NCBI GenBank assembly: GCA_902785065.1
Contig: CACZXH010000017.1
Span: forward strand, 40,428 to 95,254
Length of the DNA: 54,827 bases
Direction: 5' to 3'
Origin: an uncultured Bacteroidia bacterium
GTDB taxonomy: Bacteria; Bacteroidota; Bacteroidia; Bacteroidales; UBA932
In this document: positions 1 to 54,827 of the stretch, in pieces
Layout: every line of letters begins with the position of its first letter
Numbering within the stretch: position 1 is the stretch's first letter
The notes under the pieces: model-generated
Databases searched by the model: none
What the model saw: the letters and a program-made list of their open reading frames with translations, nothing else
Told to the model about the DNA's origin: nothing
Position numbers and translations under genes: made by a program

Positions 1-38
1 GAGGAGCGTCCGGCGGCGGTTCACATATACGTCTTTCG

Positions 39-72
39 CAAACATATCGGTATGGGTTTTGTTTCCCACAAA
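39..72 (-). promoter_or_regulatory. Promoter facing left, out of the window
   Basis: Read on the minus strand, TTTG at 69-72 and TATGTTTG at 39-46 are 22 bp apart. This resembles the Bacteroidetes -33/-7 promoter pattern (TTTG, about 20 bp, TAnnTTTG). It would drive a gene that lies left of the window edge, divergent from the DUF456 gene. Confidence 0.45.
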
Positions 73-89
73 TATAATCAATACTTTTG
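58..89 (+). promoter_or_regulatory. Promoter of the DUF456 gene
   Basis: TTTG at 58-61, a 20-bp spacer and TACTTTTG at 82-89 match the Bacteroidetes housekeeping promoter exactly. Transcription should start about 4 nt after the -7 box, at about 93, right at the GTG codon at 94. Confidence 0.65.
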
Positions 90-93
90 CAAA

Positions 94-588
94 GTGGAAA
101 CCTTTATCGCCATACTCTCCCTCCTGCTGGGCGTTGTCGGCATCGTCGGAAGCATCGCTCCCGGCCTGCCCGGACCGCCCCTGAGCTGGGTGGGCCTGCT
201 GCTCATCTATATCTGGGGCGGCGGCACCGACGGCGCGGGCAATGAGATGTCCCTGACCTTCCTCCTCATCTGGCTGGCGGTCACCATCGTCATCACCATC
301 ATCGACTATGTGGTCCCGGCATACTTCACGAAACTGACCGGCGGCTCCAAGGCCGGTGGCTGGGGCGCCATTATCGGCCTGTTCGCCGGCCTCATCGTCC
401 CGCCCGTGGGAATGATCGTCGGCTCCCTCCTCGGCGCCTTCATCGCGGAACTCGTCGTGGCGCAGAAAGACACCGCTACCTCCATCAAATCGGCCCTCGG
501 CGCCTTCCTGGGCTTCCTCTTCGGTACCGGCGCCAAACTCGTCGCCGCCGGCCTGATGCTCTTCTACATCTTCGTCTACGCCTTCTAG
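94..588 (+). CDS. DUF456 family small membrane protein
   Basis: A 164-residue, very hydrophobic protein that resembles the DUF456 family of integral membrane proteins; the molecular function of this family is not known. It has an N-terminal helix followed by a Gly/Pro-rich turn (APGLPGPPLSWVG near residues 20-32), a second helix, then Gly-rich membrane segments containing KAGGWGAIIGLFAGL and GSLLGAFIAEL. The open frame extends upstream to an ATG at 52, but that codon lies before the promoter -7 box at 82-89, so it cannot be the start. The GTG at 94 gives METFIAILSLLLG, the usual family N terminus, and sits about 5 nt after the box, implying an almost leaderless mRNA. It ends 4 bp into the convergent antitoxin gene. 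Confidence 0.85.
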   Translation: METFIAILSLLLGVVGIVGSIAPGLPGPPLSWVGLLLIYIWGGGTDGAGNEMSLTFLLIWLAVTIVITIIDYVVPAYFTKLTGGSKAGGWGAIIGLFAGLIVPPVGMIVGSLLGAFIAELVVAQKDTATSIKSALGAFLGFLFGTGAKLVAAGLMLFYIFVYAF

Positions 589-950
589 ACCCCGAGGACG
601 ATGGCCGCGTCGATGTCCAGTTTACGGCTGATCGTGCGGGCGGTCTTGATGGTCGGTTCGCACTTGCCGGCCAACAGGTCGGACAGGCGGGAAGGGCTGA
701 TGCCGAGCAGGTCGGCCAGCCCTTTTTGTGTCAGGCCCATCTCGTACATCCGCAGTTTCAGGATATCCACCAAGGAAGGCTCTCCGATGGCAAAATGCTC
801 CTCGGAGTATTCGGAGACCAGTTCGGACAACAATTCCAGCTCAATGCGAGCCGGATCGTCTTCCGGCGCATCATCTCCAACCAGGGGAAGCAGCGCTTCC
901 ACTCTTTTGACGGCCCATTCATATTGGGCCTCCCGCTCTATCTTGGCCAT
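585..950 (-). CDS. higA: HigA-type antitoxin, XRE-family HTH
   Basis: A 121-residue protein with an N-terminal acidic helical region and a C-terminal XRE-type helix-turn-helix (about residues 62-115, with GLTQKGLADLLGISPSRLSDLL and a recognition helix after it). In the HigBA family this protein binds and neutralises the HigB mRNA interferase and represses the shared promoter. The gene follows higB by 3 bp on the same strand, in the higB-higA order typical of this family, where the toxin gene comes first. Its last bases overlap the convergent DUF456 gene. Family assignment is from the HTH plus the neighbouring toxin. Confidence 0.85.
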   Translation of the reverse strand: MAKIEREAQYEWAVKRVEALLPLVGDDAPEDDPARIELELLSELVSEYSEEHFAIGEPSLVDILKLRMYEMGLTQKGLADLLGISPSRLSDLLAGKCEPTIKTARTISRKLDIDAAIVLGV

Positions 951-953
951 ATC

Positions 954-1247
954 CTAAATGTTTGCACAGTCTATCTTCATGTACTCCTCATGGGTCCCGA
1001 TGAACCGGATATACACAAACCGGATGGTGAACTTGATGACGACGACCAACCGATACCGATTCCCTTTGATGTTGAACACAAAGTGTTGGTTTCCTACGGC
1101 ATCCACGGTGCCGAATGTCTGCCGGACATCGGCGAAACAAGTCCATTCACTCCGTTTCACGATACTGACCCATTCTTGCAGGGCCACCCGCGCATCGGGA
1201 TGGTTCCCGATGTATTCCTTCAAGGTCTGTTCTGTAAAGATCCGCAT
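954..1247 (-). CDS. higB: HigB-type mRNA interferase toxin
   Basis: A 97-residue basic protein of the HigB toxin family (RelE-like fold), whose members cleave mRNA on the ribosome. Family signatures seen are the N-terminal MRIFTEQTL, the central W-x-CFADVRQTFGTVD segment, the GNQHFVFNIKGNRYRLVV strand pair and the C-terminal VYIRFIGTHEEY. I start at the ATG at 1247 because family proteins begin MRIFT; an ATG two codons upstream (1253) gives MDMRIFT. The antitoxin follows after 3 bp. No obvious degradation is seen, so the module is probably functional. Confidence 0.87.
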   Translation of the reverse strand: MRIFTEQTLKEYIGNHPDARVALQEWVSIVKRSEWTCFADVRQTFGTVDAVGNQHFVFNIKGNRYRLVVVIKFTIRFVYIRFIGTHEEYMKIDCANI

Positions 1248-1312
1248 GTCCATTCAAAATAATCTTCTGAAAACTATAATTTTGTCCGTTGCCGTGGGAT
1301 ACGAATATACAC

Positions 1313-1369
1313 GAAAAACCCCCGAAACGACCCAAGCTGTTGATAACTTGTGTTGTTTCAGGGGGTATT
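1313..1369 (-). terminator. Stem-loop terminator of the nan operon
   Basis: CCCCCGAAAC at 1319-1328 can pair with GTTTCAGGGGG at 1355-1365 (one bulge). Read on the minus strand the stem is followed by five T residues, so it ends the operon whose last stop codon is at 1392. The loop is long (about 26 nt), so confidence is moderate. Confidence 0.5.
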
Positions 1370-1391
1370 TATGCGTTTCTTACGATGAGCC

Positions 1392-3491
1392 TCAACGGAC
1401 CGGGAGGCGGAAGGTGGAGGCGGGGAGGCCGGTGGCGTTCACGAGGTTGGCGCGGGTGAAGGGCTGCCAAGCGTAGCGGACGGCCTTGGGGGCTCGGATC
1501 GCGGCGCAGTCCAGGCGGACCAGGCCGCCTGTGACCTCGGCCGCGACCGGATGGAACAGCCCGTCCGCGGCATCCTGGACCTCGAAGCCGACGATGGGGC
1601 CGCCGTCCGCGGAGCGAAGCGCCTCTTGCGGGTAAAAATCGACATAAACGTCCTGTCCGACGCGCGCGGCCTCTTTGGCCAGCGGGCCGTCGGCCTTCAC
1701 GGCGTGGGCGTAATGCTTCTCCAGCGCCTGCAGGGCCAAACGCTCCCCGACGGGCCGCTTCTGCCGATAGTGCACATCGGTCAGGTCGCCCAAGTCGGTG
1801 GTGACAGCCATCCCGAGACCCGGACGACTGTCCATCAGCCGACGCTGGGAGTCGCGGAAAATGGGCCAGCAGGTGCGGTTCAGGGAGGAGAGCTGGACGT
1901 AGTAGAAAGGAATGTCAGAGAAGTAGTTCCGCCAGGAGTCCACCAGCAGCGGGAAGAGGTCTTCGTGAACCTCCACCCTTTCCGCGTTGGACTCACCCTG
2001 ATACCAGATGACGCCCGTAATCGGGTAATGGTCCAGGGGGAGGATGCCTGCTTCGAAGTTGTAGCAGGGTTCGTAAGGATGGCGGGTAGGGACGATGCCG
2101 TAGCCCTCCACGGAGGCGGGCCGGTTGGAAAGGTTCTTCTCCGCACGACCGCGGGCCCATTCCATGATCAGGTCGTTGTGGAGCCAGTCGCGGAGGAAGG
2201 CCGGATAGCGGGTTTCGAGGGTCTCGCGGTCCACCCAGCTTTCGGTCGTGGAACCGCCCACGGCGTTGCAGATCAGGCCGATGGGAACCTGCAGGCTATC
2301 CCGCAGCATCTGGCCGAAGGCGTAACCGACGGCCGAGAAGCGGGCGATGGCGGCGTCCGAGGCCGGCATCCAGCGGGTAGGTGCAAAGTACTGCAGATGG
2401 TTCACGCTGTCCAGCGCGGTCGCCGGCCAGGCCACGTTATCCGTCCGCCAGTTGCATTTCATGTCGTACAGGCGGAGGTCCGCATCCGGCCGCGGCGCCG
2501 CGTCGGAACTCTGCCGTACCTCGAACTCCATGTTGGACTGGCCGGAGCACAGCCAGATGTCGCCGAAAGCGACGTCCCGGTACACCAGCGAAGACTTGGC
2601 CGTCTCGATACGGAGAACCGAGCCCGTCCCTGCCGGATGCGGTGCCACGTCGACGCCCCAGCGGCCCCGATTATCGGCGACCGCCTGATAGACAGCACCA
2701 TCGACCGTAACTTGCACCGACTCCCCCGCATTGGCCTTCCCCCGGATGGCGAAGGGTTTCTCCCGGGGCAAAACCATGTGGTCGGAGAACATCGGCGAGA
2801 CCTGCAGGCCGCCGTAATCGCCCGTGATACCGCAGTAGACGGTTTTCGCAAGGATGCCGGCGCCTTCCGCATTCGGATGGACGGCGTCCGGAAACATCCA
2901 GGGATAACGGTACAGCGGCTCGTAAAAGTCGATGAGCTCGGCCCCAGAGGCTTCGGCCACCGTCTCGATGGCCTCCTGGATCTGTCCGTGCCAGGTTTTC
3001 GTGCCCGAAATGAAGCGGGTGTGGTTGCTGCCGATGGGCGTCATCCGCGCAATCAGGAACCGCGCCTGGGGATTGACGCTCCGGAGACTGTCGATGAGCG
3101 CGAGGTAATCGCCCACGAACTCGTCCTGGAAGTGCGGCCAGTTGCGCGGGTCCGTATCGTTGACCCCCAGATGGATGACCACAATGTCCCCGGCGAAATC
3201 CATGGCCTGGCGGAACTCCTCCTGCTCGAAATACGGCCGGTGGCCGTGGCGCAGGAGCGTTGCGCCCGACTTGCCGAAGTTCCCGACTTCGTAGCGGTCC
3301 CCCAGCATTTCCTGCAACCGCACCGGATAGCTTTCGTGCTCCCGGTCATCCAACCGCATCCCATACGTGATACTGTTTCCCACACAGGAAACCTTGATCT
3401 TGGGTTCCACCTTCGGCTTCCGACGGGCATCAGCCGGAGCCGCGACGATCAGCAGGGCCAGGAGGCCCGGGAGGATACTACGCCATGTCAT
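1392..3491 (-). CDS. Two-domain SGNH hydrolase / sialate O-acetylesterase
   Basis: A 699-residue secreted esterase. After a signal peptide (about residues 1-22), the first half is an SGNH/GDSL hydrolase with block I GNSITYG (near 37), HLGVND (near 106) and the catalytic HPN block near 205. The second half is a sialate O-acetylesterase (SASA) domain with GQSNMEF near 317, WYQGESN near 495 and DLGDLTDVHY near 565. In Bacteroidales nan loci such enzymes remove O-acetyl groups from sialic acid so that downstream enzymes can act on it. It is the last gene of the operon, and its start overlaps the MFS transporter stop by 14 bp, indicating translational coupling. The fused two-domain form resembles the EstA/NanS proteins of this phylum; which sialic acid positions it de-acetylates cannot be read from sequence. 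Confidence 0.87.
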   Translation of the reverse strand: MTWRSILPGLLALLIVAAPADARRKPKVEPKIKVSCVGNSITYGMRLDDREHESYPVRLQEMLGDRYEVGNFGKSGATLLRHGHRPYFEQEEFRQAMDFAGDIVVIHLGVNDTDPRNWPHFQDEFVGDYLALIDSLRSVNPQARFLIARMTPIGSNHTRFISGTKTWHGQIQEAIETVAEASGAELIDFYEPLYRYPWMFPDAVHPNAEGAGILAKTVYCGITGDYGGLQVSPMFSDHMVLPREKPFAIRGKANAGESVQVTVDGAVYQAVADNRGRWGVDVAPHPAGTGSVLRIETAKSSLVYRDVAFGDIWLCSGQSNMEFEVRQSSDAAPRPDADLRLYDMKCNWRTDNVAWPATALDSVNHLQYFAPTRWMPASDAAIARFSAVGYAFGQMLRDSLQVPIGLICNAVGGSTTESWVDRETLETRYPAFLRDWLHNDLIMEWARGRAEKNLSNRPASVEGYGIVPTRHPYEPCYNFEAGILPLDHYPITGVIWYQGESNAERVEVHEDLFPLLVDSWRNYFSDIPFYYVQLSSLNRTCWPIFRDSQRRLMDSRPGLGMAVTTDLGDLTDVHYRQKRPVGERLALQALEKHYAHAVKADGPLAKEAARVGQDVYVDFYPQEALRSADGGPIVGFEVQDAADGLFHPVAAEVTGGLVRLDCAAIRAPKAVRYAWQPFTRANLVNATGLPASTFRLPVR

Positions 3492-4728
3492 CGGTAACAG
3501 GTTTTAAGACGGTGAGTTCCACGAGGAGGGCGAGAGCCGTGACGACGCCCAGGACGGCGAAGGCCGCGCCCAGGTGGCCGCCGTCCTGCATCCGGCCCAG
3601 GACCTGCGTGCAGACGGCGCCCATCGCCACACCGACCGTATTCATGAAGCCATAGGCGGTGGCGCGGAGACGCGAGGGGACGAACTGGCACAGGATAGGC
3701 ATATTGTTCGTGTCGAACATGCCGTAACCGATGCCGAAGATAAGACCCGCGGCGACGGCGGCGATCAGGCCCTGGCCCAGCCCCACGAGCACGAGGGCCG
3801 GCACCATCATTCCCAGGCCGATGGCGCTGGTGTAAATGCGGCCCTTGAGGTTCTTCTTCACCCAACGGTCCGACAGGGGGCCGCCGATAAGAACGCCGAT
3901 GAAGGAGGCAAAAGCGATGGTGATCGTCGCAATCGGGCCCGCTTTTTCCATCGGGATGTCCAGGCTGCCCTGGAACAGGGTCGGAAGCCAGTTCTTCGTG
4001 GCCCAGCCCGGCATGGACGAGGACGCGAAGAAGAACAGGATGGCCCAGAAGGCAATGTTGGAGAAGATGAGTCCGAAGGATTTCCAGATGGAGGCTGTTT
4101 CGGGAGATTTCTCCGCGCGGCCTTCGGCCTTGGTCGAAATGACAGACGCCGGGCGGGCTTCCTTCAGGCAGAAAATGAGGATCACGGCATACACGATGCC
4201 GATGATACCGAACCAGTGGAAGGTCTGCTGCCAAGTCAGGGCCGCGGCCAGGTTGGCGCCGAAACCGCCGAGGGCCTGGCCCAGGTACAGGCCAGTCATG
4301 TGGATGCCCACGGCGAGGGAACGCGATTTCCCGGTATGGTAGTCGGCGATGAGCGACAGGCTGGACGGGATGTACAGGGCCTCGCTCACGCCCATCAGCC
4401 CGCGGAGCCACTTCAGCTGCGAGAAAGTCGTGCAATAGCCCATCAGGAGCGTCACGGCCGACCACACGGCCAGCGAGCCCACAATCAGCCACTTCCGGCT
4501 CAACCGGTCGGCCACGGTGCCCGCGAACGGGCTCACGATGGCATAGATCCACAGGAAGATCGCCATCAGCACGCCGAACGCTTCGGCCTGCTGCAGCTGG
4601 GCGATGTCCATTGCGATGTACTCCCGCATCGTCGAGAGCATCTGCCGGTCCATGTAATTCAGCAGGGCGACCACCCACAGGAGGGCCACCACAATCCACG
4701 GATAAATCTTTTCAAGTTTCTTGGCCAT
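3478..4728 (-). CDS. MFS transporter, probable sialic acid permease (NanT-like)
   Basis: A 416-residue major facilitator with about 12 membrane helices. The N-terminal NYMDRQML signature in helix 1 and the loop 2-3 motif GTVADRLSRKWLI are typical of the family. In Bacteroidales an MFS protein in the nan locus carries sialic acid across the inner membrane. The gene lies between the GH20 hexosaminidase (11 bp upstream) and the acetylesterase (14-bp overlap). Residues about 195-208, in the cytoplasmic loop between helices 6 and 7 (SVISTKAEGRAEKS), are encoded by a short palindromic repeat at 4104-4143 that is also found elsewhere in the operon. The insertion keeps the frame, so the protein should still be made. 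The substrate is inferred from context. Confidence 0.85.
   Translation of the reverse strand: MAKKLEKIYPWIVVALLWVVALLNYMDRQMLSTMREYIAMDIAQLQQAEAFGVLMAIFLWIYAIVSPFAGTVADRLSRKWLIVGSLAVWSAVTLLMGYCTTFSQLKWLRGLMGVSEALYIPSSLSLIADYHTGKSRSLAVGIHMTGLYLGQALGGFGANLAAALTWQQTFHWFGIIGIVYAVILIFCLKEARPASVISTKAEGRAEKSPETASIWKSFGLIFSNIAFWAILFFFASSSMPGWATKNWLPTLFQGSLDIPMEKAGPIATITIAFASFIGVLIGGPLSDRWVKKNLKGRIYTSAIGLGMMVPALVLVGLGQGLIAAVAAGLIFGIGYGMFDTNNMPILCQFVPSRLRATAYGFMNTVGVAMGAVCTQVLGRMQDGGHLGAAFAVLGVVTALALLVELTVLKPVTDDMA
4104..4143 (+). repeat. REP-like palindromic repeat inside the MFS gene
   Basis: On the minus strand the element begins GTCATTTCGACC, has an inner GGCCGAAGGCC palindrome and ends GGAGAAATCT. 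It has the same ends as the copies at 4739, 6345, 7055 and 18299. It is inserted in frame and encodes about 13 residues of a cytoplasmic loop. Confidence 0.65.
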
Positions 4729-4738
4729 ATCTTACCTT

Positions 4739-4766
4739 GTCATTTCGAGCTTGTCGAGAAATCTGT
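4739..4766 (+). repeat. REP-like repeat at the 3' end of the GH20 gene
   Basis: GTCATTTCGAGC, a short spacer and GTCGAGAAATCTG form a palindromic element. On the minus strand it supplies the last codons (SSK) and the TGA stop of the GH20 gene, so the element has redefined the C terminus of that protein. Confidence 0.65.
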
Positions 4767-6665
4767 TTCATACTTGACCTCGGCGGCCGCACGGCCGTCG
4801 GGGGTCGTCAAGGCGCAGGTGAACATCCACTTCACGAGACGGGTCTCGGGCGTGGAGAACGCGCCGACGGGCAATTTGATGAGGAGTTCGTTCCAGCCCT
4901 TGTCCAAAGGAACCGGAAGCGGTGCGCGCCCCGCGCAGTTGGCATTGCCGAAGGGCTCCTGGCTGTCCGCCCGCCCGGTGTTGCCCACCCATTCGGGCGG
5001 AAGGATCTCCGTCCCGTTCAGCCAGAGACGGCTGTGCCGGTAATCCCAGGCGCCCTGCGGGGGCATCGGGTCCCGCTCGGAACGGCTGTAGTCCTGGGTC
5101 TCGAAGAGCAGGCCGACGGTCTGGCGCCGTGACGACCATACTTTCGTCCGCGCATAGACGGTATGGTCGGGCTGCGGATCCGGGTAATAGCCGGCGACGG
5201 TCCCCGGTCCCCAGACGTGCCGGAAATAGAGGCCGGAACCGGTCACCACGCGGTCGGTTTCCCAGACGCCTTCCTCCGGCGGAAAGACCTTTTCCAGGTC
5301 GCCGCCGTTCGGATAGGCCGGGGAAATGGCCCAGCGGGCCTGCCCCTGCGCGACATAGGCCATGGGCACGTCCTTCAGGACGGTTTCCCGATACGCCAGC
5401 ATCCGCTTTTCGAAATCCAGGAAGTCCTCCCGGGCCGGACCTTCGTCGGGCAGGACCGTGCCGAATCCGTCGAAATACTGGTAGCCGCCGCCCCGCCAGG
5501 CGCGGTCTGCCAGGGCGAGCACGGATGCGTACAAGTTATTCTCTTTCAGGATGTTCTCTTCGTTGGTGAGATACCGGTCATTCCAGAGGGCGATGATGCT
5601 GCCGGCGATATCGTCGGAGCCTTCCGTCCGCCCGTAGATCGTGCTGGTGTGCAGACCGATGAGGTCGCCGAAGAGGTCGAAGTGATTGATATAATGCAGC
5701 CGGCAGTCCACCGCTGGGATCCCTTCCTTGGCCTCGCCCCGGTAGCTCCAGAGCTGGAGTCCGTCGATCTCGCCCAACCGATAAGGCCAGCCCGGGTTCC
5801 AGGAGAGGGCTTTCCGGCCATGGGCCCGGATATAGGCGACCATTTCCGAGATGAGCCACGAATCCGTGAACGCCACCTCGTCCGTGCCGATATGGACATA
5901 CGGTCCGCTGAACGTGTCGAAAACCTCCTCCAGCAGCTCTCTGAGCACGGCCTTGCCTTCCGGCGTCTGCATGCCGAAGCCCATCGTACGCTCGAACGCG
6001 CCGCTATGGCCCGGGATGTCGAGTTCCGGAATCAGCGTCACGCCCCGCTCACGGCAGAAGGCGTCCAGCTCGCGCATCTCGTCCTGCGTATAGAACTTCC
6101 CCGGCTGGCGCGTCATATTCTCTGGAGCGTTGAGCTGCGGATACCGCCTGCTTTCCAGCCGCCAGGCTTCGTTCTCGGTCAAGTGCAGATGGAATACATT
6201 GACCTTGAACTGCGAGAAGATGTCTACCTCCCGCTTGAGTTCTTCCAGGCTGACGTACGTGCGCCCCACATCCATCATCCAGCCGCGCACGCGGAAACTG
6301 GGCCAGTCCACGATGCGGCAGCAAGGGATGCGCCCCTTTCCCCTGTCATTCTGAGAAGGCCGACGGCCGACGTGAGAATCCCGAAGTTGCCGGAGCGTCT
6401 GCCGGGCGTTCCAGACGCCCCGCTCCGTCACGGCCTCGATATGGACACCCGCCTTGTCGACGGTCAGGCGATACGCCTCGTTTTCATTCAAGACGGCCTC
6501 CGGAATGGCTTCCACGAACGACAGCGTCTCGGGCGCTCCGGCCCGGATGCTCCCACCGGTGAACTCGACCTGCTTCGGCAGCGGCAGCAATGCCGGTTCC
6601 TGCGCCTTCGCGCAGGAGACCAGCAGTACTGATGCCAGGAGCGTTTCCGCCAATCCGTGGGCCAT
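4740..6665 (-). CDS. GH20 beta-N-acetylhexosaminidase, secreted lipoprotein
   Basis: A 641-residue enzyme that would release terminal GlcNAc or GalNAc residues from glycans. It has a lipoprotein-type signal (LLASVLLVSC, Cys at about 18), an N-terminal domain of the GH20b type, then the catalytic barrel with the hallmark Asp-Glu pair in HIGTDEVAF near residues 258-264, and a C-terminal beta domain. GH20 enzymes are regular members of Bacteroidales nan loci, exposing or finishing host glycans after sialic acid removal. Two repeat elements mark the gene: one (6345-6382) adds about 12 residues (DSHVGRRPSQND) before the conserved GRIPCCRIVDWP block, and one (4739-4766) provides the stop codon. The gap to the mutarotase gene upstream is 25 bp. 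Confidence 0.9.
   Translation of the reverse strand: MAHGLAETLLASVLLVSCAKAQEPALLPLPKQVEFTGGSIRAGAPETLSFVEAIPEAVLNENEAYRLTVDKAGVHIEAVTERGVWNARQTLRQLRDSHVGRRPSQNDRGKGRIPCCRIVDWPSFRVRGWMMDVGRTYVSLEELKREVDIFSQFKVNVFHLHLTENEAWRLESRRYPQLNAPENMTRQPGKFYTQDEMRELDAFCRERGVTLIPELDIPGHSGAFERTMGFGMQTPEGKAVLRELLEEVFDTFSGPYVHIGTDEVAFTDSWLISEMVAYIRAHGRKALSWNPGWPYRLGEIDGLQLWSYRGEAKEGIPAVDCRLHYINHFDLFGDLIGLHTSTIYGRTEGSDDIAGSIIALWNDRYLTNEENILKENNLYASVLALADRAWRGGGYQYFDGFGTVLPDEGPAREDFLDFEKRMLAYRETVLKDVPMAYVAQGQARWAISPAYPNGGDLEKVFPPEEGVWETDRVVTGSGLYFRHVWGPGTVAGYYPDPQPDHTVYARTKVWSSRRQTVGLLFETQDYSRSERDPMPPQGAWDYRHSRLWLNGTEILPPEWVGNTGRADSQEPFGNANCAGRAPLPVPLDKGWNELLIKLPVGAFSTPETRLVKWMFTCALTTPDGRAAAEVKYETDFSTSSK
6345..6382 (+). 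repeat. REP-like repeat inserted in the GH20 gene
   Basis: GTCATTCTGAGAAGGCC, CGACGGCCGACG and TGAGAATCCC form a palindromic element of about 38 bp. It lies in frame in the GH20 coding sequence (about residues 94-107), in a surface segment where homologues are shorter as I recall them. Its ends match the other repeats of this operon. Confidence 0.6.
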
Positions 6666-6690
6666 TTATCGTAATGGGTTAAGTAGCGTT

Positions 6691-7731
6691 TTACCAGGCC
6701 AGGGAGAAAATCCGAGGGCTGCGGACACCGGGCTTGAGCTCGCCGCCGGCGACATAGAGTCCGCCCGCCGGGCGGACGGCGACGCCGGGGCCGGCGAGGG
6801 CGCAGGCCGGGTCGGCGCCCAGGAGGGTCCACGCTCCGGAAGCCGGGTCGAAGGCGTACACCGCCTGCCGGAACTGATATTCAGCCGGTTCCTTGGACAG
6901 GTAAGGGATCCGGTCCTCCGGGGTATTGTGGAGGGCGCGGGCGAAGATGGCGCGGTTCACACCGCCCACGACGGCCAGCCGGCCGTCCGGCAGCGTTGCG
7001 CCCGTCGCCCCGACGAACGTTCCCCCGTCGGGGATGGAAGGAGCCTCGCGCCAAAGAGATTTCTCGACTTCGCTCGAAATGACAAGTCCCTTGTCGGAGA
7101 CCTCCAGCGTCTCGGGATTGAAGCCGCCCCAGACATAGAGGCTGCCGCCCGAAGCAAAGGCGACAGGCTGGACGAGGGGTTCGGGCAGGTCCGCCAGGCG
7201 GGTCCAGACATACTCGCCGATGGTACAGGCATAGACGGCGGTCGTGCCGACGCCGCCCGCCAGGTAGAGCCGGTCGCCGTCGCGCGTCCAGCCGCACTGC
7301 TCCATCGGTTCGGGCAGCGGAGGCAGGGCACGGAGGACGGCCGCGCCGTCCTGAAGCGTGAGTTCATAGACCTTGTCCGTGGTCACACCGCAGACATTGC
7401 CACCGGCCAGGACCAGCGCACCGTCCACCGCAAAGGTGGCCCCGTACGCCGTGGAGTCCGGCAGGACGCCGACGTGGGCCCATTCCCCGTCGGTATGGGC
7501 CCATATATCGGCATAAACCCGCTTGGCGCCCCCTTCCAGGAGGCTTTTGTCCGGGAAGTTCGCGCCGCCCGCGACCACCAGCGCATCACCCACGACGCCG
7601 CAGAACGGCGCCGACACCCCCTTCGCATACGCCGCGTCGGGAATGGATTTCAGTTCAGTTACTTTCATCGTTTCCGTATGGCAGGCCACCAGGCCCGCCG
7701 CCAGGATCAAGCTAATCCAGAATCTCATCAT
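6691..7731 (-). CDS. nanM: N-acetylneuraminate epimerase / Kelch mutarotase (NanM-like)
   Basis: A 346-residue Kelch-type beta-propeller of the cyclically permuted mutarotase family. Its E. coli relative NanM converts alpha-sialic acid to the beta anomer in the periplasm. The protein starts with a lipoprotein-like signal (ISLILAAGLVAC). Repeated Kelch blades include DALVVAGGANFPDKSL, GALVLAGGNVCG, DRLYLAGGVG, GSLYVWGGFNP, GRLAVVGGVNR and GGLYVAGGELK. Residues about 215-225 (LVISSEVEKSL) come from an in-frame palindromic repeat at 7055-7086, between two propeller blades. The start overlaps the upstream epimerase gene by 20 bp, so the genes are co-transcribed and probably coupled. Confidence 0.87.
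   Translation of the reverse strand: MMRFWISLILAAGLVACHTETMKVTELKSIPDAAYAKGVSAPFCGVVGDALVVAGGANFPDKSLLEGGAKRVYADIWAHTDGEWAHVGVLPDSTAYGATFAVDGALVLAGGNVCGVTTDKVYELTLQDGAAVLRALPPLPEPMEQCGWTRDGDRLYLAGGVGTTAVYACTIGEYVWTRLADLPEPLVQPVAFASGGSLYVWGGFNPETLEVSDKGLVISSEVEKSLWREAPSIPDGGTFVGATGATLPDGRLAVVGGVNRAIFARALHNTPEDRIPYLSKEPAEYQFRQAVYAFDPASGAWTLLGADPACALAGPGVAVRPAGGLYVAGGELKPGVRSPRIFSLAW
7055..7086 (+). repeat. REP-like repeat inserted in the nanM gene
   Basis: AGAGATTTCTCGACTTCGCT followed by CGAAATGAC is a palindromic element (TTTCTCGA/TCGAAAT arms). On the minus strand it reads from GTCATTTCGAGC to GAGAAATCT, as in the 4739 copy. It is inserted in frame and encodes VISSEVEKSL. Confidence 0.7.
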
Positions 7732-8887
7732 ACAGCGCCGCGGCCTTGAGCATCATGCGGGGGATGTGGAAGGGGCCCTTGAACAGGTTGCCCTTCGCCG
7801 GTTGGGCGACGGTGCCATCCCGGTGGAGGTAGCCGTACCATTCGCCGTACTGCTCGTCCGGGAACACCTTGTAGGCATAGTCGAAGGCCTTCTGATGCAT
7901 CTCCAGATACTTCTCCTTCCCCGTCGCCTGATAAGCGTACAGGCCCGCGAGGATGGTCTCGCACTGCGGCCACCAGAACTTCATGTCCTGGGAATAGTCC
8001 TGCGGCGGGAAGTTCTTGCAGTCCCGGAAGTTGATCATGCCGCCGTACTCTTCGTCCCAGCCCCATTTCCAGGCCCAGTCGATGATCGTCGTGCCCATCT
8101 TCACGAGCGCCGGGTCCCAGCCGCGGCTCTTCGCGATGTCCAGGATGAACCAGCCCGTCTCCATGCAATGACCCGGGTTGATGACGCGGCCCGCAAGCGT
8201 GTCGATGAACTCGCCCTGCGGTCCCACCATCTCCAGGATAGTCTTGAACTCCGGCTTCATGAAGTACTTCCGGAGCTCTTCGATGCTCTTGTCGATTTGC
8301 GCGTCCAGGCAAGGGTCGTCGGAGACCTGCTTGAGGACGTTCGCCACATTGATGAGCATCATCGTGATGGAATGGCCCCGGGCCTCGAAGTCGAACTTGG
8401 GCGGCAGGAAGCCCGGTTCTGTGAGCATCCACTGGATCCGCTTGAACAACTGCACGGCTTTTTCCGCATACTCCGGATCATCGGCCGCGAGGCTGTACTC
8501 CGCCATCGCGATGGCCGCGAAACACTCGGAGAACACGTACCGGCGCTTCTGCACCGGCTTGCCATCGGCCGTGACCGAGAAGAACATGTGCCCGTCCCCG
8601 TCGAAGCAATGGGCCTCGATGAAGTCGATGGCCGAGGCCGCCGCATCCAGGCATTCCTCGCTCCCAAGCTGAATGGCCGCGAGGGAGGCGATATACCCCC
8701 ACCGCCCCTGGAACCAGACGGACTTGGTGGTGTCCATCAGGGTTCCGTCCCGGTCCAGGCAGGTGAAGATGCCGCCGTTCTCCCGGTCCAGGCCGTTTTC
8801 CAGCCAGAACGGGAGAATGTCGGCCACGATGTCCATGCCGACACGCTGTCGGCAGGAACGCAAATAGTCGATCTGCTCCGCTGTCAT
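7712..8887 (-). CDS. AGE-family epimerase (N-acylglucosamine 2-epimerase, NanE-like)
   Basis: A 391-residue (alpha/alpha)6-barrel protein of the N-acylglucosamine 2-epimerase (renin-binding protein) family. Two conserved histidine blocks of that family are visible: NPGHCMETGWF near residue 240 and GYLHRDGT near residue 365. In Bacteroidales nan loci this enzyme interconverts N-acetylmannosamine, the product of the lyase, and N-acetylglucosamine, linking sialic acid breakdown to amino sugar metabolism. No signal peptide is seen, so it acts in the cytoplasm. It lies 4 bp after the lyase gene. The name nanE is used for this enzyme in Bacteroides, but it is unrelated to the E. coli enzyme of that name. 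Confidence 0.88.
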   Translation of the reverse strand: MTAEQIDYLRSCRQRVGMDIVADILPFWLENGLDRENGGIFTCLDRDGTLMDTTKSVWFQGRWGYIASLAAIQLGSEECLDAAASAIDFIEAHCFDGDGHMFFSVTADGKPVQKRRYVFSECFAAIAMAEYSLAADDPEYAEKAVQLFKRIQWMLTEPGFLPPKFDFEARGHSITMMLINVANVLKQVSDDPCLDAQIDKSIEELRKYFMKPEFKTILEMVGPQGEFIDTLAGRVINPGHCMETGWFILDIAKSRGWDPALVKMGTTIIDWAWKWGWDEEYGGMINFRDCKNFPPQDYSQDMKFWWPQCETILAGLYAYQATGKEKYLEMHQKAFDYAYKVFPDEQYGEWYGYLHRDGTVAQPAKGNLFKGPFHIPRMMLKAAALYDEILD

Positions 8888-8891
8888 GATC

Positions 8892-9815
8892 CTAGAAGCG
8901 GTTGCAGCGTTCGAAGAAATGGATTTCCTCCAGTTCGCGCTTCATCGCCGCTTCTTCTTCGTCGGTCATGTTGCGCCAGGGAATGCGGTTCGGGCCCAGG
9001 TCCAAGCCGATGAGCTTCATGATCCGCTTGCCGCCCACGATGTTGCCGCGGAAGTGGCAGATCACGTTGATGACCTCCTGCGAGAAGTTCTGCAGCTCGC
9101 GGGCGCGCTCCAAGTCACCGGCTGCCCAGGCCTCGCCAATGGCGACCTGCTCGCGGCCGTTGTAGTTGGTCGTGCCGCAGATGCCCCCCTGGGCGCCGCC
9201 CTGCGCGAGGGACGGGAGATAGGTCTCGTCCTGGCCGTGGAGCATGTCGAACTTGCCGTCCTTGTACAGCCGGCACTGGTTGTACTCATACAGGCTCTCG
9301 AAGGTGTACTTGATGCCCGCGAAGTTCGGAATGCGCCCGTCGACGGCCTTCAGGAAGTCCAGCATGGGCAGGAAGCAGCCGTTGAAGGCGGGAATATGGT
9401 AGAAGTAGAACGGCAGTTCCGGCGCGGCGGCGGCGATGGTCTCGCAGTACTTGACGAGCTCCTCCACGCGGCCGATCTTCGGGAAGGGCGGCGCCATCGC
9501 GCCAATGCCCCAGGCCCCGATCGCCGCGGCGTGCTTCGCCAGTTCCACGGACTCCCGCAGGCAGCAGCTGCCCACATGGACGATGACCTTGAAGCCCGCC
9601 GGCACGGCGGCCATCCAGGCCTCCGCCAGCTGCTTCCGTTCGTCGGTGGTGAGCATATACCCCTCGCCGGAGGAGCCGTTGATGAAAACGCCCTTGAGGC
9701 CGTTCTTCGCCAACATCGCGGCATAGGCCGGAATGGGTTCCAGGTTGATGTCCCCATTGGGTTTCATCGGGGTGAACGGCGCATCGATAAGGCCGATGAT
9801 CTTTTCCATGGTCAT
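8892..9815 (-). CDS. nanA: N-acetylneuraminate lyase
   Basis: A 307-residue TIM-barrel aldolase of the DapA/NanA family that splits N-acetylneuraminate into pyruvate and N-acetylmannosamine. Seen in the sequence are the GSSGEG carboxylate-binding loop near residue 46, the catalytic Tyr in PFYFYHIPAFNG, and the Schiff-base Lys in FAGIKYT near residue 168. These match NanA rather than DapA. The frame is open upstream to 9866, but family proteins begin just before KIIGLIDAPFTP, so I use the ATG at 9815 (another lies at 9809). It is the first cytoplasmic enzyme of the operon, 72 bp after the SusD gene. Bacteroides literature also calls it nanL. Confidence 0.92.
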   Translation of the reverse strand: MTMEKIIGLIDAPFTPMKPNGDINLEPIPAYAAMLAKNGLKGVFINGSSGEGYMLTTDERKQLAEAWMAAVPAGFKVIVHVGSCCLRESVELAKHAAAIGAWGIGAMAPPFPKIGRVEELVKYCETIAAAAPELPFYFYHIPAFNGCFLPMLDFLKAVDGRIPNFAGIKYTFESLYEYNQCRLYKDGKFDMLHGQDETYLPSLAQGGAQGGICGTTNYNGREQVAIGEAWAAGDLERARELQNFSQEVINVICHFRGNIVGGKRIMKLIGLDLGPNRIPWRNMTDEEEAAMKRELEEIHFFERCNRF

Positions 9816-9887
9816 TAAGGTTTCAGTGTTATGAGAATATGGAGGTGCGGCCTTCAAAAACCGCACCTCCTATCACAGATTGAAGAA

Positions 9888-11510
9888 TCAATAGCCCGGA
9901 GTCTGCTTCAGCTCCTTGTCGCTGTTCATGACGTTCTTGTCGATGGGCCAGAGCAGCTTGTGGGACTGGGCTTCATCCAGGATCGGACGGCCGTTGTTCT
10001 TCGGGTTCGCCTCCGCGCAGAACACCAGGTGCTTGCCGTCCTTGGTGAGCGTCATGCGGCGAAGGTCGTGCCAACGCTGGCCTTCCTGCAGGAACTCCCG
10101 GTCTTTCTCGCCGAGGATGGCGAGCTCGTTGGCCGTGAAGCTACCGGCGGTGTATCCGTAGGTCGCTTCGTTCCAATTGCTTCCGTAGGCGCGTTTGCGG
10201 ACGAGGTTGATGTACTTGGCCACGTCGGCGCCGTTGCCTTCGTAGTTGGCGATCTCGGCCAGGCTCAGGTACACCAGCGGCAGACGGTAGTACATGAAGT
10301 CACCGATGAACTGGTGCACGCCGGCGTCGTTGGTGTAGCCGATGTTCTTGTGGACATGGGTTCCGACCATCTCGAGTTTCCCGGTCTGTTCAAAAACGGA
10401 CTTGCTGTAGGAAGCCTTGAACGTGGCGTCCCGGCGGGTGTCGTTGGGATCGAAGGAAAGGAAGATGTTGTCAAGATACTGATAGCGCTGGATGCCGGCG
10501 GCGTTCAGGCCGAACGGATCGCCGAAGCGGTGCCCGGTTGCGTCGAGCTGCTCCATCGTAATGCCGCGGCCATCGGACATGTAGGTGTAGTCCGCCAGGG
10601 CGTTGGTGGCTTCGCCCTCTCCATAATGGATGGCGAAGATCACCTCGCTGTTGAGCTTGTTCGTCACGGAGAACACATCGGCGAAATTGCCCTGCAGGCT
10701 CAAGCCGTAGTTGTTCATCACGTTCGTGAAATAGGTCTTGGCCTTGGCGATGTCCGCGGCGCCGCCGGCGCTCTGGTTTCCGGTCGCCACCTTGGCGCTC
10801 CACAGATACACCTCGCCGGCAAGGACCTCGGTCGCGGCCTTGGACCAGTACGACTTCCCGTAAGGAATCGTGTTGGCGCTGCCGAAATAGTCGAGGGACT
10901 TCTGGAGGTCTTCCTTGATCTGGGCCATCACGTCCGCAGCCTCGCTGCGGGCCATGTACAGCTTGAGCGGATCCAACTCACCTTCCACCACATCGGCGGT
11001 CAGGCGGAGCGGAACGGTGCCGTACAGACGGAACAGGTCGAAATAGTAGAAAGCGCGCAGGCCGTGGGCAATACCCAGATACGTGGCCTTTTTCGCTTCC
11101 GGAACGACGTCCGTCGCGTTGAGGCGGGCGATGAACAGGTTCACGTTGGTGATCGGGCCGTAGTAGCCGCCGAAATTGCTCAGGCCGGTATGGTCCTCGT
11201 CGAAGGTCTGCGTGATGATGTCCGCATAGGAGACGGAGGATCCGTCGGAGCTGGTTCCGTCGATATGGGTTCCGCCGCGGAGCTCGCCGGCCATGATGGT
11301 GTGCGTCCAGGCCTGGTCACGCATGTTCTTGTGCATGCCGTCGATATAGGAGTCGAAGTTGGCCTCCGTCTTCCAGTACGACTCGCTGCCGTAGTAGTCG
11401 ATCGGGCCGAGGGTCAGCCAGTCGTTGCAGGAGACCAGCGCCATGGCGGAAAGAAGGGCCGCCAGAATATACTTCATTGTTTTCATACGATTGTCCATCT
11501 TTAAGTTCAT
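9888..11510 (-). CDS. SusD/RagB family surface glycan-binding lipoprotein (NanU-like)
   Basis: A 540-residue SusD-like lipoprotein with signal ILAALLSAMALVSC and lipidated Cys at about 28. SusD proteins cap the SusC channel at the cell surface and bind the substrate. Typical features are helical TPR-like segments (ATYLGIAHGLRAFYYFDLFR) and the C-terminal EFLQEGQRWHDLRR block shared by nutrient-binding SusD proteins. Its start codon overlaps the SusC stop codon (TGATG at 11510), so the pair is translationally coupled. Placement between a SusC gene and the lyase gene makes it the probable equivalent of NanU, the sialic acid binding protein of Tannerella and Bacteroides. Confidence 0.9.
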   Translation of the reverse strand: MNLKMDNRMKTMKYILAALLSAMALVSCNDWLTLGPIDYYGSESYWKTEANFDSYIDGMHKNMRDQAWTHTIMAGELRGGTHIDGTSSDGSSVSYADIITQTFDEDHTGLSNFGGYYGPITNVNLFIARLNATDVVPEAKKATYLGIAHGLRAFYYFDLFRLYGTVPLRLTADVVEGELDPLKLYMARSEAADVMAQIKEDLQKSLDYFGSANTIPYGKSYWSKAATEVLAGEVYLWSAKVATGNQSAGGAADIAKAKTYFTNVMNNYGLSLQGNFADVFSVTNKLNSEVIFAIHYGEGEATNALADYTYMSDGRGITMEQLDATGHRFGDPFGLNAAGIQRYQYLDNIFLSFDPNDTRRDATFKASYSKSVFEQTGKLEMVGTHVHKNIGYTNDAGVHQFIGDFMYYRLPLVYLSLAEIANYEGNGADVAKYINLVRKRAYGSNWNEATYGYTAGSFTANELAILGEKDREFLQEGQRWHDLRRMTLTKDGKHLVFCAEANPKNNGRPILDEAQSHKLLWPIDKNVMNSDKELKQTPGY

Positions 11511-14500
11511 CAGAAGGTTACGTCGACACCAAACAGGATCGTACGGGGAAGACCGTAGCCGACACCGCGGGTACCACCCGTTTCAGGGCTGGCCACCCAT
11601 TTCGCAGCGGTGATGTAACCGAGGTTCTGGCCGGTGACGGAGAGAGTCAGGCCCTTGCAGCGGATCTTGTCCATAAGCGCCTTCGGGAAAGCATAGGAGA
11701 GGGAGATCTCGCGGATGGCCAGATAATCGGCCCGGTGCGTCCAGAAGCTGTTCAGCTTATAGTAGTTGCCGGGTCCCAGCTGGTCAGCGAAGACATAGCG
11801 CGGGAAGGTCGCATTCGGGTTCTCGGGCGTCCAGGTATCCTTCACGAGGGTAGGCATGTTGTAGGTACCCTGCATACAGCCGAGCATCCACACCATACCG
11901 TTGGAGTTATACCAGTCCTGGAGGTAGAAGCCGAGCGCATAGTCGAAGCGGGCGTACAGGGAGAGACCCTTCCAGGAGAGCGTGGTGTTGAAACCGCCGG
12001 TCCAGTGCGGGATCGTATTGCCCAGCACCGCCTGGTCGTGGACGTCGATGTGACCGTCCCCGTTGATGTCCTTGTAGATGAAGTCACCACCCTGGAGCCG
12101 GACCGCATTGCTCTTGTTCGCCAGTTTGTCATAATCTGCGGGAGCATACTGCCAGAAACCGTTCCAGTGGCCGCTGGTCACATAGTAACCGGCCGGGAAG
12201 TCGCTCTCGGAGCGGGCCATCTTCTCGACGATATAGCCATAGACCATGCCGGGCTCCTGGCCTTCCTGATAGCCGCCGTACCATTCGGTCTCGTTGCCGT
12301 TGCCCGTGTACAGCTCTACGCCGTCCTGACGGTTTCTCGGAAGACCGTTGTCAGGAAGCTTCACAATGGTGTTCTTGTTGTAGGAGATGTTGGCGCTCGC
12401 CACCCACCGCCAGTCGCGGTTCTGGATGATCTTGCCGGAAAGTTCCAGTTCGATACCCCGGTTGCGGAACTGACCGTTGTTGTTCGTCACGGAAGAGAAA
12501 CCGGTCGTCTGCGGGAGCTTGAGGGCGGCGTACTTGTCGTCTGTGAGACGGTTATAGAAGGTGAAGTTCGCATTCAGGCGGTTCTGCCAGAAGCTCAGGT
12601 CGGCGCCCACCTCGAAGGTGGTGGTCTTCTCCCAGCGGAGGGAAGGATTCGGAAGGGTTCCGATCAGGAAGCCGACGCTGCCGTCATAGGCGGTCTGGGC
12701 GGAGTAGGCGCCCTGGAGTTCGTACGCGCCGATGCCGGAAGCATTACCGTTCACACCATAGGAAGCACGGAGCTTGCCGAAGGAGAGGACGGGCATGGTG
12801 TTCTTGATGAAATCCTCCTGTCCGAAGATCCAACCCAGGGAGACGCCCGGGAAGAAGCCCCAGCGGTTATCCAGAAGGGCGGAATAGCCATCCTCGCGGA
12901 AGGTGAAGGAAGCGAGGTACTTCCCGGCCAGATCATAGTTCAGGCGGCCGAAGAAGGAGCTGATGCGGTACTGGGAATGCGACGAGTCGATGTTCCGCTT
13001 GTTCTCCTCCTTGGAGGTAAGGGCGAGATCCTGGAAATCGTCCGTGGCGGCCTCCTGGCCCTGGGCGGAGAAAGCCTTGTAAATCCGGTCGTAAGCCTCG
13101 GCGCCCACCATCACATCCACATTGTGGATATCCGCGAAGGTGTTCTTGTACTGAAGGGTGGCGTTGTACGTCTGGTTGAAATAACGGGAGTACGACGCGG
13201 AGGAAGAACGGGTGCGGACCCATGCGGTCCCGGCCTGGTTGTTCTGGAGGTCCTTGTTGAAGGCCTCGTTGACATACTGGTCATAGTACCAGGTGGCGTT
13301 CACGTTGAAAGTGAGCGTACGGGAGAGCTTGGCGCTGAAGCCCTGGCTCAGGGTGAGCTTGTTGTTCTCGTTGTCGCGGATATACTTCTCGGGCTGGTAG
13401 TTCTGGTTACCGTCGGAGCGGGAGTTACCGAAGAGCGGGTTGCCGTCCTCGTCCTCGAAACGCACCGTAGGCGGCGTACCCATGATACGGCCGAAGTAGT
13501 AACCGTCGTAACCGGTTCCGGCTCCGGAGAAGGAGCCCGGCATGTCGCGGTACAGGGCGCGCACGAAGTTGACAGAGGAGTTGGAGGTGAGCCAGCGGTT
13601 CAAGTTGTAGCTGCCGTTGAACAGGAAGGACAACCGCTTGTAGAACGTGCTGACAGGCAGACCCTTGGCATCATTGTAGCCGATGGAGGCATAGTAACGG
13701 CCCTTGTCATTGCCGCCCGACATGGACACCGTATAATCCTGGGTCAGTGTGGGATTGTTGATGTTGTAGTCAGCCGGGTTGGTGCTCTTGTACAGGATCT
13801 TGGTCGCCCCGTCCACCGGGTCGGTCATTTCCGACCAGCCCTTCTGCAGGAGGTAAGAATTCGCGTCCGTCTTCCGGAGGATGTTCCAGACGGTGGAATT
13901 GGTGACCTCCGTCTGGCCGAGACCGTACGGATAGACGGCGGAGAGGGTGGCTTTGTTGGCCCAATGGGAATTGTTGTAGGCCGAACGCATCCAGTAGATG
14001 TAGTCTCCGGCGTCGCAGTACTCGAAAGGCTGGTTCATGAAATTGAAGGCAGCCTTGGCCTTGAAGCGGATCTCGGACGTGCCCACCTTGCCCCGCTTGG
14101 TCGTGATCAGGATAACGCCGTTGGAGGCGCGGGCGCCGTAGAGGGCCGTCGCGCCGGCATCCTTCAGGACGTCGATGGACTCGATGTCATCGTTGTTGAT
14201 CTCGCCCATGTCATCCCGGAGCTGGCCGTCTACGACCACCAGCGGAGAGCCGCTGCCGTCGAGGTTGGTACCGCCGCGGAGGACGATGGAAGGCGCTGCA
14301 GAAGGGTTACCGGAAGTCTGGATGACCCGGAGACCGGAAACTGCACCGGCCAGCGAAGATGCCGCATTGGTGAAGGTACCGACCGTGAGGGCCTTCTCGT
14401 CCACCTTGGCGATGGAGTTGGTCAGCTTGGAACGGAGCTGGGTGCCGCCGTAACCGGTGACGACCACCTCGTCCAGGACATTGTAGTCATCGCGGAGAAC

Positions 14501-14797
14501 GACCGTCAGGGGGGAGCCGTTCCAGGTCACCTCGACGGTCTCGTAACCGATGGAGGAAACCACGAGGACGTCACCGACCTTGGCGTTGGGCTGGACGAAG
14601 TTACCGTCCATGTCGGTCACCGTACCCGTCGAAACGGGCGCATCCTTGATCAGGACGGAGGCCGAAATGACGGGCTCGCCCTGTGCGTCTTTCACCGTAC
14701 CCTGGCAGGAACGGTTCTGGGCAAAGAGGGAACCTCCGCCCAGCAGCAGGATGCCGAGCAGCGAGAACGCTGCGAGCAGTTTCTGTGATTTACGCAT
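11510..14797 (-). CDS. SusC/RagA TonB-dependent outer membrane transporter (NanO-like)
   Basis: A 1095-residue SusC-family receptor. After the signal peptide comes a carboxypeptidase-D-like N-terminal domain (SCQGTVKDAQGEPVISASV), then the plug with the TonB-box-proximal NVLDEVVVTGYG, and a long beta-barrel ending in the aromatic VDVTF. It should import sialic acid together with the SusD partner encoded next. It is the first gene of the operon, 32 bp downstream of the expected transcription start of the promoter at 14835-14866. A divergent ROK repressor gene shares the intergenic region. A long open frame on the opposite strand is only a codon-bias shadow. Confidence 0.92.
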   Translation of the reverse strand: MRKSQKLLAAFSLLGILLLGGGSLFAQNRSCQGTVKDAQGEPVISASVLIKDAPVSTGTVTDMDGNFVQPNAKVGDVLVVSSIGYETVEVTWNGSPLTVVLRDDYNVLDEVVVTGYGGTQLRSKLTNSIAKVDEKALTVGTFTNAASSLAGAVSGLRVIQTSGNPSAAPSIVLRGGTNLDGSGSPLVVVDGQLRDDMGEINNDDIESIDVLKDAGATALYGARASNGVILITTKRGKVGTSEIRFKAKAAFNFMNQPFEYCDAGDYIYWMRSAYNNSHWANKATLSAVYPYGLGQTEVTNSTVWNILRKTDANSYLLQKGWSEMTDPVDGATKILYKSTNPADYNINNPTLTQDYTVSMSGGNDKGRYYASIGYNDAKGLPVSTFYKRLSFLFNGSYNLNRWLTSNSSVNFVRALYRDMPGSFSGAGTGYDGYYFGRIMGTPPTVRFEDEDGNPLFGNSRSDGNQNYQPEKYIRDNENNKLTLSQGFSAKLSRTLTFNVNATWYYDQYVNEAFNKDLQNNQAGTAWVRTRSSSASYSRYFNQTYNATLQYKNTFADIHNVDVMVGAEAYDRIYKAFSAQGQEAATDDFQDLALTSKEENKRNIDSSHSQYRISSFFGRLNYDLAGKYLASFTFREDGYSALLDNRWGFFPGVSLGWIFGQEDFIKNTMPVLSFGKLRASYGVNGNASGIGAYELQGAYSAQTAYDGSVGFLIGTLPNPSLRWEKTTTFEVGADLSFWQNRLNANFTFYNRLTDDKYAALKLPQTTGFSSVTNNNGQFRNRGIELELSGKIIQNRDWRWVASANISYNKNTIVKLPDNGLPRNRQDGVELYTGNGNETEWYGGYQEGQEPGMVYGYIVEKMARSESDFPAGYYVTSGHWNGFWQYAPADYDKLANKSNAVRLQGGDFIYKDINGDGHIDVHDQAVLGNTIPHWTGGFNTTLSWKGLSLYARFDYALGFYLQDWYNSNGMVWMLGCMQGTYNMPTLVKDTWTPENPNATFPRYVFADQLGPGNYYKLNSFWTHRADYLAIREISLSYAFPKALMDKIRCKGLTLSVTGQNLGYITAAKWVASPETGGTRGVGYGLPRTILFGVDVTF

Positions 14798-14834
14798 AAA
14801 GAAGAGTAGTTAAGTTGAGTTGGTTGCTTTGGGA

Positions 14835-14866
14835 CAAAGGTATGGATAATAAAACCTTGTTACAAA
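14835..14866 (-). promoter_or_regulatory. nan operon promoter
   Basis: On the minus strand TTTG (14863-14866), a 20-bp spacer and TACCTTTG (14835-14842) give a perfect Bacteroidetes promoter. Transcription should start near 14830, about 32 nt before the SusC start codon. Confidence 0.75.
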
Positions 14867-14904
14867 GCCATTTTGTTGATTTTTCAATAAATTTTCGGGG
14901 TAAT

Positions 14905-14951
14905 TAATTCATTTTTGAATTATATTCTTCCTATTTAGTAGGAATATAATT
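14905..14951. promoter_or_regulatory. Tandem AT-rich dyads, candidate ROK operator
   Basis: Two inverted repeats lie between the divergent promoters: TAATTC/GAATTA (14905-14910 and 14917-14922), and AATTATATTC...CCTA pairing with TAGGAATATAATT (14918-14933 and 14939-14951, one 2-nt bulge). AT-rich dyads are typical operators of ROK (NagC/Mlc) repressors, and this one sits upstream of both promoters. Confidence 0.5.
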
Positions 14952-14965
14952 TATTTTTGGCGTAA

Positions 14966-14973
14966 TATATTTG
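14966..14973 (+). promoter_or_regulatory. -7 promoter box of the ROK regulator gene
   Basis: TATATTTG matches TAnnTTTG. No good -33 TTTG is seen at the expected distance; that region instead holds the right arm of the dyad. Transcription would start near 14977. Confidence 0.5.
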
Positions 14974-14987
14974 ATAATTTGCTGAAT

Positions 14988-16202
14988 ATGGCTATTTTCG
15001 CACCGAAAACCACGAAGATGATGCCTGTGCCTGCCCCCCACAATCAAATCCTGTCCCTGTGCACCCGGAACGACGGTTGCACGGTTCCCCAAGTCGCTGA
15101 AGCCCTGGACATCAGCGTTGGGACCGCTATCAAATACATCACAACCCTGGTCCAGGAGGGGTACTTGGAAAACTGCGGGAAAACGGATTCCGCCAGCGGC
15201 CGCCGGCCGCAGCTGTACCGGCTCCGCGGGGATGCCGGCTGTTTCCTGGGCCTGGACCTGAACGACCGGTACATCCGGGCCGGACTCATGGATTTCCGGG
15301 GCAGCATGCTCCATACTTTCCGGGATGATGAGTTCACGATGGAAGCGTACGGGTCTTTCGACCGGATGTGCGACCTGCTGCGGAAAGCGATTGCGGAAAC
15401 GACCGAGGCCGGACGCCTCTTGAAAGGCGTCTGCATCGCCCTGCCCGGACGCATCGACAGCGTCACCGGCGACAGCTACACCTGGTTCCATACGCCGGGG
15501 CAGTCGCTGGTCAACCGCCTGCACGAGATCGCCGGCGTCCCCCTGTCCCTGTACAACGACTCCCGGGCGATGACCTGGGGGGAATTCCTGCTGGGGGCCG
15601 GGGCCGGCTGCCGGAGCATGCTGATGATCAATGTCAACTGGGGCCTCGGGATGGGCATTGTCATCGACTCGCTCGTCTATGGCGGGAAATCCGGCTTTGC
15701 CGGGGAATTCGGGCATGTGTATGGCTTCGACAACCAGGTCATCTGCCGATGCGGCAAACGGGGATGCAACGAAACGGAGATCTCCGGCCAGGCGCTCCAG
15801 CGCATCCTCCTCGCGCGCATCCGCGCCGGCGAATCCTCTATCCTCTCCCCGCGCGTACTATCCTCGGAAAAGCCCCTGACGCTGGAGGAGATCATGGACG
15901 CCATCCGGCGCGAGGACGTCCTGTGCATCGAGGCCGTGGAGCAGATCGGCCTGCACCTGGGCGAGAAGACGGCCGGTCTGATCAACCTGTTCAATCCGGA
16001 ACTCGTCGTGGTGGGCGGGGAACTCGCGATGACCGGCGACTACCTCCTCGGGCCCATGCGGATGGCCGTGAACCGGCATGCGATCCACCTCGTGTCCCAG
16101 GACACCCGCATCGTCCGGTCCGCGCTCGGCATGGACGCCGGCATGACCGGCGCCTGCCTGATCGCCCGCAGCCGGTACATCGGCGAGCGGTTCGAATGCT
16201 GA
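14988..16202 (+). CDS. ROK-family transcriptional repressor, probable nan regulator
   Basis: A 404-residue NagC/Mlc/XylR-type protein: an N-terminal winged helix (about residues 20-65, with TVPQVAEALDISVGTAIKYI) followed by a ROK sugar-sensing domain. The zinc-binding motif CRCGKRGCNE is near residue 253, and the kinase-type NDSRAMTWGE segment is also kept. ROK repressors usually leave DNA when an amino sugar, for example ManNAc-6-P or GlcNAc-6-P, binds. The gene is divergent from the nan operon and next to two AT-rich dyads, so it probably controls that operon and itself. The start is uncertain: the open frame begins with TTG at 14979, an ATG is at 14988 and two more are at 15018 and 15021. 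The promoter box at 14966-14973 allows any of the ATGs. Confidence 0.87.
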   Translation: MAIFAPKTTKMMPVPAPHNQILSLCTRNDGCTVPQVAEALDISVGTAIKYITTLVQEGYLENCGKTDSASGRRPQLYRLRGDAGCFLGLDLNDRYIRAGLMDFRGSMLHTFRDDEFTMEAYGSFDRMCDLLRKAIAETTEAGRLLKGVCIALPGRIDSVTGDSYTWFHTPGQSLVNRLHEIAGVPLSLYNDSRAMTWGEFLLGAGAGCRSMLMINVNWGLGMGIVIDSLVYGGKSGFAGEFGHVYGFDNQVICRCGKRGCNETEISGQALQRILLARIRAGESSILSPRVLSSEKPLTLEEIMDAIRREDVLCIEAVEQIGLHLGEKTAGLINLFNPELVVVGGELAMTGDYLLGPMRMAVNRHAIHLVSQDTRIVRSALGMDAGMTGACLIARSRYIGERFEC

Positions 16203-16205
16203 ACA

Positions 16206-16241
16206 CAAAAAAAGTCCGGGTTTTTCGCCCGGACTATTTCA
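16206..16241. terminator. Bidirectional terminator between ROK and OmpA genes
   Basis: AGTCCGGG (16213-16220) pairs perfectly with CCCGGACT (16228-16235) around a 7-nt loop. On the minus strand the stem is followed by seven T residues, a strong terminator for the OmpA-like gene. On the plus strand the tail is weaker (ATTTC) but it still follows the ROK stop codon. Confidence 0.85.
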
Positions 16242-16257
16242 TTCCCGATAGGGTGGA

Positions 16258-16941
16258 CTACTGCAGCGTGCCGTTCTCGGCGGCCTTGATCATGTTCTCG
16301 TTGGCGGAGATGTAGATCTCGACGCGGCGGTTCTGGGCGCGGCCTTCGGCGGTGCTGTTGTCAGCGACCGGGTCGTTGTAGGAGTGGCCCTCGGCGACGA
16401 TGCGGCTCTTCGCGATGCCCTTGTTCTGGAGGTAAGAGGACACGGCGTTGGCGCGGTTGTCGGACACCTTCTGGTTCGCCTCGGCGGAACCGACGTTGTC
16501 GGTGTGGCCCAGGACGGTGATGTCGGTGTCGGGCAGGTCGGCCATTTCGGCCGCGAACTTGTCAAGGTTCCGCTTGGCATCAGCCTTCAGGGTGGCCTTG
16601 TTGAAGTCGAAGAGGATACCGCTGTCGAAGGTGACCTTGATGGCCTTGAGGCCGTTCACATCCTCGACGGTCTCGACCTGGGCGTTCTCAAGCGCTGCCA
16701 GTTCTTCGGCCTTCTGGTCCATCTTCTTGCCGATGATGGCGCCGGTGCCACCGCCCACGGCAGTACCGATGGCCGCACCGATGGCGGCGCCCTTGCCGTC
16801 CTTGCCGATCAGATAGCCGAGGCCCGCGCCGATAGCGGCGCCGGCGCCCGAGCCGATGAGAGAGCCCTTACCGGTGTTGGTCATGCCGCAGCCGGACAGA
16901 ATCATGGTTCCGCAGAGGAACATCAGAACGAATTTCTTCAT
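16258..16941 (-). CDS. OmpA-family lipoprotein with glycine-zipper domain
   Basis: A 227-residue envelope protein. The signal peptide ends in a lipobox (MILSGC, Cys 18), followed by a glycine zipper (about residues 28-72, with SGAGAAIGAGLGYLIG and GAAIGAAIGTAVGGG) and a C-terminal OmpA-like peptidoglycan-binding domain (about 105-215). The latter contains FDFNKATL and GHTDNVGSAEANQKVSDNRA, including the Asp and Arg that contact diaminopimelate in this family. It probably tethers the outer membrane to the peptidoglycan. It is monocistronic, with its own promoter (16987-17018) and terminator. Confidence 0.92.
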   Translation of the reverse strand: MKKFVLMFLCGTMILSGCGMTNTGKGSLIGSGAGAAIGAGLGYLIGKDGKGAAIGAAIGTAVGGGTGAIIGKKMDQKAEELAALENAQVETVEDVNGLKAIKVTFDSGILFDFNKATLKADAKRNLDKFAAEMADLPDTDITVLGHTDNVGSAEANQKVSDNRANAVSSYLQNKGIAKSRIVAEGHSYNDPVADNSTAEGRAQNRRVEIYISANENMIKAAENGTLQ

Positions 16942-16986
16942 ATCAGAAAATGGTTTAAATGGTTATTGCCGTTTAGTTTAATCGTT

Positions 16987-17018
16987 CAAAAATATCGTTT
17001 TTTTCGGTTTTCCGCAAA
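16987..17018 (-). promoter_or_regulatory. Promoter of the OmpA-like gene
   Basis: On the minus strand TTTG (17015-17018), a 20-bp spacer and TATTTTTG (16987-16994) match the Bacteroidetes consensus. The expected transcript has a leader of about 42 nt. Confidence 0.7.
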
Positions 17019-17088
17019 TTTTTCATCCGGTTTGATGCAAGGTTCGGGCCACTGAGGGATTTTCTTATCGGTTTTTAACTGATTGATA

Positions 17089-18294
17089 ATGATGAAAAAG
17101 ACGATACTTCTTGCACTTACGGGCCTGATGGGCCTCGTTTCCTGCTCGGTCTATGACGTGAGAATGGGGGAGGTCGACGGGATGTATTCCATGGACAAGA
17201 TGGCAGGCGCCGGGCCGGCAGGGATGCCGAACGGCGGCCAGGGCAGGCCGGGCGGCAAGGCCGGCATCCTCACGGCCGGCGAATGGAACGACCTGGACCA
17301 CTGGGACTTCTGGAGCGGGCTGATGGGTTCGCAGGACTACGGCGGAATGTCGCAGTACTGGCGGATGTATACGCCGCGCCGGGTGGCCGTCCGCGTTGCG
17401 GACGCCGCCGGCAAGCGGCTCCCCGCCCTTCGCATCACCCTGGAGCAGAACCAGAAGGTCCTGTGGAGCACCCTCACCGACAACCAGGGGGAAGCGGACC
17501 TCTGGGTGGACCCGTTCCACGCCCAGGCGGGCACGGACAACCTGGTCCTCACCATCGACGGAAAGCCCCAGGCATCGGCCCCGAAACTCTCCCCCTGGAA
17601 CGTCCAGCAGGAAGAGGCCGAAGTGAACTTCTACATCGTGGACAAGGCCAAGGCTCCCGAAAAGCGCGCCGACATCGCCTTCATCGTCGACGCCACGGGT
17701 TCCATGGGCGACGAGATCGAGTTCCTCAAGAAAGACCTCATCAACATCCTGGACCGCGCCAAAGGCGGCCTCGGCGAGATCGAACTCCGCACGGCCACCG
17801 TCTTCTACCGGGACACGGAGGATGAGTACGTGACCAAGTTCTCCCCCTTCACGGACGACTACCGCAAGACCATCCAGTACATCGCGATGCAGTATGCCGA
17901 CGGTGGCGGCGACCTTCCGGAAGCCGTCCACACAGCCCTGGAAGCCGGCCTCCAGAACCTCGCCTGGAACACCTCCGCCCGCGCCCGCATCGCCTTCCTC
18001 GTCCTGGACGCCCCCGCCCATCAGGATCACCAGGGCGTCGTGGAAAGCCTGCAGGCCTCCATCCGCGAATACGCCAAGCAAGGCGTCAAGCTCATCCCCG
18101 TCTTCTGCAGCAGCCCCTCCAAGGAATGCGAGTTCATGTGCCGCTTCTTCGCCGTCCTCACCGGCGGCACCTACGTCTTCCTCACCGACGACAGCGGTGT
18201 CGGCGGCGACCACATCGAAGCCTCCGTCGGCGACTTCCAAGTCGAGCCCCTCAACGACCTCCTCGTCCGGCTCATTGCGAAGTATGTCGGGTAG
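17089..18294 (+). CDS. VWA-domain lipoprotein
   Basis: A 401-residue protein with a lipoprotein signal (LALTGLMGLVSC), a Gly/Pro/Met-rich linker (residues about 40-65), a middle beta domain (about 85-185) resembling an Ig-like or carboxypeptidase-regulatory fold, and a C-terminal von Willebrand factor A domain (about 192-390). The VWA domain has a metal-binding MIDAS motif in the variant DATGSMGDE near residue 200, plus the later GGGDLPEAV segment. VWA domains bind protein ligands through a metal ion; the partner is unknown. The start is chosen at ATG 17089, since the upstream TTG at 17083 is less likely. It stands alone, followed by a palindromic repeat and the tRNA-Gly promoter. Confidence 0.85.
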   Translation: MMKKTILLALTGLMGLVSCSVYDVRMGEVDGMYSMDKMAGAGPAGMPNGGQGRPGGKAGILTAGEWNDLDHWDFWSGLMGSQDYGGMSQYWRMYTPRRVAVRVADAAGKRLPALRITLEQNQKVLWSTLTDNQGEADLWVDPFHAQAGTDNLVLTIDGKPQASAPKLSPWNVQQEEAEVNFYIVDKAKAPEKRADIAFIVDATGSMGDEIEFLKKDLINILDRAKGGLGEIELRTATVFYRDTEDEYVTKFSPFTDDYRKTIQYIAMQYADGGGDLPEAVHTALEAGLQNLAWNTSARARIAFLVLDAPAHQDHQGVVESLQASIREYAKQGVKLIPVFCSSPSKECEFMCRFFAVLTGGTYVFLTDDSGVGGDHIEASVGDFQVEPLNDLLVRLIAKYVG

Positions 18295-18298
18295 GGTC

Positions 18299-18336
18299 CG
18301 TCATTCCGAGCGGAGCGCAGCGAAGTCGAGGAATCT
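18299..18336 (+). repeat. Intergenic REP-like palindromic repeat
   Basis: CGTCATTCCGAGCGGAGCGC followed by AGCGAAGTCGAGGAATCT is the longest copy of the GTCATT...GAATCT element family seen in this window. It lies between the VWA gene and the tRNA-Gly promoter. Confidence 0.7.
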
Positions 18337-18354
18337 AAAAAAATTGCAAAAATA

Positions 18355-18385
18355 TTTGGAGATTCAGATTTTTGCCGTATCTTTG
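18355..18385 (+). promoter_or_regulatory. Promoter of the truncated tRNA-Gly gene
   Basis: TTTG (18355-18358), a 19-bp spacer and TATCTTTG (18378-18385) form a full Bacteroidetes promoter, about 36 bp upstream of the tRNA 5' end. The promoter of the broken tRNA gene is thus intact. Confidence 0.7.
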
Positions 18386-18421
18386 CAGTCCCGTTCCACG
18401 AGAACGAGTCTTTGAAATACT

Positions 18422-18446
18422 GCGGAAATAGCTCAGTTGGTAGAGC
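18422..18446 (+). pseudogene. 5' part of a split tRNA-Gly gene
   Basis: The 25 nt starting GCGGAAATAGCTCAG and ending GGTAGAGC are the acceptor 5' strand and D arm of a Bacteroidales tRNA-Gly. The sequence then changes to CTTTTTTTGTG and no anticodon or T arm follows. The matching 3' end (TTTTCCGC, pairing with GCGGAAA) is at 43969-43992, about 25.5 kb away. The anticodon arm is absent from both ends, so the gene cannot give a mature tRNA by simple joining. Confidence 0.7.
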
Positions 18447-18473
18447 TTTTTTTGTGTCTTAAATCGCCGTTTC

Positions 18474-18508
18474 AGGGCCGTAGATTTAGGATTTCGGCCC
18501 TATTTTTC
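18474..18508 (+). terminator. Terminator-like hairpin after the tRNA 5' part
   Basis: AGGGCC (18474-18479) pairs with GGCCCT (18496-18501), followed by ATTTTT. It would end transcripts from the tRNA promoter. Confidence 0.4.
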
Positions 18509-18595
18509 GGCGAGATTAAGCATGGGTTTTTAGAGTTCAAGTCCAGACCGCGACTCGAATTCTGGGGCTCAACGGATGATTTATGGGCGGTTTTT

Positions 18596-18643
18596 GTTCT
18601 ACCATTGTTCTACCAAATGCTCTTTTTTGACGAATGGTAGAAC
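18596..18643. repeat. Triplet of 9-mer sites, candidate recombinase attachment region
   Basis: GTTCTACCA occurs at 18596-18604 and 18607-18615 (11 bp apart, one helical turn), and its inverse TGGTAGAAC at 18635-18643. Paired direct and inverted short sites beside a tRNA fragment resemble integrase or excisionase binding sites. No coding gene is seen between 18295 and 18659. Confidence 0.45.
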
Positions 18644-18659
18644 AGGTAATCAGTACTCC

Positions 18660-18791
18660 TTATTCTGGCCTGACTGGAAATTCGGTGATTCTGAGGGTCG
18701 TACAGCCGTATGGAATCAACTCGATGTCTGACAGCGGACCCGTTTCCCTGGCTTGATAAGTATGATAATTGATATCGGAAGCGCCCCCATA
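18660..18791 (-). pseudogene. C-terminal remnant of a glycoside hydrolase-like protein
   Basis: Directly after the TAA stop of the GH125 gene, the same reading frame stays open for 43 codons and ends at 18660. It encodes DINYHTYQARETGPLSDIEL followed by IPYGCTTLRITEFPV. The IPYGCTTLRI-x-EFPV ending resembles the C termini of Bacteroidales glycoside hydrolases of the six-hairpin or arabinofuranosidase type; I cannot name the family. There is no start codon or upstream domain, so this looks like the tail of a deleted PUL gene left at the island edge. Confidence 0.5.
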
Positions 18792-20204
18792 TTACTGGAT
18801 GTCAATACTGTTAAGGATTCCCAATTTGCCTCGGTCGATAAGGTCCAGGATCAGTTCCCCGAAAAGGGTATTCTGCCACGCGAACCACGGACGGGTAAAA
18901 CGGGAGGCGTCATCCTTGTGGAAGCTTTCGTGGATGAACCCGGTTCCTGCATCCGTATCCAACAAGGTCTCGATACACCATTTGATCTCGGCATCATCGG
19001 TTGCAGTAAACGCTTTCATCATGATGCTCATGGGCCAGACCATATCATATCCGATATGGGGTCCCCCGATCCCTTCACCCGCTTTCCCTTTGAAAAAGAA
19101 GGGATTATCTTCGCTCCAGACAAATTTCCGGGTGTTCCGGTAAATCTTGTCCCGGAGCGATACGTCCCCCAGGTAGGCCATTGCCAGCAGCGATGGGACG
19201 TTGGCGTCATCCATCAAGAAACGGTTTCCGAACCCGTCCACCTCGAAGGCATAAATCTTTCCATACTTCGGGTGTTTATAAACGGCATATTTTTGTAGCG
19301 CAGCCTCCACTTCCGTCGCCAGAGAGCGGCTGTCCCCGGCCAGTTCCTTCTCCCCGTTGACCGTTTCAAGAATCTCCGCCATCTTTCGTAAAGAACTTAC
19401 TGCAAAGAAGTTGGAAGGAACCAGAAACTCAAAGGTAGTGGCATCGTCCGAAGGACGGAAAGCCGATGCAATGAGCCCTACCGGACTCACCGGGTTTCCC
19501 CAGCCATCGCAGGCCTTGGTATCCAACTGGCGTTCGGTCCGGCGTTGGAAGTGGTAGGGCCCCTTTCCTTCCTTTCGCTGCTGCGTGCGGAGGGTTTTAT
19601 AAATGTTCCTGGCCGCCTGCAGCCAGGTATCATCGAAAACGGACGCATCACCGCTTATCTTCCAATACTCATAAGCAAGACGGACAGGGTAGCACATGGA
19701 ATCAATCTCCCACTTGCGCTCGTGAACATAGGGGTTCATGTCCGTCAGGTCGCTCATCCATTCCCCTCCGGTCGGTCCGTCGTTGAAAGCGTTGGCATAC
19801 GGGTCAATGTTGATAAGACTGAACTGGCAGCGGATGACCCCTTCCAGCAGTTTCCTCAGCGCCGGGTCGTCCCGCATCAGGGAGAGGTAAGGCCAGACCT
19901 GGGCTCCGGAATCCCGGAGCCACATGGCGTGGATGTCTCCGGTATAGACAAAGGTCCGGGGCGTACCGTTTTCATCTTCGCTATAATGGACCGTGGTATC
20001 CAGCGTGTTGGGGAAACAGTTCCGGAACATCCAGCGAAGCTTTGCATTCGACAAAAGGGCTTCTACCTCCACGATTCTGGCCTCGACGGCCTCAGAGGTG
20101 AATAGCCGGTCCTTCGCGGCGGGCCTCCGATCCTGATAAGGTTGGGCCGAAGCGAGAATGGCCACGGTCATAAAAGACAGGCAGAGTAAACTGTTTTTCA
20201 TCAT
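18792..20204 (-). CDS. GH125 exo-alpha-1,6-mannosidase
   Basis: A 470-residue secreted (alpha/alpha)6-barrel enzyme of family GH125, which releases alpha-1,6-linked mannose from the non-reducing end of mannan or N-glycan cores by inversion. The family hallmark GDIHAMWLRDSGAQVWPY lies near residues 89-106, with NDGPTGGEW near 145, HIGYDMVWPMSIMM near 395, and the GFIHESFHKDD block with the probable catalytic base Glu near residue 425. A signal peptide (LLCLSFMTVAILASAQ) directs it to the periplasm. It is the last gene of the PUL operon, 6 bp after the GH92 gene, matching the GH76/GH92/GH125 set known from Bacteroides alpha-mannan loci. Confidence 0.92.
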   Translation of the reverse strand: MMKNSLLCLSFMTVAILASAQPYQDRRPAAKDRLFTSEAVEARIVEVEALLSNAKLRWMFRNCFPNTLDTTVHYSEDENGTPRTFVYTGDIHAMWLRDSGAQVWPYLSLMRDDPALRKLLEGVIRCQFSLINIDPYANAFNDGPTGGEWMSDLTDMNPYVHERKWEIDSMCYPVRLAYEYWKISGDASVFDDTWLQAARNIYKTLRTQQRKEGKGPYHFQRRTERQLDTKACDGWGNPVSPVGLIASAFRPSDDATTFEFLVPSNFFAVSSLRKMAEILETVNGEKELAGDSRSLATEVEAALQKYAVYKHPKYGKIYAFEVDGFGNRFLMDDANVPSLLAMAYLGDVSLRDKIYRNTRKFVWSEDNPFFFKGKAGEGIGGPHIGYDMVWPMSIMMKAFTATDDAEIKWCIETLLDTDAGTGFIHESFHKDDASRFTRPWFAWQNTLFGELILDLIDRGKLGILNSIDIQ

Positions 20205-20210
20205 TTTTCT

Positions 20211-22442
20211 TTATCGGCTTAAGGAATACGGGCGGTCTTCCGGCCGGGTCCCGCGGAGGAAGGACGGCTTGTCTGAAAGGGTAAAGCGGAGCTTGGCGCC
20301 GTGGAGGAGGTCGTCATGCCGGATATAATTGTGCTGCCAGACCCGTCCGTTGAGGCGGAGTTTCTCTACATACACTTTCTCCTCAGCGTTTCCGGGCGCT
20401 TCAATATGGACATCGCCTCCGGGGAGGTGCAGGACAGCCTTCTCAAAGAGCGGAGACCCCAGCGCATATTCTCCGCTGCCCGGGCATACCGGATAGAACC
20501 CCAGGGCCGAGAAAACATACCAGGCCGATGTCTGGCCATTATCTTCGTCGCCGCAGTAGCCGTCGGCCCAGGGACCGTAGAATTTCCCCATCACTTCCCG
20601 CACACGCGCCTGCGTCTTCCACGGCTGGGAGCACCAGTCGTACAGGTACAGCATGTGCTGGATGGGTTGGTTCCCATGGGCATAGTTTCCCATGCCCATC
20701 ACCGTCATCTCAATGATTTCATGGATCGGACGGCCATAGTAGCTGTCATCGTATTTGGGCGGCATCTGGAATACCGTATCCAGTTGGGCCGCAAAAGTTT
20801 CCGGCCCGCCCATCAGGCCGATAAGGCCTTCAACGTCGTGGAACACGCTCCATGTGTAGTGCAACGAGTTCCCTTCCGTGAAGTCTCCGCCCCATTTCAA
20901 GGGAGAGAAGGGCCTGGAGAAACGGCCGTCGGCCTTCCGGCCGTTCATGAGCCTGAATTCCGAATCATACAGATTCCGGTAATTCAGCGCAGCATGCCGG
21001 TAAGGGGCGAGTTCCTCCTCCGTCTTGCCCAGGGCCTGGCCCAACTGCCAGATACACCAGTCGTCATAGGCGTATTCCAGTGTGCGTGCCGCACTTTCGT
21101 TGATCCCTACATCGCAGGGCACGTAACCCAGGGAATCGTAGTATTGCCAGCCCAGACGACCGGAAGAGGAAACCCTCGGATGCACCGCATGCGCCCCATG
21201 GGTAACCGCTTCCCAGAGCTCATCGATATCCTGGCAAGGGATTCCCTTCAGGAAAGCATCGGCGACCACGGAGGCACTGTTGTTCCCCACCATGCACCCC
21301 CGGTGTCCCGGCGACGCCCATTCCGGCAGAAAACCGCTCTCCCGGAAATCGTTTACAAGTCCTGCCTGCACCCGGGCCGATGTTTCCGGATACACCAGGT
21401 TCAACAGCGGGAAAAGGCTGCGGAAGGTGTCCCAGAAGCCGGTATCCGTGAAGAAATAGCCTTTTTCGATGCGGCCGTTATGCGGACTGTAATGCACGCG
21501 TTCTCCCGCTTCGTTGATTTCGGACAGGTCGCGTGGAAACAGCAGGCAACGGTACAGGCAGCTGTAGAATGTGCGCAAGTTGTCCAGATTCCCGTCCGTC
21601 ACCTCGATTCGGCCCAGCAGGGCATTCCACTCATCGCGGGCTGCGTTCCGCACGGCCTCGAAGCCTCCTGTCACCTCCAAGAGGTTCCGTTCGGCCTGCT
21701 CCGCCGAAATGAACGACGAGGCCACCTGCAGGTTCACCTGCTGACCCCGAACGGTCCTAAAGCCGACAAGAGCCACATCCTCCCGGGCCGGGCAGGCTTC
21801 GAAAGGCGTATCGGAACGGACAATGAACCAGTTGCGGAAGCCGTCGGCTACTCCGCCGTGGTTGTGGACGGTATAGCCCCTGATCGTGTACGCATCAACC
21901 AGGGATACCTTCCCGCCCTCGAAAGCATCCACGACCAGGTAGGACTGCCCTTCGGGATAGGTAAGCCTGAAGGCCGCGGCATGGGACGTTGGGGTAAGTT
22001 CCGCCGTAACGTCATGGTCAGCCAGATACACACTATAGTAATAAGGGGTTGCAACTTCTGCCTTGTGGGAAAACCAGCTGGCTCGCGCGTCCTGGTCATA
22101 TACTGGACCGGTTGTCACCGGCATGAGGGAGAAAGCGCCATAGTCGTTGATCCAGGGGCTGGGTTGATGTGTCTGCTTGAGCCCACGGATATGCGTTGCA
22201 TCATAACGGTAGGTCCAGCCGTCTCCGTTCGAGCCAGTCTGCGGCGTCCAGAAATCGGCGCCCCATGGCACGGCAACCGCCGGATAGGTATTGCCGGTGG
22301 AGAGTTCGTAAGTGGAGGCTGTCCCTACCAGGGTGTTGACATAAGACACCGGATCCGGACGCTCTGGCCTGGCCACGGCGGAAACCGTTGCCAGCCAAGT
22401 CAGGAACAGCACCCCGTAAATCTTTATTGTACGCTTGCTCAT
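20211..22442 (-). CDS. GH92 alpha-mannosidase
   Basis: A 743-residue secreted enzyme of GH92, calcium-dependent exo-acting alpha-mannosidases that trim mostly alpha-1,2 or alpha-1,3 mannose side chains. The N terminus has a signal peptide and the beta-sandwich start DPVSYVNTLVGTAS; the catalytic (alpha/alpha)6 domain has GYFFTDTGFWDTFRSLFPLL and, near residue 630, GDEDNGQTSAWYVFSALGFY. The start overlaps the preceding gene by 4 bp. Linkage specificity cannot be told from the sequence. Confidence 0.93.
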   Translation of the reverse strand: MSKRTIKIYGVLFLTWLATVSAVARPERPDPVSYVNTLVGTASTYELSTGNTYPAVAVPWGADFWTPQTGSNGDGWTYRYDATHIRGLKQTHQPSPWINDYGAFSLMPVTTGPVYDQDARASWFSHKAEVATPYYYSVYLADHDVTAELTPTSHAAAFRLTYPEGQSYLVVDAFEGGKVSLVDAYTIRGYTVHNHGGVADGFRNWFIVRSDTPFEACPAREDVALVGFRTVRGQQVNLQVASSFISAEQAERNLLEVTGGFEAVRNAARDEWNALLGRIEVTDGNLDNLRTFYSCLYRCLLFPRDLSEINEAGERVHYSPHNGRIEKGYFFTDTGFWDTFRSLFPLLNLVYPETSARVQAGLVNDFRESGFLPEWASPGHRGCMVGNNSASVVADAFLKGIPCQDIDELWEAVTHGAHAVHPRVSSSGRLGWQYYDSLGYVPCDVGINESAARTLEYAYDDWCIWQLGQALGKTEEELAPYRHAALNYRNLYDSEFRLMNGRKADGRFSRPFSPLKWGGDFTEGNSLHYTWSVFHDVEGLIGLMGGPETFAAQLDTVFQMPPKYDDSYYGRPIHEIIEMTVMGMGNYAHGNQPIQHMLYLYDWCSQPWKTQARVREVMGKFYGPWADGYCGDEDNGQTSAWYVFSALGFYPVCPGSGEYALGSPLFEKAVLHLPGGDVHIEAPGNAEEKVYVEKLRLNGRVWQHNYIRHDDLLHGAKLRFTLSDKPSFLRGTRPEDRPYSLSR

Positions 22443-24877
22443 TTCGTTTCCAAGAGTTTGATGAAATAACCTCCCACCACACTCCGGGCCTTGAATCCCC
22501 GGTAATTGGGCTTGTCGGTGAACACCCAGTCGGACATGGGAACACGGTCCATGGTTTCATTCTCAAAACGCCAGACCGGTTCGATGAAGGATTCGAAGGT
22601 GGCCTTGTCGGAAGCCATGGTGGCGGTCCACATAATCCAGTCCAACTTGGTATAGGTCTCCCGGTTGTCCAGTGGAAGCCCGTATTCGTTGAAGCGGGAC
22701 GGATAGTAGGCGATCTCCTTCCGAGCGACACTGTCCGGGAAGATGTCCAGTCCCAACAGCTTGTCCCAGACCAGATTGTATTTCTGGCTCCAGGTTCCTT
22801 CCTTGTCGAAAGTAAGCCGGTAGTGGTCGCCGTCGTCGGCCATCTCCACCCATCGGGAGGCCATCTCGCGGGCGGCTGCCGTATATTCATCGGCAATGGC
22901 CTGCCTGCCCAGCAGCCCGGCCATGTATCCATAGGAGGCAACGCCCAGGATGGCCTTGATGGAAAGGTTGGTATTATGCGCAAAATGGCCGGCAAAGTCA
23001 TCCGTACAAAGCTGGTTTTCCGGATCGAGTCCAAACTGGCGAAGGTAATCGGCCCAGACCGTGAGGGTTTCCCAATGTCTCTCCGCATAGTCGGCATTCC
23101 CCTCGAACTTGCAGACCGCCGCAGTGAGAATGATCATGTTGCCACCCTCCTCCACCGGCATGTCGCCGCCGTACGTCTGCCCGTTGGCCATGGGATAGGT
23201 GCCCACATCGTGCGCGGGGAAAGGCTTCGTCCAGCGTCCGCTTTCCGCGTAATAGTAGATGTGGTTCATCAAGTATTCCGCAAACTTGGGATTATAGTAA
23301 AGGAACAGCGGTGCCGACGGATAGGTGATGTCCACCGTGCCGATGGACCCGTTGGAATTGTTCTCCTTGGAAAGCCAGAGAATCGCTCCGTCCGGGGCCT
23401 GCACCAACTTGTGGGCGTGGATGGACTGGCGGTACGCGAGGGCGCACAGCTCGGCATATTTCCGGCCGCCGGCTTTTTCGCAGTCGGCCATCAGGCGGCG
23501 GTCGAAGTCGTCGCAGCGTCGGAGGAGTTCCGCATAATCCGCTTCCGCCGCCGCGAACATGTCCTGGATGGTCTTGTCCCCGCTGCGGTTCCAATAGGGC
23601 CGGAGGTTCTCCCCGAAATACTGGATGGAATACAGGTCGTCGTAGCCGATGAGGACATGATCCTCCTGTCCGACATCCACCTTTCTCACGAGGGCCATCC
23701 GGCCGGCAAGGTTCTCTCCGGAAGTGGCGGAGAAGGGGATACCGCCGAGGAACGCCTCACGAAGCGCCAGGCCGGTTCCGGTTCCCACCTGACCGTCCTT
23801 TGCGTGGAGATAGAAGTAGCCCCAGTCAATCCGGAGGTCGTCCCCGCGCTTGGCCAGGACCTGCTGTGCCTGGCTGCCGCACTTCAGCCAGACGCCCTGC
23901 CCGTCGGTGTAGGCTTCGCTGCGGGAAGGCTGTCCCGCCTGGTCGGTCGCCCAGCGGGGGGAGGCTTCCAGGTACAGCTGGACGTCGTGCTTCCCGCCAT
24001 CCCGGGATACTACCTTGTAGCTGATATAGTTCACCGGGCGGGAGATGAGATCCAGGTCGTCCAGGAAGAGCGGGGCGGTGAAACTGAGTTCCAGCTCCAC
24101 GGGGCCGCAGCGGAAGCCATAATGCGTCCGGGTAGCCTGGACGTCGGCATAGAGCTGCTCCGCGGCCTGCTCAAGGGCCGTATGGGGCTCGTTCTGAAGC
24201 ATCAGCCCCATGTCCAGATAAGCCAGTCCGCCGGTGTCCGTGCAGGTGGCGGCAATCAGGTTCTTTCCCTCCCGGAGCACCCCGTCGGGAACAGGAGTAA
24301 AGGCATTCGTATGGCACTCGTGCCCCGTATTGAGCACCTCCACGCCGTTGATGTAGAAAACGGCGTCGTCATCGTTGCTGTAGGCGAGATACACCCGCTT
24401 GCCGCTGAGATCCTCGGACACCTCCACTTCCCGGCGCACCCATACCTTTTCAGTCTGCCAGGGCGTAAGGGAAGTCAGGTAGCCCGGGGTTCCAAAGGCG
24501 GCAGGGCCCTCGTTCCAGCCGGACGGCCGGTAGGATTCGGCGAACCAGTCGCCCTTGGGCTCGGAGAAGGTGTAAGCACCCCGCCAGGGCGTTTCCGCCG
24601 CCAGAGGGGCCAACGGACTCAGCTCCACTTCCTCCATGCCGAGGAAACGGTACACTTCGCCGTCCACCTTCAAGGCACCGATGAGCGGGAATTCCGCCCC
24701 GGTCCAATGCTTCACCGGCCCGTCGTACAGGTGGTCGTACATGCTCCAGGCACTGGTGTACGGGTCGATGGATACAAGCGGATAGGCCGGAGCGCGCAGG
24801 GCGTTGCGCTGCACCGTCTGCGTCTGGCATGCAGTCAGGGTGAACGCAAGGATAAGGATCAGTCTGAATTGTTTCAT
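22439..24877 (-). CDS. DUF4965 (glutaminase-A-like) lipoprotein
   Basis: An 812-residue secreted protein whose C-terminal half matches the DUF4965/DUF1793 glutaminase-like family, an (alpha/alpha)6-type domain with NNSNGSIGTVDITYPSAPLF, HDVGTYPMANGQTYGGDMPV and EEGGNMIILTAAV. The N-terminal half has a lipoprotein signal (ILAFTLTAC), the family start ALRAPAYPLVSIDPYTSAWS, and an inserted jelly-roll domain (about residues 90-220) like the sugar-binding domain of GH2 enzymes. Proteins of this family recur in Bacteroidales PULs beside GH92; activity is unproven and a glycosidase role is an inference. The start is ATG 24877 because it overlaps the upstream stop (TAATG). Confidence 0.82.
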   Translation of the reverse strand: MKQFRLILILAFTLTACQTQTVQRNALRAPAYPLVSIDPYTSAWSMYDHLYDGPVKHWTGAEFPLIGALKVDGEVYRFLGMEEVELSPLAPLAAETPWRGAYTFSEPKGDWFAESYRPSGWNEGPAAFGTPGYLTSLTPWQTEKVWVRREVEVSEDLSGKRVYLAYSNDDDAVFYINGVEVLNTGHECHTNAFTPVPDGVLREGKNLIAATCTDTGGLAYLDMGLMLQNEPHTALEQAAEQLYADVQATRTHYGFRCGPVELELSFTAPLFLDDLDLISRPVNYISYKVVSRDGGKHDVQLYLEASPRWATDQAGQPSRSEAYTDGQGVWLKCGSQAQQVLAKRGDDLRIDWGYFYLHAKDGQVGTGTGLALREAFLGGIPFSATSGENLAGRMALVRKVDVGQEDHVLIGYDDLYSIQYFGENLRPYWNRSGDKTIQDMFAAAEADYAELLRRCDDFDRRLMADCEKAGGRKYAELCALAYRQSIHAHKLVQAPDGAILWLSKENNSNGSIGTVDITYPSAPLFLYYNPKFAEYLMNHIYYYAESGRWTKPFPAHDVGTYPMANGQTYGGDMPVEEGGNMIILTAAVCKFEGNADYAERHWETLTVWADYLRQFGLDPENQLCTDDFAGHFAHNTNLSIKAILGVASYGYMAGLLGRQAIADEYTAAAREMASRWVEMADDGDHYRLTFDKEGTWSQKYNLVWDKLLGLDIFPDSVARKEIAYYPSRFNEYGLPLDNRETYTKLDWIMWTATMASDKATFESFIEPVWRFENETMDRVPMSDWVFTDKPNYRGFKARSVVGGYFIKLLETK

Positions 24878-27033
24878 TACCATTGGATTTCTACGGTTAC
24901 ACCATCGGGGAGGTTGTCGTGACGAAGGAGGCAGGTCTTGCTGGAGGGATCCCATTCGAAATCGGATGTAATGCCGTTCACCAACACTTTCACCGGTTTT
25001 GAAGGTAAAAGGATGCGCGTAACATTGACGGTCTCCACCGGACTCTTGCATACATACGTGAAACCATGTCCGGTCCTCTTGACATCGTAAGCGCGACTGG
25101 CCGCAGCCAGGATGGCCGGCGCCTTGGGTGCCTTGGACACATCATAGAGGAAGCGCTGGGTCCCGGGACGCACGGAAAGCGACGTGTAAACGGGAAGATC
25201 GGCATCGTACAGGTCGATGAAGCATCCGTCCAGCCGATAGGGCTCGTCGCTCACCCCTTCGTCCACCACCGCCACCAGCTTATAGGCGTCGCGGTCCAGG
25301 ACAAAGTGGTTCTTCTCCTCGATGGGGCCGTAAGCGGCCGTAACGGCTTCCAACAGCAGGGTGTCCCCTCTCTCCTTCAGGACGAATTCTTTGGGATCAT
25401 GCCGGAGGATGCGGACGCTGCCCTTGCCATAGCGGTACGTTCCCTCCATGGCTCCTGCTTCGATTCCCATCTGGGCGAAGAGATGGTCCGAAGGGGCGGC
25501 ATAGCGGTTGTCTCCGGTATTCCACCACTCGTTCACCTTCTGGAAAGGATCCTGGTCGGTGGCGCAATAGATCAGATGTCCGCCATTCTTCACCCAGCCG
25601 GCCAGATAGGAATGAGCCTCAGGGTCGAGGGGTTTCATGTTGGAATAGGTCATCAGGAGCACCTTCACGCCTTCCAGGGTTTTGGGATAGGAAAGGTTCT
25701 CGATGTGGGATATCTCCACGGGGACACCGTGCTTGAGGAGCGGCATGGCTAGCCCGTAGAAATTGGAAAGCTGCGGGTCGTCATAGCCTTCATGGACCGG
25801 GAAACGCTGGAACATAAGGGAGTTCCCCATCAGAACGGAGATGCCCTTGGACCCGCTGAGCTTGCTCTGGGAGACGGGCACGTCATGGGCGGCGTTGATC
25901 ATCACCTGCATCATGGACGAATAGTCCTTGGGGATGCGCGTGCGTTCCTCGGAATCGGCGCTGGTGCGATAGAACCCCCGGTAGATCCGTTCCGGCCACG
26001 GCATAATCTCAAAGTCGGAGATTTGAGGGTATAGGAGCTGGGCCGTAAAGGTGGCCTGGTAGTTGCGCTTGTAGTCGGCCCAGTCACGGGGCCAGTCCTC
26101 GATAGGGTCCGTGAGGAACCATACGCGACGGCCGGTCGGGGCCGTCATGGAAGCCATGCAGCCGTATTCCAGGTAAGCGGTCTCGAATACACGCTCCTTG
26201 TACACGCCGTTGTAATAATCCGGCTCGCGGGAGGTCCCGGTCCAGACCTGGGCGATATATCCGTCCACGCAGGGCAGCGAAGCCAGGGAGGCCTCGGGCG
26301 AAACAATCTGCCACTGGGCATAGTTCAGCAGCGAGTGGGTGGGGACGTAGCACTTGATGTCGCGGCCCAGGCTCCGGCCATAGTCCTTGGCAAAGGTAAA
26401 GGCTTCATCCAACGCCCGGTAATACAGGTGATACTTCAGTTTGGATGACAGGTATGTCGCTTCCGGAGATTCGTCCTGGGGACGCCACTCCGTACCGTAA
26501 TAATCTTTCCATTCCCGCTTGAAAGCATCGCTGTAACCGCTGCGCGCCCAGAATTCCGGTTCTTCCAGGAAGATGGCATCGACGCCGGCATCGATGACCC
26601 GCTTGATATGCCTCTCCTTGAAATAGGAGAGATAGTTCTCCGTGGGGACGATATAAGGGACCATCCGGCCGTGCCAGATCGTGTCTCCGCTCATCTGGAC
26701 CTGTCCTTCGTCCAGGTGCCACTTTCCATCCCATTCACCGGTAAAATAGTCCTGGTATTCCCCCCAGGCGATACCGGTCATGAACTGAGTGGTGTACCCC
26801 CTTTCCTTCCAGGAAGCGAGCCGGTCCTCGAGGGACAGGCCGCGCCCGTTCCGGTCAGAGGGATTGCCGCCTACGCCGTATACCATGACGGCATCGGCCC
26901 GGTTGTCGATATGTTCGCTCCAGGCCCGGGAGGTCTGGAAAGTAGTTTTGTCCGCAGGATGCTGGGGTCCACGGGGAGCACAGGCTACGGCCAGAACGAA
27001 ACCGGCCAGGCATACAATCGTGTACTTGTTCAT
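24877..27033 (-). CDS. Putative glycoside hydrolase with GH42-like layout, family not recognised
   Basis: A 718-residue lipoprotein (signal IVCLAGFVLAVAC). The layout suggests a GH-A-type barrel (residues about 40-400), a glutamine-amidotransferase-like domain resembling the GH42 trimerisation domain (about 400-530, with PLLKHGVPVEISHIENLSYP and GHLIYCATDQDP), and a C-terminal beta domain. Near residues 150-160 lies AIFLEEPEFWARSGY, a plausible acid/base strand like the xEP motif of clan GH-A. Further on is RRVWFLTDPIEDWP, which may hold another active-site acid. Its position between DUF3823 and DUF4965 genes in an alpha-mannan PUL makes a mannan-active role likely, but the family is unknown to me. 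I start at ATG 27033, since the longer frame to 27111 precedes the signal peptide. Confidence 0.65.
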   Translation of the reverse strand: MNKYTIVCLAGFVLAVACAPRGPQHPADKTTFQTSRAWSEHIDNRADAVMVYGVGGNPSDRNGRGLSLEDRLASWKERGYTTQFMTGIAWGEYQDYFTGEWDGKWHLDEGQVQMSGDTIWHGRMVPYIVPTENYLSYFKERHIKRVIDAGVDAIFLEEPEFWARSGYSDAFKREWKDYYGTEWRPQDESPEATYLSSKLKYHLYYRALDEAFTFAKDYGRSLGRDIKCYVPTHSLLNYAQWQIVSPEASLASLPCVDGYIAQVWTGTSREPDYYNGVYKERVFETAYLEYGCMASMTAPTGRRVWFLTDPIEDWPRDWADYKRNYQATFTAQLLYPQISDFEIMPWPERIYRGFYRTSADSEERTRIPKDYSSMMQVMINAAHDVPVSQSKLSGSKGISVLMGNSLMFQRFPVHEGYDDPQLSNFYGLAMPLLKHGVPVEISHIENLSYPKTLEGVKVLLMTYSNMKPLDPEAHSYLAGWVKNGGHLIYCATDQDPFQKVNEWWNTGDNRYAAPSDHLFAQMGIEAGAMEGTYRYGKGSVRILRHDPKEFVLKERGDTLLLEAVTAAYGPIEEKNHFVLDRDAYKLVAVVDEGVSDEPYRLDGCFIDLYDADLPVYTSLSVRPGTQRFLYDVSKAPKAPAILAAASRAYDVKRTGHGFTYVCKSPVETVNVTRILLPSKPVKVLVNGITSDFEWDPSSKTCLLRHDNLPDGVTVEIQW

Positions 27034-27120
27034 TCTGTAAAGATAATAAAAAGGGAGGATGAAATCTGGTAACTCCATCCTCCCTCCTCCCAAAATCAAC
27101 CAACTAACCAACCATTTATA

Positions 27121-27924
27121 TTATGGGAGATAAACCTCGATGGGCTCGGAATAGTTCCAGCGGCGGTTCCCCTCCGTGGCGTAATTGATGCGCGCGGCGG
27201 CCCGCACGTACACCTTGCGGCCGGAAGGAATGGCTCCCTTGGAAGAGATGCTCACCTCGGTACCGAGCAGATCCTCGAAGGATGCGCCCGCATATTCGAT
27301 CGAAGAAGACCAGCGGTCGTCCCGCGCACGATAGCCCACGGAAGAGGAATAACTGACGAAAAGCTGGATGTCGGTGACATTCAGGAAATCATCGGAGTAG
27401 TTTCCCATCGGCTCCACCTTGGAGCGGAAATCCTCCTTGGACACGCCGCGGGTGACTTTCACGTTCGCCGTAATCTTTCCGCCGGCGGCCTGGGGAATTC
27501 CTACCAGTTCCACATGCAGGAAAGGCTCGACGATAAAGTTCACTTCGGTCTGGCCTTTGACATGCGCATTCTTGGACTCGTCGGAGAGCATGGTTCCGTC
27601 CTGCGTAGAGCGGACCAGCGGAATGAACGGTCCGTCAATGCGGATGTTGTAGTCGCCTTCGAACACTTTCGTGTTGTTGAAGGTTCCGTCCGGACGGCAG
27701 TAGAAATCCAGAGGCGTCACGTTCCCTTCCCAGGAAGTCTCGGTGAGACGGACGCGGATGCCTTCGGAACCCTGGTCGGTGAGAACCGGATTGCCGGCAG
27801 CGTCGGTCACCTTGCCGAAGAGGGTCTCGGCAGGAGCGTCATAGTTGTCGAGCTCGAACAGGGAGCAGGAAGCGGCGCAAATGGCCGCCGATGCGACAAG
27901 AAGAAGGTTTGTTATCTTTTTCAT
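27121..27924 (-). CDS. DUF3823 surface lipoprotein
   Basis: A 267-residue lipoprotein (signal LLVASAAICAASC). The first half (about residues 32-115) is an Ig-like domain of the DUF3823 family with ETLFGKVTDAAGNPV and GEYNIRI-type ends (EGDYNIRIDGPFIPL); the second (about 125-267) is the partner domain with TEVNFIVEPFLHVE and a terminal WNYSEPIEVYLP. DUF3823 proteins follow SusC/SusD pairs in mannan and N-glycan PULs and probably bind glycan at the surface, like SusE. It lies 6 bp after the SusD gene. Confidence 0.85.
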   Translation of the reverse strand: MKKITNLLLVASAAICAASCSLFELDNYDAPAETLFGKVTDAAGNPVLTDQGSEGIRVRLTETSWEGNVTPLDFYCRPDGTFNNTKVFEGDYNIRIDGPFIPLVRSTQDGTMLSDESKNAHVKGQTEVNFIVEPFLHVELVGIPQAAGGKITANVKVTRGVSKEDFRSKVEPMGNYSDDFLNVTDIQLFVSYSSSVGYRARDDRWSSSIEYAGASFEDLLGTEVSISSKGAIPSGRKVYVRAAARINYATEGNRRWNYSEPIEVYLP

Positions 27925-27930
27925 ATCTGA

Positions 27931-29952
27931 TTATCTGTTAGGCTGCTGGTCGATGACGCTGCTCTTGGACACCTGGTCGGAAGGAATGGCGAAGTAGTAG
28001 TCGACCGTGTTATAGTCATAATTCTTGTTGAGGTTGCATTCGTAGCGCGCATCCAGAAAGTACTTGCCCGTAGAGGTGGAGTAGAACGGATACAAGCCGC
28101 GGAAGTGGAACCGGGTTCCGTCGGAGAAGGCGCCGTGGTCGCGGACCTCCCCCCAGAAACCGTCACGGTTCTGCTCATCGATGACCCTCCAGCGGCGGAT
28201 ATCCCACTTGGACTTGTGCTCGAAGGCGAGCTCCTTGCGGCGCTCGCGACGCACGAGGTTGCGGCTTTCGACGGAAGCGGTGAGCGATCCCGCGAGCGGA
28301 TCGGCACCAGCCCGGTCCCGGATATCGGCGATGGCTTCGGTCGCCACGGAGAGGACGTTCGTACCGTCCACGCTGGTCTCTCCCACAAGGGCTAGCTCCA
28401 CACCCGCTTCGGCGGCGGCCAGCAGGACATCGGCATAGCGCATCAGGATGAAAGGCTGATCGGACTTTCCTTCACCGATATCGTCAGCCCCCATGTCAGG
28501 ATTCAGGTACTTGCGCAGGTGGAAACCGGTGGTGGTGGCTTCGTTGTCGTCGGCGAAAGGTCCGCAGCTGCCGCTCCGGGTCATCTGGGCGTCATTGTCG
28601 AACTCGTTGTCGGTACGACGGGTTCCGCATTTGATCTTGTCATTGCCATAGGCGGCATACTTGACACCGGCATCACCGTATGCATAGTGGCCCAGCGGCT
28701 TGATGGTAGTCTCGCCGCCCTTGTAGATGCCCATGCGAGTTTCGATGGTCTCCCCGCGGAACTTGTCCATCGGGAGGATCACGTAGGCACGCAGGCGGGG
28801 CTCGGCGCTTGCGAAGATGTCATACGGGGAATCGTAGAGGATGTAGTTGCCGGTGGTATGATCGGCGCCGTCGGTCACGCGGAGGGTGCCGTCGGCATAC
28901 CGCGGCAGGCCGTCGAAGAGTTCCACGAAGTCCAGGGTCGGGCTGGTGCCGCCAGAAAGCGGAAGGTGCCACAGGCAGGGTGAGGAATAAGAATCCAGTC
29001 CATGCGTAAGTGTGGGATAGGAGTAGTAGCGCACCCAGATATTCTCGGAACTCGTATCGTCCCGCCACATATCCACCATGTTCTGGTATTTGTCCTTGTT
29101 GGCACGGTACAGGGAGTACTTCCCGCTCTGGATCACCTCGTTCGCGGCCTTGAAAGCCTCCTCGAAATAGCGCTTGGAAGCCGCGGCGGCCGAAGAGGCG
29201 TCGAAGCCCATGACACGGACGCCGGTCTTCTCGCCGGTCCCGCTCAGGCGGCCCTGGACAGTCTCGTTGTACTTGGCTACGCAGCCGGCATAGTTCATCG
29301 CTTCGGCCTTCACGGCAAGGGCGGTATATTTGTTGGCATACCCCTTGGCGCTGGGCGTCACGGGAAGATATTTCGCTGCTTCGTCGAAGTCACGGGCGAT
29401 TTGGTCCCAGGTCTCTTCCTCGCTGGCGCGAGGGACTTCCATCGTCTCGGGGTTCTCGCGGTCGTATTCGATGGTCTTCGTCACGAGGGGAATACCACCG
29501 AACCGGCGGGCCATCGCATAGAAAGTGAAGGCACGCACGAAATAGCCCTGTCCGAGGGCTTCGTTGGCCACTTCCACCCCCAGGGCCTCCTCGTACGAGG
29601 GAGCCGTTTCAATGATGTGGTTCGCATCGTGGATGATGGAGAAGGCGGGAGACCAGAACGTGGTCCGCTCCCTGGTGAAGGAGCTGGCGCAGTCACGGTT
29701 CACGGCCTCTCCGGTCCCTTCCATGCCGAAGGATCCCAGCCAGGAGTTGTATTCCACACCCCATTCGGCCAGATACTTGAAATCCTCGATCGGGAGATAG
29801 CTGTACATTCTGGCCATATAGACCTGCAGGCTCGACGCAGACGAGAAGATGTCGTCATCGGAAACCTTGTCCTTGGTGGGAAGGTTCATCTGCTCGCAGG
29901 ACACGGCTGCAAGGAGCGCAGCCAGAATCATATATTTGAATGACTTTCTCAT
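27931..29952 (-). CDS. SusD/RagB family lipoprotein of the mannan PUL
   Basis: A 673-residue SusD-like surface glycan-binding lipoprotein with signal YMILAALLAAVSC. Family features are the N-terminal LPTKDKVSDDDIFSSASS, the helical GQGYFVRAFTFYAMARRFGG segment and RRERRKELAFEHKSKWDIRR near the C terminus. It would cap the SusC barrel encoded just upstream (15-bp gap) and bind mannan oligosaccharides. It is longer than the nan-operon SusD (540 residues), suggesting a larger ligand face. Confidence 0.92.
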   Translation of the reverse strand: MRKSFKYMILAALLAAVSCEQMNLPTKDKVSDDDIFSSASSLQVYMARMYSYLPIEDFKYLAEWGVEYNSWLGSFGMEGTGEAVNRDCASSFTRERTTFWSPAFSIIHDANHIIETAPSYEEALGVEVANEALGQGYFVRAFTFYAMARRFGGIPLVTKTIEYDRENPETMEVPRASEEETWDQIARDFDEAAKYLPVTPSAKGYANKYTALAVKAEAMNYAGCVAKYNETVQGRLSGTGEKTGVRVMGFDASSAAAASKRYFEEAFKAANEVIQSGKYSLYRANKDKYQNMVDMWRDDTSSENIWVRYYSYPTLTHGLDSYSSPCLWHLPLSGGTSPTLDFVELFDGLPRYADGTLRVTDGADHTTGNYILYDSPYDIFASAEPRLRAYVILPMDKFRGETIETRMGIYKGGETTIKPLGHYAYGDAGVKYAAYGNDKIKCGTRRTDNEFDNDAQMTRSGSCGPFADDNEATTTGFHLRKYLNPDMGADDIGEGKSDQPFILMRYADVLLAAAEAGVELALVGETSVDGTNVLSVATEAIADIRDRAGADPLAGSLTASVESRNLVRRERRKELAFEHKSKWDIRRWRVIDEQNRDGFWGEVRDHGAFSDGTRFHFRGLYPFYSTSTGKYFLDARYECNLNKNYDYNTVDYYFAIPSDQVSKSSVIDQQPNR

Positions 29953-29967
29953 AATGCTTTCAATGAA

Positions 29968-32900
29968 TTAGAAGGAAAGGTTGACACCGAGCGTATAGGT
30001 CTTGTTCAGCGGATACAGACGGTCGTAGCTACTGGAGGGATGCTCCGGATCGCTATACTTCATGTGGCTGAACGTCAGAGGATTGTAAGCATTGGCAAAA
30101 ATCCTGAGGGAGAAGTTCCTTGCGGCGTTGATCTTCGGAAGGGTGTAACCCAGTTCGACGGTCTTCAGGCGGAGATAGTCGGTGCTGATCCGGTTGAAGG
30201 AGGAGTTGCCCCTCGGGGAATGTCCGGTCAGGGCGTAGTAGCCACCGCTCCAGGCGAGACTCTGGTCGTACGGGTCGGTCCAACCGTCGACAGCCGGATG
30301 CCAGCGGTCCAGATACTGGGTGAGGACACCGCCCGCACCGGCATTGACGCCCCAGATGGCACGGAGGGACTCGGTGTACTGCACCGACCCCAGTGCGGAA
30401 CCTTGGAAGAGCATGCTGAAGTCAAAGTTGCGCCACTCCATGTCGAAACTCAGGGAGTAGTTCATCCAAGGGGTCTGGTCGTAGGCATACGGGTGCTCGT
30501 CCAGGCCGTTGATCTCGCCGTCCCCGTTCCAGTCCAGGTACTTGTAGTCGCCAGGAAGCACGTCCCGTTCGGTAAAGACCTTCTGGCCATAATCCCAGAT
30601 GTCCTCCCAGGAGTTGAAGCGGCCGGAGCCTTCGTAGCCGAACTGGACGCCCTGGTATCGGTTGTTCTGGTTGTCGTTGCGCCAGCGGTCATACTGGCTG
30701 CCGTAGTTGCCCTTGGTGACGGAGGTGCCGTACTTCTCGCGGGTGATGGTCATCATGCCCGTGAGACCGTACCGAACCTCCCCGACCTTATTGCGGTGGG
30801 AGAGTTCCACCTCCAGGCCGAAATTCCGCTTGGACTCGAGGTTCATCACCGGGGCGGAGGCGCCCACGACGGTCGGAAGTGTGTTGGAATCCTGGGCAAG
30901 GATACCGGTCAGCTGACGGTTGAAGTAGTCCACCGTAACACCCAGCAGGCCATTCCAGGCCTCGAAGTCCACACCCACGTTGAAAGTATGGATGGTACCC
31001 CAGGAGTAGTTCACGTTCGGAAGCGGCTGGGGAGAGACCATGTACACGAAGGAATCGTTGAGGAGGTAACCAGGGACATGGCCGTTGTACCAGCCGTTGG
31101 TGGAAGTCTGGCCACCCTCGTAGGTATAGCCGGTCATCCAGCCGTAACCGGTGGCTATGCCCTCGTCACCCATGGTAGCGTAGCTGGCACGCAGTTTAAA
31201 CTGGTTGATGAAATTCAGCGCGGCGCTGTCCTTGAACCAGGGCTCCTGAGAGACACGCCAACCGGCGGACACCGACGGGAAGAAGGCCCACTGGTGTCCC
31301 TGGGCGAAGTAGGAAGAACCGTCGTAACGGAACTGGCCTTCGAGGAGGTACCGTTCGTCGTAATTGTAGTTCAGACGACCGATGACCGCTTCGTGGGCGA
31401 CATCGGCATAGCCGCCGCCGATGTTGTACGCTTCCTTGTCTCCGGACTTGGAGGTCAGGTACGGCGTGCTGAACAGGAGGTTGGTGCCGGCCGAGGTCGT
31501 TTCTGAGGTGAAGCGCTGGGCCTCCCAACCGATGAGTCCGCCCAGGTTGTGCTTGCCGAAATCACGGTTATAGTTCAGGATGGCCTGCCAGAGGTGCTGG
31601 TTGCGCTGTCCGTGTTCCTTGATGAGCTGGCTCGGGGAGCTCTCGGAATAAGTGATGCGGTTGTAGGTACCGTCTCCGTTGGCCCCGTACAGGTTGTACT
31701 CCTTCTTGAAGTTGGTGTTGGTGTCGAAGCGGACATCATAGCTGTACAACACCTTCGCAGAGAGTCCCTTCAGGCCGGAGGCCAGGGTGCCGAAATCGTA
31801 GGTCAGGGAAGCCTGGCTCTGGAGCTGCTTCTTGTTGTACTTCTTGTAACCGGAAATGTCGGATGTCATTTCGGCGATGGTATTCTCGTTGAGGTCCATG
31901 CCCACATAGCTCAGGAGGGTTCCCTCCGGGTCGGCATAGGCGGGATACACGGAACCCTGGCGCCACCAGTTGCGGATCAGCCAGTCGGACTCGGTCTGCG
32001 GCTTGTTCTGCTGGTCCACCACGCCGGCGACGCTGGCGTCGAGCTTTAGGCCCTTCACCACCTCGGCGGCGATGTTTGCGCGAACATTGTACTTGTCATA
32101 GTTGAGGTCTCCGCTCTTGAAGAAACCTTCCTGATAGCTGTATCCCATGGAGACATAGTACTGGTATTTCTCAGTACCGCCCGAAACGGAGACATCGTGG
32201 GCCGTCTGCGGGGCCACCCGCTGGATGACGAGGTCGTTCCAGTCGGTCGCCTTCCGGGTGCCGCTGGTGAACTCGCTGATGAACTCGTCGGAGAATACGG
32301 CGGCGCCGCCCGAGATGTTGTTATAGGCCTTCTCGTTATAAATCTTCATGGCATCCACCACATCCGCAAGTTCCGGGAGACCGGACGGGGTCTGGAAGGT
32401 GAAGGATCCGTTGTAGGTTACCTTCGACGTCTCCGCCGCACCCTTCTTGGTGGTCACGAGCAGAACACCGTTACCACCACGCATACCGTAGATGGCTGCC
32501 GCACCGTCCTTCAGCACGGAAACATTTTCAATATCGTTGGCATTCAACCGGTTGAAGTCCTCGATGGTACGGGGGACACCGTCAATGACAACCAGCATGC
32601 TGCCGTAGCCGCGGATATCGATGTTAGAAGAGTAGGAGCCCGGCTCGGCGCTGGTCTGCCAGACACGCAGGCCGGGAACACGGCCGGTGAGCATGTTCTG
32701 GGGGTTCTCCGACTTGGTCTTGATAAGTTCGTCGGATCCGATGCCGGCGATAGCGCCGGTGACGGAACCTTTCTTCTGGGTACCGTAGCCCACCACGACG
32801 ACACTCTCAAGGAAGGTGTTGTCGGTCGCGAGGACCACGTTGATGACAGTGCGTCCATTGACGGGCTCCACGACAGTCGTCAGGCCCACTGAGGAAAACT

Positions 32901-33138
32901 CCAAGGAAGCATTGGACGGAACGGTGATGGAATAACGCCCGTCCAGATCAGTAGGAACGCCGGTGGTGGTCCCGGCAACCAAGACGCTGGCGCCGATGAC
33001 GGGTTCCGCGGAATCGTCCACGACCGTACCCGTCACCGTTATCGTCCGCTGGGCGAAGGCAAGGACCGGCATCAGGGCGAGGAGGCCCGTCATGCAGGTC
33101 TTTGCAATACGCGAAATCATGTTACGATAAGTGTGCAT
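29968..33138 (-). CDS. SusC/RagA TonB-dependent transporter of the mannan PUL
   Basis: A 1056-residue outer membrane importer with a signal peptide (TGLLALMPVLAFAQ), a carboxypeptidase-D-like domain (TVTGTVVDDSAEPVIGASV), the plug (ESVVVVGYGTQKKGSVTGAI) and a beta-barrel ending YTLGVNLSF. It imports mannan oligosaccharides with the SusD partner. The start could be 33138 or the ATG at 33120 nearer the signal peptide. The gene follows GH76 with a 25-bp gap. Confidence 0.93.
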   Translation of the reverse strand: MHTYRNMISRIAKTCMTGLLALMPVLAFAQRTITVTGTVVDDSAEPVIGASVLVAGTTTGVPTDLDGRYSITVPSNASLEFSSVGLTTVVEPVNGRTVINVVLATDNTFLESVVVVGYGTQKKGSVTGAIAGIGSDELIKTKSENPQNMLTGRVPGLRVWQTSAEPGSYSSNIDIRGYGSMLVVIDGVPRTIEDFNRLNANDIENVSVLKDGAAAIYGMRGGNGVLLVTTKKGAAETSKVTYNGSFTFQTPSGLPELADVVDAMKIYNEKAYNNISGGAAVFSDEFISEFTSGTRKATDWNDLVIQRVAPQTAHDVSVSGGTEKYQYYVSMGYSYQEGFFKSGDLNYDKYNVRANIAAEVVKGLKLDASVAGVVDQQNKPQTESDWLIRNWWRQGSVYPAYADPEGTLLSYVGMDLNENTIAEMTSDISGYKKYNKKQLQSQASLTYDFGTLASGLKGLSAKVLYSYDVRFDTNTNFKKEYNLYGANGDGTYNRITYSESSPSQLIKEHGQRNQHLWQAILNYNRDFGKHNLGGLIGWEAQRFTSETTSAGTNLLFSTPYLTSKSGDKEAYNIGGGYADVAHEAVIGRLNYNYDERYLLEGQFRYDGSSYFAQGHQWAFFPSVSAGWRVSQEPWFKDSAALNFINQFKLRASYATMGDEGIATGYGWMTGYTYEGGQTSTNGWYNGHVPGYLLNDSFVYMVSPQPLPNVNYSWGTIHTFNVGVDFEAWNGLLGVTVDYFNRQLTGILAQDSNTLPTVVGASAPVMNLESKRNFGLEVELSHRNKVGEVRYGLTGMMTITREKYGTSVTKGNYGSQYDRWRNDNQNNRYQGVQFGYEGSGRFNSWEDIWDYGQKVFTERDVLPGDYKYLDWNGDGEINGLDEHPYAYDQTPWMNYSLSFDMEWRNFDFSMLFQGSALGSVQYTESLRAIWGVNAGAGGVLTQYLDRWHPAVDGWTDPYDQSLAWSGGYYALTGHSPRGNSSFNRISTDYLRLKTVELGYTLPKINAARNFSLRIFANAYNPLTFSHMKYSDPEHPSSSYDRLYPLNKTYTLGVNLSF

Positions 33139-33163
33139 AGATTAGTATTGGTTTGTATAAATT

Positions 33164-34639
33164 TTACTTGTTCAGGTACCGGGACATCACGGCATATTCG
33201 GCCGCGAAGGCGAACACGAACATCCCTTCCACGTTGTTGCGGCTCCGGTCGGTGTTCCAACCCACCAGGAGACTCGGAGGGAGCATGTTCTCGTTCAGGT
33301 AATTGTCCCAGGCGTAGTCCAGGTTCTTCTGAAACGAGTCGATGGGGGCGGAAGCGGCGCCGTCAAAGGGGAACGCATCCACGTAACCACGCAGGAGCAC
33401 CCCGTTGAACCAGTTGTTGAACCCGTCGATAGCATAGGAATAGTAGCCGGCTTTCTGCTGGCCCAACTTGGCGAAAGCGCGGAAGCTGTCTACATCAAGT
33501 GCCTGAAGGTCCTCCAGATAGGTATTGTCCCCCGTCACCCGGTACAGGTCAGCCGCTCCCGAGAGCATCGTTCCGCTGTTGTAGGAGATGGCGGGGCCGT
33601 TGAAGTCGTTCAGGTCGGCCGGGCGGCGATACCGCTCGCCGTCCACGGTCTCATACTGGATGTCGCCACCGATGGAGGGGCCGTTCAGATTGTCGGCATA
33701 CACGCGGGAGCCGTCCTTCATCATCAGGTTGTCCTTCTGGAAGGCATACACCTTCCGGGCGAACATCAGATAATAGTCGGACTTGGGCATCTGCTCCGCC
33801 TTGCGGGTATGACCGTCGGAAAGGTCGATGTAGCGCCAGGTAGCCTGGTCGCCCTTTCCCTGGTAGGCTTCGCTCAGCCACACCAGCGGACTCACCATGG
33901 GGCCGTTGCTGCAGGAATGCTTGGAATAGTAGCCGGGCCCCCAGGGGATGCCGCCGCGCTCCTTTCCACCCTTCACCGTGCAGTCCCAGCCGTCCAGGAC
34001 ATACTCCGTCAGGTATTCCGCCTTCCGGAGATACTCCGCCTTTCCGGTCAGGTGATACGCCTCGATGAGTTCACGGACGAGCCACTGCTGATCGTCATAG
34101 ACATTGTCCCTGCCTCCGACGGATGCGCTTCCTTTGGATTTTCCCCGGTTCACCCCGTATACCGTCCAGTTGCGGGTCTGGGTGAAGGACGTCAGCGAGA
34201 AAGTTCCGCTGTAATAATCCAGCCGGTCCACCAGCTTGTCCAGCAACTGGACATACCGGTCGTGGTGAGCGGTGTACAGGGTGGCGTTGCCCTTGGCCTT
34301 ATCGATATCCAGGCCCTTCAGGACGGCGTTCACCGCCTCGATGGCGCTGGTATACATCCAGACCGAGCCGTATTCGTTATTCTGGTGGGTGCCGTTGTAA
34401 GGATTGTAGTAGCGGTACATCGCAAATCCGTCCGCCTCGTTGAAGTAATTCTTCATAGCGGCGTCCGTGAGTGTGATGGCACGCTCGAGGTTCCGGGCCG
34501 CGGTAGCGACTTCCTCCTGCTTATCCCCTCCGGGGGTATCCCCGCCGCCATTCGCGGGGTTGTCCTTCTTGCAGGAAGGAAGAACCCCGCAGGCGACAAG
34601 GCCCGTCAAAATCAATAAGCATCCAAAGACTCTTTTCAT
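33164..34639 (-). CDS. GH76 endo-alpha-1,6-mannanase, surface lipoprotein
   Basis: A 491-residue lipoprotein of GH76 (signal VACGVLPSC, followed by a short low-complexity linker with GGGDTPGGDK). Members cut the alpha-1,6-mannan backbone. The catalytic Asp-Asp pair is in GGRDNVYDDQQW near residues 172-183; other family blocks are WMYTSAIEAVNAVLKG, PWGPGYYSKHSCSN and DLNDFNGPAISYNSGTML. An Asp/Gly-rich tether after the lipid anchor suggests display at the cell surface for the first cut of the polymer. It is this enzyme that most clearly marks the locus as an alpha-mannan PUL. Confidence 0.93.
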   Translation of the reverse strand: MKRVFGCLLILTGLVACGVLPSCKKDNPANGGGDTPGGDKQEEVATAARNLERAITLTDAAMKNYFNEADGFAMYRYYNPYNGTHQNNEYGSVWMYTSAIEAVNAVLKGLDIDKAKGNATLYTAHHDRYVQLLDKLVDRLDYYSGTFSLTSFTQTRNWTVYGVNRGKSKGSASVGGRDNVYDDQQWLVRELIEAYHLTGKAEYLRKAEYLTEYVLDGWDCTVKGGKERGGIPWGPGYYSKHSCSNGPMVSPLVWLSEAYQGKGDQATWRYIDLSDGHTRKAEQMPKSDYYLMFARKVYAFQKDNLMMKDGSRVYADNLNGPSIGGDIQYETVDGERYRRPADLNDFNGPAISYNSGTMLSGAADLYRVTGDNTYLEDLQALDVDSFRAFAKLGQQKAGYYSYAIDGFNNWFNGVLLRGYVDAFPFDGAASAPIDSFQKNLDYAWDNYLNENMLPPSLLVGWNTDRSRNNVEGMFVFAFAAEYAVMSRYLNK

Positions 34640-34651
34640 CGGAAGGAATGA

Positions 34652-36498
34652 TTAGTCAAGCGTAACGTCGTAGATCACGAGCTTCTGCTCACCATCGCGA
34701 GTCTCGCCCTTGTGGACGCCGATGCACAGGACGATGTCCTTGCCGGAGAACTCGCTCAGGTCATAACGGAAGGTGGCATACTTGTCGGGACTGCCCTTGG
34801 AGCCGTCCTCGTGGATGAACTTCCAGCAGCCGTTGTCAACGGCTTCCGCGGACACGGCATTGTTCTCGTACGGGGCAAGGGCCTTGGCGGTGCCGTCCAA
34901 GGTAATGGCGGTCACGCGGAAGACGGTCGGATCCGTGGAGGAGAAGTTGCGCACGCGGAAAGCGATATGGTCGTTGGCGTCAGAAATGCTGAACTTCGAG
35001 AACCAGAAGGACTCTGGCAGCTCATAGTCGGGGTCCACACCGCCGCGGGTCTTGATCGTGAAGCCATTGCCCACGAACGGCTCGGTATCCTTGTTCACAT
35101 ACATGAAGCCCCACTGGGAAGCGATGTGGTTCTCGCACTCATACATCCAGGCTTTGTACTGCGGGCCCCAGTTGTCGCGGCCCCACACCTGGACACCGTC
35201 GGGCGTATAGGCGGTGAAATGGCGGTTCGGGTTGGGCATCATGGAACCGAGCTGCTCCAGCGTAAGATGCCAGCCGGGCAGGGCAGGGACCTCGGTACCG
35301 GTCAGGTGGTCGTCACCCTTTACATATTCGGGCGCGAAGGTGATATGCTTGAGCGGCACCTGGACCCAGTAGTCGCCAGTCGCCCAGCGGTAGGTACCGA
35401 TGGCAATGGCGATGCGCTTGCCCACATAGGCGGAGAGGTCATACTGGAAGTTCAGGTAATCTCCGCTGGAGAAGCCGTCGGTGTACTCTTTCAGCGCCGT
35501 CTCCGGGAGACGGATGGCTTCGGGATCGTCGGAAGTCATGTCCACGACTACCACGCCGAAGTGCGCGGGACCCTGGTGGGTGCGGGCGTTCACGGTGAGA
35601 TACTTGTTGGAATCGGTGATGTCCTTGATACCATAGATGTAGGTGTCCTGGAAGACCTGGTCCACGGGGTTGTTCTCCTTGTCGGAGTCATCGTTCCGGA
35701 TCCGGAGGGCCATGCCTTCGCCCTGGTTTTCGATGTTGCCTTCCTGTTTCCACTGCGCGGACATGAAGGTGCAGGACCAGTCGGTCAGGCCGCCGCCGCC
35801 CCAGCCGCCGCGGTATTCGTCCATAAACAGGAACGGTGCCTGCTGCTGGAGGTCATCGAGGGACTTGCCGCGGAAGAGCTCCTTGCCGCCCATGCCGATG
35901 TCACCGAGATCCACCTTGTGGTTTACGAAGTCATCCTTGCCAATCTGCCGGATGATGGTCATCGCACCGGTCTTGCGGAGCGTGAGGGTGTAATCCTGGA
36001 TGGTCAGGTCGGTGAAGGAGAACACGCCGTCTGCACCGGTCACCAGCTCCTTGGAACCGATGGAGGCCGTGACGCCTGCAAACGGGACGTTGCCGTGGCT
36101 GGCATCCAGCACGCGGCCGGTAATCACGGCGTCCGACACTTCAAGGACCGGGTTCAACGTGACTTTCCCGCCGGTGAAATGGCTGGCGGGTACGGTCATC
36201 GCCACGGTTGCGTAGCCGGCTTTGGCGAACTGTGCCACGACTGTTTTCGTGATCTTGACATCCAAGGAGTACGTACCGTCGGAGGATGTGGTCGTCGACG
36301 CGTCAGACCCTTCCACCGTGACGGAGACAGCGGCAATCCGGTCACCCCCCGTGTCGGTTACGACACCGGAGATGGTTCCCGACCCCCAGTCTTCCTGCGC
36401 CGCCTCTTCATTGTCGGTGCAGGAGGGCAGCATTGCGGCGCCCGCCATGGCGAGGGCTGCAACGGCAAAAGCCTTGAGAAGAGATTTGGATTTGTTCA
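34652..36498 (-). CDS. Surface lipoprotein with carboxypeptidase-regulatory-like domains
   Basis: A 614-residue lipoprotein (signal VAALAMAGAAMLPSC). Residues about 38-120 and 125-205 are two Ig-like carboxypeptidase-regulatory domains (GTISGVVTDTGGDRIAAVSV and ITGRVLDASHGNVPFAGVTA). The remaining 400 residues show two repeated beta-rich segments ending in similar phrases (FQYDLSAYVGKRIAIAIGTYR and FRYDLSEFSGKDIVLCIGVHK), each typical of a carbohydrate-binding beta-sandwich. No catalytic motif is recognised. In this PUL position it is probably a glycan-binding surface protein, though an enzyme of unknown family is possible. The long upstream frame to 36703 precedes the signal peptide and is not used. 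Confidence 0.7.
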
Positions 36499-36525
36499 TT
36501 GTTTTAGGATGAATGATAATTGGTT

Positions 36526-38343
36526 TTATTGAATGGTTGACAGATATTTCCGAGTCTGTTCCGGGCGGTAAGCCATCCGAACACGCCAGATCAGTTCCTG
36601 GGCGGATACGGCCTGGAAACGGTCCGGCAACTGCTCCAGGCAGGAAGCGGCCGCATCGGAGGACCGGTTTCCGGCGAAATCGCTCCATGCATGGACGCTG
36701 CACAGGGAGAAGGATGCCGCTCCGGAAGGCTCACGCTCTTTCATCTTGTCGGAGACTTCCTTCGGATTGCCGCCCCCGACGGATGTCGGCAGTCCTTTCC
36801 ACAGGGCATACCGGGCGGTAATGACCGGGATGTCATAGCCCTGGGAATTGGTGCACCAGCGGATCTCCCCGTCTCCTCCGGTATAGGGGGAATACTGGAT
36901 GACGACGATCCCTTCCAGCTGGTCGTTGGCATCTACGAAGGCCTGGTACGCTTCCATCGCCTCCTGGCTCAAGGCCCGCCAGGCGATGAGCTGCAGTACC
37001 TTGATTCGGTGCTGGCGCATGTGCACCCCCGTCCGCGCGGCAATCACTGCGAGGGAAGCGGCGCGGCGGGAGGTCTTCTGCGCGTAGGTATCGGCATAGA
37101 AATACCCTCCGCCGAAGGTCTCCATCAGGGTATTGTCGTCTCCGCAAAGGTTCACGAGGTAGGAGTAACGGTCAGGAGAGAGCTCGGCGAGCGCCTGAGC
37201 GCCCAGGGTATAGCTCATCTGCACGTCATGGCGGGAGGGAAGGGCATAGAAGTCCTTCTCGAAGCCGTCTCCCATGACCCACTGGTAGTTATCTCCGTCG
37301 GTGAGGACGAAGGAAATGAAATTCTTCTTGAGATGATAGTCTATTGTACGGGGATGGATGACCGGGGCGAGAGACTTGGACTGGCGTTCCCGGGCGCCGG
37401 CGCTGGTAAGGGAGTGGTTGTAACTCCAGTCGGCGGCCAGCATCAGGTGCCCGTACCGGGAGATTTTTCCCACGAACTCGTCTTCCCCGAAAGGTCCACC
37501 CTCCCAGCCGAGGACGGGGGAATCGGGCTGAAGCCAGGCCAGGACTTCATCCATCAATCCGTTGTTCATGCCACCCTCCACGCTGTCCCGTTCGCGGCAC
37601 AGGTTCAACACGAATAAGTGGTGGCAGATGGAAAAGTTGCGGAGTTCCGCCGTGTTCACGGGCATGAGGACCAGGGCGTCGTTCCGGCACGCATCCCTGA
37701 ATTCCTCCCAGGCGTCCCGGGTAGTCTTCCTACGTGCATCGTAACGCATCGTGTAACCGGCCTCGATGAAACGCTCCTCCAGGGAGACATCCACGATGAC
37801 TGCCTGGAACACATGGGCAGCCACCGAGGCGACGACCGAGCTCTCCGGGTTGGAGGCTACATCGCAAAGGACGTACCCGCCGGAAAAGAGATCCTTCACC
37901 TGGACCGGGGCTCCGTCAAAGGGGCCGTATTCGTTGAAGCAGAGTTCGAACGCCGTCTGGCGTCCCACCTCCCTGCCCAGGAAAGCCCTGGCACGGTTGT
38001 AGGAATCCGAGTTGACGTCCAGCCAGACCGCCACATCCGACCGGCCTTCCTGGAAAGCGCCGTTCACGAGGCCTGACACGGATTCGCAAAGCAGCTGGTA
38101 GGGCAGACCGCCGTCAAACATGTCCACGCAAACCCAATAACGCTCGGGAATGCGGGAGTCCTCGGGCATGAAAAACTGTCCTTCATCTCCAATAGGATCG
38201 TGGATATCCGTGTACACGACAGCATCGGCCTTGGAGGGAGGAACCAACTCGTCTGTTCCGTTTTCCTTTGTACAAGTAACGCAAGCCGTCAGTAAACTGG
38301 CGGACACAAGCAGGTGGACTTTTCTGTAAACCGGACGGATCAT
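36526..38343 (-). CDS. GxGYxYP-type putative glycoside hydrolase lipoprotein
   Basis: A 605-residue lipoprotein (LLVSASLLTACVTC). It resembles the GxGYxYP putative glycoside hydrolase family: PVLGWEGGPFGEDEFV near residue 280, FVLTDGDNYQWVMGDGF near 341, and FGGGYFYADTYA near 405, the last matching the motif except Ala for Pro. Members occur in Bacteroidales PULs; their reaction has not been defined as far as I know. It is the first gene of the mannan PUL, about 20 bp after the probable transcription start of the -7 box at 38366-38373, and is divergent from the trans-membrane regulator. Confidence 0.72.
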   Translation of the reverse strand: MIRPVYRKVHLLVSASLLTACVTCTKENGTDELVPPSKADAVVYTDIHDPIGDEGQFFMPEDSRIPERYWVCVDMFDGGLPYQLLCESVSGLVNGAFQEGRSDVAVWLDVNSDSYNRARAFLGREVGRQTAFELCFNEYGPFDGAPVQVKDLFSGGYVLCDVASNPESSVVASVAAHVFQAVIVDVSLEERFIEAGYTMRYDARRKTTRDAWEEFRDACRNDALVLMPVNTAELRNFSICHHLFVLNLCRERDSVEGGMNNGLMDEVLAWLQPDSPVLGWEGGPFGEDEFVGKISRYGHLMLAADWSYNHSLTSAGARERQSKSLAPVIHPRTIDYHLKKNFISFVLTDGDNYQWVMGDGFEKDFYALPSRHDVQMSYTLGAQALAELSPDRYSYLVNLCGDDNTLMETFGGGYFYADTYAQKTSRRAASLAVIAARTGVHMRQHRIKVLQLIAWRALSQEAMEAYQAFVDANDQLEGIVVIQYSPYTGGDGEIRWCTNSQGYDIPVITARYALWKGLPTSVGGGNPKEVSDKMKEREPSGAASFSLCSVHAWSDFAGNRSSDAAASCLEQLPDRFQAVSAQELIWRVRMAYRPEQTRKYLSTIQ

Positions 38344-38365
38344 GGTTATCGTTTCGTGTTGACTG

Positions 38366-38373
38366 CAAATATA
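38366..38373 (-). promoter_or_regulatory. -7 box of the mannan PUL operon
   Basis: TATATTTG on the minus strand. No TTTG lies at the expected -33 distance; that position is instead taken by the palindrome GGTTAATTAACC (38395-38406), as expected for a promoter that needs an activator. Confidence 0.55.
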
Positions 38374-38394
38374 GCGGGAGACTGTTAAGAATAG

Positions 38395-38437
38395 GGTTAA
38401 TTAACCATTATTTAAAAAATATTTTGGGTTAACCATT
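38395..38437. promoter_or_regulatory. Paired GGTTAA/TTAACC operator sites
   Basis: A perfect 12-bp palindrome GGTTAATTAACC (38395-38406) and a related palindrome GGTTAACC (38427-38434) lie between the divergent promoters. Both are followed by ATT, so TTAACCATT repeats directly 28 bp apart (38401-38409 and 38429-38437). The likely binder is the SARP-like regulator encoded next. Confidence 0.6.
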
Positions 38438-38454
38438 GAAAAATAATACCTTTG
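38423..38454 (+). promoter_or_regulatory. Promoter of the trans-membrane regulator gene
   Basis: TTTG (38423-38426), a 20-bp spacer and TACCTTTG (38447-38454) match the consensus exactly. The ATG at 38461 is only 7 nt after the box, so the mRNA is nearly leaderless. The -33 element touches one operator half-site, suggesting autoregulation. Confidence 0.7.
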
Positions 38455-38460
38455 TCCGCC

Positions 38461-40923
38461 ATGAAGATAAAAGCCATTCTTGTTATCCTTGCGTTCATCT
38501 CATGCTGGACGGCTGTCGGGCAGGGACTCCATTTCCGCGGTTCCGAATATCCCATAGAAGAACGCACAAGCATGAATATTCCCCTGCGAAAAGCATTTGC
38601 CGACTCATTGGTGATTCGTTTCGACATCGCTTTTTCCCGGGAAAGGGACAATGGATACATTTTCAGGATAGGACGCATTCCCGATGAAAACAATATCGGG
38701 GGAATTTGCCTTTTCATGGACAGCATGGGAGAAGAGTACCAATTCAGGGTCATTTGGGAAGGGCATCGTTTCATATCCGACATGTCTATCTCCAGATCAG
38801 ACGTGGTTGAAGGCGAATGGCTGCCCGTTCGATTCGTTTTGACGCCGAAAAAGGACAGCGTTTATTTGCAGATCGGTCGGCATGGCGTGGGCGGTACTAT
38901 GGACTTGCAAGGAACGGTAAACAGCATTCTTTGCCTGGGTAAGAATGAATACCGGATCGATGTACCGAGTTTCGACATGCGTAACCTGTCCGTCAAGATG
39001 GACCAGAAAGTGGCCGCATTCCCTTTGGAGGAAGACTCCGGCAATACGGCATCCAGTTCCCTGCCCGGGTACAAGGCAAAAATAAGCAACCCTGAGTGGC
39101 TGAACCGTGACAGGCTCCGATGGAAGAAGCGCTTCAGCCAAAGCAGCGCGCAGTTCCTGACCTGTGGCTATGACGATTCGCGGCACGAAATCTATCTGAT
39201 TTCGCGAGATTCGCTGCATCGGATCCCTCTTGGAAAGGGAATGGAATTCCACGAAAAGACTTCGACCCCGAATCCCCTTCATACCTTCCTCGGAGCCAGT
39301 TTTCCGCAGGACGGCGGATACTACTGTTACGAAGCCTATTATGGCGACGAAGTCCCGCTGGAGTATCCCACACTGGCATTTCTGGATTCCAGCCTCACTT
39401 GGAACATCTTGTCTTCCGGACAATTCCCGACCCAACTCCATCACCATAATCTCATTTCGGACACGCTTAGGCACCGCCACTACCTGTACGGCGGTTTCGG
39501 CAACCGTCTCTACAACGGTCGTTTTTATTGCCTGGATGATTCCGGGCATTGGCATCCTGCGCCCGAACTCACCGGAGACGAAGTTTGGCCCCGCTACTTC
39601 GCTTCGGCAGGATGGGACTCGGTCTACGACAAGATTTACTTGTTCGGCGGAATGGGGAATCAAAGCGGAGATCATATCGTGGGCCGTCAATATCTATACG
39701 ATTTCTTTGTCATTGACCCGGAAACCTTTGAGGCAGAAAAAGTCTGGACACTTCCCAAACAGAAGATAAACAAAGTGCCGGTAAGGAATATGGTCCTCCC
39801 CGGGGACTCGTATTTCTATACGCTCATGTATCCGGAGAGCTATACCGAAACTGAACTGCAGTTATACCGGTTCTCCCTGCAAGACGGGCAGATGTCCCTG
39901 TACGCCGATGCCATTCCCATGAATTCCGACCGGATTCTTACCAATGCGAATCTCTACTATGACACGCAGTTGCAGATACTCATCGCCCTTTTGGAAGAAT
40001 CCACGAATGACATCGATTCAAGAGTAACGGTCTATACGCTGTCTTTCCCCCCCTTGAAACGGAACCTCTCCACAGTGACCCGGGAACGGATTCGGAAGGG
40101 GACGGTGCTTCTATTCGCTCTCCTCCTTGTGGGGATGACGCTCTATCTGATAAAACGGAAGATCCGGCATTCCCGGAGGCTCAAAGCCAGTATTCCAGCC
40201 GCTGCGCTTCAGCCTTTGAAACCTGTTGCCAATTCCCTCTCCCTATTCGGTGTTTTTGCCGCTTATGATGCAGAAGGGAACGAAATCTCGGCCGAATTTC
40301 CGGAAAAAATACGCCAACTTCTGCTTCTGATCCTTCTGGGAATGAAAGACGGGGTCAGTTCCAAAAACCTGAGGTCGCTGCTCTGGCCGGACAAGGATGA
40401 AATGCATGCCAAAAACCTTCGGGGCGTAACCATGAATAAACTCCGGAAGGCGCTTTCCCTGATGGATGGGGTCTCGATCGAGTTTAAAGACGGTCATTTC
40501 GTCCTTCAGTACCGGGAACCTTTCAGTTGTGATTATCTGAGATTCCAGCAAATACTGCAGAGCGAACAACCCGACATGGATACACTCATCCGTCTGCTTT
40601 CCCGCGGGAAATTTCTTCTGGGCGAGACAGATCCGATGTTTGATTACATGAAAGACAGCTTCGACAGGCAAGTACAACCGGTCATGCAAAGGGAAATGAA
40701 GCGCAGGGTGGGCATGAAGGAATACAACAATGCCATTCTGTGTGCCGATATCCTTTTCCTGGTAGACCCCCTGGACGATGAAGCCCTCGCCGGCAAGATC
40801 CGGGCGCTCCAACTCCTGGGGCACGAGGACGATGCCCGCACATGCTACCAGCAGTTCATTTCCAGGCACAAGCGTGAATATGCAGAGGAATACGGTACCG
40901 CCTACGACAGCCTTTCCATATAA
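38461..40923 (+). CDS. One-component trans-membrane regulator: Kelch-like sensor with SARP-type DNA-binding domain
   Basis: An 820-residue protein. Signal peptide about 1-20; a LamG/concanavalin-like domain about 22-190; a Kelch-like beta-propeller about 215-500 (RHYLYGGFGNRLYN, DKIYLFGGMGNQ); one membrane helix about 548-566 (VLLFALLLVGMTLYLI); then a cytoplasmic winged helix of the OmpR/SARP type (about 597-685: LLLLILLGMKDGVSSKNLRS, LLWPDKDEMHAKNLRGVTMN, then KLRKAL) and a C-terminal TPR-like region resembling a bacterial transcriptional activator domain (about 690-815). It would bind a glycan in the periplasm and activate DNA directly, with no kinase or anti-sigma step, as a functional analogue of SusR or hybrid two-component sensors. 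It is divergent from the mannan PUL and next to paired palindromes. The open frame starts at TTG 38452, but ATG 38461 gives the signal peptide. Confidence 0.83.
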   Translation: MKIKAILVILAFISCWTAVGQGLHFRGSEYPIEERTSMNIPLRKAFADSLVIRFDIAFSRERDNGYIFRIGRIPDENNIGGICLFMDSMGEEYQFRVIWEGHRFISDMSISRSDVVEGEWLPVRFVLTPKKDSVYLQIGRHGVGGTMDLQGTVNSILCLGKNEYRIDVPSFDMRNLSVKMDQKVAAFPLEEDSGNTASSSLPGYKAKISNPEWLNRDRLRWKKRFSQSSAQFLTCGYDDSRHEIYLISRDSLHRIPLGKGMEFHEKTSTPNPLHTFLGASFPQDGGYYCYEAYYGDEVPLEYPTLAFLDSSLTWNILSSGQFPTQLHHHNLISDTLRHRHYLYGGFGNRLYNGRFYCLDDSGHWHPAPELTGDEVWPRYFASAGWDSVYDKIYLFGGMGNQSGDHIVGRQYLYDFFVIDPETFEAEKVWTLPKQKINKVPVRNMVLPGDSYFYTLMYPESYTETELQLYRFSLQDGQMSLYADAIPMNSDRILTNANLYYDTQLQILIALLEESTNDIDSRVTVYTLSFPPLKRNLSTVTRERIRKGTVLLFALLLVGMTLYLIKRKIRHSRRLKASIPAAALQPLKPVANSLSLFGVFAAYDAEGNEISAEFPEKIRQLLLLILLGMKDGVSSKNLRSLLWPDKDEMHAKNLRGVTMNKLRKALSLMDGVSIEFKDGHFVLQYREPFSCDYLRFQQILQSEQPDMDTLIRLLSRGKFLLGETDPMFDYMKDSFDRQVQPVMQREMKRRVGMKEYNNAILCADILFLVDPLDDEALAGKIRALQLLGHEDDARTCYQQFISRHKREYAEEYGTAYDSLSI

Positions 40924-40943
40924 GCCAACCGTAAGCGAGGGTT

Positions 40944-41576
40944 TTACCTGGCATAGCCGACCGGATTGTTCAGCAGCGGAGTCTGCGTCTCGTCCAGACG
41001 AAGCAGTTCCTTGATGGCCTGGGTATCCATCGACATCCTGGGACGGGTGACAAGACCTGCACCTGCACAGAACAGGTTGATGTTCTCTGAAACGATGCCG
41101 GCATCCACGCCCATCACGACCGTCGAACGCTCGTCGCTTCCGCCGAATTTCTTCTCATCGGCGACCATCAGCAGAATGACCGGGGCCGTCTTGACCCAGC
41201 CCTGACGGCCGGCGACGAGATCCCTGTGGTCTCCCTGGACAACCGGACGCAGGCTGTTTTCCGCATTCAGATACTCGCAGACACCCTCTGCCGTGAAGAC
41301 AAAGACGCGGATCTCCTGTTTGTTGCTCGCCGTAGGGGAAGTCAGCTTGCCGTTCTCCCGGTTGACACCGATGGCAGCGAAAAGCAGGTTGGAAAGGTCC
41401 TGGTCGCTGAGCATCCGCTCGCTGAACTCCGTTCCCGACTGGCGGTTCCAGAGGGTCTCAAGCGTAGATTTGCCCCCCGTCTTCTCGGGGGCGGGAAGAG
41501 AAATGTTCTGGGCCAGGCACATTCCAGCACCCAGCAACGTCGCGATGACGATTAAAGACAACTTATTCATATTCAA
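40944..41576 (-). CDS. Secreted nitroreductase-like protein (SagB type)
   Basis: A 210-residue protein of the nitroreductase superfamily, close to the SagB-type group (LWNRQSGTEFSERMLSDQDL near residues 42-61, MGVDAGIVSENINLFCAGAG near 155). It carries a signal peptide (IVIATLLGAGMCLAQ), unusual for a flavin enzyme and implying a periplasmic location. Such proteins usually bind FMN and reduce small organic molecules; the substrate is unknown. It lies within the island, convergent with the regulator gene (20-bp gap) and 101 bp downstream of the amidohydrolase gene on the same strand, so the two may be co-transcribed. Confidence 0.72.
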   Translation of the reverse strand: MNMNKLSLIVIATLLGAGMCLAQNISLPAPEKTGGKSTLETLWNRQSGTEFSERMLSDQDLSNLLFAAIGVNRENGKLTSPTASNKQEIRVFVFTAEGVCEYLNAENSLRPVVQGDHRDLVAGRQGWVKTAPVILLMVADEKKFGGSDERSTVVMGVDAGIVSENINLFCAGAGLVTRPRMSMDTQAIKELLRLDETQTPLLNNPVGYAR

Positions 41577-41677
41577 TGAGTTTTAAAATGTTTATTTCAG
41601 AGGCAATGCCACCCTGAAAGTGACGTTCGGGTGATGGCTGCTGCCAGGAAAAGTCATAATGGCTAAAAGGAACGCTC

Positions 41678-42781
41678 TCATTTCAGTTTGAAGATTTGCT
41701 CCGCGTTGCCGCGGGCGATGGCATACTTCTGGTCAGCGGTCAGATCGGCCTTGTCCAGGAAGAATCTCAGCGGTTCGTTCTGGATATAAGGGTAGTCCTC
41801 GCTCCAGATGATGTGCTCCGCGCCGAAGAGTTTCACGAAATAGTCCAGCTGCATCTCGGACATAATGCCGGAAGGCGTGTACCAGATGTTATCTTTATAA
41901 TAATCAGAAACTTTCTTCTTGAGTCCGGTCTTTTCCTGGTCCAGCATATAGTCCATCCGCTCCAGGAAGGCGGGGATGTCCTCGCCCCAGTGGCCGGTGA
42001 CGAACTTGAGGTTCGGGAGTTTGTCGAAAATGCCGCTCAGCACCATCCTGGCTACGTGGATGCCCACGTCAATGTGCCAACCGAATCCTGCGCTGCCGAG
42101 TTCCGCCCCCACGATGGGGCTGTAGCTGTCGGACATATAGTAGTAGTCGATAATCTCGCTTTTCACAAAGTCCGGATGCCAATAAACGGGTACGTCCAGC
42201 TCGGCCGCCTTCTCGAAGATGGGGAAGAATTCCGGCTCGTCGTAAAAACGGCCTTTGTACTGGCCGGTGAGCAACACACCCACAAAGCCCAGTTCCTTTA
42301 CGGTACGCTCCAGTTCGGCGGCGGCCGCTTCGGGATCGGCCATCGGAAGGGTGGCCATCGCACGGAAGCGGTCGGGATGCTCCGCTACGCGGGCCGCCAG
42401 GATGTCATTGGCCTCCCGGCAGATCCGGACCGCCTCGTCGGCAGGGACTACATCGTCCACCGGGGCTGTATAAGAAAGGATCTGCACGCCGATACCCAGG
42501 CTGTCCATATGCGGAAGGCGCTTCTTCTCGATATCCAGCAGATCCTGTCCAATCAGGCGCCTGGTACTGAAAAACTTCATTGCCTCGGCCATCTTTCCCG
42601 TGGGCTTCGGCTTCAGGTAAGCATATTTCGCATTCGCGTCAATGATTTCCTGCGAGGTAATGTGTTCCTCGACGGTGATGAGCGGAAGAGCATTGTAATC
42701 CATTTCGTGGGTGCTTTTATCTGCACAGGAGATGGCCATCATGGTCATCCCTGCAGCAAGTATTGTCCTAACTGTATTCAT
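41678..42781 (-). CDS. Amidohydrolase-family lipoprotein (Amidohydro_2, ACMSD-like)
   Basis: A 367-residue TIM-barrel metal-dependent hydrolase of the amidohydrolase-2 family, which includes ACMSD and gamma-resorcylate decarboxylases. A signal with lipobox (MTMMAISC) places it outside the cytoplasm, which is uncommon for the family. Metal-site residues visible are EEH near the start (ITVEEHITS), PVYWHPDF, FVTGHWGEDIP and the Asp in IIWSEDYPY. The substrate is unknown; a non-oxidative decarboxylase or hydrolase acting on an aromatic or lactone compound is likely. It is divergent from an AraC-type gene, the probable regulator. Confidence 0.8.
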   Translation of the reverse strand: MNTVRTILAAGMTMMAISCADKSTHEMDYNALPLITVEEHITSQEIIDANAKYAYLKPKPTGKMAEAMKFFSTRRLIGQDLLDIEKKRLPHMDSLGIGVQILSYTAPVDDVVPADEAVRICREANDILAARVAEHPDRFRAMATLPMADPEAAAAELERTVKELGFVGVLLTGQYKGRFYDEPEFFPIFEKAAELDVPVYWHPDFVKSEIIDYYYMSDSYSPIVGAELGSAGFGWHIDVGIHVARMVLSGIFDKLPNLKFVTGHWGEDIPAFLERMDYMLDQEKTGLKKKVSDYYKDNIWYTPSGIMSEMQLDYFVKLFGAEHIIWSEDYPYIQNEPLRFFLDKADLTADQKYAIARGNAEQIFKLK

Positions 42782-42789
42782 ATCTGCTG

Positions 42790-42797
42790 CAAAGATA
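42790..42797 (-). promoter_or_regulatory. -7 promoter box of the amidohydrolase gene
   Basis: TATCTTTG on the minus strand, 8 bp before the start codon at 42781. No clear -33 element is seen, consistent with activator control. Confidence 0.45.
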
Positions 42798-42866
42798 GAT
42801 GGATCCCTTTGCACTTGCGTTACCGATTAAAAGGAAAGAATTACCATTTTGTAAGTTATTAATCGT

Positions 42867-42874
42867 ATATTTGC
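42867..42874 (+). promoter_or_regulatory. -7 promoter box of the AraC gene
   Basis: TATATTTG ends 3 nt before the ATG at 42878, so transcription would start on or next to the start codon. Confidence 0.5.
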
Positions 42875-42877
42875 CCT

Positions 42878-43774
42878 ATGATGGCAAAACAAGGTAATCA
42901 AAGCGTAACGAAGCTTACAGACAGTTTCTGGCAGGACCATCGCTCCGACAGCGGCTTCCAGTATGTGAGCGAGCGGCTCATCCAGACACGTGGCGTCGGT
43001 GAAGGATACAGTGTACAGTTCGGCTCAGGGGATCCTTTCCAACTGAAGAACTTGCATATCGCCCTTGTCAAAAGCGGTAGCGTGGACATCAGCGTCAACC
43101 TTCTCCCCCGCCACTATGAAGCGGGTGATATGATGGTGATCACTCCGGACAGCATCATGACGCAGCAGGGGCGCAGCCCGGACTTCGATATGCAGATCAT
43201 CCAGTTGAGCCCGGCATTCCTGTCCGATGTCATGCACGGAGAGGTCCCGCCGCTTTTTATCCATCGGATGCAGGATTTCACCCTCCGGCCTTCCGATGCG
43301 GACCGGACCGCTTTCACTTTTCTTTCCGACAGTCTCTGGGCGCTCCTTCACGCAGCAACCCTCTCCGATGAAGCCATCCGCGCTTGCTGTGAATCCATCC
43401 TGCAGTATCTTCGGACCCTGATCCTTTTCCAGCAGTCAAGAACCCTCGCCGGCCAGACAAGAAGCCTCAGCATATTCAATCAGTTTATCGCACTCATCAA
43501 CGTCCATTGTGCCCAGCACCATGATGTGGGGTTCTATGCCGGAGAAATCGGTCTCAGCCGGGAACACCTGAGCAGTCTGATCTCAAAGGCAAGCGGTCGC
43601 ACAGCCAGTACCTGGATAGACGAAGCGCTTCTTTCGCGCGCTAAAATCCTGCTCCGGCACACTGATCTCACCTCGGCCGAAATATCCGACCGGCTCAATT
43701 TCCCTGCACCCTCTCATTTTTCCCGATTCTTCAAACGCCATATGGGCATGACACCGAAAGTGTATCGTCATTAA
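42878..43774 (+). CDS. AraC-family transcriptional regulator
   Basis: A 298-residue regulator: an N-terminal cupin-like sensing domain (about residues 30-140, with HYEAGDMMVITPDSIM) and a C-terminal AraC helix-turn-helix pair (about 195-298; VGFYAGEIGLSREHLSSLIS, SAEISDRLNFPAPSHFSRFF and the terminal GMTPKVYRH). It is similar in layout to the AraC protein at 48404-49336. It is divergent from the amidohydrolase/nitroreductase pair and probably activates it. ATGs at 42878 and 42881 both fit; the promoter box implies a leaderless or nearly leaderless mRNA. It is the last gene of the island before the tRNA-Gly 3' end. Confidence 0.88.
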   Translation: MMAKQGNQSVTKLTDSFWQDHRSDSGFQYVSERLIQTRGVGEGYSVQFGSGDPFQLKNLHIALVKSGSVDISVNLLPRHYEAGDMMVITPDSIMTQQGRSPDFDMQIIQLSPAFLSDVMHGEVPPLFIHRMQDFTLRPSDADRTAFTFLSDSLWALLHAATLSDEAIRACCESILQYLRTLILFQQSRTLAGQTRSLSIFNQFIALINVHCAQHHDVGFYAGEIGLSREHLSSLISKASGRTASTWIDEALLSRAKILLRHTDLTSAEISDRLNFPAPSHFSRFFKRHMGMTPKVYRH

Positions 43775-43968
43775 AACCTACCCGTCGGTCTTCTCCAAGA
43801 GAGTGACCTGGTGTTTGACGTCCATAGGTGGCGTCTTTTCCCTGTATGATGGCCGTTCAAGTCGCTTTCCCTATACGTCCTGAAAAGCCACGAAAGTTTC
43901 TCCTATGTTTCACCCGATGTCTTTTCGGTTTCTTCTAAATCGCTGATTTTCAATGTATTACGAGATAT
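43775..43968. other. Non-coding right end of the island
   Basis: About 190 bp without a supported gene. Near its end TCTAAATCGCTGATTTTCA resembles TCTTAAATCGCCGTTTCA at the left end (about 18458), a possible imperfect terminal repeat. ACGAGA (43960-43965) can pair with TCTCGT in the tRNA remnant, imitating a T stem. Confidence 0.35.
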
Positions 43969-43992
43969 AGTTCGAGTCTCGTTTTCCGCTCC
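43969..43992 (+). pseudogene. 3' part of the split tRNA-Gly gene
   Basis: AGTTCGAGTCTCG followed by TTTTCCGCTCC is the T loop, T stem 3' strand and acceptor 3' strand of a Bacteroidales tRNA-Gly. TTTCCGC pairs exactly with GCGGAAA at 18422. The upstream T-stem strand and anticodon arm are missing, replaced by ACGAGATAT. A perfect terminator follows directly, as expected for the native end of the gene. Confidence 0.7.
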
Positions 43993-44024
43993 AAACGCCT
44001 CGCAGTCCTGCGGGGCGTTTTTGT
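43993..44024 (+). terminator. Terminator of the tRNA-Gly gene
   Basis: ACGCC-T-CGCA and TGCG-G-GGCGT form a strong stem with a 4-nt loop, followed by TTTTTG. It lies just after the tRNA 3' end and supports reading this as the original tRNA locus. Confidence 0.8.
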
Positions 44025-44111
44025 TTGCGGGCCGGGGACAATGTGTTTCCAGGAGGCCGGGAACCGAGCACTTTGTATGTTGTTGATAATCAGACACGTA
44101 TAGCACATCTA

Positions 44112-44147
44112 GTTCCCAACCTCATTATTTGCAAAGGGGTTGGGAAC
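44112..44147. repeat. 10-bp inverted repeat near the tRNA 3' end
   Basis: GTTCCCAACC (44112-44121) and GGTTGGGAAC (44138-44147) are perfect inverted copies with a 16-bp spacer. Two copies of AATAATCAG or GATAATCAG followed by ACAC/CCAC flank it (about 44086 and 44167). No T run follows, so a recombination or protein-binding site is more likely than a terminator. Confidence 0.45.
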
Positions 44148-44239
44148 CACACCCCGTGCGACCCACTAATAATCAGCCACTTAAAAACCATCGCGTGCCA
44201 AACCTGATATGTCGTCCTAAACTGGATACTGCCGGCGGA

Positions 44240-44374
44240 ATGGACTGGCAAGCAAAACGACTCGAAGGAAAAGTCTTCACAGTGCGCTTCATAGACTCCG
44301 CCGGGCAGATACACCTCGAAGAAACCGGCATCGCACTAATCCCCGGTGTCGATGAATATGAGATTGTGAAGTAG
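44240..44374 (+). CDS. Small hypothetical protein, repeated family
   Basis: A possible 44-residue protein (MDWQAKRLEGKVFTVRFIDS then AGQIHLEETGIALIPGVDEY and EIVK). I do not recognise the family. Its 3' part and the following terminator recur, decayed, at 46682-46787, where the Gly codon before QIHLEE has become TGA. The conserved codons in the two copies (QIHLEETG-x-ALIPGVDEYE-x-VK) suggest it was once selected as protein. The frame is open further upstream to 44129, but that part has no coding look. Confidence 0.45.
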   Translation: MDWQAKRLEGKVFTVRFIDSAGQIHLEETGIALIPGVDEYEIVK

Positions 44375-44385
44375 CGCTATTGGAG

Positions 44386-44411
44386 AAAGGGCTCGTTGCC
44401 CTTTTTCTTTT
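44386..44411 (+). terminator. Terminator after the small ORF
   Basis: AAAGGGC (44386-44392) pairs with GCCCTTT (44398-44404) around TCGTT, followed by TTCTTTT. Confidence 0.75.
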
Positions 44412-44446
44412 CTGCTAATTGACTTATATTTACATTGATAAACCGT
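44398..44446 (+). repeat. Dispersed repeat, copy 1
   Basis: GCCCTTTTTCTTTTCTGCTA followed by ATTGACTTATATTTACA and GATAAACC. Related copies lie at 46779-46827 and 54564-54613. The shared part begins in the terminator stem and runs about 49 bp; in copies 1 and 2 the homology also extends upstream through the small ORF. Confidence 0.65.
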
Positions 44447-44505
44447 AATTGAATGCAAGATTCCGTGCATACTCGCATTTAGATATTGTTCTAAACAGAT
44501 CTGTA

Positions 44506-44943
44506 ATGAAAACGATTATTATGAAGATACACGCTATCGTTTTTTTGGCCTTGACAACTATTGTTTTGTCATGCGCAAGGCAGGACATTCCTGCCATTTC
44601 AGTAGCCCAAGAAGAGTATTTGGTTGATTCTAATGGTGGAGAAATCACCATCCCAGTCACGTCAACGGGAATTGATGATGTAACTATAAAACTTGGCTAT
44701 TCAGATAGATGGAATACCGATCCGGCCAATGGGGATCGCACGCCAGCAACGCCTTGGATCAGTGTCTCCAAAGTAATCGAAGACTACCCTCAGACCAGGG
44801 CACTTTTATCTTGGACATCCGCTGTAGTCCTGATTATTGAGCAAAATAAGTCCACGTTTAAGCGTGAAGCGATCGTGCAGATAAGTTCTTTCTCAAAGAC
44901 GGCAAATGTCAAGGTGGTTCAAACGGGTCTCTCTGAGCAATAG
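44506..44943 (+). CDS. BACON-domain lipoprotein
   Basis: A 145-residue lipoprotein (signal VFLALTTIVLSC) with one BACON-type Ig-like domain (about residues 28-143) ending in the typical FSKTANVKVVQTGL. BACON domains are found in Bacteroidota surface proteins and may bind mucin or carbohydrate. The frame is open upstream to 44449, but the signal peptide fits ATG 44506. The gene is lower in GC than its neighbours, suggesting recent acquisition. It has no catalytic partner nearby. Confidence 0.72.
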   Translation: MKTIIMKIHAIVFLALTTIVLSCARQDIPAISVAQEEYLVDSNGGEITIPVTSTGIDDVTIKLGYSDRWNTDPANGDRTPATPWISVSKVIEDYPQTRALLSWTSAVVLIIEQNKSTFKREAIVQISSFSKTANVKVVQTGLSEQ

Positions 44944-44957
44944 CACAATCCTGAATA

Positions 44958-45821
44958 TCATTGATACTCCAGTCCTTTGACGGCAACTCCAATATTGACG
45001 GGTAGCGATTTCATTTCACCCAGGGCCACTTCCCTGACATAGCTGCTCTTGAGGTAGATATTGAAATCCATACTCATCTCCCAGAATTCCTGCTCCTCCT
45101 GTGTTTTGGCAAGGAAGGCCTGTAGAGCTTCGCTATTGCATCCGACAATCTGGAAGGCAATGAAGTATTTACCCGGCTCCAGCAGGAGGGTTTCTTCTGG
45201 CCGGATGTCAAAATTCTGCGGATCATTCGATACGGCAACCTCGAAGTAGATGGGCTTTTGGAGCACGTTGAGAAACGATTCTTTCTTTCCCTCGATGCGG
45301 TAGATATTGATGGAGGCGACGCAACCGGGGATATGGTTGCTGCGGACGGTAAGCAGGATATCCTTCACGAGGAAGGGTTTTTTGGCCTGGGCGACGGAAC
45401 CTATTTCCCGTCCCGAAGGGTGTTCGCTCCGCAGGGACGTAGTAATGATTCCCCTGCTCTTCAGCAAACTCGTTCCAGGGCGCAGGAGATATTTTTCTTT
45501 TGTGTCTCCGCCGATGAATACGGCCGGGGGCAATTCCTGTTCCTGTAGGACGATGACCACGTCGTCAGAAGGTCCTGTGACGACATAGGAGGCCGGCTGA
45601 TAGGAAACGTGGAAGAATTCCAACGTATCACAAGGAACGTCCATCTCAAAGCGTCCGTCGACGGTTGAGACCGTGCCGATCTGCCTTTTGGGCAGGCCGA
45701 TCTGGACATATTCCACGGCTTCGCCTTGCTCATTGACGATTCGTCCCTTGATCTTGACGTTTTCCTGCGCAAACAGCAGGACCGGCAGCAGCAGGGCCGC
45801 CAGGGACAACTCAATCCGCAT
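44958..45821 (-). CDS. Carboxypeptidase-D-like regulatory domain protein
   Basis: A 287-residue secreted protein with a signal peptide (LAALLLPVLLFAQ), an N-terminal CarboxypepD_reg-like beta-sandwich (about residues 22-100; VKIKGRIVNEQGEAVEYVQI, VSTVDGRFEMDVP) and a C-terminal beta-rich region (about 105-287) of unknown function with LRPGTSLLKSRG and LLLEPGKYFIAFQIVG. The start codon at 45821 lies inside the last codons of the upstream HTH gene (11-bp overlap), so it is translated by coupling and belongs to the same operon. Confidence 0.7.
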   Translation of the reverse strand: MRIELSLAALLLPVLLFAQENVKIKGRIVNEQGEAVEYVQIGLPKRQIGTVSTVDGRFEMDVPCDTLEFFHVSYQPASYVVTGPSDDVVIVLQEQELPPAVFIGGDTKEKYLLRPGTSLLKSRGIITTSLRSEHPSGREIGSVAQAKKPFLVKDILLTVRSNHIPGCVASINIYRIEGKKESFLNVLQKPIYFEVAVSNDPQNFDIRPEETLLLEPGKYFIAFQIVGCNSEALQAFLAKTQEEQEFWEMSMDFNIYLKSSYVREVALGEMKSLPVNIGVAVKGLEYQ

Positions 45822-46053
45822 AGATGTCTTCCTCCATTTCAACGCCTTCCGGATCGGGCTGGTAGTCCAGGATGTCGCCCGGCAGGCAGTCGAGCACTCT
45901 GCAGAGTTTGTTGAGCGTGGTGAAGCGGATGGCCCGTCCTTTCCCCGTCTTGAGCAGGGAAAGGTTGGTCATGGAGATGCCGACTTTTTCGGATAGTTCC
46001 GAGAGTTTCATATGGCGCTCCCAGAGCATTTTGTCGAGGTTAACGGTAATCAT
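45811..46053 (-). CDS. HTH transcriptional regulator (YozG/Cro-CI type)
   Basis: An 80-residue protein that is almost entirely a Cro/C1-type helix-turn-helix (MKLSELSEKVGISMTNLSLL, then RFTTLNKLCRVLDCLPGDIL). Small regulators of this type are commonly paired with DUF2975 membrane proteins, as here, where the genes overlap by 4 bp (46050-46053). It probably represses its own operon. The TAnnTTTG promoter box lies upstream of the first gene. Confidence 0.85.
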   Translation of the reverse strand: MITVNLDKMLWERHMKLSELSEKVGISMTNLSLLKTGKGRAIRFTTLNKLCRVLDCLPGDILDYQPDPEGVEMEEDIYAD

Positions 46054-46526
46054 ATCGCAAGTTGGCTGTCTTTTGCGGCCAGGTAAGCCATTTTATAGAG
46101 TCCGGCGAAGAGGAGGACGATGAGGGGGATCAGGATGGTGTTAGAATCAAGCATCAACTCCGATTCGCCCTTCACCACAGTTTGATAATTCGAGTGGACG
46201 AAGGCCAGAAGCGCGGCTACCAGTGCGGTCCAGCGGATGACCGGAATGTTGGATTTAGGGAAGATATCTCCATCTTTCAGACCCTGGTTGATGCGGTATA
46301 AGAAAATGCAGCACAGGACGAAAAGAAGCGTAATACCGATGAAACGAGCCGCAAGAATGAAGATTTGCCAGCCTTTTATCTCCGGATTCCAGGTTATGGG
46401 TATGATAAAGTTGTTCAGCCACAACTGGGAAATCATCTGAACATAAGTATAAATAAGTGTCAAGCCACCCATGAAGAGAATGGCGATGGAGAGTTTACGG
46501 ATGCTCTTTTGCGTTGAATTGTTCAT
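46050..46526 (-). CDS. DUF2975 membrane protein
   Basis: A 158-residue protein with four predicted membrane helices (SIAILFMGGLTLIYTYVQMI; GITLLFVLCCIFLYRINQGL; TALVAALLAFVHSNYQTVV; LIPLIVLLFAGLYKMAYLA). The middle segment KDGDIFPKSNIPVIRW is typical of DUF2975. Function is unknown; the family is almost always encoded next to a YozG-type HTH regulator, here directly downstream with a 4-bp overlap. Confidence 0.85.
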   Translation of the reverse strand: MNNSTQKSIRKLSIAILFMGGLTLIYTYVQMISQLWLNNFIIPITWNPEIKGWQIFILAARFIGITLLFVLCCIFLYRINQGLKDGDIFPKSNIPVIRWTALVAALLAFVHSNYQTVVKGESELMLDSNTILIPLIVLLFAGLYKMAYLAAKDSQLAI

Positions 46527-46560
46527 ATCGTTGTCGTTTTTGTTTTGCAGTGTCCATTGA

Positions 46561-46568
46561 CAAAGATA
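46561..46568 (-). promoter_or_regulatory. -7 promoter box of the DUF2975 operon
   Basis: TATCTTTG on the minus strand, 34 bp before the DUF2975 start. Two direct copies of TCATAAA lie just upstream (46587-46620), possible regulator sites. Confidence 0.5.
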
Positions 46569-46681
46569 ATGCCAATTTTACGAAAATCATAAATTAATAT
46601 TATGAATTTCATAAAATCAGTCTTGGGCTTGCCCTGGCTGGTTTGCGCTGCTCGGCTCGTGTACAACGCATCTTCGACCTT

Positions 46682-46753
46682 GCCTGACAGATACACCTCG
46701 AAGAAACCGGACTTGCTCTCATCCCTGGTGTTGATGAATATGAGCTTGTGAAA
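46682..46753 (+). pseudogene. Decayed copy of the small repeated ORF
   Basis: Reads QIHLEETGLALIPGVDEYEL then VK and stop, matching 44306-44374, but the preceding codon is TGA instead of GGG and the upstream part has drifted (RIFDLA against RFIDSA). No start codon is in a sensible position. Confidence 0.6.
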
Positions 46754-46765
46754 TAACGCTGTTGG

Positions 46766-46793
46766 AAAAAGGGCCCGTGCCCTTTTTCTTTTC
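46766..46793 (+). terminator. Terminator in dispersed repeat copy 2
   Basis: AAAAAGGGC (46766-46774) pairs with GCCCTTTTT (46779-46787), followed by CTTTTC. Confidence 0.7.
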
Positions 46794-46827
46794 GGCTGAT
46801 TGTCTTATATTTACACCGATAAATCGG
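46779..46827 (+). repeat. Dispersed repeat, copy 2
   Basis: GCCCTTTTTCTTTTCGGCTG followed by ATTGTCTTATATTTACACC and GATAAATC, closely matching copy 1 at 44398. Confidence 0.65.
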
Positions 46828-46840
46828 GATTTGATCGTCC

Positions 46841-46908
46841 CCGTCATGGCCGACCTGATCGGCCATCTGTCTGATTATCAGATGCCCGGTCTTGGCCGGG
46901 CATGACGG
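46841..46908. repeat. REP-like double-hairpin palindrome
   Basis: CCGTCATG (46841-46848) and CATGACGG (46901-46908) form outer arms; inside are two perfect hairpins, ATGGCCG/CGGCCAT (46846-46852 and 46860-46866) and ATGCCCGG/CCGGGCAT (46882-46889 and 46896-46903). The whole can fold as a three- or four-way junction, as in paired REP elements. Confidence 0.75.
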
Positions 46909-47032
46909 TTAAATTCGTATTTATCGGTCTCTTCTACCGCCAACAAAATAACCCCTCCACCCCAATCCATTCACGGGCGGAGACAATAGCGGCTAATTCT
47001 TCCGGCTCATAAGGAAAGCGTATACCGCCCTG

Positions 47033-47524
47033 TCAGAGGGAATCGATGACTTTCTTGTAGGGGGCAATCATCCCTTCACTCATTTTGCCGCCCAGCTTGC
47101 GCTTCAGTTTGGGATGGTTCATCATTCCTCCCACAAGGTACATCATCCAGGAGGTCCACCACTTCTTTTGGGGGAAGTCGTACTGGCCATGGCTCTTGAA
47201 GAACTTGTGGTCGGCGCGCATCAAGCCCCGCATCATGTAGATAAGGTCCCGGAAGATTTTCATTCCGCCGACACCGAGGAAGTTCTGGGGCGGGGTGTAC
47301 TGTCTTTCCAGGGCATAGGCTACCGTTGCAGCAAGCGTGTCAATGTCCTTGTCCACGTCGCCTTCGTCCGATGCGATACCGGCCAGGAAGTTGCCGCCCA
47401 CCTGTGCCCTCGCCTCCAGCAGGAGACGAAGATTTTCTTCCACAGAGTAATCACCGACCACGAGATAACCGAAAGGGGTCCCCATGGTAACCGTACGGTG
47501 ACCGTTGCAGAACTGCCGGTCGTC
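47033..47524 (-). pseudogene. C-terminal fragment of a broken NAD(P)H-dependent oxidoreductase
   Basis: Continues the flavodoxin-like gene at 47523-48341 in another frame. It encodes DDRQFCNGHRTVTMGTPFGY, the GGNFLAGIASDE block, NFLGVGGMKIFRDLIYMM and a basic tail. In intact homologues, as I recall them, this region follows the RIK of the first fragment after about ten residues. Here ATCAAA is followed by TGACGACCGG, so those residues are lost and the frame is shifted. There is no credible start codon at the junction, so this piece is unlikely to be made. Confidence 0.72.
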
Positions 47525-48341
47525 ATTTGATCCGGAAAGCATAGAGGATGGCGTCGTGCTTGTGGATGGTCCCCCGGAGGAAATCGTCGAAGCCATCCTT
47601 ATACACACATTTTCCCGTGGCGGCACAGTTGAAACAACTCAGGCATCCGCCTTGGAACGGGAAATCCTCGATGTTGATGACATCGCACCCGTATGGGAAA
47701 ACTGCGATAAAACGGTCGATCATCGCCTTCAGACCATCATCGTCCGGCAGGAGGTCTGTGACGATGACGGCCTTTTTCCCCTCTTCATGCCTGACGGCCT
47801 GCGGAACGGTCGCCAGGTGTCTGATGCCTTTTCCTTCAATGATACGAGGCTTCTTGAACTCACCCCTGGAGAGCTTCCACAGCGTGAATTCGAACCAGTC
47901 CATGGCTTGCTTCCGCCCTTTCTCGGAAAGGATGTCGTCCATGTCGGCGGACAGGCCGTCCAGGAAAGGGAGGCCCATGTCGGCGCAGTTGTCCTCGATG
48001 AACCGATGGGCCGTGATATCATAAAAATGCTTGGAGGTGGTCACCTGGGTGGCTGCCTTGCCTGAAAGGTCCAGACCGGATCCTTTCATCAACTCCATAA
48101 AGCGATGGAGCTGGCTCGGAACAAGGAACGTGTAGACGGGATAGCAGAATACGAGGAGGTCCGCCTCCCTGATGGCTTCCAGCGCGGGGGAAAAGACCTT
48201 CTCCAGCACCTTGATTCTCTGCCCGGCATCCAGATAATCGAACTTGTACCCGGGAAACTTCTTTTCCAGAAAAAGGCAAGTATGCAGCGTAATGGAATTC
48301 TTCCCCTTGGGGCTTCCGTTGATGACCAGTATCGTATTCAT
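47523..48341 (-). pseudogene. N-terminal fragment of the NAD(P)H-dependent oxidoreductase
   Basis: A 272-residue open piece with a flavodoxin-like fold: ILVINGSPKGKNSITLHTCL (phosphate-binding loop) and ADLLVFCYPVYTFLVPSQLH, then a cysteine cluster CLSCFNCAATGKC near residue 245. It stops at TGA 47523 just where homologues continue into the C-terminal domain found in another frame. Intact proteins of this kind are about 450 residues. The start ATG 48341 gives MNTILVINGSP; the upstream frame to 48404 is not used. It lies 62 bp downstream of the AraC gene on the same strand. Function was probably flavin-dependent reduction. Confidence 0.75.
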
Positions 48342-48403
48342 AGTTTCAGAGGTTGGATCTATCGTATTTCTTGGAATCGTGGGAATCGGTCGGCGGCGGA
48401 CCA

Positions 48404-49336
48404 TCAGGCGTTCCGGTACTCGGAAGGAGTGAGGCCGGTATGGGCCTTGAAGAACTTGAAGAAGACGGACTGGTTGGGGAAATGGAGCTTATAGACGATT
48501 TCCTTGATGGCCAAGTCGGTGTATTTCAATAGATTCTTCGCCTCCAGAATGACGAAGTCGTCAATCCAGTCGGGAGCGGAGCGGCCGGAGGCCTGCTTGA
48601 TGAGCTTGGACAGGTATTTGGGGGTCAAGCACAGTTTGTCCGCATAGAAGGCCATGCCTCGCTCGGAACAGTGATGTTCGTTGACGAGGGCGATGAAACG
48701 TTCGAAGATCTGGTTCAGCCGGGCGGAGCGTTGGGAATCGGAATTCTTCCGGGCCTCGTCCACCTGATGCGCCCAGACGTCGGTGGACAGATAGGTAAGG
48801 GAAGTCAGGAGAGAGCCGATGATTTCCTTCTTGTTCGTGAAAGGGGCGCCGACGATTTTCCGGGCCAGGTTGAAGTAGTCGTTGGCCAGGGACATCTGGA
48901 ATTCGTCCAGGGTGATGCATGGATTGTCCAGCAGACGCAGGCTGTCCTGGAAGACTTTCAGCATGTCGAACCGGATGTCGGACATGAAATCCTTGGAGAT
49001 CAGGACGAAGATCATTTCCATGTCGCCGATCCGTTCCTGATCGTATTGGGACACTTTGACGATATTCCCTGGAGCCTGGATCATGAGGGATTTCTCCCGT
49101 ACTTCATAAGAATTGAGGTTCACGTCCACCGTGAAATGCCCTTTTTTCAAATAGAAAATGATGAACCCGTCGAAGCGGACGGGATATTGGAGCATCCGCA
49201 GGATGGCTTCGTTCTTTTCTACGCGCTTTCCGCTCACTTCGCCGATGACTAAGTCGTCGCCGATGCTCATTTCTTCGATGACAGGGGCCAGGGCCTTGAT
49301 CCGCTGGAGGTCGATGGTCTGGGGTGCTTCAGCCAT
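48404..49336 (-). CDS. AraC-family regulator of the export operon
   Basis: A 310-residue protein: an N-terminal cupin-like domain (about residues 20-130; IIFYLKKGHFTVDVNLNSYE) and a C-terminal AraC DNA-binding domain (about 205-310; GMAFYADKLCLTPKYLSKLI, KEIVYKLHFPNQSVFFKFFK and GLTPSEYRNA). It is divergent from the TolC/HlyD/ABC-2 operon and, by that position, its probable regulator. A promoter box (TATCTTTG) lies 24 bp upstream of the ATG at 49336, and a perfect 10-bp dyad lies next to the export promoter. The open frame continues upstream to 49657 but overlaps the divergent gene there. Confidence 0.88.
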   Translation of the reverse strand: MAEAPQTIDLQRIKALAPVIEEMSIGDDLVIGEVSGKRVEKNEAILRMLQYPVRFDGFIIFYLKKGHFTVDVNLNSYEVREKSLMIQAPGNIVKVSQYDQERIGDMEMIFVLISKDFMSDIRFDMLKVFQDSLRLLDNPCITLDEFQMSLANDYFNLARKIVGAPFTNKKEIIGSLLTSLTYLSTDVWAHQVDEARKNSDSQRSARLNQIFERFIALVNEHHCSERGMAFYADKLCLTPKYLSKLIKQASGRSAPDWIDDFVILEAKNLLKYTDLAIKEIVYKLHFPNQSVFFKFFKAHTGLTPSEYRNA

Positions 49337-49359
49337 AATTGTTCTTTTTTCGCTTTTTG

Positions 49360-49392
49360 CAAAGATAAGGTTTTTCTTTGGATATTTGCAAA
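49360..49392 (-). promoter_or_regulatory. Promoter of the AraC gene
   Basis: On the minus strand TTTG (49389-49392), a 21-bp spacer and TATCTTTG (49360-49367) fit the consensus. The leader is about 20 nt. Confidence 0.65.
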
Positions 49393-49427
49393 AATTCGCA
49401 TAATTCGACCAAAAGATAATTATTAGT

Positions 49428-49461
49428 GGCCATTTTATACATAATATGGCGTAAAATGGCC
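49428..49461. promoter_or_regulatory. Perfect 10-bp dyad at the export operon promoter
   Basis: GGCCATTTTA (49428-49437) and TAAAATGGCC (49452-49461) are exact inverted copies with a 14-bp spacer. The right arm ends 1 bp before the -7 box, so a bound protein would cover the -33 region. Confidence 0.65.
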
Positions 49462-49462
49462 G

Positions 49463-49470
49463 TATCTTTG
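49463..49470 (+). promoter_or_regulatory. -7 promoter box of the export operon
   Basis: TATCTTTG, 17 bp before the first ATG (49488). No -33 TTTG is present; the dyad occupies that region. Confidence 0.55.
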
Positions 49471-49487
49471 CACCCGCTTTCAACGAA

Positions 49488-50039
49488 ATGAAAATGACTG
49501 ATAAAATGTCAAAAGGTACAAAGATGAAAAAAGAAGCGCTCATACTTGCCCTGCTCCTGCCGGTCCTTCCCTTGACCGCCCAGCCGCAGCGCCTCACACT
49601 GGATGACTGTCGTGCAATGGCCCTCCAGGCCGACAAGGATCTCCAGCAGGCCCGCACCCGAATCGAAATGGCCGGCTTTGACCGGAAAATCGCCCTGGCG
49701 AACTATTTCCCCACCGTCAGCGCCACGGGCGCCTATCTGTATAACAACCGGGACATCGCCCTTGTCGATGAATTCCAGTCTTCGATGCTCCAGGGCGCAG
49801 GATCGATCATGCAGGGCGTCATGGAGGGTGCGGCCGCTTCCATGGAGGAACAGCTCTCCGGGGCCATGTCGCAGGCCATGACCGGTACGATGACCCAGCT
49901 TATGACGGCCATCCAGACCAATCCGGCGCTGGCGCAGGAATACATGTCCAGCCCCATGTGGCAGACGGTTCTCGGCATGCTTCAGAAGATGGACCCTTCT
50001 TTGTACAACTTCAACTTCCGGATATTTCCGAACCGGTGA
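49488..50039 (+). pseudogene. TolC-family outer membrane protein, N-terminal fragment (frameshifted)
   Basis: First part of a TolC-like export duct: signal peptide (ILALLLPVLPLTAQ), then RLTLDDCRAMALQADKDLQQ, IALANYFPTVSATGAYLYNN and a Met/Gln-rich helical insert (MLQGAGSIMQGVMEGAAASM). Homologues go from YNFN into LPDISEPVN. Here AACTTCAACTTCCGG lacks one C, which turns the frame to FRIFPNR and a stop at 50037-50039. The lost base may be a real mutation or a sequencing error, since the rest of both parts looks intact. ATG 49524 would also suit the signal peptide. Confidence 0.78.
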
Positions 50040-51109
50040 ACGCTATCGGCGCGGACATCGACAAGGCGCTCCATCCCGACCTGCACAACATCTGGATGGG
50101 GGCCGTGACGGTGCAGCAGCCCGTGTTCGTGGGGGGAAAGATCCTGTATTCCAACAAGATGGCCGCCTGGGGGGAGGACCTGGCGCAGTCCAAGTATGAC
50201 CTGGAGGAGGCGCAGGTCGTCCTGGACGTGGAGCAGGCCTACTGGCAGATTGTCTCCATCGCCGGAAAGAAACGCCTCTCGGAATCTTATGCGGACCTTC
50301 TCCACACGCTTGAATCCGATGTGAACGCTTCCGTGAAGGCCGGCGTCATGACTGAATCCGACGCTCTCCAGATCAAGGTCAAGGCCAATGAGGCCGATAT
50401 GCTCCGGACCAAGGCCACGAACGGCCTTACCCTGGCGAAGATGCTGCTGTGCCAGCGCATTGGCCTGCCATTGGACAGCGACATCGAACTGGCCGACGAA
50501 CACCTGGACATGGTCCCGCTCCCGGAACGCCCCCGGGACAAATCCCTGGATGACATCTATGCCGACCGGCCGGAAACCCGCAGCCTGGAGCTGGCCTCCC
50601 GCATCTATGACGCCAAGGCGAAGGTAATCCGCGCCGACGGTCTTCCGAAGGTCGCCCTGACAGCGAACTGGCTGGTTTCCAACCCGAATCCCTACAACGG
50701 GATCCAGAACACCTGGAACGGGGGGATGCTGAGCTCCGGCGTGATGGTGAACATCCCGCTCTTCCATGGGCTCGAGAACACGAACAAGTACCGCAAGGCC
50801 CGGGCGGAGGCGTCCCTTTACCGTACCCAGCTGGAGGATGCGAAGGAAAAGATCGAACTCCAGGTCACCCGTGAGCGCAAGACCTATGGCGAAGCGCTGG
50901 AGAAACTGTCCATGGCGCAGGCCCATCTCGCCAGCGCCGAGGAGAACCTCCGCACGGCCACCATCGGTTTCGAGGCAGGGGTCATCTCCACCAGCACGGT
51001 CCTCTCCGCCCAGACCGCCTGGCTTTCCGCCCACAGCGACTGCCTGGATGCCGGCACCGAACTGCAGATGGCCGCGGCTGCGCTCCGCAAGGCCGAAGGA
51101 ATGAAATAG
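50010..51109 (+). pseudogene. TolC-family outer membrane protein, C-terminal fragment (frameshifted)
   Basis: Resumes the TolC homology with LPDISEPVNAIGADIDKALH, AVTVQQPVFVGGKILYSNKM and a long helical barrel with GLPKVALTANWLVSNPNPYN, VMVNIPLFHGLENTNKYRKA and the C-terminal FEAGVISTSTVLSAQTAWLS. An in-frame ATG at 49958 exists, but residues before 50010 are out-of-frame sequence. Restoring one C near 50010 would give one protein of about 540 residues from 49488. The gap to the HlyD gene is 19 bp, so this is the first gene of the export operon. Confidence 0.8.
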
Positions 51110-51128
51110 AACAAAAGAAATAAGCAAA

Positions 51129-52112
51129 ATGGCAAAGAAGAATTACAATCTCCTCATCGGAGTAGGCGCCCTGGTGGGCGTGGTGCTCCTGATCGCCCTG
51201 GTGGGGTATCTGGTAAGCAAACCCCGTCCACGGGTGATTCAGGGCGAAGCCGAAGCGACGGAATATCGCATTTCCTGCATGGTTCCCGGCCATGTGACGG
51301 AACTCTACTGCCGGGAAGGACAGCAGGTCCATAAGGGCGATACGGTGGCGTTCATCGATTCGCCGCAGGTTCGGGCGAAACTCGCCCAGGCGCAGGCTGC
51401 GCGCAGCGCGGCCCAGGCGCAGAGCGCCAAGGCCCGCAACGGAGCCCGCAAGGAACAGATTGCCGGCGCCTATGAACTATGGCAGCAGGCGCTGGTACAG
51501 GAGGATGTCATGAAGAAGTCCTTCGAACGGGTGAAAACGCTCTACGACCAGAAAGTGATCTCCGCCCAGAAATATGACGAAACCAAGGCTCAGTACGATG
51601 CCGCCATCGCGCAGGCGAAGGCGGCCAAGAGCCAGTATGACATGGCCCTGGACGGCGCCCGGGCCGAGGACCGCGCCGCGGCGGCCGCCCTGGTACATCA
51701 GGCCGACGGCGCCATCCAGGAGGTGGATTCCTATCTGCAGGAACTCTATCTCGTCTCCCCGGCGGACGGTATCATTTCCAGCGTTTATCCCAGGCAGGGC
51801 GAACTGGTGGGCCAGGGCTCTCCGGTCGCGACCGTGACGGACCTTTCCGACATCTGGTTCACCTTCAATATCCGGGAAGATGAACTTCACAGTATGCAGA
51901 CGGGCGACGTACTGACCGTGAAAGTGCCGGCCCTGGACGGCCGGACGCTGAAAGCCCGGGTCAATTACATGGCCGTCCGTGAATCCTACGCCACCTGGAA
52001 GGCCACCAAGGAGACCGACCAGTATGACGCCAAGACCTTTGAGGTGCGCGCCGTGCCCGAGGAGCGCGCAGAGGGACTGCGTCCCGGAATGACTGTCCTT
52101 GTGGTAAAATGA
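51129..52112 (+). CDS. HlyD/EmrA-type periplasmic adaptor
   Basis: A 327-residue membrane fusion protein linking inner membrane permeases to the TolC duct. It has an N-terminal anchor helix (LLIGVGALVGVVLLIALVGY), a lipoyl half (MVPGHVTELYCREGQQVHKG), a long Ala/Gln-rich coiled-coil hairpin (about residues 78-195), the second lipoyl half (LVSPADGIISSVYPRQGELV) and a beta-barrel domain (IWFTFNIREDELHSMQTGD). It overlaps the next gene by 4 bp. Close relatives act with YhhJ/YbhR-type ABC-2 permeases. Confidence 0.9.
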   Translation: MAKKNYNLLIGVGALVGVVLLIALVGYLVSKPRPRVIQGEAEATEYRISCMVPGHVTELYCREGQQVHKGDTVAFIDSPQVRAKLAQAQAARSAAQAQSAKARNGARKEQIAGAYELWQQALVQEDVMKKSFERVKTLYDQKVISAQKYDETKAQYDAAIAQAKAAKSQYDMALDGARAEDRAAAAALVHQADGAIQEVDSYLQELYLVSPADGIISSVYPRQGELVGQGSPVATVTDLSDIWFTFNIREDELHSMQTGDVLTVKVPALDGRTLKARVNYMAVRESYATWKATKETDQYDAKTFEVRAVPEERAEGLRPGMTVLVVK

Positions 52113-53278
52113 CCTTCTTTGATAAAATAGACAAAGTCATCCGGCGGGAAATCCGGATCTGGGCGCGCCGTCCCATCTATTTCCTGGGCTCCGTCGCGGT
52201 AATGGCATTCTGTACGGTCTTCTACCTGACCTTCCTGGGGCAGGGCGTACCTTCGGACCTGCCCATTGCCGTGGTGGACCTGGACGGCAGTTCCACCTCC
52301 CGGAACTTCTGTCGGCAACTTGACGCCACTCAGTTGGGGAAGGTAATCCATTACGGCTCCTTCTCCGAAGCCCAGGCAGACATGCAGGGCGGGCGCGTGA
52401 CCAGCATCTGCGTCATCCCGGAAGGATTCAACCGGGACATCCAGGCACAGCGGCAGCCGACGTTCAGTTTCTACGTCAACGGCCTGTACTTTCTGGGCGG
52501 CTCCCTGGCCTGGAAGGACATTCTGACGATGGTGAACCTGACGGCGGGCGCCGTGCAGCGGGAAGTCCTGCGGATGAAAGGTGTCCCGGAGAGCGAGGTG
52601 GCCGGCCTGCTCCGCCCCGTGGACGTCGACGTCCACCAGATCGGCAACGCCACGATGAACTACGGCGCCTATCTGGCGAACATGATGATCCCAGGCATGT
52701 TGCAGATGGTGGTGGTCATCGTCCTGATCTATTCGCTGGGCGCGGAACTGAAATACGGTACCAGCCGGCATCTGCTGGACACCGTCGGACATGACATGTA
52801 TGCTGCCGTGAGCGGGAAAATGGCCCTCTATACGGTGCTGTTCACCCTCATCGGATGGGCCATCGAGGTCATCCTGTACAAATGGCTGCATTTCCCGCTG
52901 GCGGGCCGGCTGGGGCAGATGCTCCTGGCCTGCTTCCTGCTGGTCGTCGCCTCCGAAAGCGTGGCTGTGTTCATCATCGGCTGCGTCCCGGTTTGCCGCT
53001 TTGCGCTGAGCATCGGCGCCCTGTACAGCGTGCTGGGCCTGTCCCTGACGGGGTTCACCCTGCCGGTGGAAGCCCTCCCGGCCGGCCTCCGCGGCCTGAC
53101 GATGATGTACCCGCTCCGTCATTATTACGAGCTGTATGTGCAGGTGGGCATTTTCGGCAGCGGTTTCGGGCAGTGGTATGTTCCTGTCATCGCCCTCCTG
53201 TTATTCTGTTTCCTGCCCTTCCTGGTGATGGGGCGCCTCGGCAGGGCCTATACCTATCTGAATTATGAAAGGAATTAG
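52109..53278 (+). CDS. ABC-2 type permease, first of a pair
   Basis: A 389-residue inner membrane protein of the YhhJ/YbhS type: one N-terminal helix (IYFLGSVAVMAFCTVFYLTF), a large periplasmic domain starting PIAVVDLDGSSTSRNFCRQL (about residues 50-170), and five to six C-terminal helices (ANMMIPGMLQMVVVIVLIYS; LLACFLLVVASESVAVFIIG). The last turn motif MMYPLRHYYELYVQVGIF is typical. It overlaps the adaptor gene by 4 bp and the second permease by 14 bp. Confidence 0.9.
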   Translation: MTFFDKIDKVIRREIRIWARRPIYFLGSVAVMAFCTVFYLTFLGQGVPSDLPIAVVDLDGSSTSRNFCRQLDATQLGKVIHYGSFSEAQADMQGGRVTSICVIPEGFNRDIQAQRQPTFSFYVNGLYFLGGSLAWKDILTMVNLTAGAVQREVLRMKGVPESEVAGLLRPVDVDVHQIGNATMNYGAYLANMMIPGMLQMVVVIVLIYSLGAELKYGTSRHLLDTVGHDMYAAVSGKMALYTVLFTLIGWAIEVILYKWLHFPLAGRLGQMLLACFLLVVASESVAVFIIGCVPVCRFALSIGALYSVLGLSLTGFTLPVEALPAGLRGLTMMYPLRHYYELYVQVGIFGSGFGQWYVPVIALLLFCFLPFLVMGRLGRAYTYLNYERN

Positions 53279-54515
53279 AGAGACTTACCTCGGACGCTGG
53301 CTGGGCGACGCCCTCCGCATCTTCAACCTGGAACTGCGGAACATCCTCCATGACGGCGGTGTCATGATCATTTTCGTCGTCGCCGGATTCCTGTACCCGA
53401 TCCTGTACAATTTCGTGTATAGGAACGGCATCCTGGAAGAAACACCGATCGCCGTGGTCGATGACGCCGCCTGCAGCGACAGCCGGCGCATGATTCGGGA
53501 GATGGATGCGACGCGGGAGATGGACATCGCCTGGCGGTGCGCCGACATGGAGGAGGCGAAAGCTCTCCTGCAGCTGCGCAAGGTGAACGGAATCGTGTAT
53601 TTCCCGTCCGATTTCGGCGACCGCCTGGCGGCGAAGGAGACAGCGACCTTCAGCATCTACGCCGACATGAGCAGCTTCCTCTACTACAAGAACCTCCTCA
53701 TGGGCTCGGAGTTCGTGATGCTGCATGAAATCAACGGGATCAAGATCGAGCGCCTGTCCCTGGACGGGCTCACGGACCAGGAGGCCGATGCCTCGGTGAA
53801 CACCGTCCTGTACGAGGATGTCAATCCCTACAACCGGGCCTTCTCCTACAGCATCTTCCTGATATCGGCCATCCTGATGCTGATCATCCAGCAAGTGATG
53901 TTCTATGGCATGGGCATGTCCGTAGGGACGATGCGCGAGGAGAACCGCAGTTTCGCCTCCCTGCCGGATACTCTGACGGGAAGGGGCGTGGGCCGTGTGG
54001 TCCTCGGACGCGGAGCCGTTTACTGGCTGCTTTTCATGATCATCGGCATCTACGTGTGCTGCGTCGTTCCGGCGATGTTCGGCTTTCCGCAGCAGGGCCG
54101 TTTTCAGGACATCCTCCTCCTGCTCGCCTTGTTCGTCACCGTGTGCGTCTTCTTCTCCATGACCTGGACGACGCTGGTGACGCGGCGGGAATCGGCCTTC
54201 CTGTTGTTCCTGTTCATGTCTCCGGTGTGTGTGTTCTTGACGGGCTTCAGTTGGCCGACGACAGCCTTTCCGGGTTTCTGGAAACTGTTCTCTTATCTAT
54301 TCCCGTCCACTTTCGGCTGCCAGGCTTTCATCAACCTGAATACGGCGGGCGCTCCGCTCCCGGTCGTCGCGCCGCAACTCCGCGCCCTGTGCATCCAGGG
54401 AGTTGTTTATTACACCCTCGCCTGCGCGGCGGTGTATGTGGAGAATTTCGTGGGCAGGAAGTCCGGCCAGGGCATCTTGGCGCGCAGCGGTCCAGCATCG
54501 ACGCAAACAGATTAA
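53265..54515 (+). CDS. ABC-2 type permease, second of a pair
   Basis: A 416-residue permease with the same layout as its neighbour: an N-terminal helix (IIFVVAGFLYPILYNFVYRN), a periplasmic domain with TPIAVVDDAACSDSRRMIRE, and C-terminal helices (SIFLISAILMLIIQQVMFYG; GAVYWLLFMIIGIYVCCVVP). The pair would form a heterodimeric export channel. No ATPase gene (YbhF or similar) is present; the operon ends at the terminator 54541-54575. The ATPase must be elsewhere, or this subgroup works without one. Confidence 0.88.
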   Translation: MKGIRETYLGRWLGDALRIFNLELRNILHDGGVMIIFVVAGFLYPILYNFVYRNGILEETPIAVVDDAACSDSRRMIREMDATREMDIAWRCADMEEAKALLQLRKVNGIVYFPSDFGDRLAAKETATFSIYADMSSFLYYKNLLMGSEFVMLHEINGIKIERLSLDGLTDQEADASVNTVLYEDVNPYNRAFSYSIFLISAILMLIIQQVMFYGMGMSVGTMREENRSFASLPDTLTGRGVGRVVLGRGAVYWLLFMIIGIYVCCVVPAMFGFPQQGRFQDILLLLALFVTVCVFFSMTWTTLVTRRESAFLLFLFMSPVCVFLTGFSWPTTAFPGFWKLFSYLFPSTFGCQAFINLNTAGAPLPVVAPQLRALCIQGVVYYTLACAAVYVENFVGRKSGQGILARSGPASTQTD

Positions 54516-54540
54516 AAGAGCCAGACGTACAAGAATGATT

Positions 54541-54575
54541 GGCACATCACTTCTGTGACTTGTGCCCTTTTTCTT
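54541..54575 (+). terminator. Terminator of the export operon
   Basis: GGCACA-TCAC, a TTCT loop, GTGA-CT-TGTGCC and CTTTTTCTTTT form a stable stem with a T tract, 25 bp after the last stop. Confidence 0.85.
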
Positions 54576-54613
54576 TTCGGCCAAATGACTTATGTAAGTT
54601 TACACCGATCAAT
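54564..54613 (+). repeat. Dispersed repeat, copy 3
   Basis: GCCCTTTTTCTTTTCGGCC then AATGACTTATG, TTTACACCGAT. It matches copies 1 and 2 from the terminator tail onward, but the small ORF is absent upstream. Confidence 0.6.
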
Positions 54614-54735
54614 CAATCATTTGATTATCATCTCAACAGATGCCGGATGGCGGCGAACGGATGATGGAAGATCATCCAGCGGACCACCTGTTTTTCTTCT
54701 CCAATGCGATTCACCTTGCCGGATTCCGGGAATGA
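54614..54735. other. Intergenic region before the CcsA-like gene end
   Basis: About 120 bp between the repeat and the minus-strand gene end. A short minus-strand open frame (ending in VVRWMIFHHPFAAIRHLLR) may be a small ORF, but no start or family is recognised. Confidence 0.3.
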
Positions 54736-54827
54736 TTATTTCACGTTATAAGTGTGAATGGACAATCCCTGGGCGGATGGCAGATAGTTGATGCCCCACC
54801 AGCAGATCTGGAGGCAGACGAAACTCA
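54736..54827 (-). CDS. C-terminal end of a CcsA-like cytochrome c biogenesis protein (partial)
   Basis: The last 29 codons of a gene that enters from the right edge: SFVCLQICWWGINYLPSAQG then LSIHTYNVK and stop at 54736-54738. The hydrophobic end with WWGINYLPSAQG and a late His resembles the C terminus of Bacteroidales CcsA/CcsBA proteins, which export heme and attach it to cytochrome c. Too short for certainty. Confidence 0.5.
   Translation of the reverse strand, partial: SFVCLQICWWGINYLPSAQGLSIHTYNVK

Follow-up and report, generated by a model that had tools for sequence, protein, structure and literature searches.

Tycheposons are tRNA-anchored units with nutrient-related cargo, as are the units described here. 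They belong to another phylum and, set against that system in its general outline, the complete units found here differ in lacking a recombinase. A further point of comparison is provided by the alpha-mannan polysaccharide utilization loci (PULs), which the present locus resembles in its GH76, GH92, GH125 and SusC/D genes and from which it differs in that it appears to be the cargo of a recently moving tRNA-anchored unit.

As outlined for Islander (PMC4383910), tRNA-anchored genomic islands use the T-arm and 3' end of a tRNA gene as target, regenerate the tRNA at the near end and have at the far end, in the same orientation, the 3' fragment that was displaced; Islander rejects candidates without an integrase. 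The locus described here is a 25.5-kb island in a 54,827-nucleotide stretch of DNA from an uncultured member of the Bacteroidales (the window). It agrees in its target, in the displaced same-strand fragment at its far end (43970-43993) and in the uninterrupted target of two relatives (L118 and G003). The tRNA is regenerated in a third relative with the same island (L137), whereas in the window it is damaged, and the window island contains no integrase. In the outline given in PMC5704250, cis-mobilizable elements (CIMEs) have neither integrase nor transfer genes between their att sites and can lie in tandem with others at one target. The window island is similar in that Pfam finds no integration or transfer genes among its 14 ORFs, and it likewise belongs to units that stand in tandem at a single target. 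It differs in that one right arm recurs, in about 22 instances, with cargo that is mostly unrelated, in that attR is present while attL is broken in the window, and in that mobility is here putative. The own integrase and mobilisation genes of an ICE or IME are absent from it. We consider that this is a canonical tRNA-anchored island which was damaged afterwards and whose PUL unit is, or was, presumably moved by an integrase encoded elsewhere, and put the probability of this reading at roughly 85%.

Ends and cargo of the island

Both halves of a tRNA-Gly gene that were recognised in the original prediction are real. The 5' half, GCGGAAATAGCTCAGTTGGTAGAGC, lies at 18422-18446 on the plus strand as proposed; the 3' half, GTTCGAGTCTCGTTTTCCGCTCCA, had been placed at 43969-43992, one base early, and is correctly located at 43970-43993 on the same strand, the A at 43969 also agreeing with the tRNA. 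In the 2.74-Mb bin to which the window belongs the 5' half has one exact copy, together with a one-mismatch copy inside tRNA-Gly(TCC), and the 3' half occurs in the window only, with up to three mismatches allowed. No tRNA was detected in the window by ARAGORN or by Rfam at the gathering threshold. A split or trans-spliced tRNA was ruled out, the anticodon arm being missing from both halves.

The leader and promoter region before the 5' half (18330-18421, plus strand) is native, being conserved before intact tRNA-Gly(GCC) genes at 99% over 117 bases in G418 and at 100% over 99 bases in G003. When this leader was used to retrieve loci, 28 of the 30 obtained matched the 5' region, and because 26 of these 28 are intact tRNA-Gly(GCC) genes (the others being one tRNA-Gly(TCC) and the window itself) the match is not a chance one. 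Comparison with intact loci identifies 18422-18446 as nucleotides 1-25 of tRNA-Gly(GCC), the stump of attL. The island begins directly behind it with the T-run of an island-borne tRNA terminator (18447-18453, plus strand), and L137 and G087 have the same T-run after their terminator stem. At the other end the displaced fragment is followed by a native tRNA-Gly terminator (43994-44024, plus strand) of a type that 5 of 26 intact tRNA-Gly loci, L093 among them, have immediately after the gene. L093 is the L118 contig.

Between these ends, and on the minus strand unless stated, Pfam identifies a GH125 alpha-mannosidase (18792-20204), a GH92 family protein (20211-22442), a GtaA-like protein with DUF4964, DUF5127 and six-hairpin domains (22439-25051), a DUF3823 protein (27121-27924), a SusD-like protein (27931-29952), a SusC-like TonB-dependent receptor with plug and carboxypeptidase-regulatory domains (29968-33138), a GH76 family protein (33164-34639), a protein with a CarboxypepD_reg domain (34652-36703) and a GxGYxYP putative glycoside hydrolase (36526-38343). 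An ORF at 24877-27111 has no match in Pfam or NCBIfam. There follow an ORF with Kelch-like repeats on the plus strand (38452-40923; a weak match in Pfam and none in NCBIfam), a nitroreductase family protein (40944-41576), an amidohydrolase (41678-42814) and, again on the plus strand, an AraC-family regulator (42878-43774). The SusC/SusD pair together with GH76, GH92 and GH125 is the combination expected of an alpha-mannan PUL and, to judge from the enzyme families, would permit the host to use alpha-mannan.

Empty and filled sites in relatives

The insertion of the 25.5-kb PUL island at tRNA-Gly(GCC) is borne out by an uninterrupted gene in relatives without the PUL, the best example being L118 (RGIG3197), in which an intact tRNA-Gly(GCC) joins both flanks of the window. 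The left flank of L118 aligns to 15044-18446 at 86.6% identity, and its right flank, which lies directly behind the intact tRNA-Gly, aligns to 44231-46666 (no strand assigned) at 96.2% over 2.4 kb. A filled site is seen in L137 (RUG13263), where the same island (99.6% over 9.1 kb) stands behind an intact tRNA-Gly and the island-borne terminator; its leader has 361 of 372 aligned bases identical to the window, with one 46-base gap. The L137 contig ends before the right end of the island, and the left att site is intact on both sides there. G087 also has the island, with an identical starting base; a 26-nt 3' fragment of tRNA-Gly and the same terminator precede it. Compared with L137, the left junction of the window is missing 75 bp, corresponding to tRNA nucleotides 26-76 and the terminator stem, so that it reads GGTAGAGC-TTTTTTTGTG, the 25-nt stump being joined to the terminator T-run. 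Two separate islands, the PUL and then an AraC cluster, were also considered. This idea is unsupported, with G087 covering 18443-37096 and G149 covering 36959-44033 each as a continuous block, although the full 25.5 kb is found on no other single contig.

These comparisons show the first step. An element that brought its own terminator and a copy of the tRNA-Gly(GCC) 3' end underwent recombination within the T-arm of the tRNA-Gly gene that follows a VWA gene. The tRNA was thereby restored at the left end, and the former 3' 24 nt were shifted with the native terminator to the right end; the right-hand 24 nt are the displaced 3' fragment (attR) that a tRNA-regenerating island ordinarily leaves. 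A second step would account for the 75 bp absent from the left junction of this assembly, where the comparison establishes the difference and not its cause. Finally, a tRNA-Gly-specific tyrosine recombinase whose gene lies elsewhere presumably moves, or moved, the integrase-less PUL unit. Copies of the PUL are 96.9-99.65% identical in genomes whose rpoB region is only 83.6-83.9% identical, so that its transfer between gut bacteria is recent; misbinning of the PUL contigs of G061 and G149 is possible. For one whole putative alpha-mannan PUL the ends are thus defined, an empty site and a filled one (the latter with intact tRNA) are known, and nearly identical copies exist at about 84% rpoB-region identity, which makes it possible to test one route by which PULs pass among uncultured gut Bacteroidales.

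Cause of the missing 75 bp

The bare geometry of the window would suggest a single step in which the incoming island took the place of the middle of the tRNA, and it had been proposed that the insertion itself destroyed the gene. This is contradicted by L137, in which the same island coexists with an intact tRNA and terminator. In both L137 and G087, moreover, the left end of the island carries the tRNA 3' end and terminator, and the window island begins at the T-run of that very terminator; destruction in one step is therefore very improbable. A chimeric contig, in which the PUL was misjoined to the tRNA-Gly locus, is hardly credible. The assembly behind the window does consist of 50 contigs, and other genomes have the same PUL, but the contig would have to be misjoined twice at one gene, the same leader is linked to the island independently in L137, and the right junction consists of the standard arm and fragment.

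Since most Gly codons depend on tRNA-Gly(GCC) and genomes of the genus almost always have just one copy of its gene, a very recent loss of the tRNA, or an artefact, is likelier; both versions overlap with the reading of a canonical island damaged afterwards. That the assembly is at fault, at a tRNA gene common to co-occurring species, and that the living cell has an intact tRNA-Gly(GCC) like that of L137, is only just short of an even chance. In agreement with this, the gene gives 45 rows in 44 of 61 genomes with two copies only in G009, GGC and GGT make up 80% of the Gly codons in ten left-flank ORFs, GGY accounts for 93% in rpoB of the same genome as against 91-98% in six relatives, and, of 30 loci counted, 8 have tRNA-Gly within 400 bp of the end of a contig (15 further GCC rows being without a locus). 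It is harder to reconcile with a contig that is gapless through both junctions and a join that no shared k-mer explains. A real and very recent deletion of most of the tRNA and the terminator stem, after which a second GCC gene or superwobbling tRNA-Gly(UCC) would sustain the cell, is a serious possibility, though less likely than not. The missing stretch and its surroundings fold strongly as single-stranded DNA (z -5.65), GAG is common to both breakpoints and superwobble of this kind is described for Mycoplasma mycoides (PMC10853795). No tRNA-Gly(GCC) gene was found in the bin of the window, but this says little since tRNA-His and tRNA-Trp are also missing from it and 5 of 25 other genomes (at least 90% completeness, at most 5% contamination) are likewise without a GCC match; as proof of loss it was rejected. 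Nor does rpoB show any shift in Gly codons between this genome and the six relatives, as a deletion might lead one to expect. The locus is also a caution that a tRNA gene which looks 'destroyed' in a draft genome may owe this to a minor later loss or to faulty assembly.

The shared right arm and candidate recombinases

The displaced tRNA fragment is preceded by the conserved right arm of an element family (43829-43969, plus strand), which is present in 29 of 400 genomes (own included) at 35 places, 32 of them extending into the tRNA fragment. It accompanies 25 of 27 tabulated tRNA 3' fragments, most of these loci having been retrieved via the arm. Islands bearing the arm at the tRNA-Gly site have mostly unrelated cargo, and the site is a hotspot. 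The arm has no match in plasmid or phage records, and the left end of the island has no exact match in IMG/VR. A tandem GTTCTACC repeat near that end (18596-18614, plus strand) may be a left arm-type site, its pattern having been written after both ends had been seen; it has no local-alignment match to the right-arm consensus, and the left end of the island in the window does not match that consensus either, 162 of 500 shuffles scoring just as well.

Pfam finds no integrase, relaxase or secretion families in the 14 island ORFs, and phmmer with 23 queries finds no integrase there. Contig C17 has none either; the five PF00589 matches in the bin lie on C5, C10, C41 and C45 and were rejected as movers. 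None of nine complete units with the right arm contains an integrase, and no circle or excision was seen for the island. Integrase-less units with mostly unrelated cargo but a common right arm point to mobilisation in trans, and island finders that demand an integrase would miss such units. A wider extension is conceivable but unlikely: throughout the genus tRNA-Gly(GCC) would anchor arrayed units that have PULs, transporters or receptors as cargo, lack an integrase, share the right arm and tRNA 3' fragment and are moved in trans by a tRNA-Gly-specific integrase that only some genomes possess, in an integron-like trade in nutrient-use cassettes, while the window lineage would have lost the anchor tRNA and shifted GGC/GGU decoding to tRNA-Gly(UCC). 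In the literature covered on PUL transfer, integrases and tRNA-linked islands in Bacteroides and its relatives nothing resembling this array was recognised, which does not prove that none is described.

The best candidate recombinase is an Arm-DNA-bind_5/SAM_5 integrase that adjoins tRNA-Gly in G149. Between its left arm and the right-arm consensus 34 of 42 positions agree, a score that none of 500 shuffles reached, and the integrase has no homologue in the bin of the window at E <= 1e-30. Other tRNA-Gly integrases (L221, L233, L234, L235 and L046) match the consensus poorly. Since some tRNA-Leu and tRNA-Met integrases (L222, L226 and L230; 0 of 500 shuffles each) also match it, the right-arm motif is not specific to tRNA-Gly.

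The tRNA-Gly site with and without the island

The two halves of the tRNA-Gly gene lie on the same strand of the window, with nt 1-25 occupying 18422-18446 and the final 24 nt 43970-43993, and no tRNA was predicted across the window. In its own bin (50 contigs, 2.74 Mb, completeness 95.2%) the 5' half occurs once exactly and once with a single mismatch, inside tRNA-Gly(TCC), while the sole copy of the 3' half (allowing up to 3 mismatches) is the window's. Of 61 genomes in the genus, the own one among them, 44 gave a match to a tRNA-Gly of this type; of the 54 rows, 45 (44 genomes) have anticodon GCC and 9 CCC, and only G009 has two GCC copies. The intact gene has 76 nt: between the 25 nt and the 24 nt present in the window lie a further 27 nt, with the GCC anticodon. 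Thirty loci were fetched by the window's leader, and a match was obtained in 28: the window itself, one tRNA-Gly(TCC) and, in the remaining 26, intact GCC genes. The named relatives are chiefly Bacteroidales MAGs, several of them labelled as rumen or ruminant gut. L211 (G087 contig C87, minus strand 6916-6991) has a gene that resembles tRNA-Gly but carries several changes; ARAGORN called it tRNA-Ala(GGC), and it may be an assembly error.

The original prediction was of an insertion into this gene, and an uninterrupted copy was looked for in relatives. It is present in locus L118 (RGIG3197, goat reticulum), followed by a terminator of the window's type. L118 aligns to window 15044-18446 at 86.6%, 43969-44039 at 94.4% and 44231-46666 at 96.2%, the PUL being absent between the blocks that match the two flanks. 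Genome G003 agrees, with the left flank at 85%, the intact gene and then 44223-44411 (90.5%) and 46949-49953 (95.9%). Because both show the empty site, with an intact gene joining the window's flanks, the 25.5 kb are an insertion at tRNA-Gly(GCC). Behind its intact gene G003 (L087, about 1562-1651) has a CTCCTATTTTACACC motif and 13 nt of the tRNA T-arm, both resembling leftovers of an earlier element. A stretch comprising a short ORF end and a terminator is repeated at window 44223-44450, 46660-46826 and 54544-54614, is present too in L118, L120, L126, L200 and L203, and may mark unit ends.

Locus L137 (RUG13263) contains the same island, at 99.58% identity to the window over 9.1 kb. Its leader is identical to the window's at 361 of 372 aligned bases, with one 46-base gap, and is followed by an intact tRNA-Gly(GCC), the terminator AACCTCCAGGATTCGTCTTGGAGG with its T-run and then the island. 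Exactly 75 bp of the L137 arrangement are absent from the window; they comprise nt 26-76 of the tRNA together with the stem of the terminator. The window's island starts at the T-run of an L137-type terminator. The island of G087 shares this starting point to the base and is preceded by a tRNA-Gly 3' fragment of 26 nt with the same terminator. The claim that insertion itself destroyed the tRNA does not survive these left ends, which show that the island brings a tRNA 3' end and a terminator of its own; the break in the window's gene is either an assembly fault or a second event. The 71 bases at about 18498-18568, shared by the window and G087, are lacking in L137. Window 18667-18785, between the island end and GH125, has short matches in many congeners and resembles a truncated gene's tail.

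The missing 75 bp

Whether the 75 bp were lost from the genome or from its assembly stands at about even odds. Codon usage favours an artefact: GGC and GGT make up 80% of Gly codons in ten left-flank ORFs, and GGY makes up 93% in the genome's own rpoB, against 91-98% in six relatives. Of 30 loci counted, 8 also have a contig end within 400 bp of tRNA-Gly (for another 15 GCC rows there was no locus). A real loss, on the other hand, is consistent with a contig that runs without a gap and with the GAG common to both breakpoints. The missing stretch and its surroundings fold strongly (z -5.65), which also speaks for loss, as does superwobble by tRNA-Gly(UCC), described for Mycoplasma (PMC10853795). 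Of 34 tRNA-family matches in the bin, ARAGORN gave an anticodon for 33, the other being partial and without one; tRNA-Gly(GCC) was not found among them, TCC being the only tRNA-Gly. This absence says little on loss, as a match is lacking too in 5 of 25 others among the high-quality genomes. Furthermore, tRNA-His and tRNA-Trp were not found among these matches either, so the bin's tRNA set is incomplete.

A shared right arm and a candidate recombinase

At E <= 1e-8 window 43829-43992 matches at 35 places, which are spread over 29 of 400 genomes, its own among them; 32 of these places extend into the tRNA fragment. From 26 sources (L219 repeats L195; L118 and L137 have no fragment) 27 tRNA-Gly 3' fragments were tabulated in 23 distinct loci. 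The family arm lies beside 25 of the 27, a proportion that is no census as most loci were fetched for an arm already detected there; it is not at the second fragment of L119 nor at that of L196. Two more fragments lie 165 bp apart in L217 (G029, minus strand 11065 and 11230), one extending into the anticodon arm, on a contig that also has an intact tRNA-Gly.

The last 80 bp of 22 arms have a mean identity of 85%. For the 700-bp cargo beside them, available for 17 of the 22, BLAST matches were found in 5 of 136 pairs. Common cargo was seen in two pairs (L120/L126 and L206/L207) of the nine complete units (window, L119, L120, L126, L195, L200, L202, L206 and L207), and L119 18577-20781 recurs at another array position in L126 at 96.4%. 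Among the cargo are Fic, TonB receptor/FecR/sigma factor, and transporters of the Na/Ca and Na/Pi types. Phmmer with 23 queries found no integrase in the nine complete arm-bearing units, and of 16 partial units one has an integrase (L202); the same kind of search found integrases near tRNA-Gly in L046, L090/L122 and L108.

A candidate recombinase is the 496-aa integrase of G149 (Arm-DNA-bind_5, Phage_int_SAM_5, Phage_integrase), which starts 0.2 kb behind an intact tRNA-Gly. Its left arm and the right-arm consensus agree at 34 of 42 positions, a match equalled in 0 of 500 mononucleotide shuffles and the best of 14 integrase loci tested. A simple reading is weakened because the tRNA-Leu and tRNA-Met integrases L222, L226 and L230 also outscore all 500 shuffles, whereas the tRNA-Gly integrases L221 (9 of 500 shuffles as good), L233, L234, L235 and L046 match poorly and no match is seen for the left end in the window itself (162 of 500). 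Homologues occur in 16 of 400 genomes at E <= 1e-30, none being found in the own bin at that threshold; at 14 of the 17 homologue loci a tRNA lies close by (Gly at 5, Leu at 5 and Met at 4). In the window GTTCTACC is repeated in tandem at the left end of the island, and a pattern fitting both island ends, written after both had been seen, occurs at only two places in the window, 18596 and 43896. Relatives of the tRNA-Gly integrase adjoin tRNA-Leu and tRNA-Met genes in L222, L223, L225, L226, L228-L230, L232 and L236; in several of these loci the integrase is preceded by tandem repeats of about 11 bp.

Kind of island and movement of the PUL

The island is tRNA-anchored and thus known in kind, as such islands are defined in PMC4383910; in lacking its own integrase it is CIME-like, by the definition in PMC5704250. 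What stands out is the PUL as recently moved cargo, one arm common to mostly unrelated units, and the damaged tRNA-Gly anchor.

In the rpoB region the window's genome shares 83.9% identity with G061, 83.6-83.7% with G087 and 83.8% with G149, but 97.1-97.5% with the close relatives G003, G418 and G172. For the PUL, G061 matches the window at 99.65% over 12.0 kb starting from 18788, G087 at 99.48% over 18.5 kb and G149 at 96.9% over 7.1 kb, a block (window 36959-44033) that takes in AraC, the right arm and the fragment. These identities indicate that the PUL has moved recently. The island's left 404 bases were matched in 32 of the 400 genomes searched, with no match in G003, G418 and G172, nor in G149, where the right part alone was seen. 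The PUL contigs of G061 and G149 are possibly misbinned; in L137 and G087 island and flank lie on one contig.
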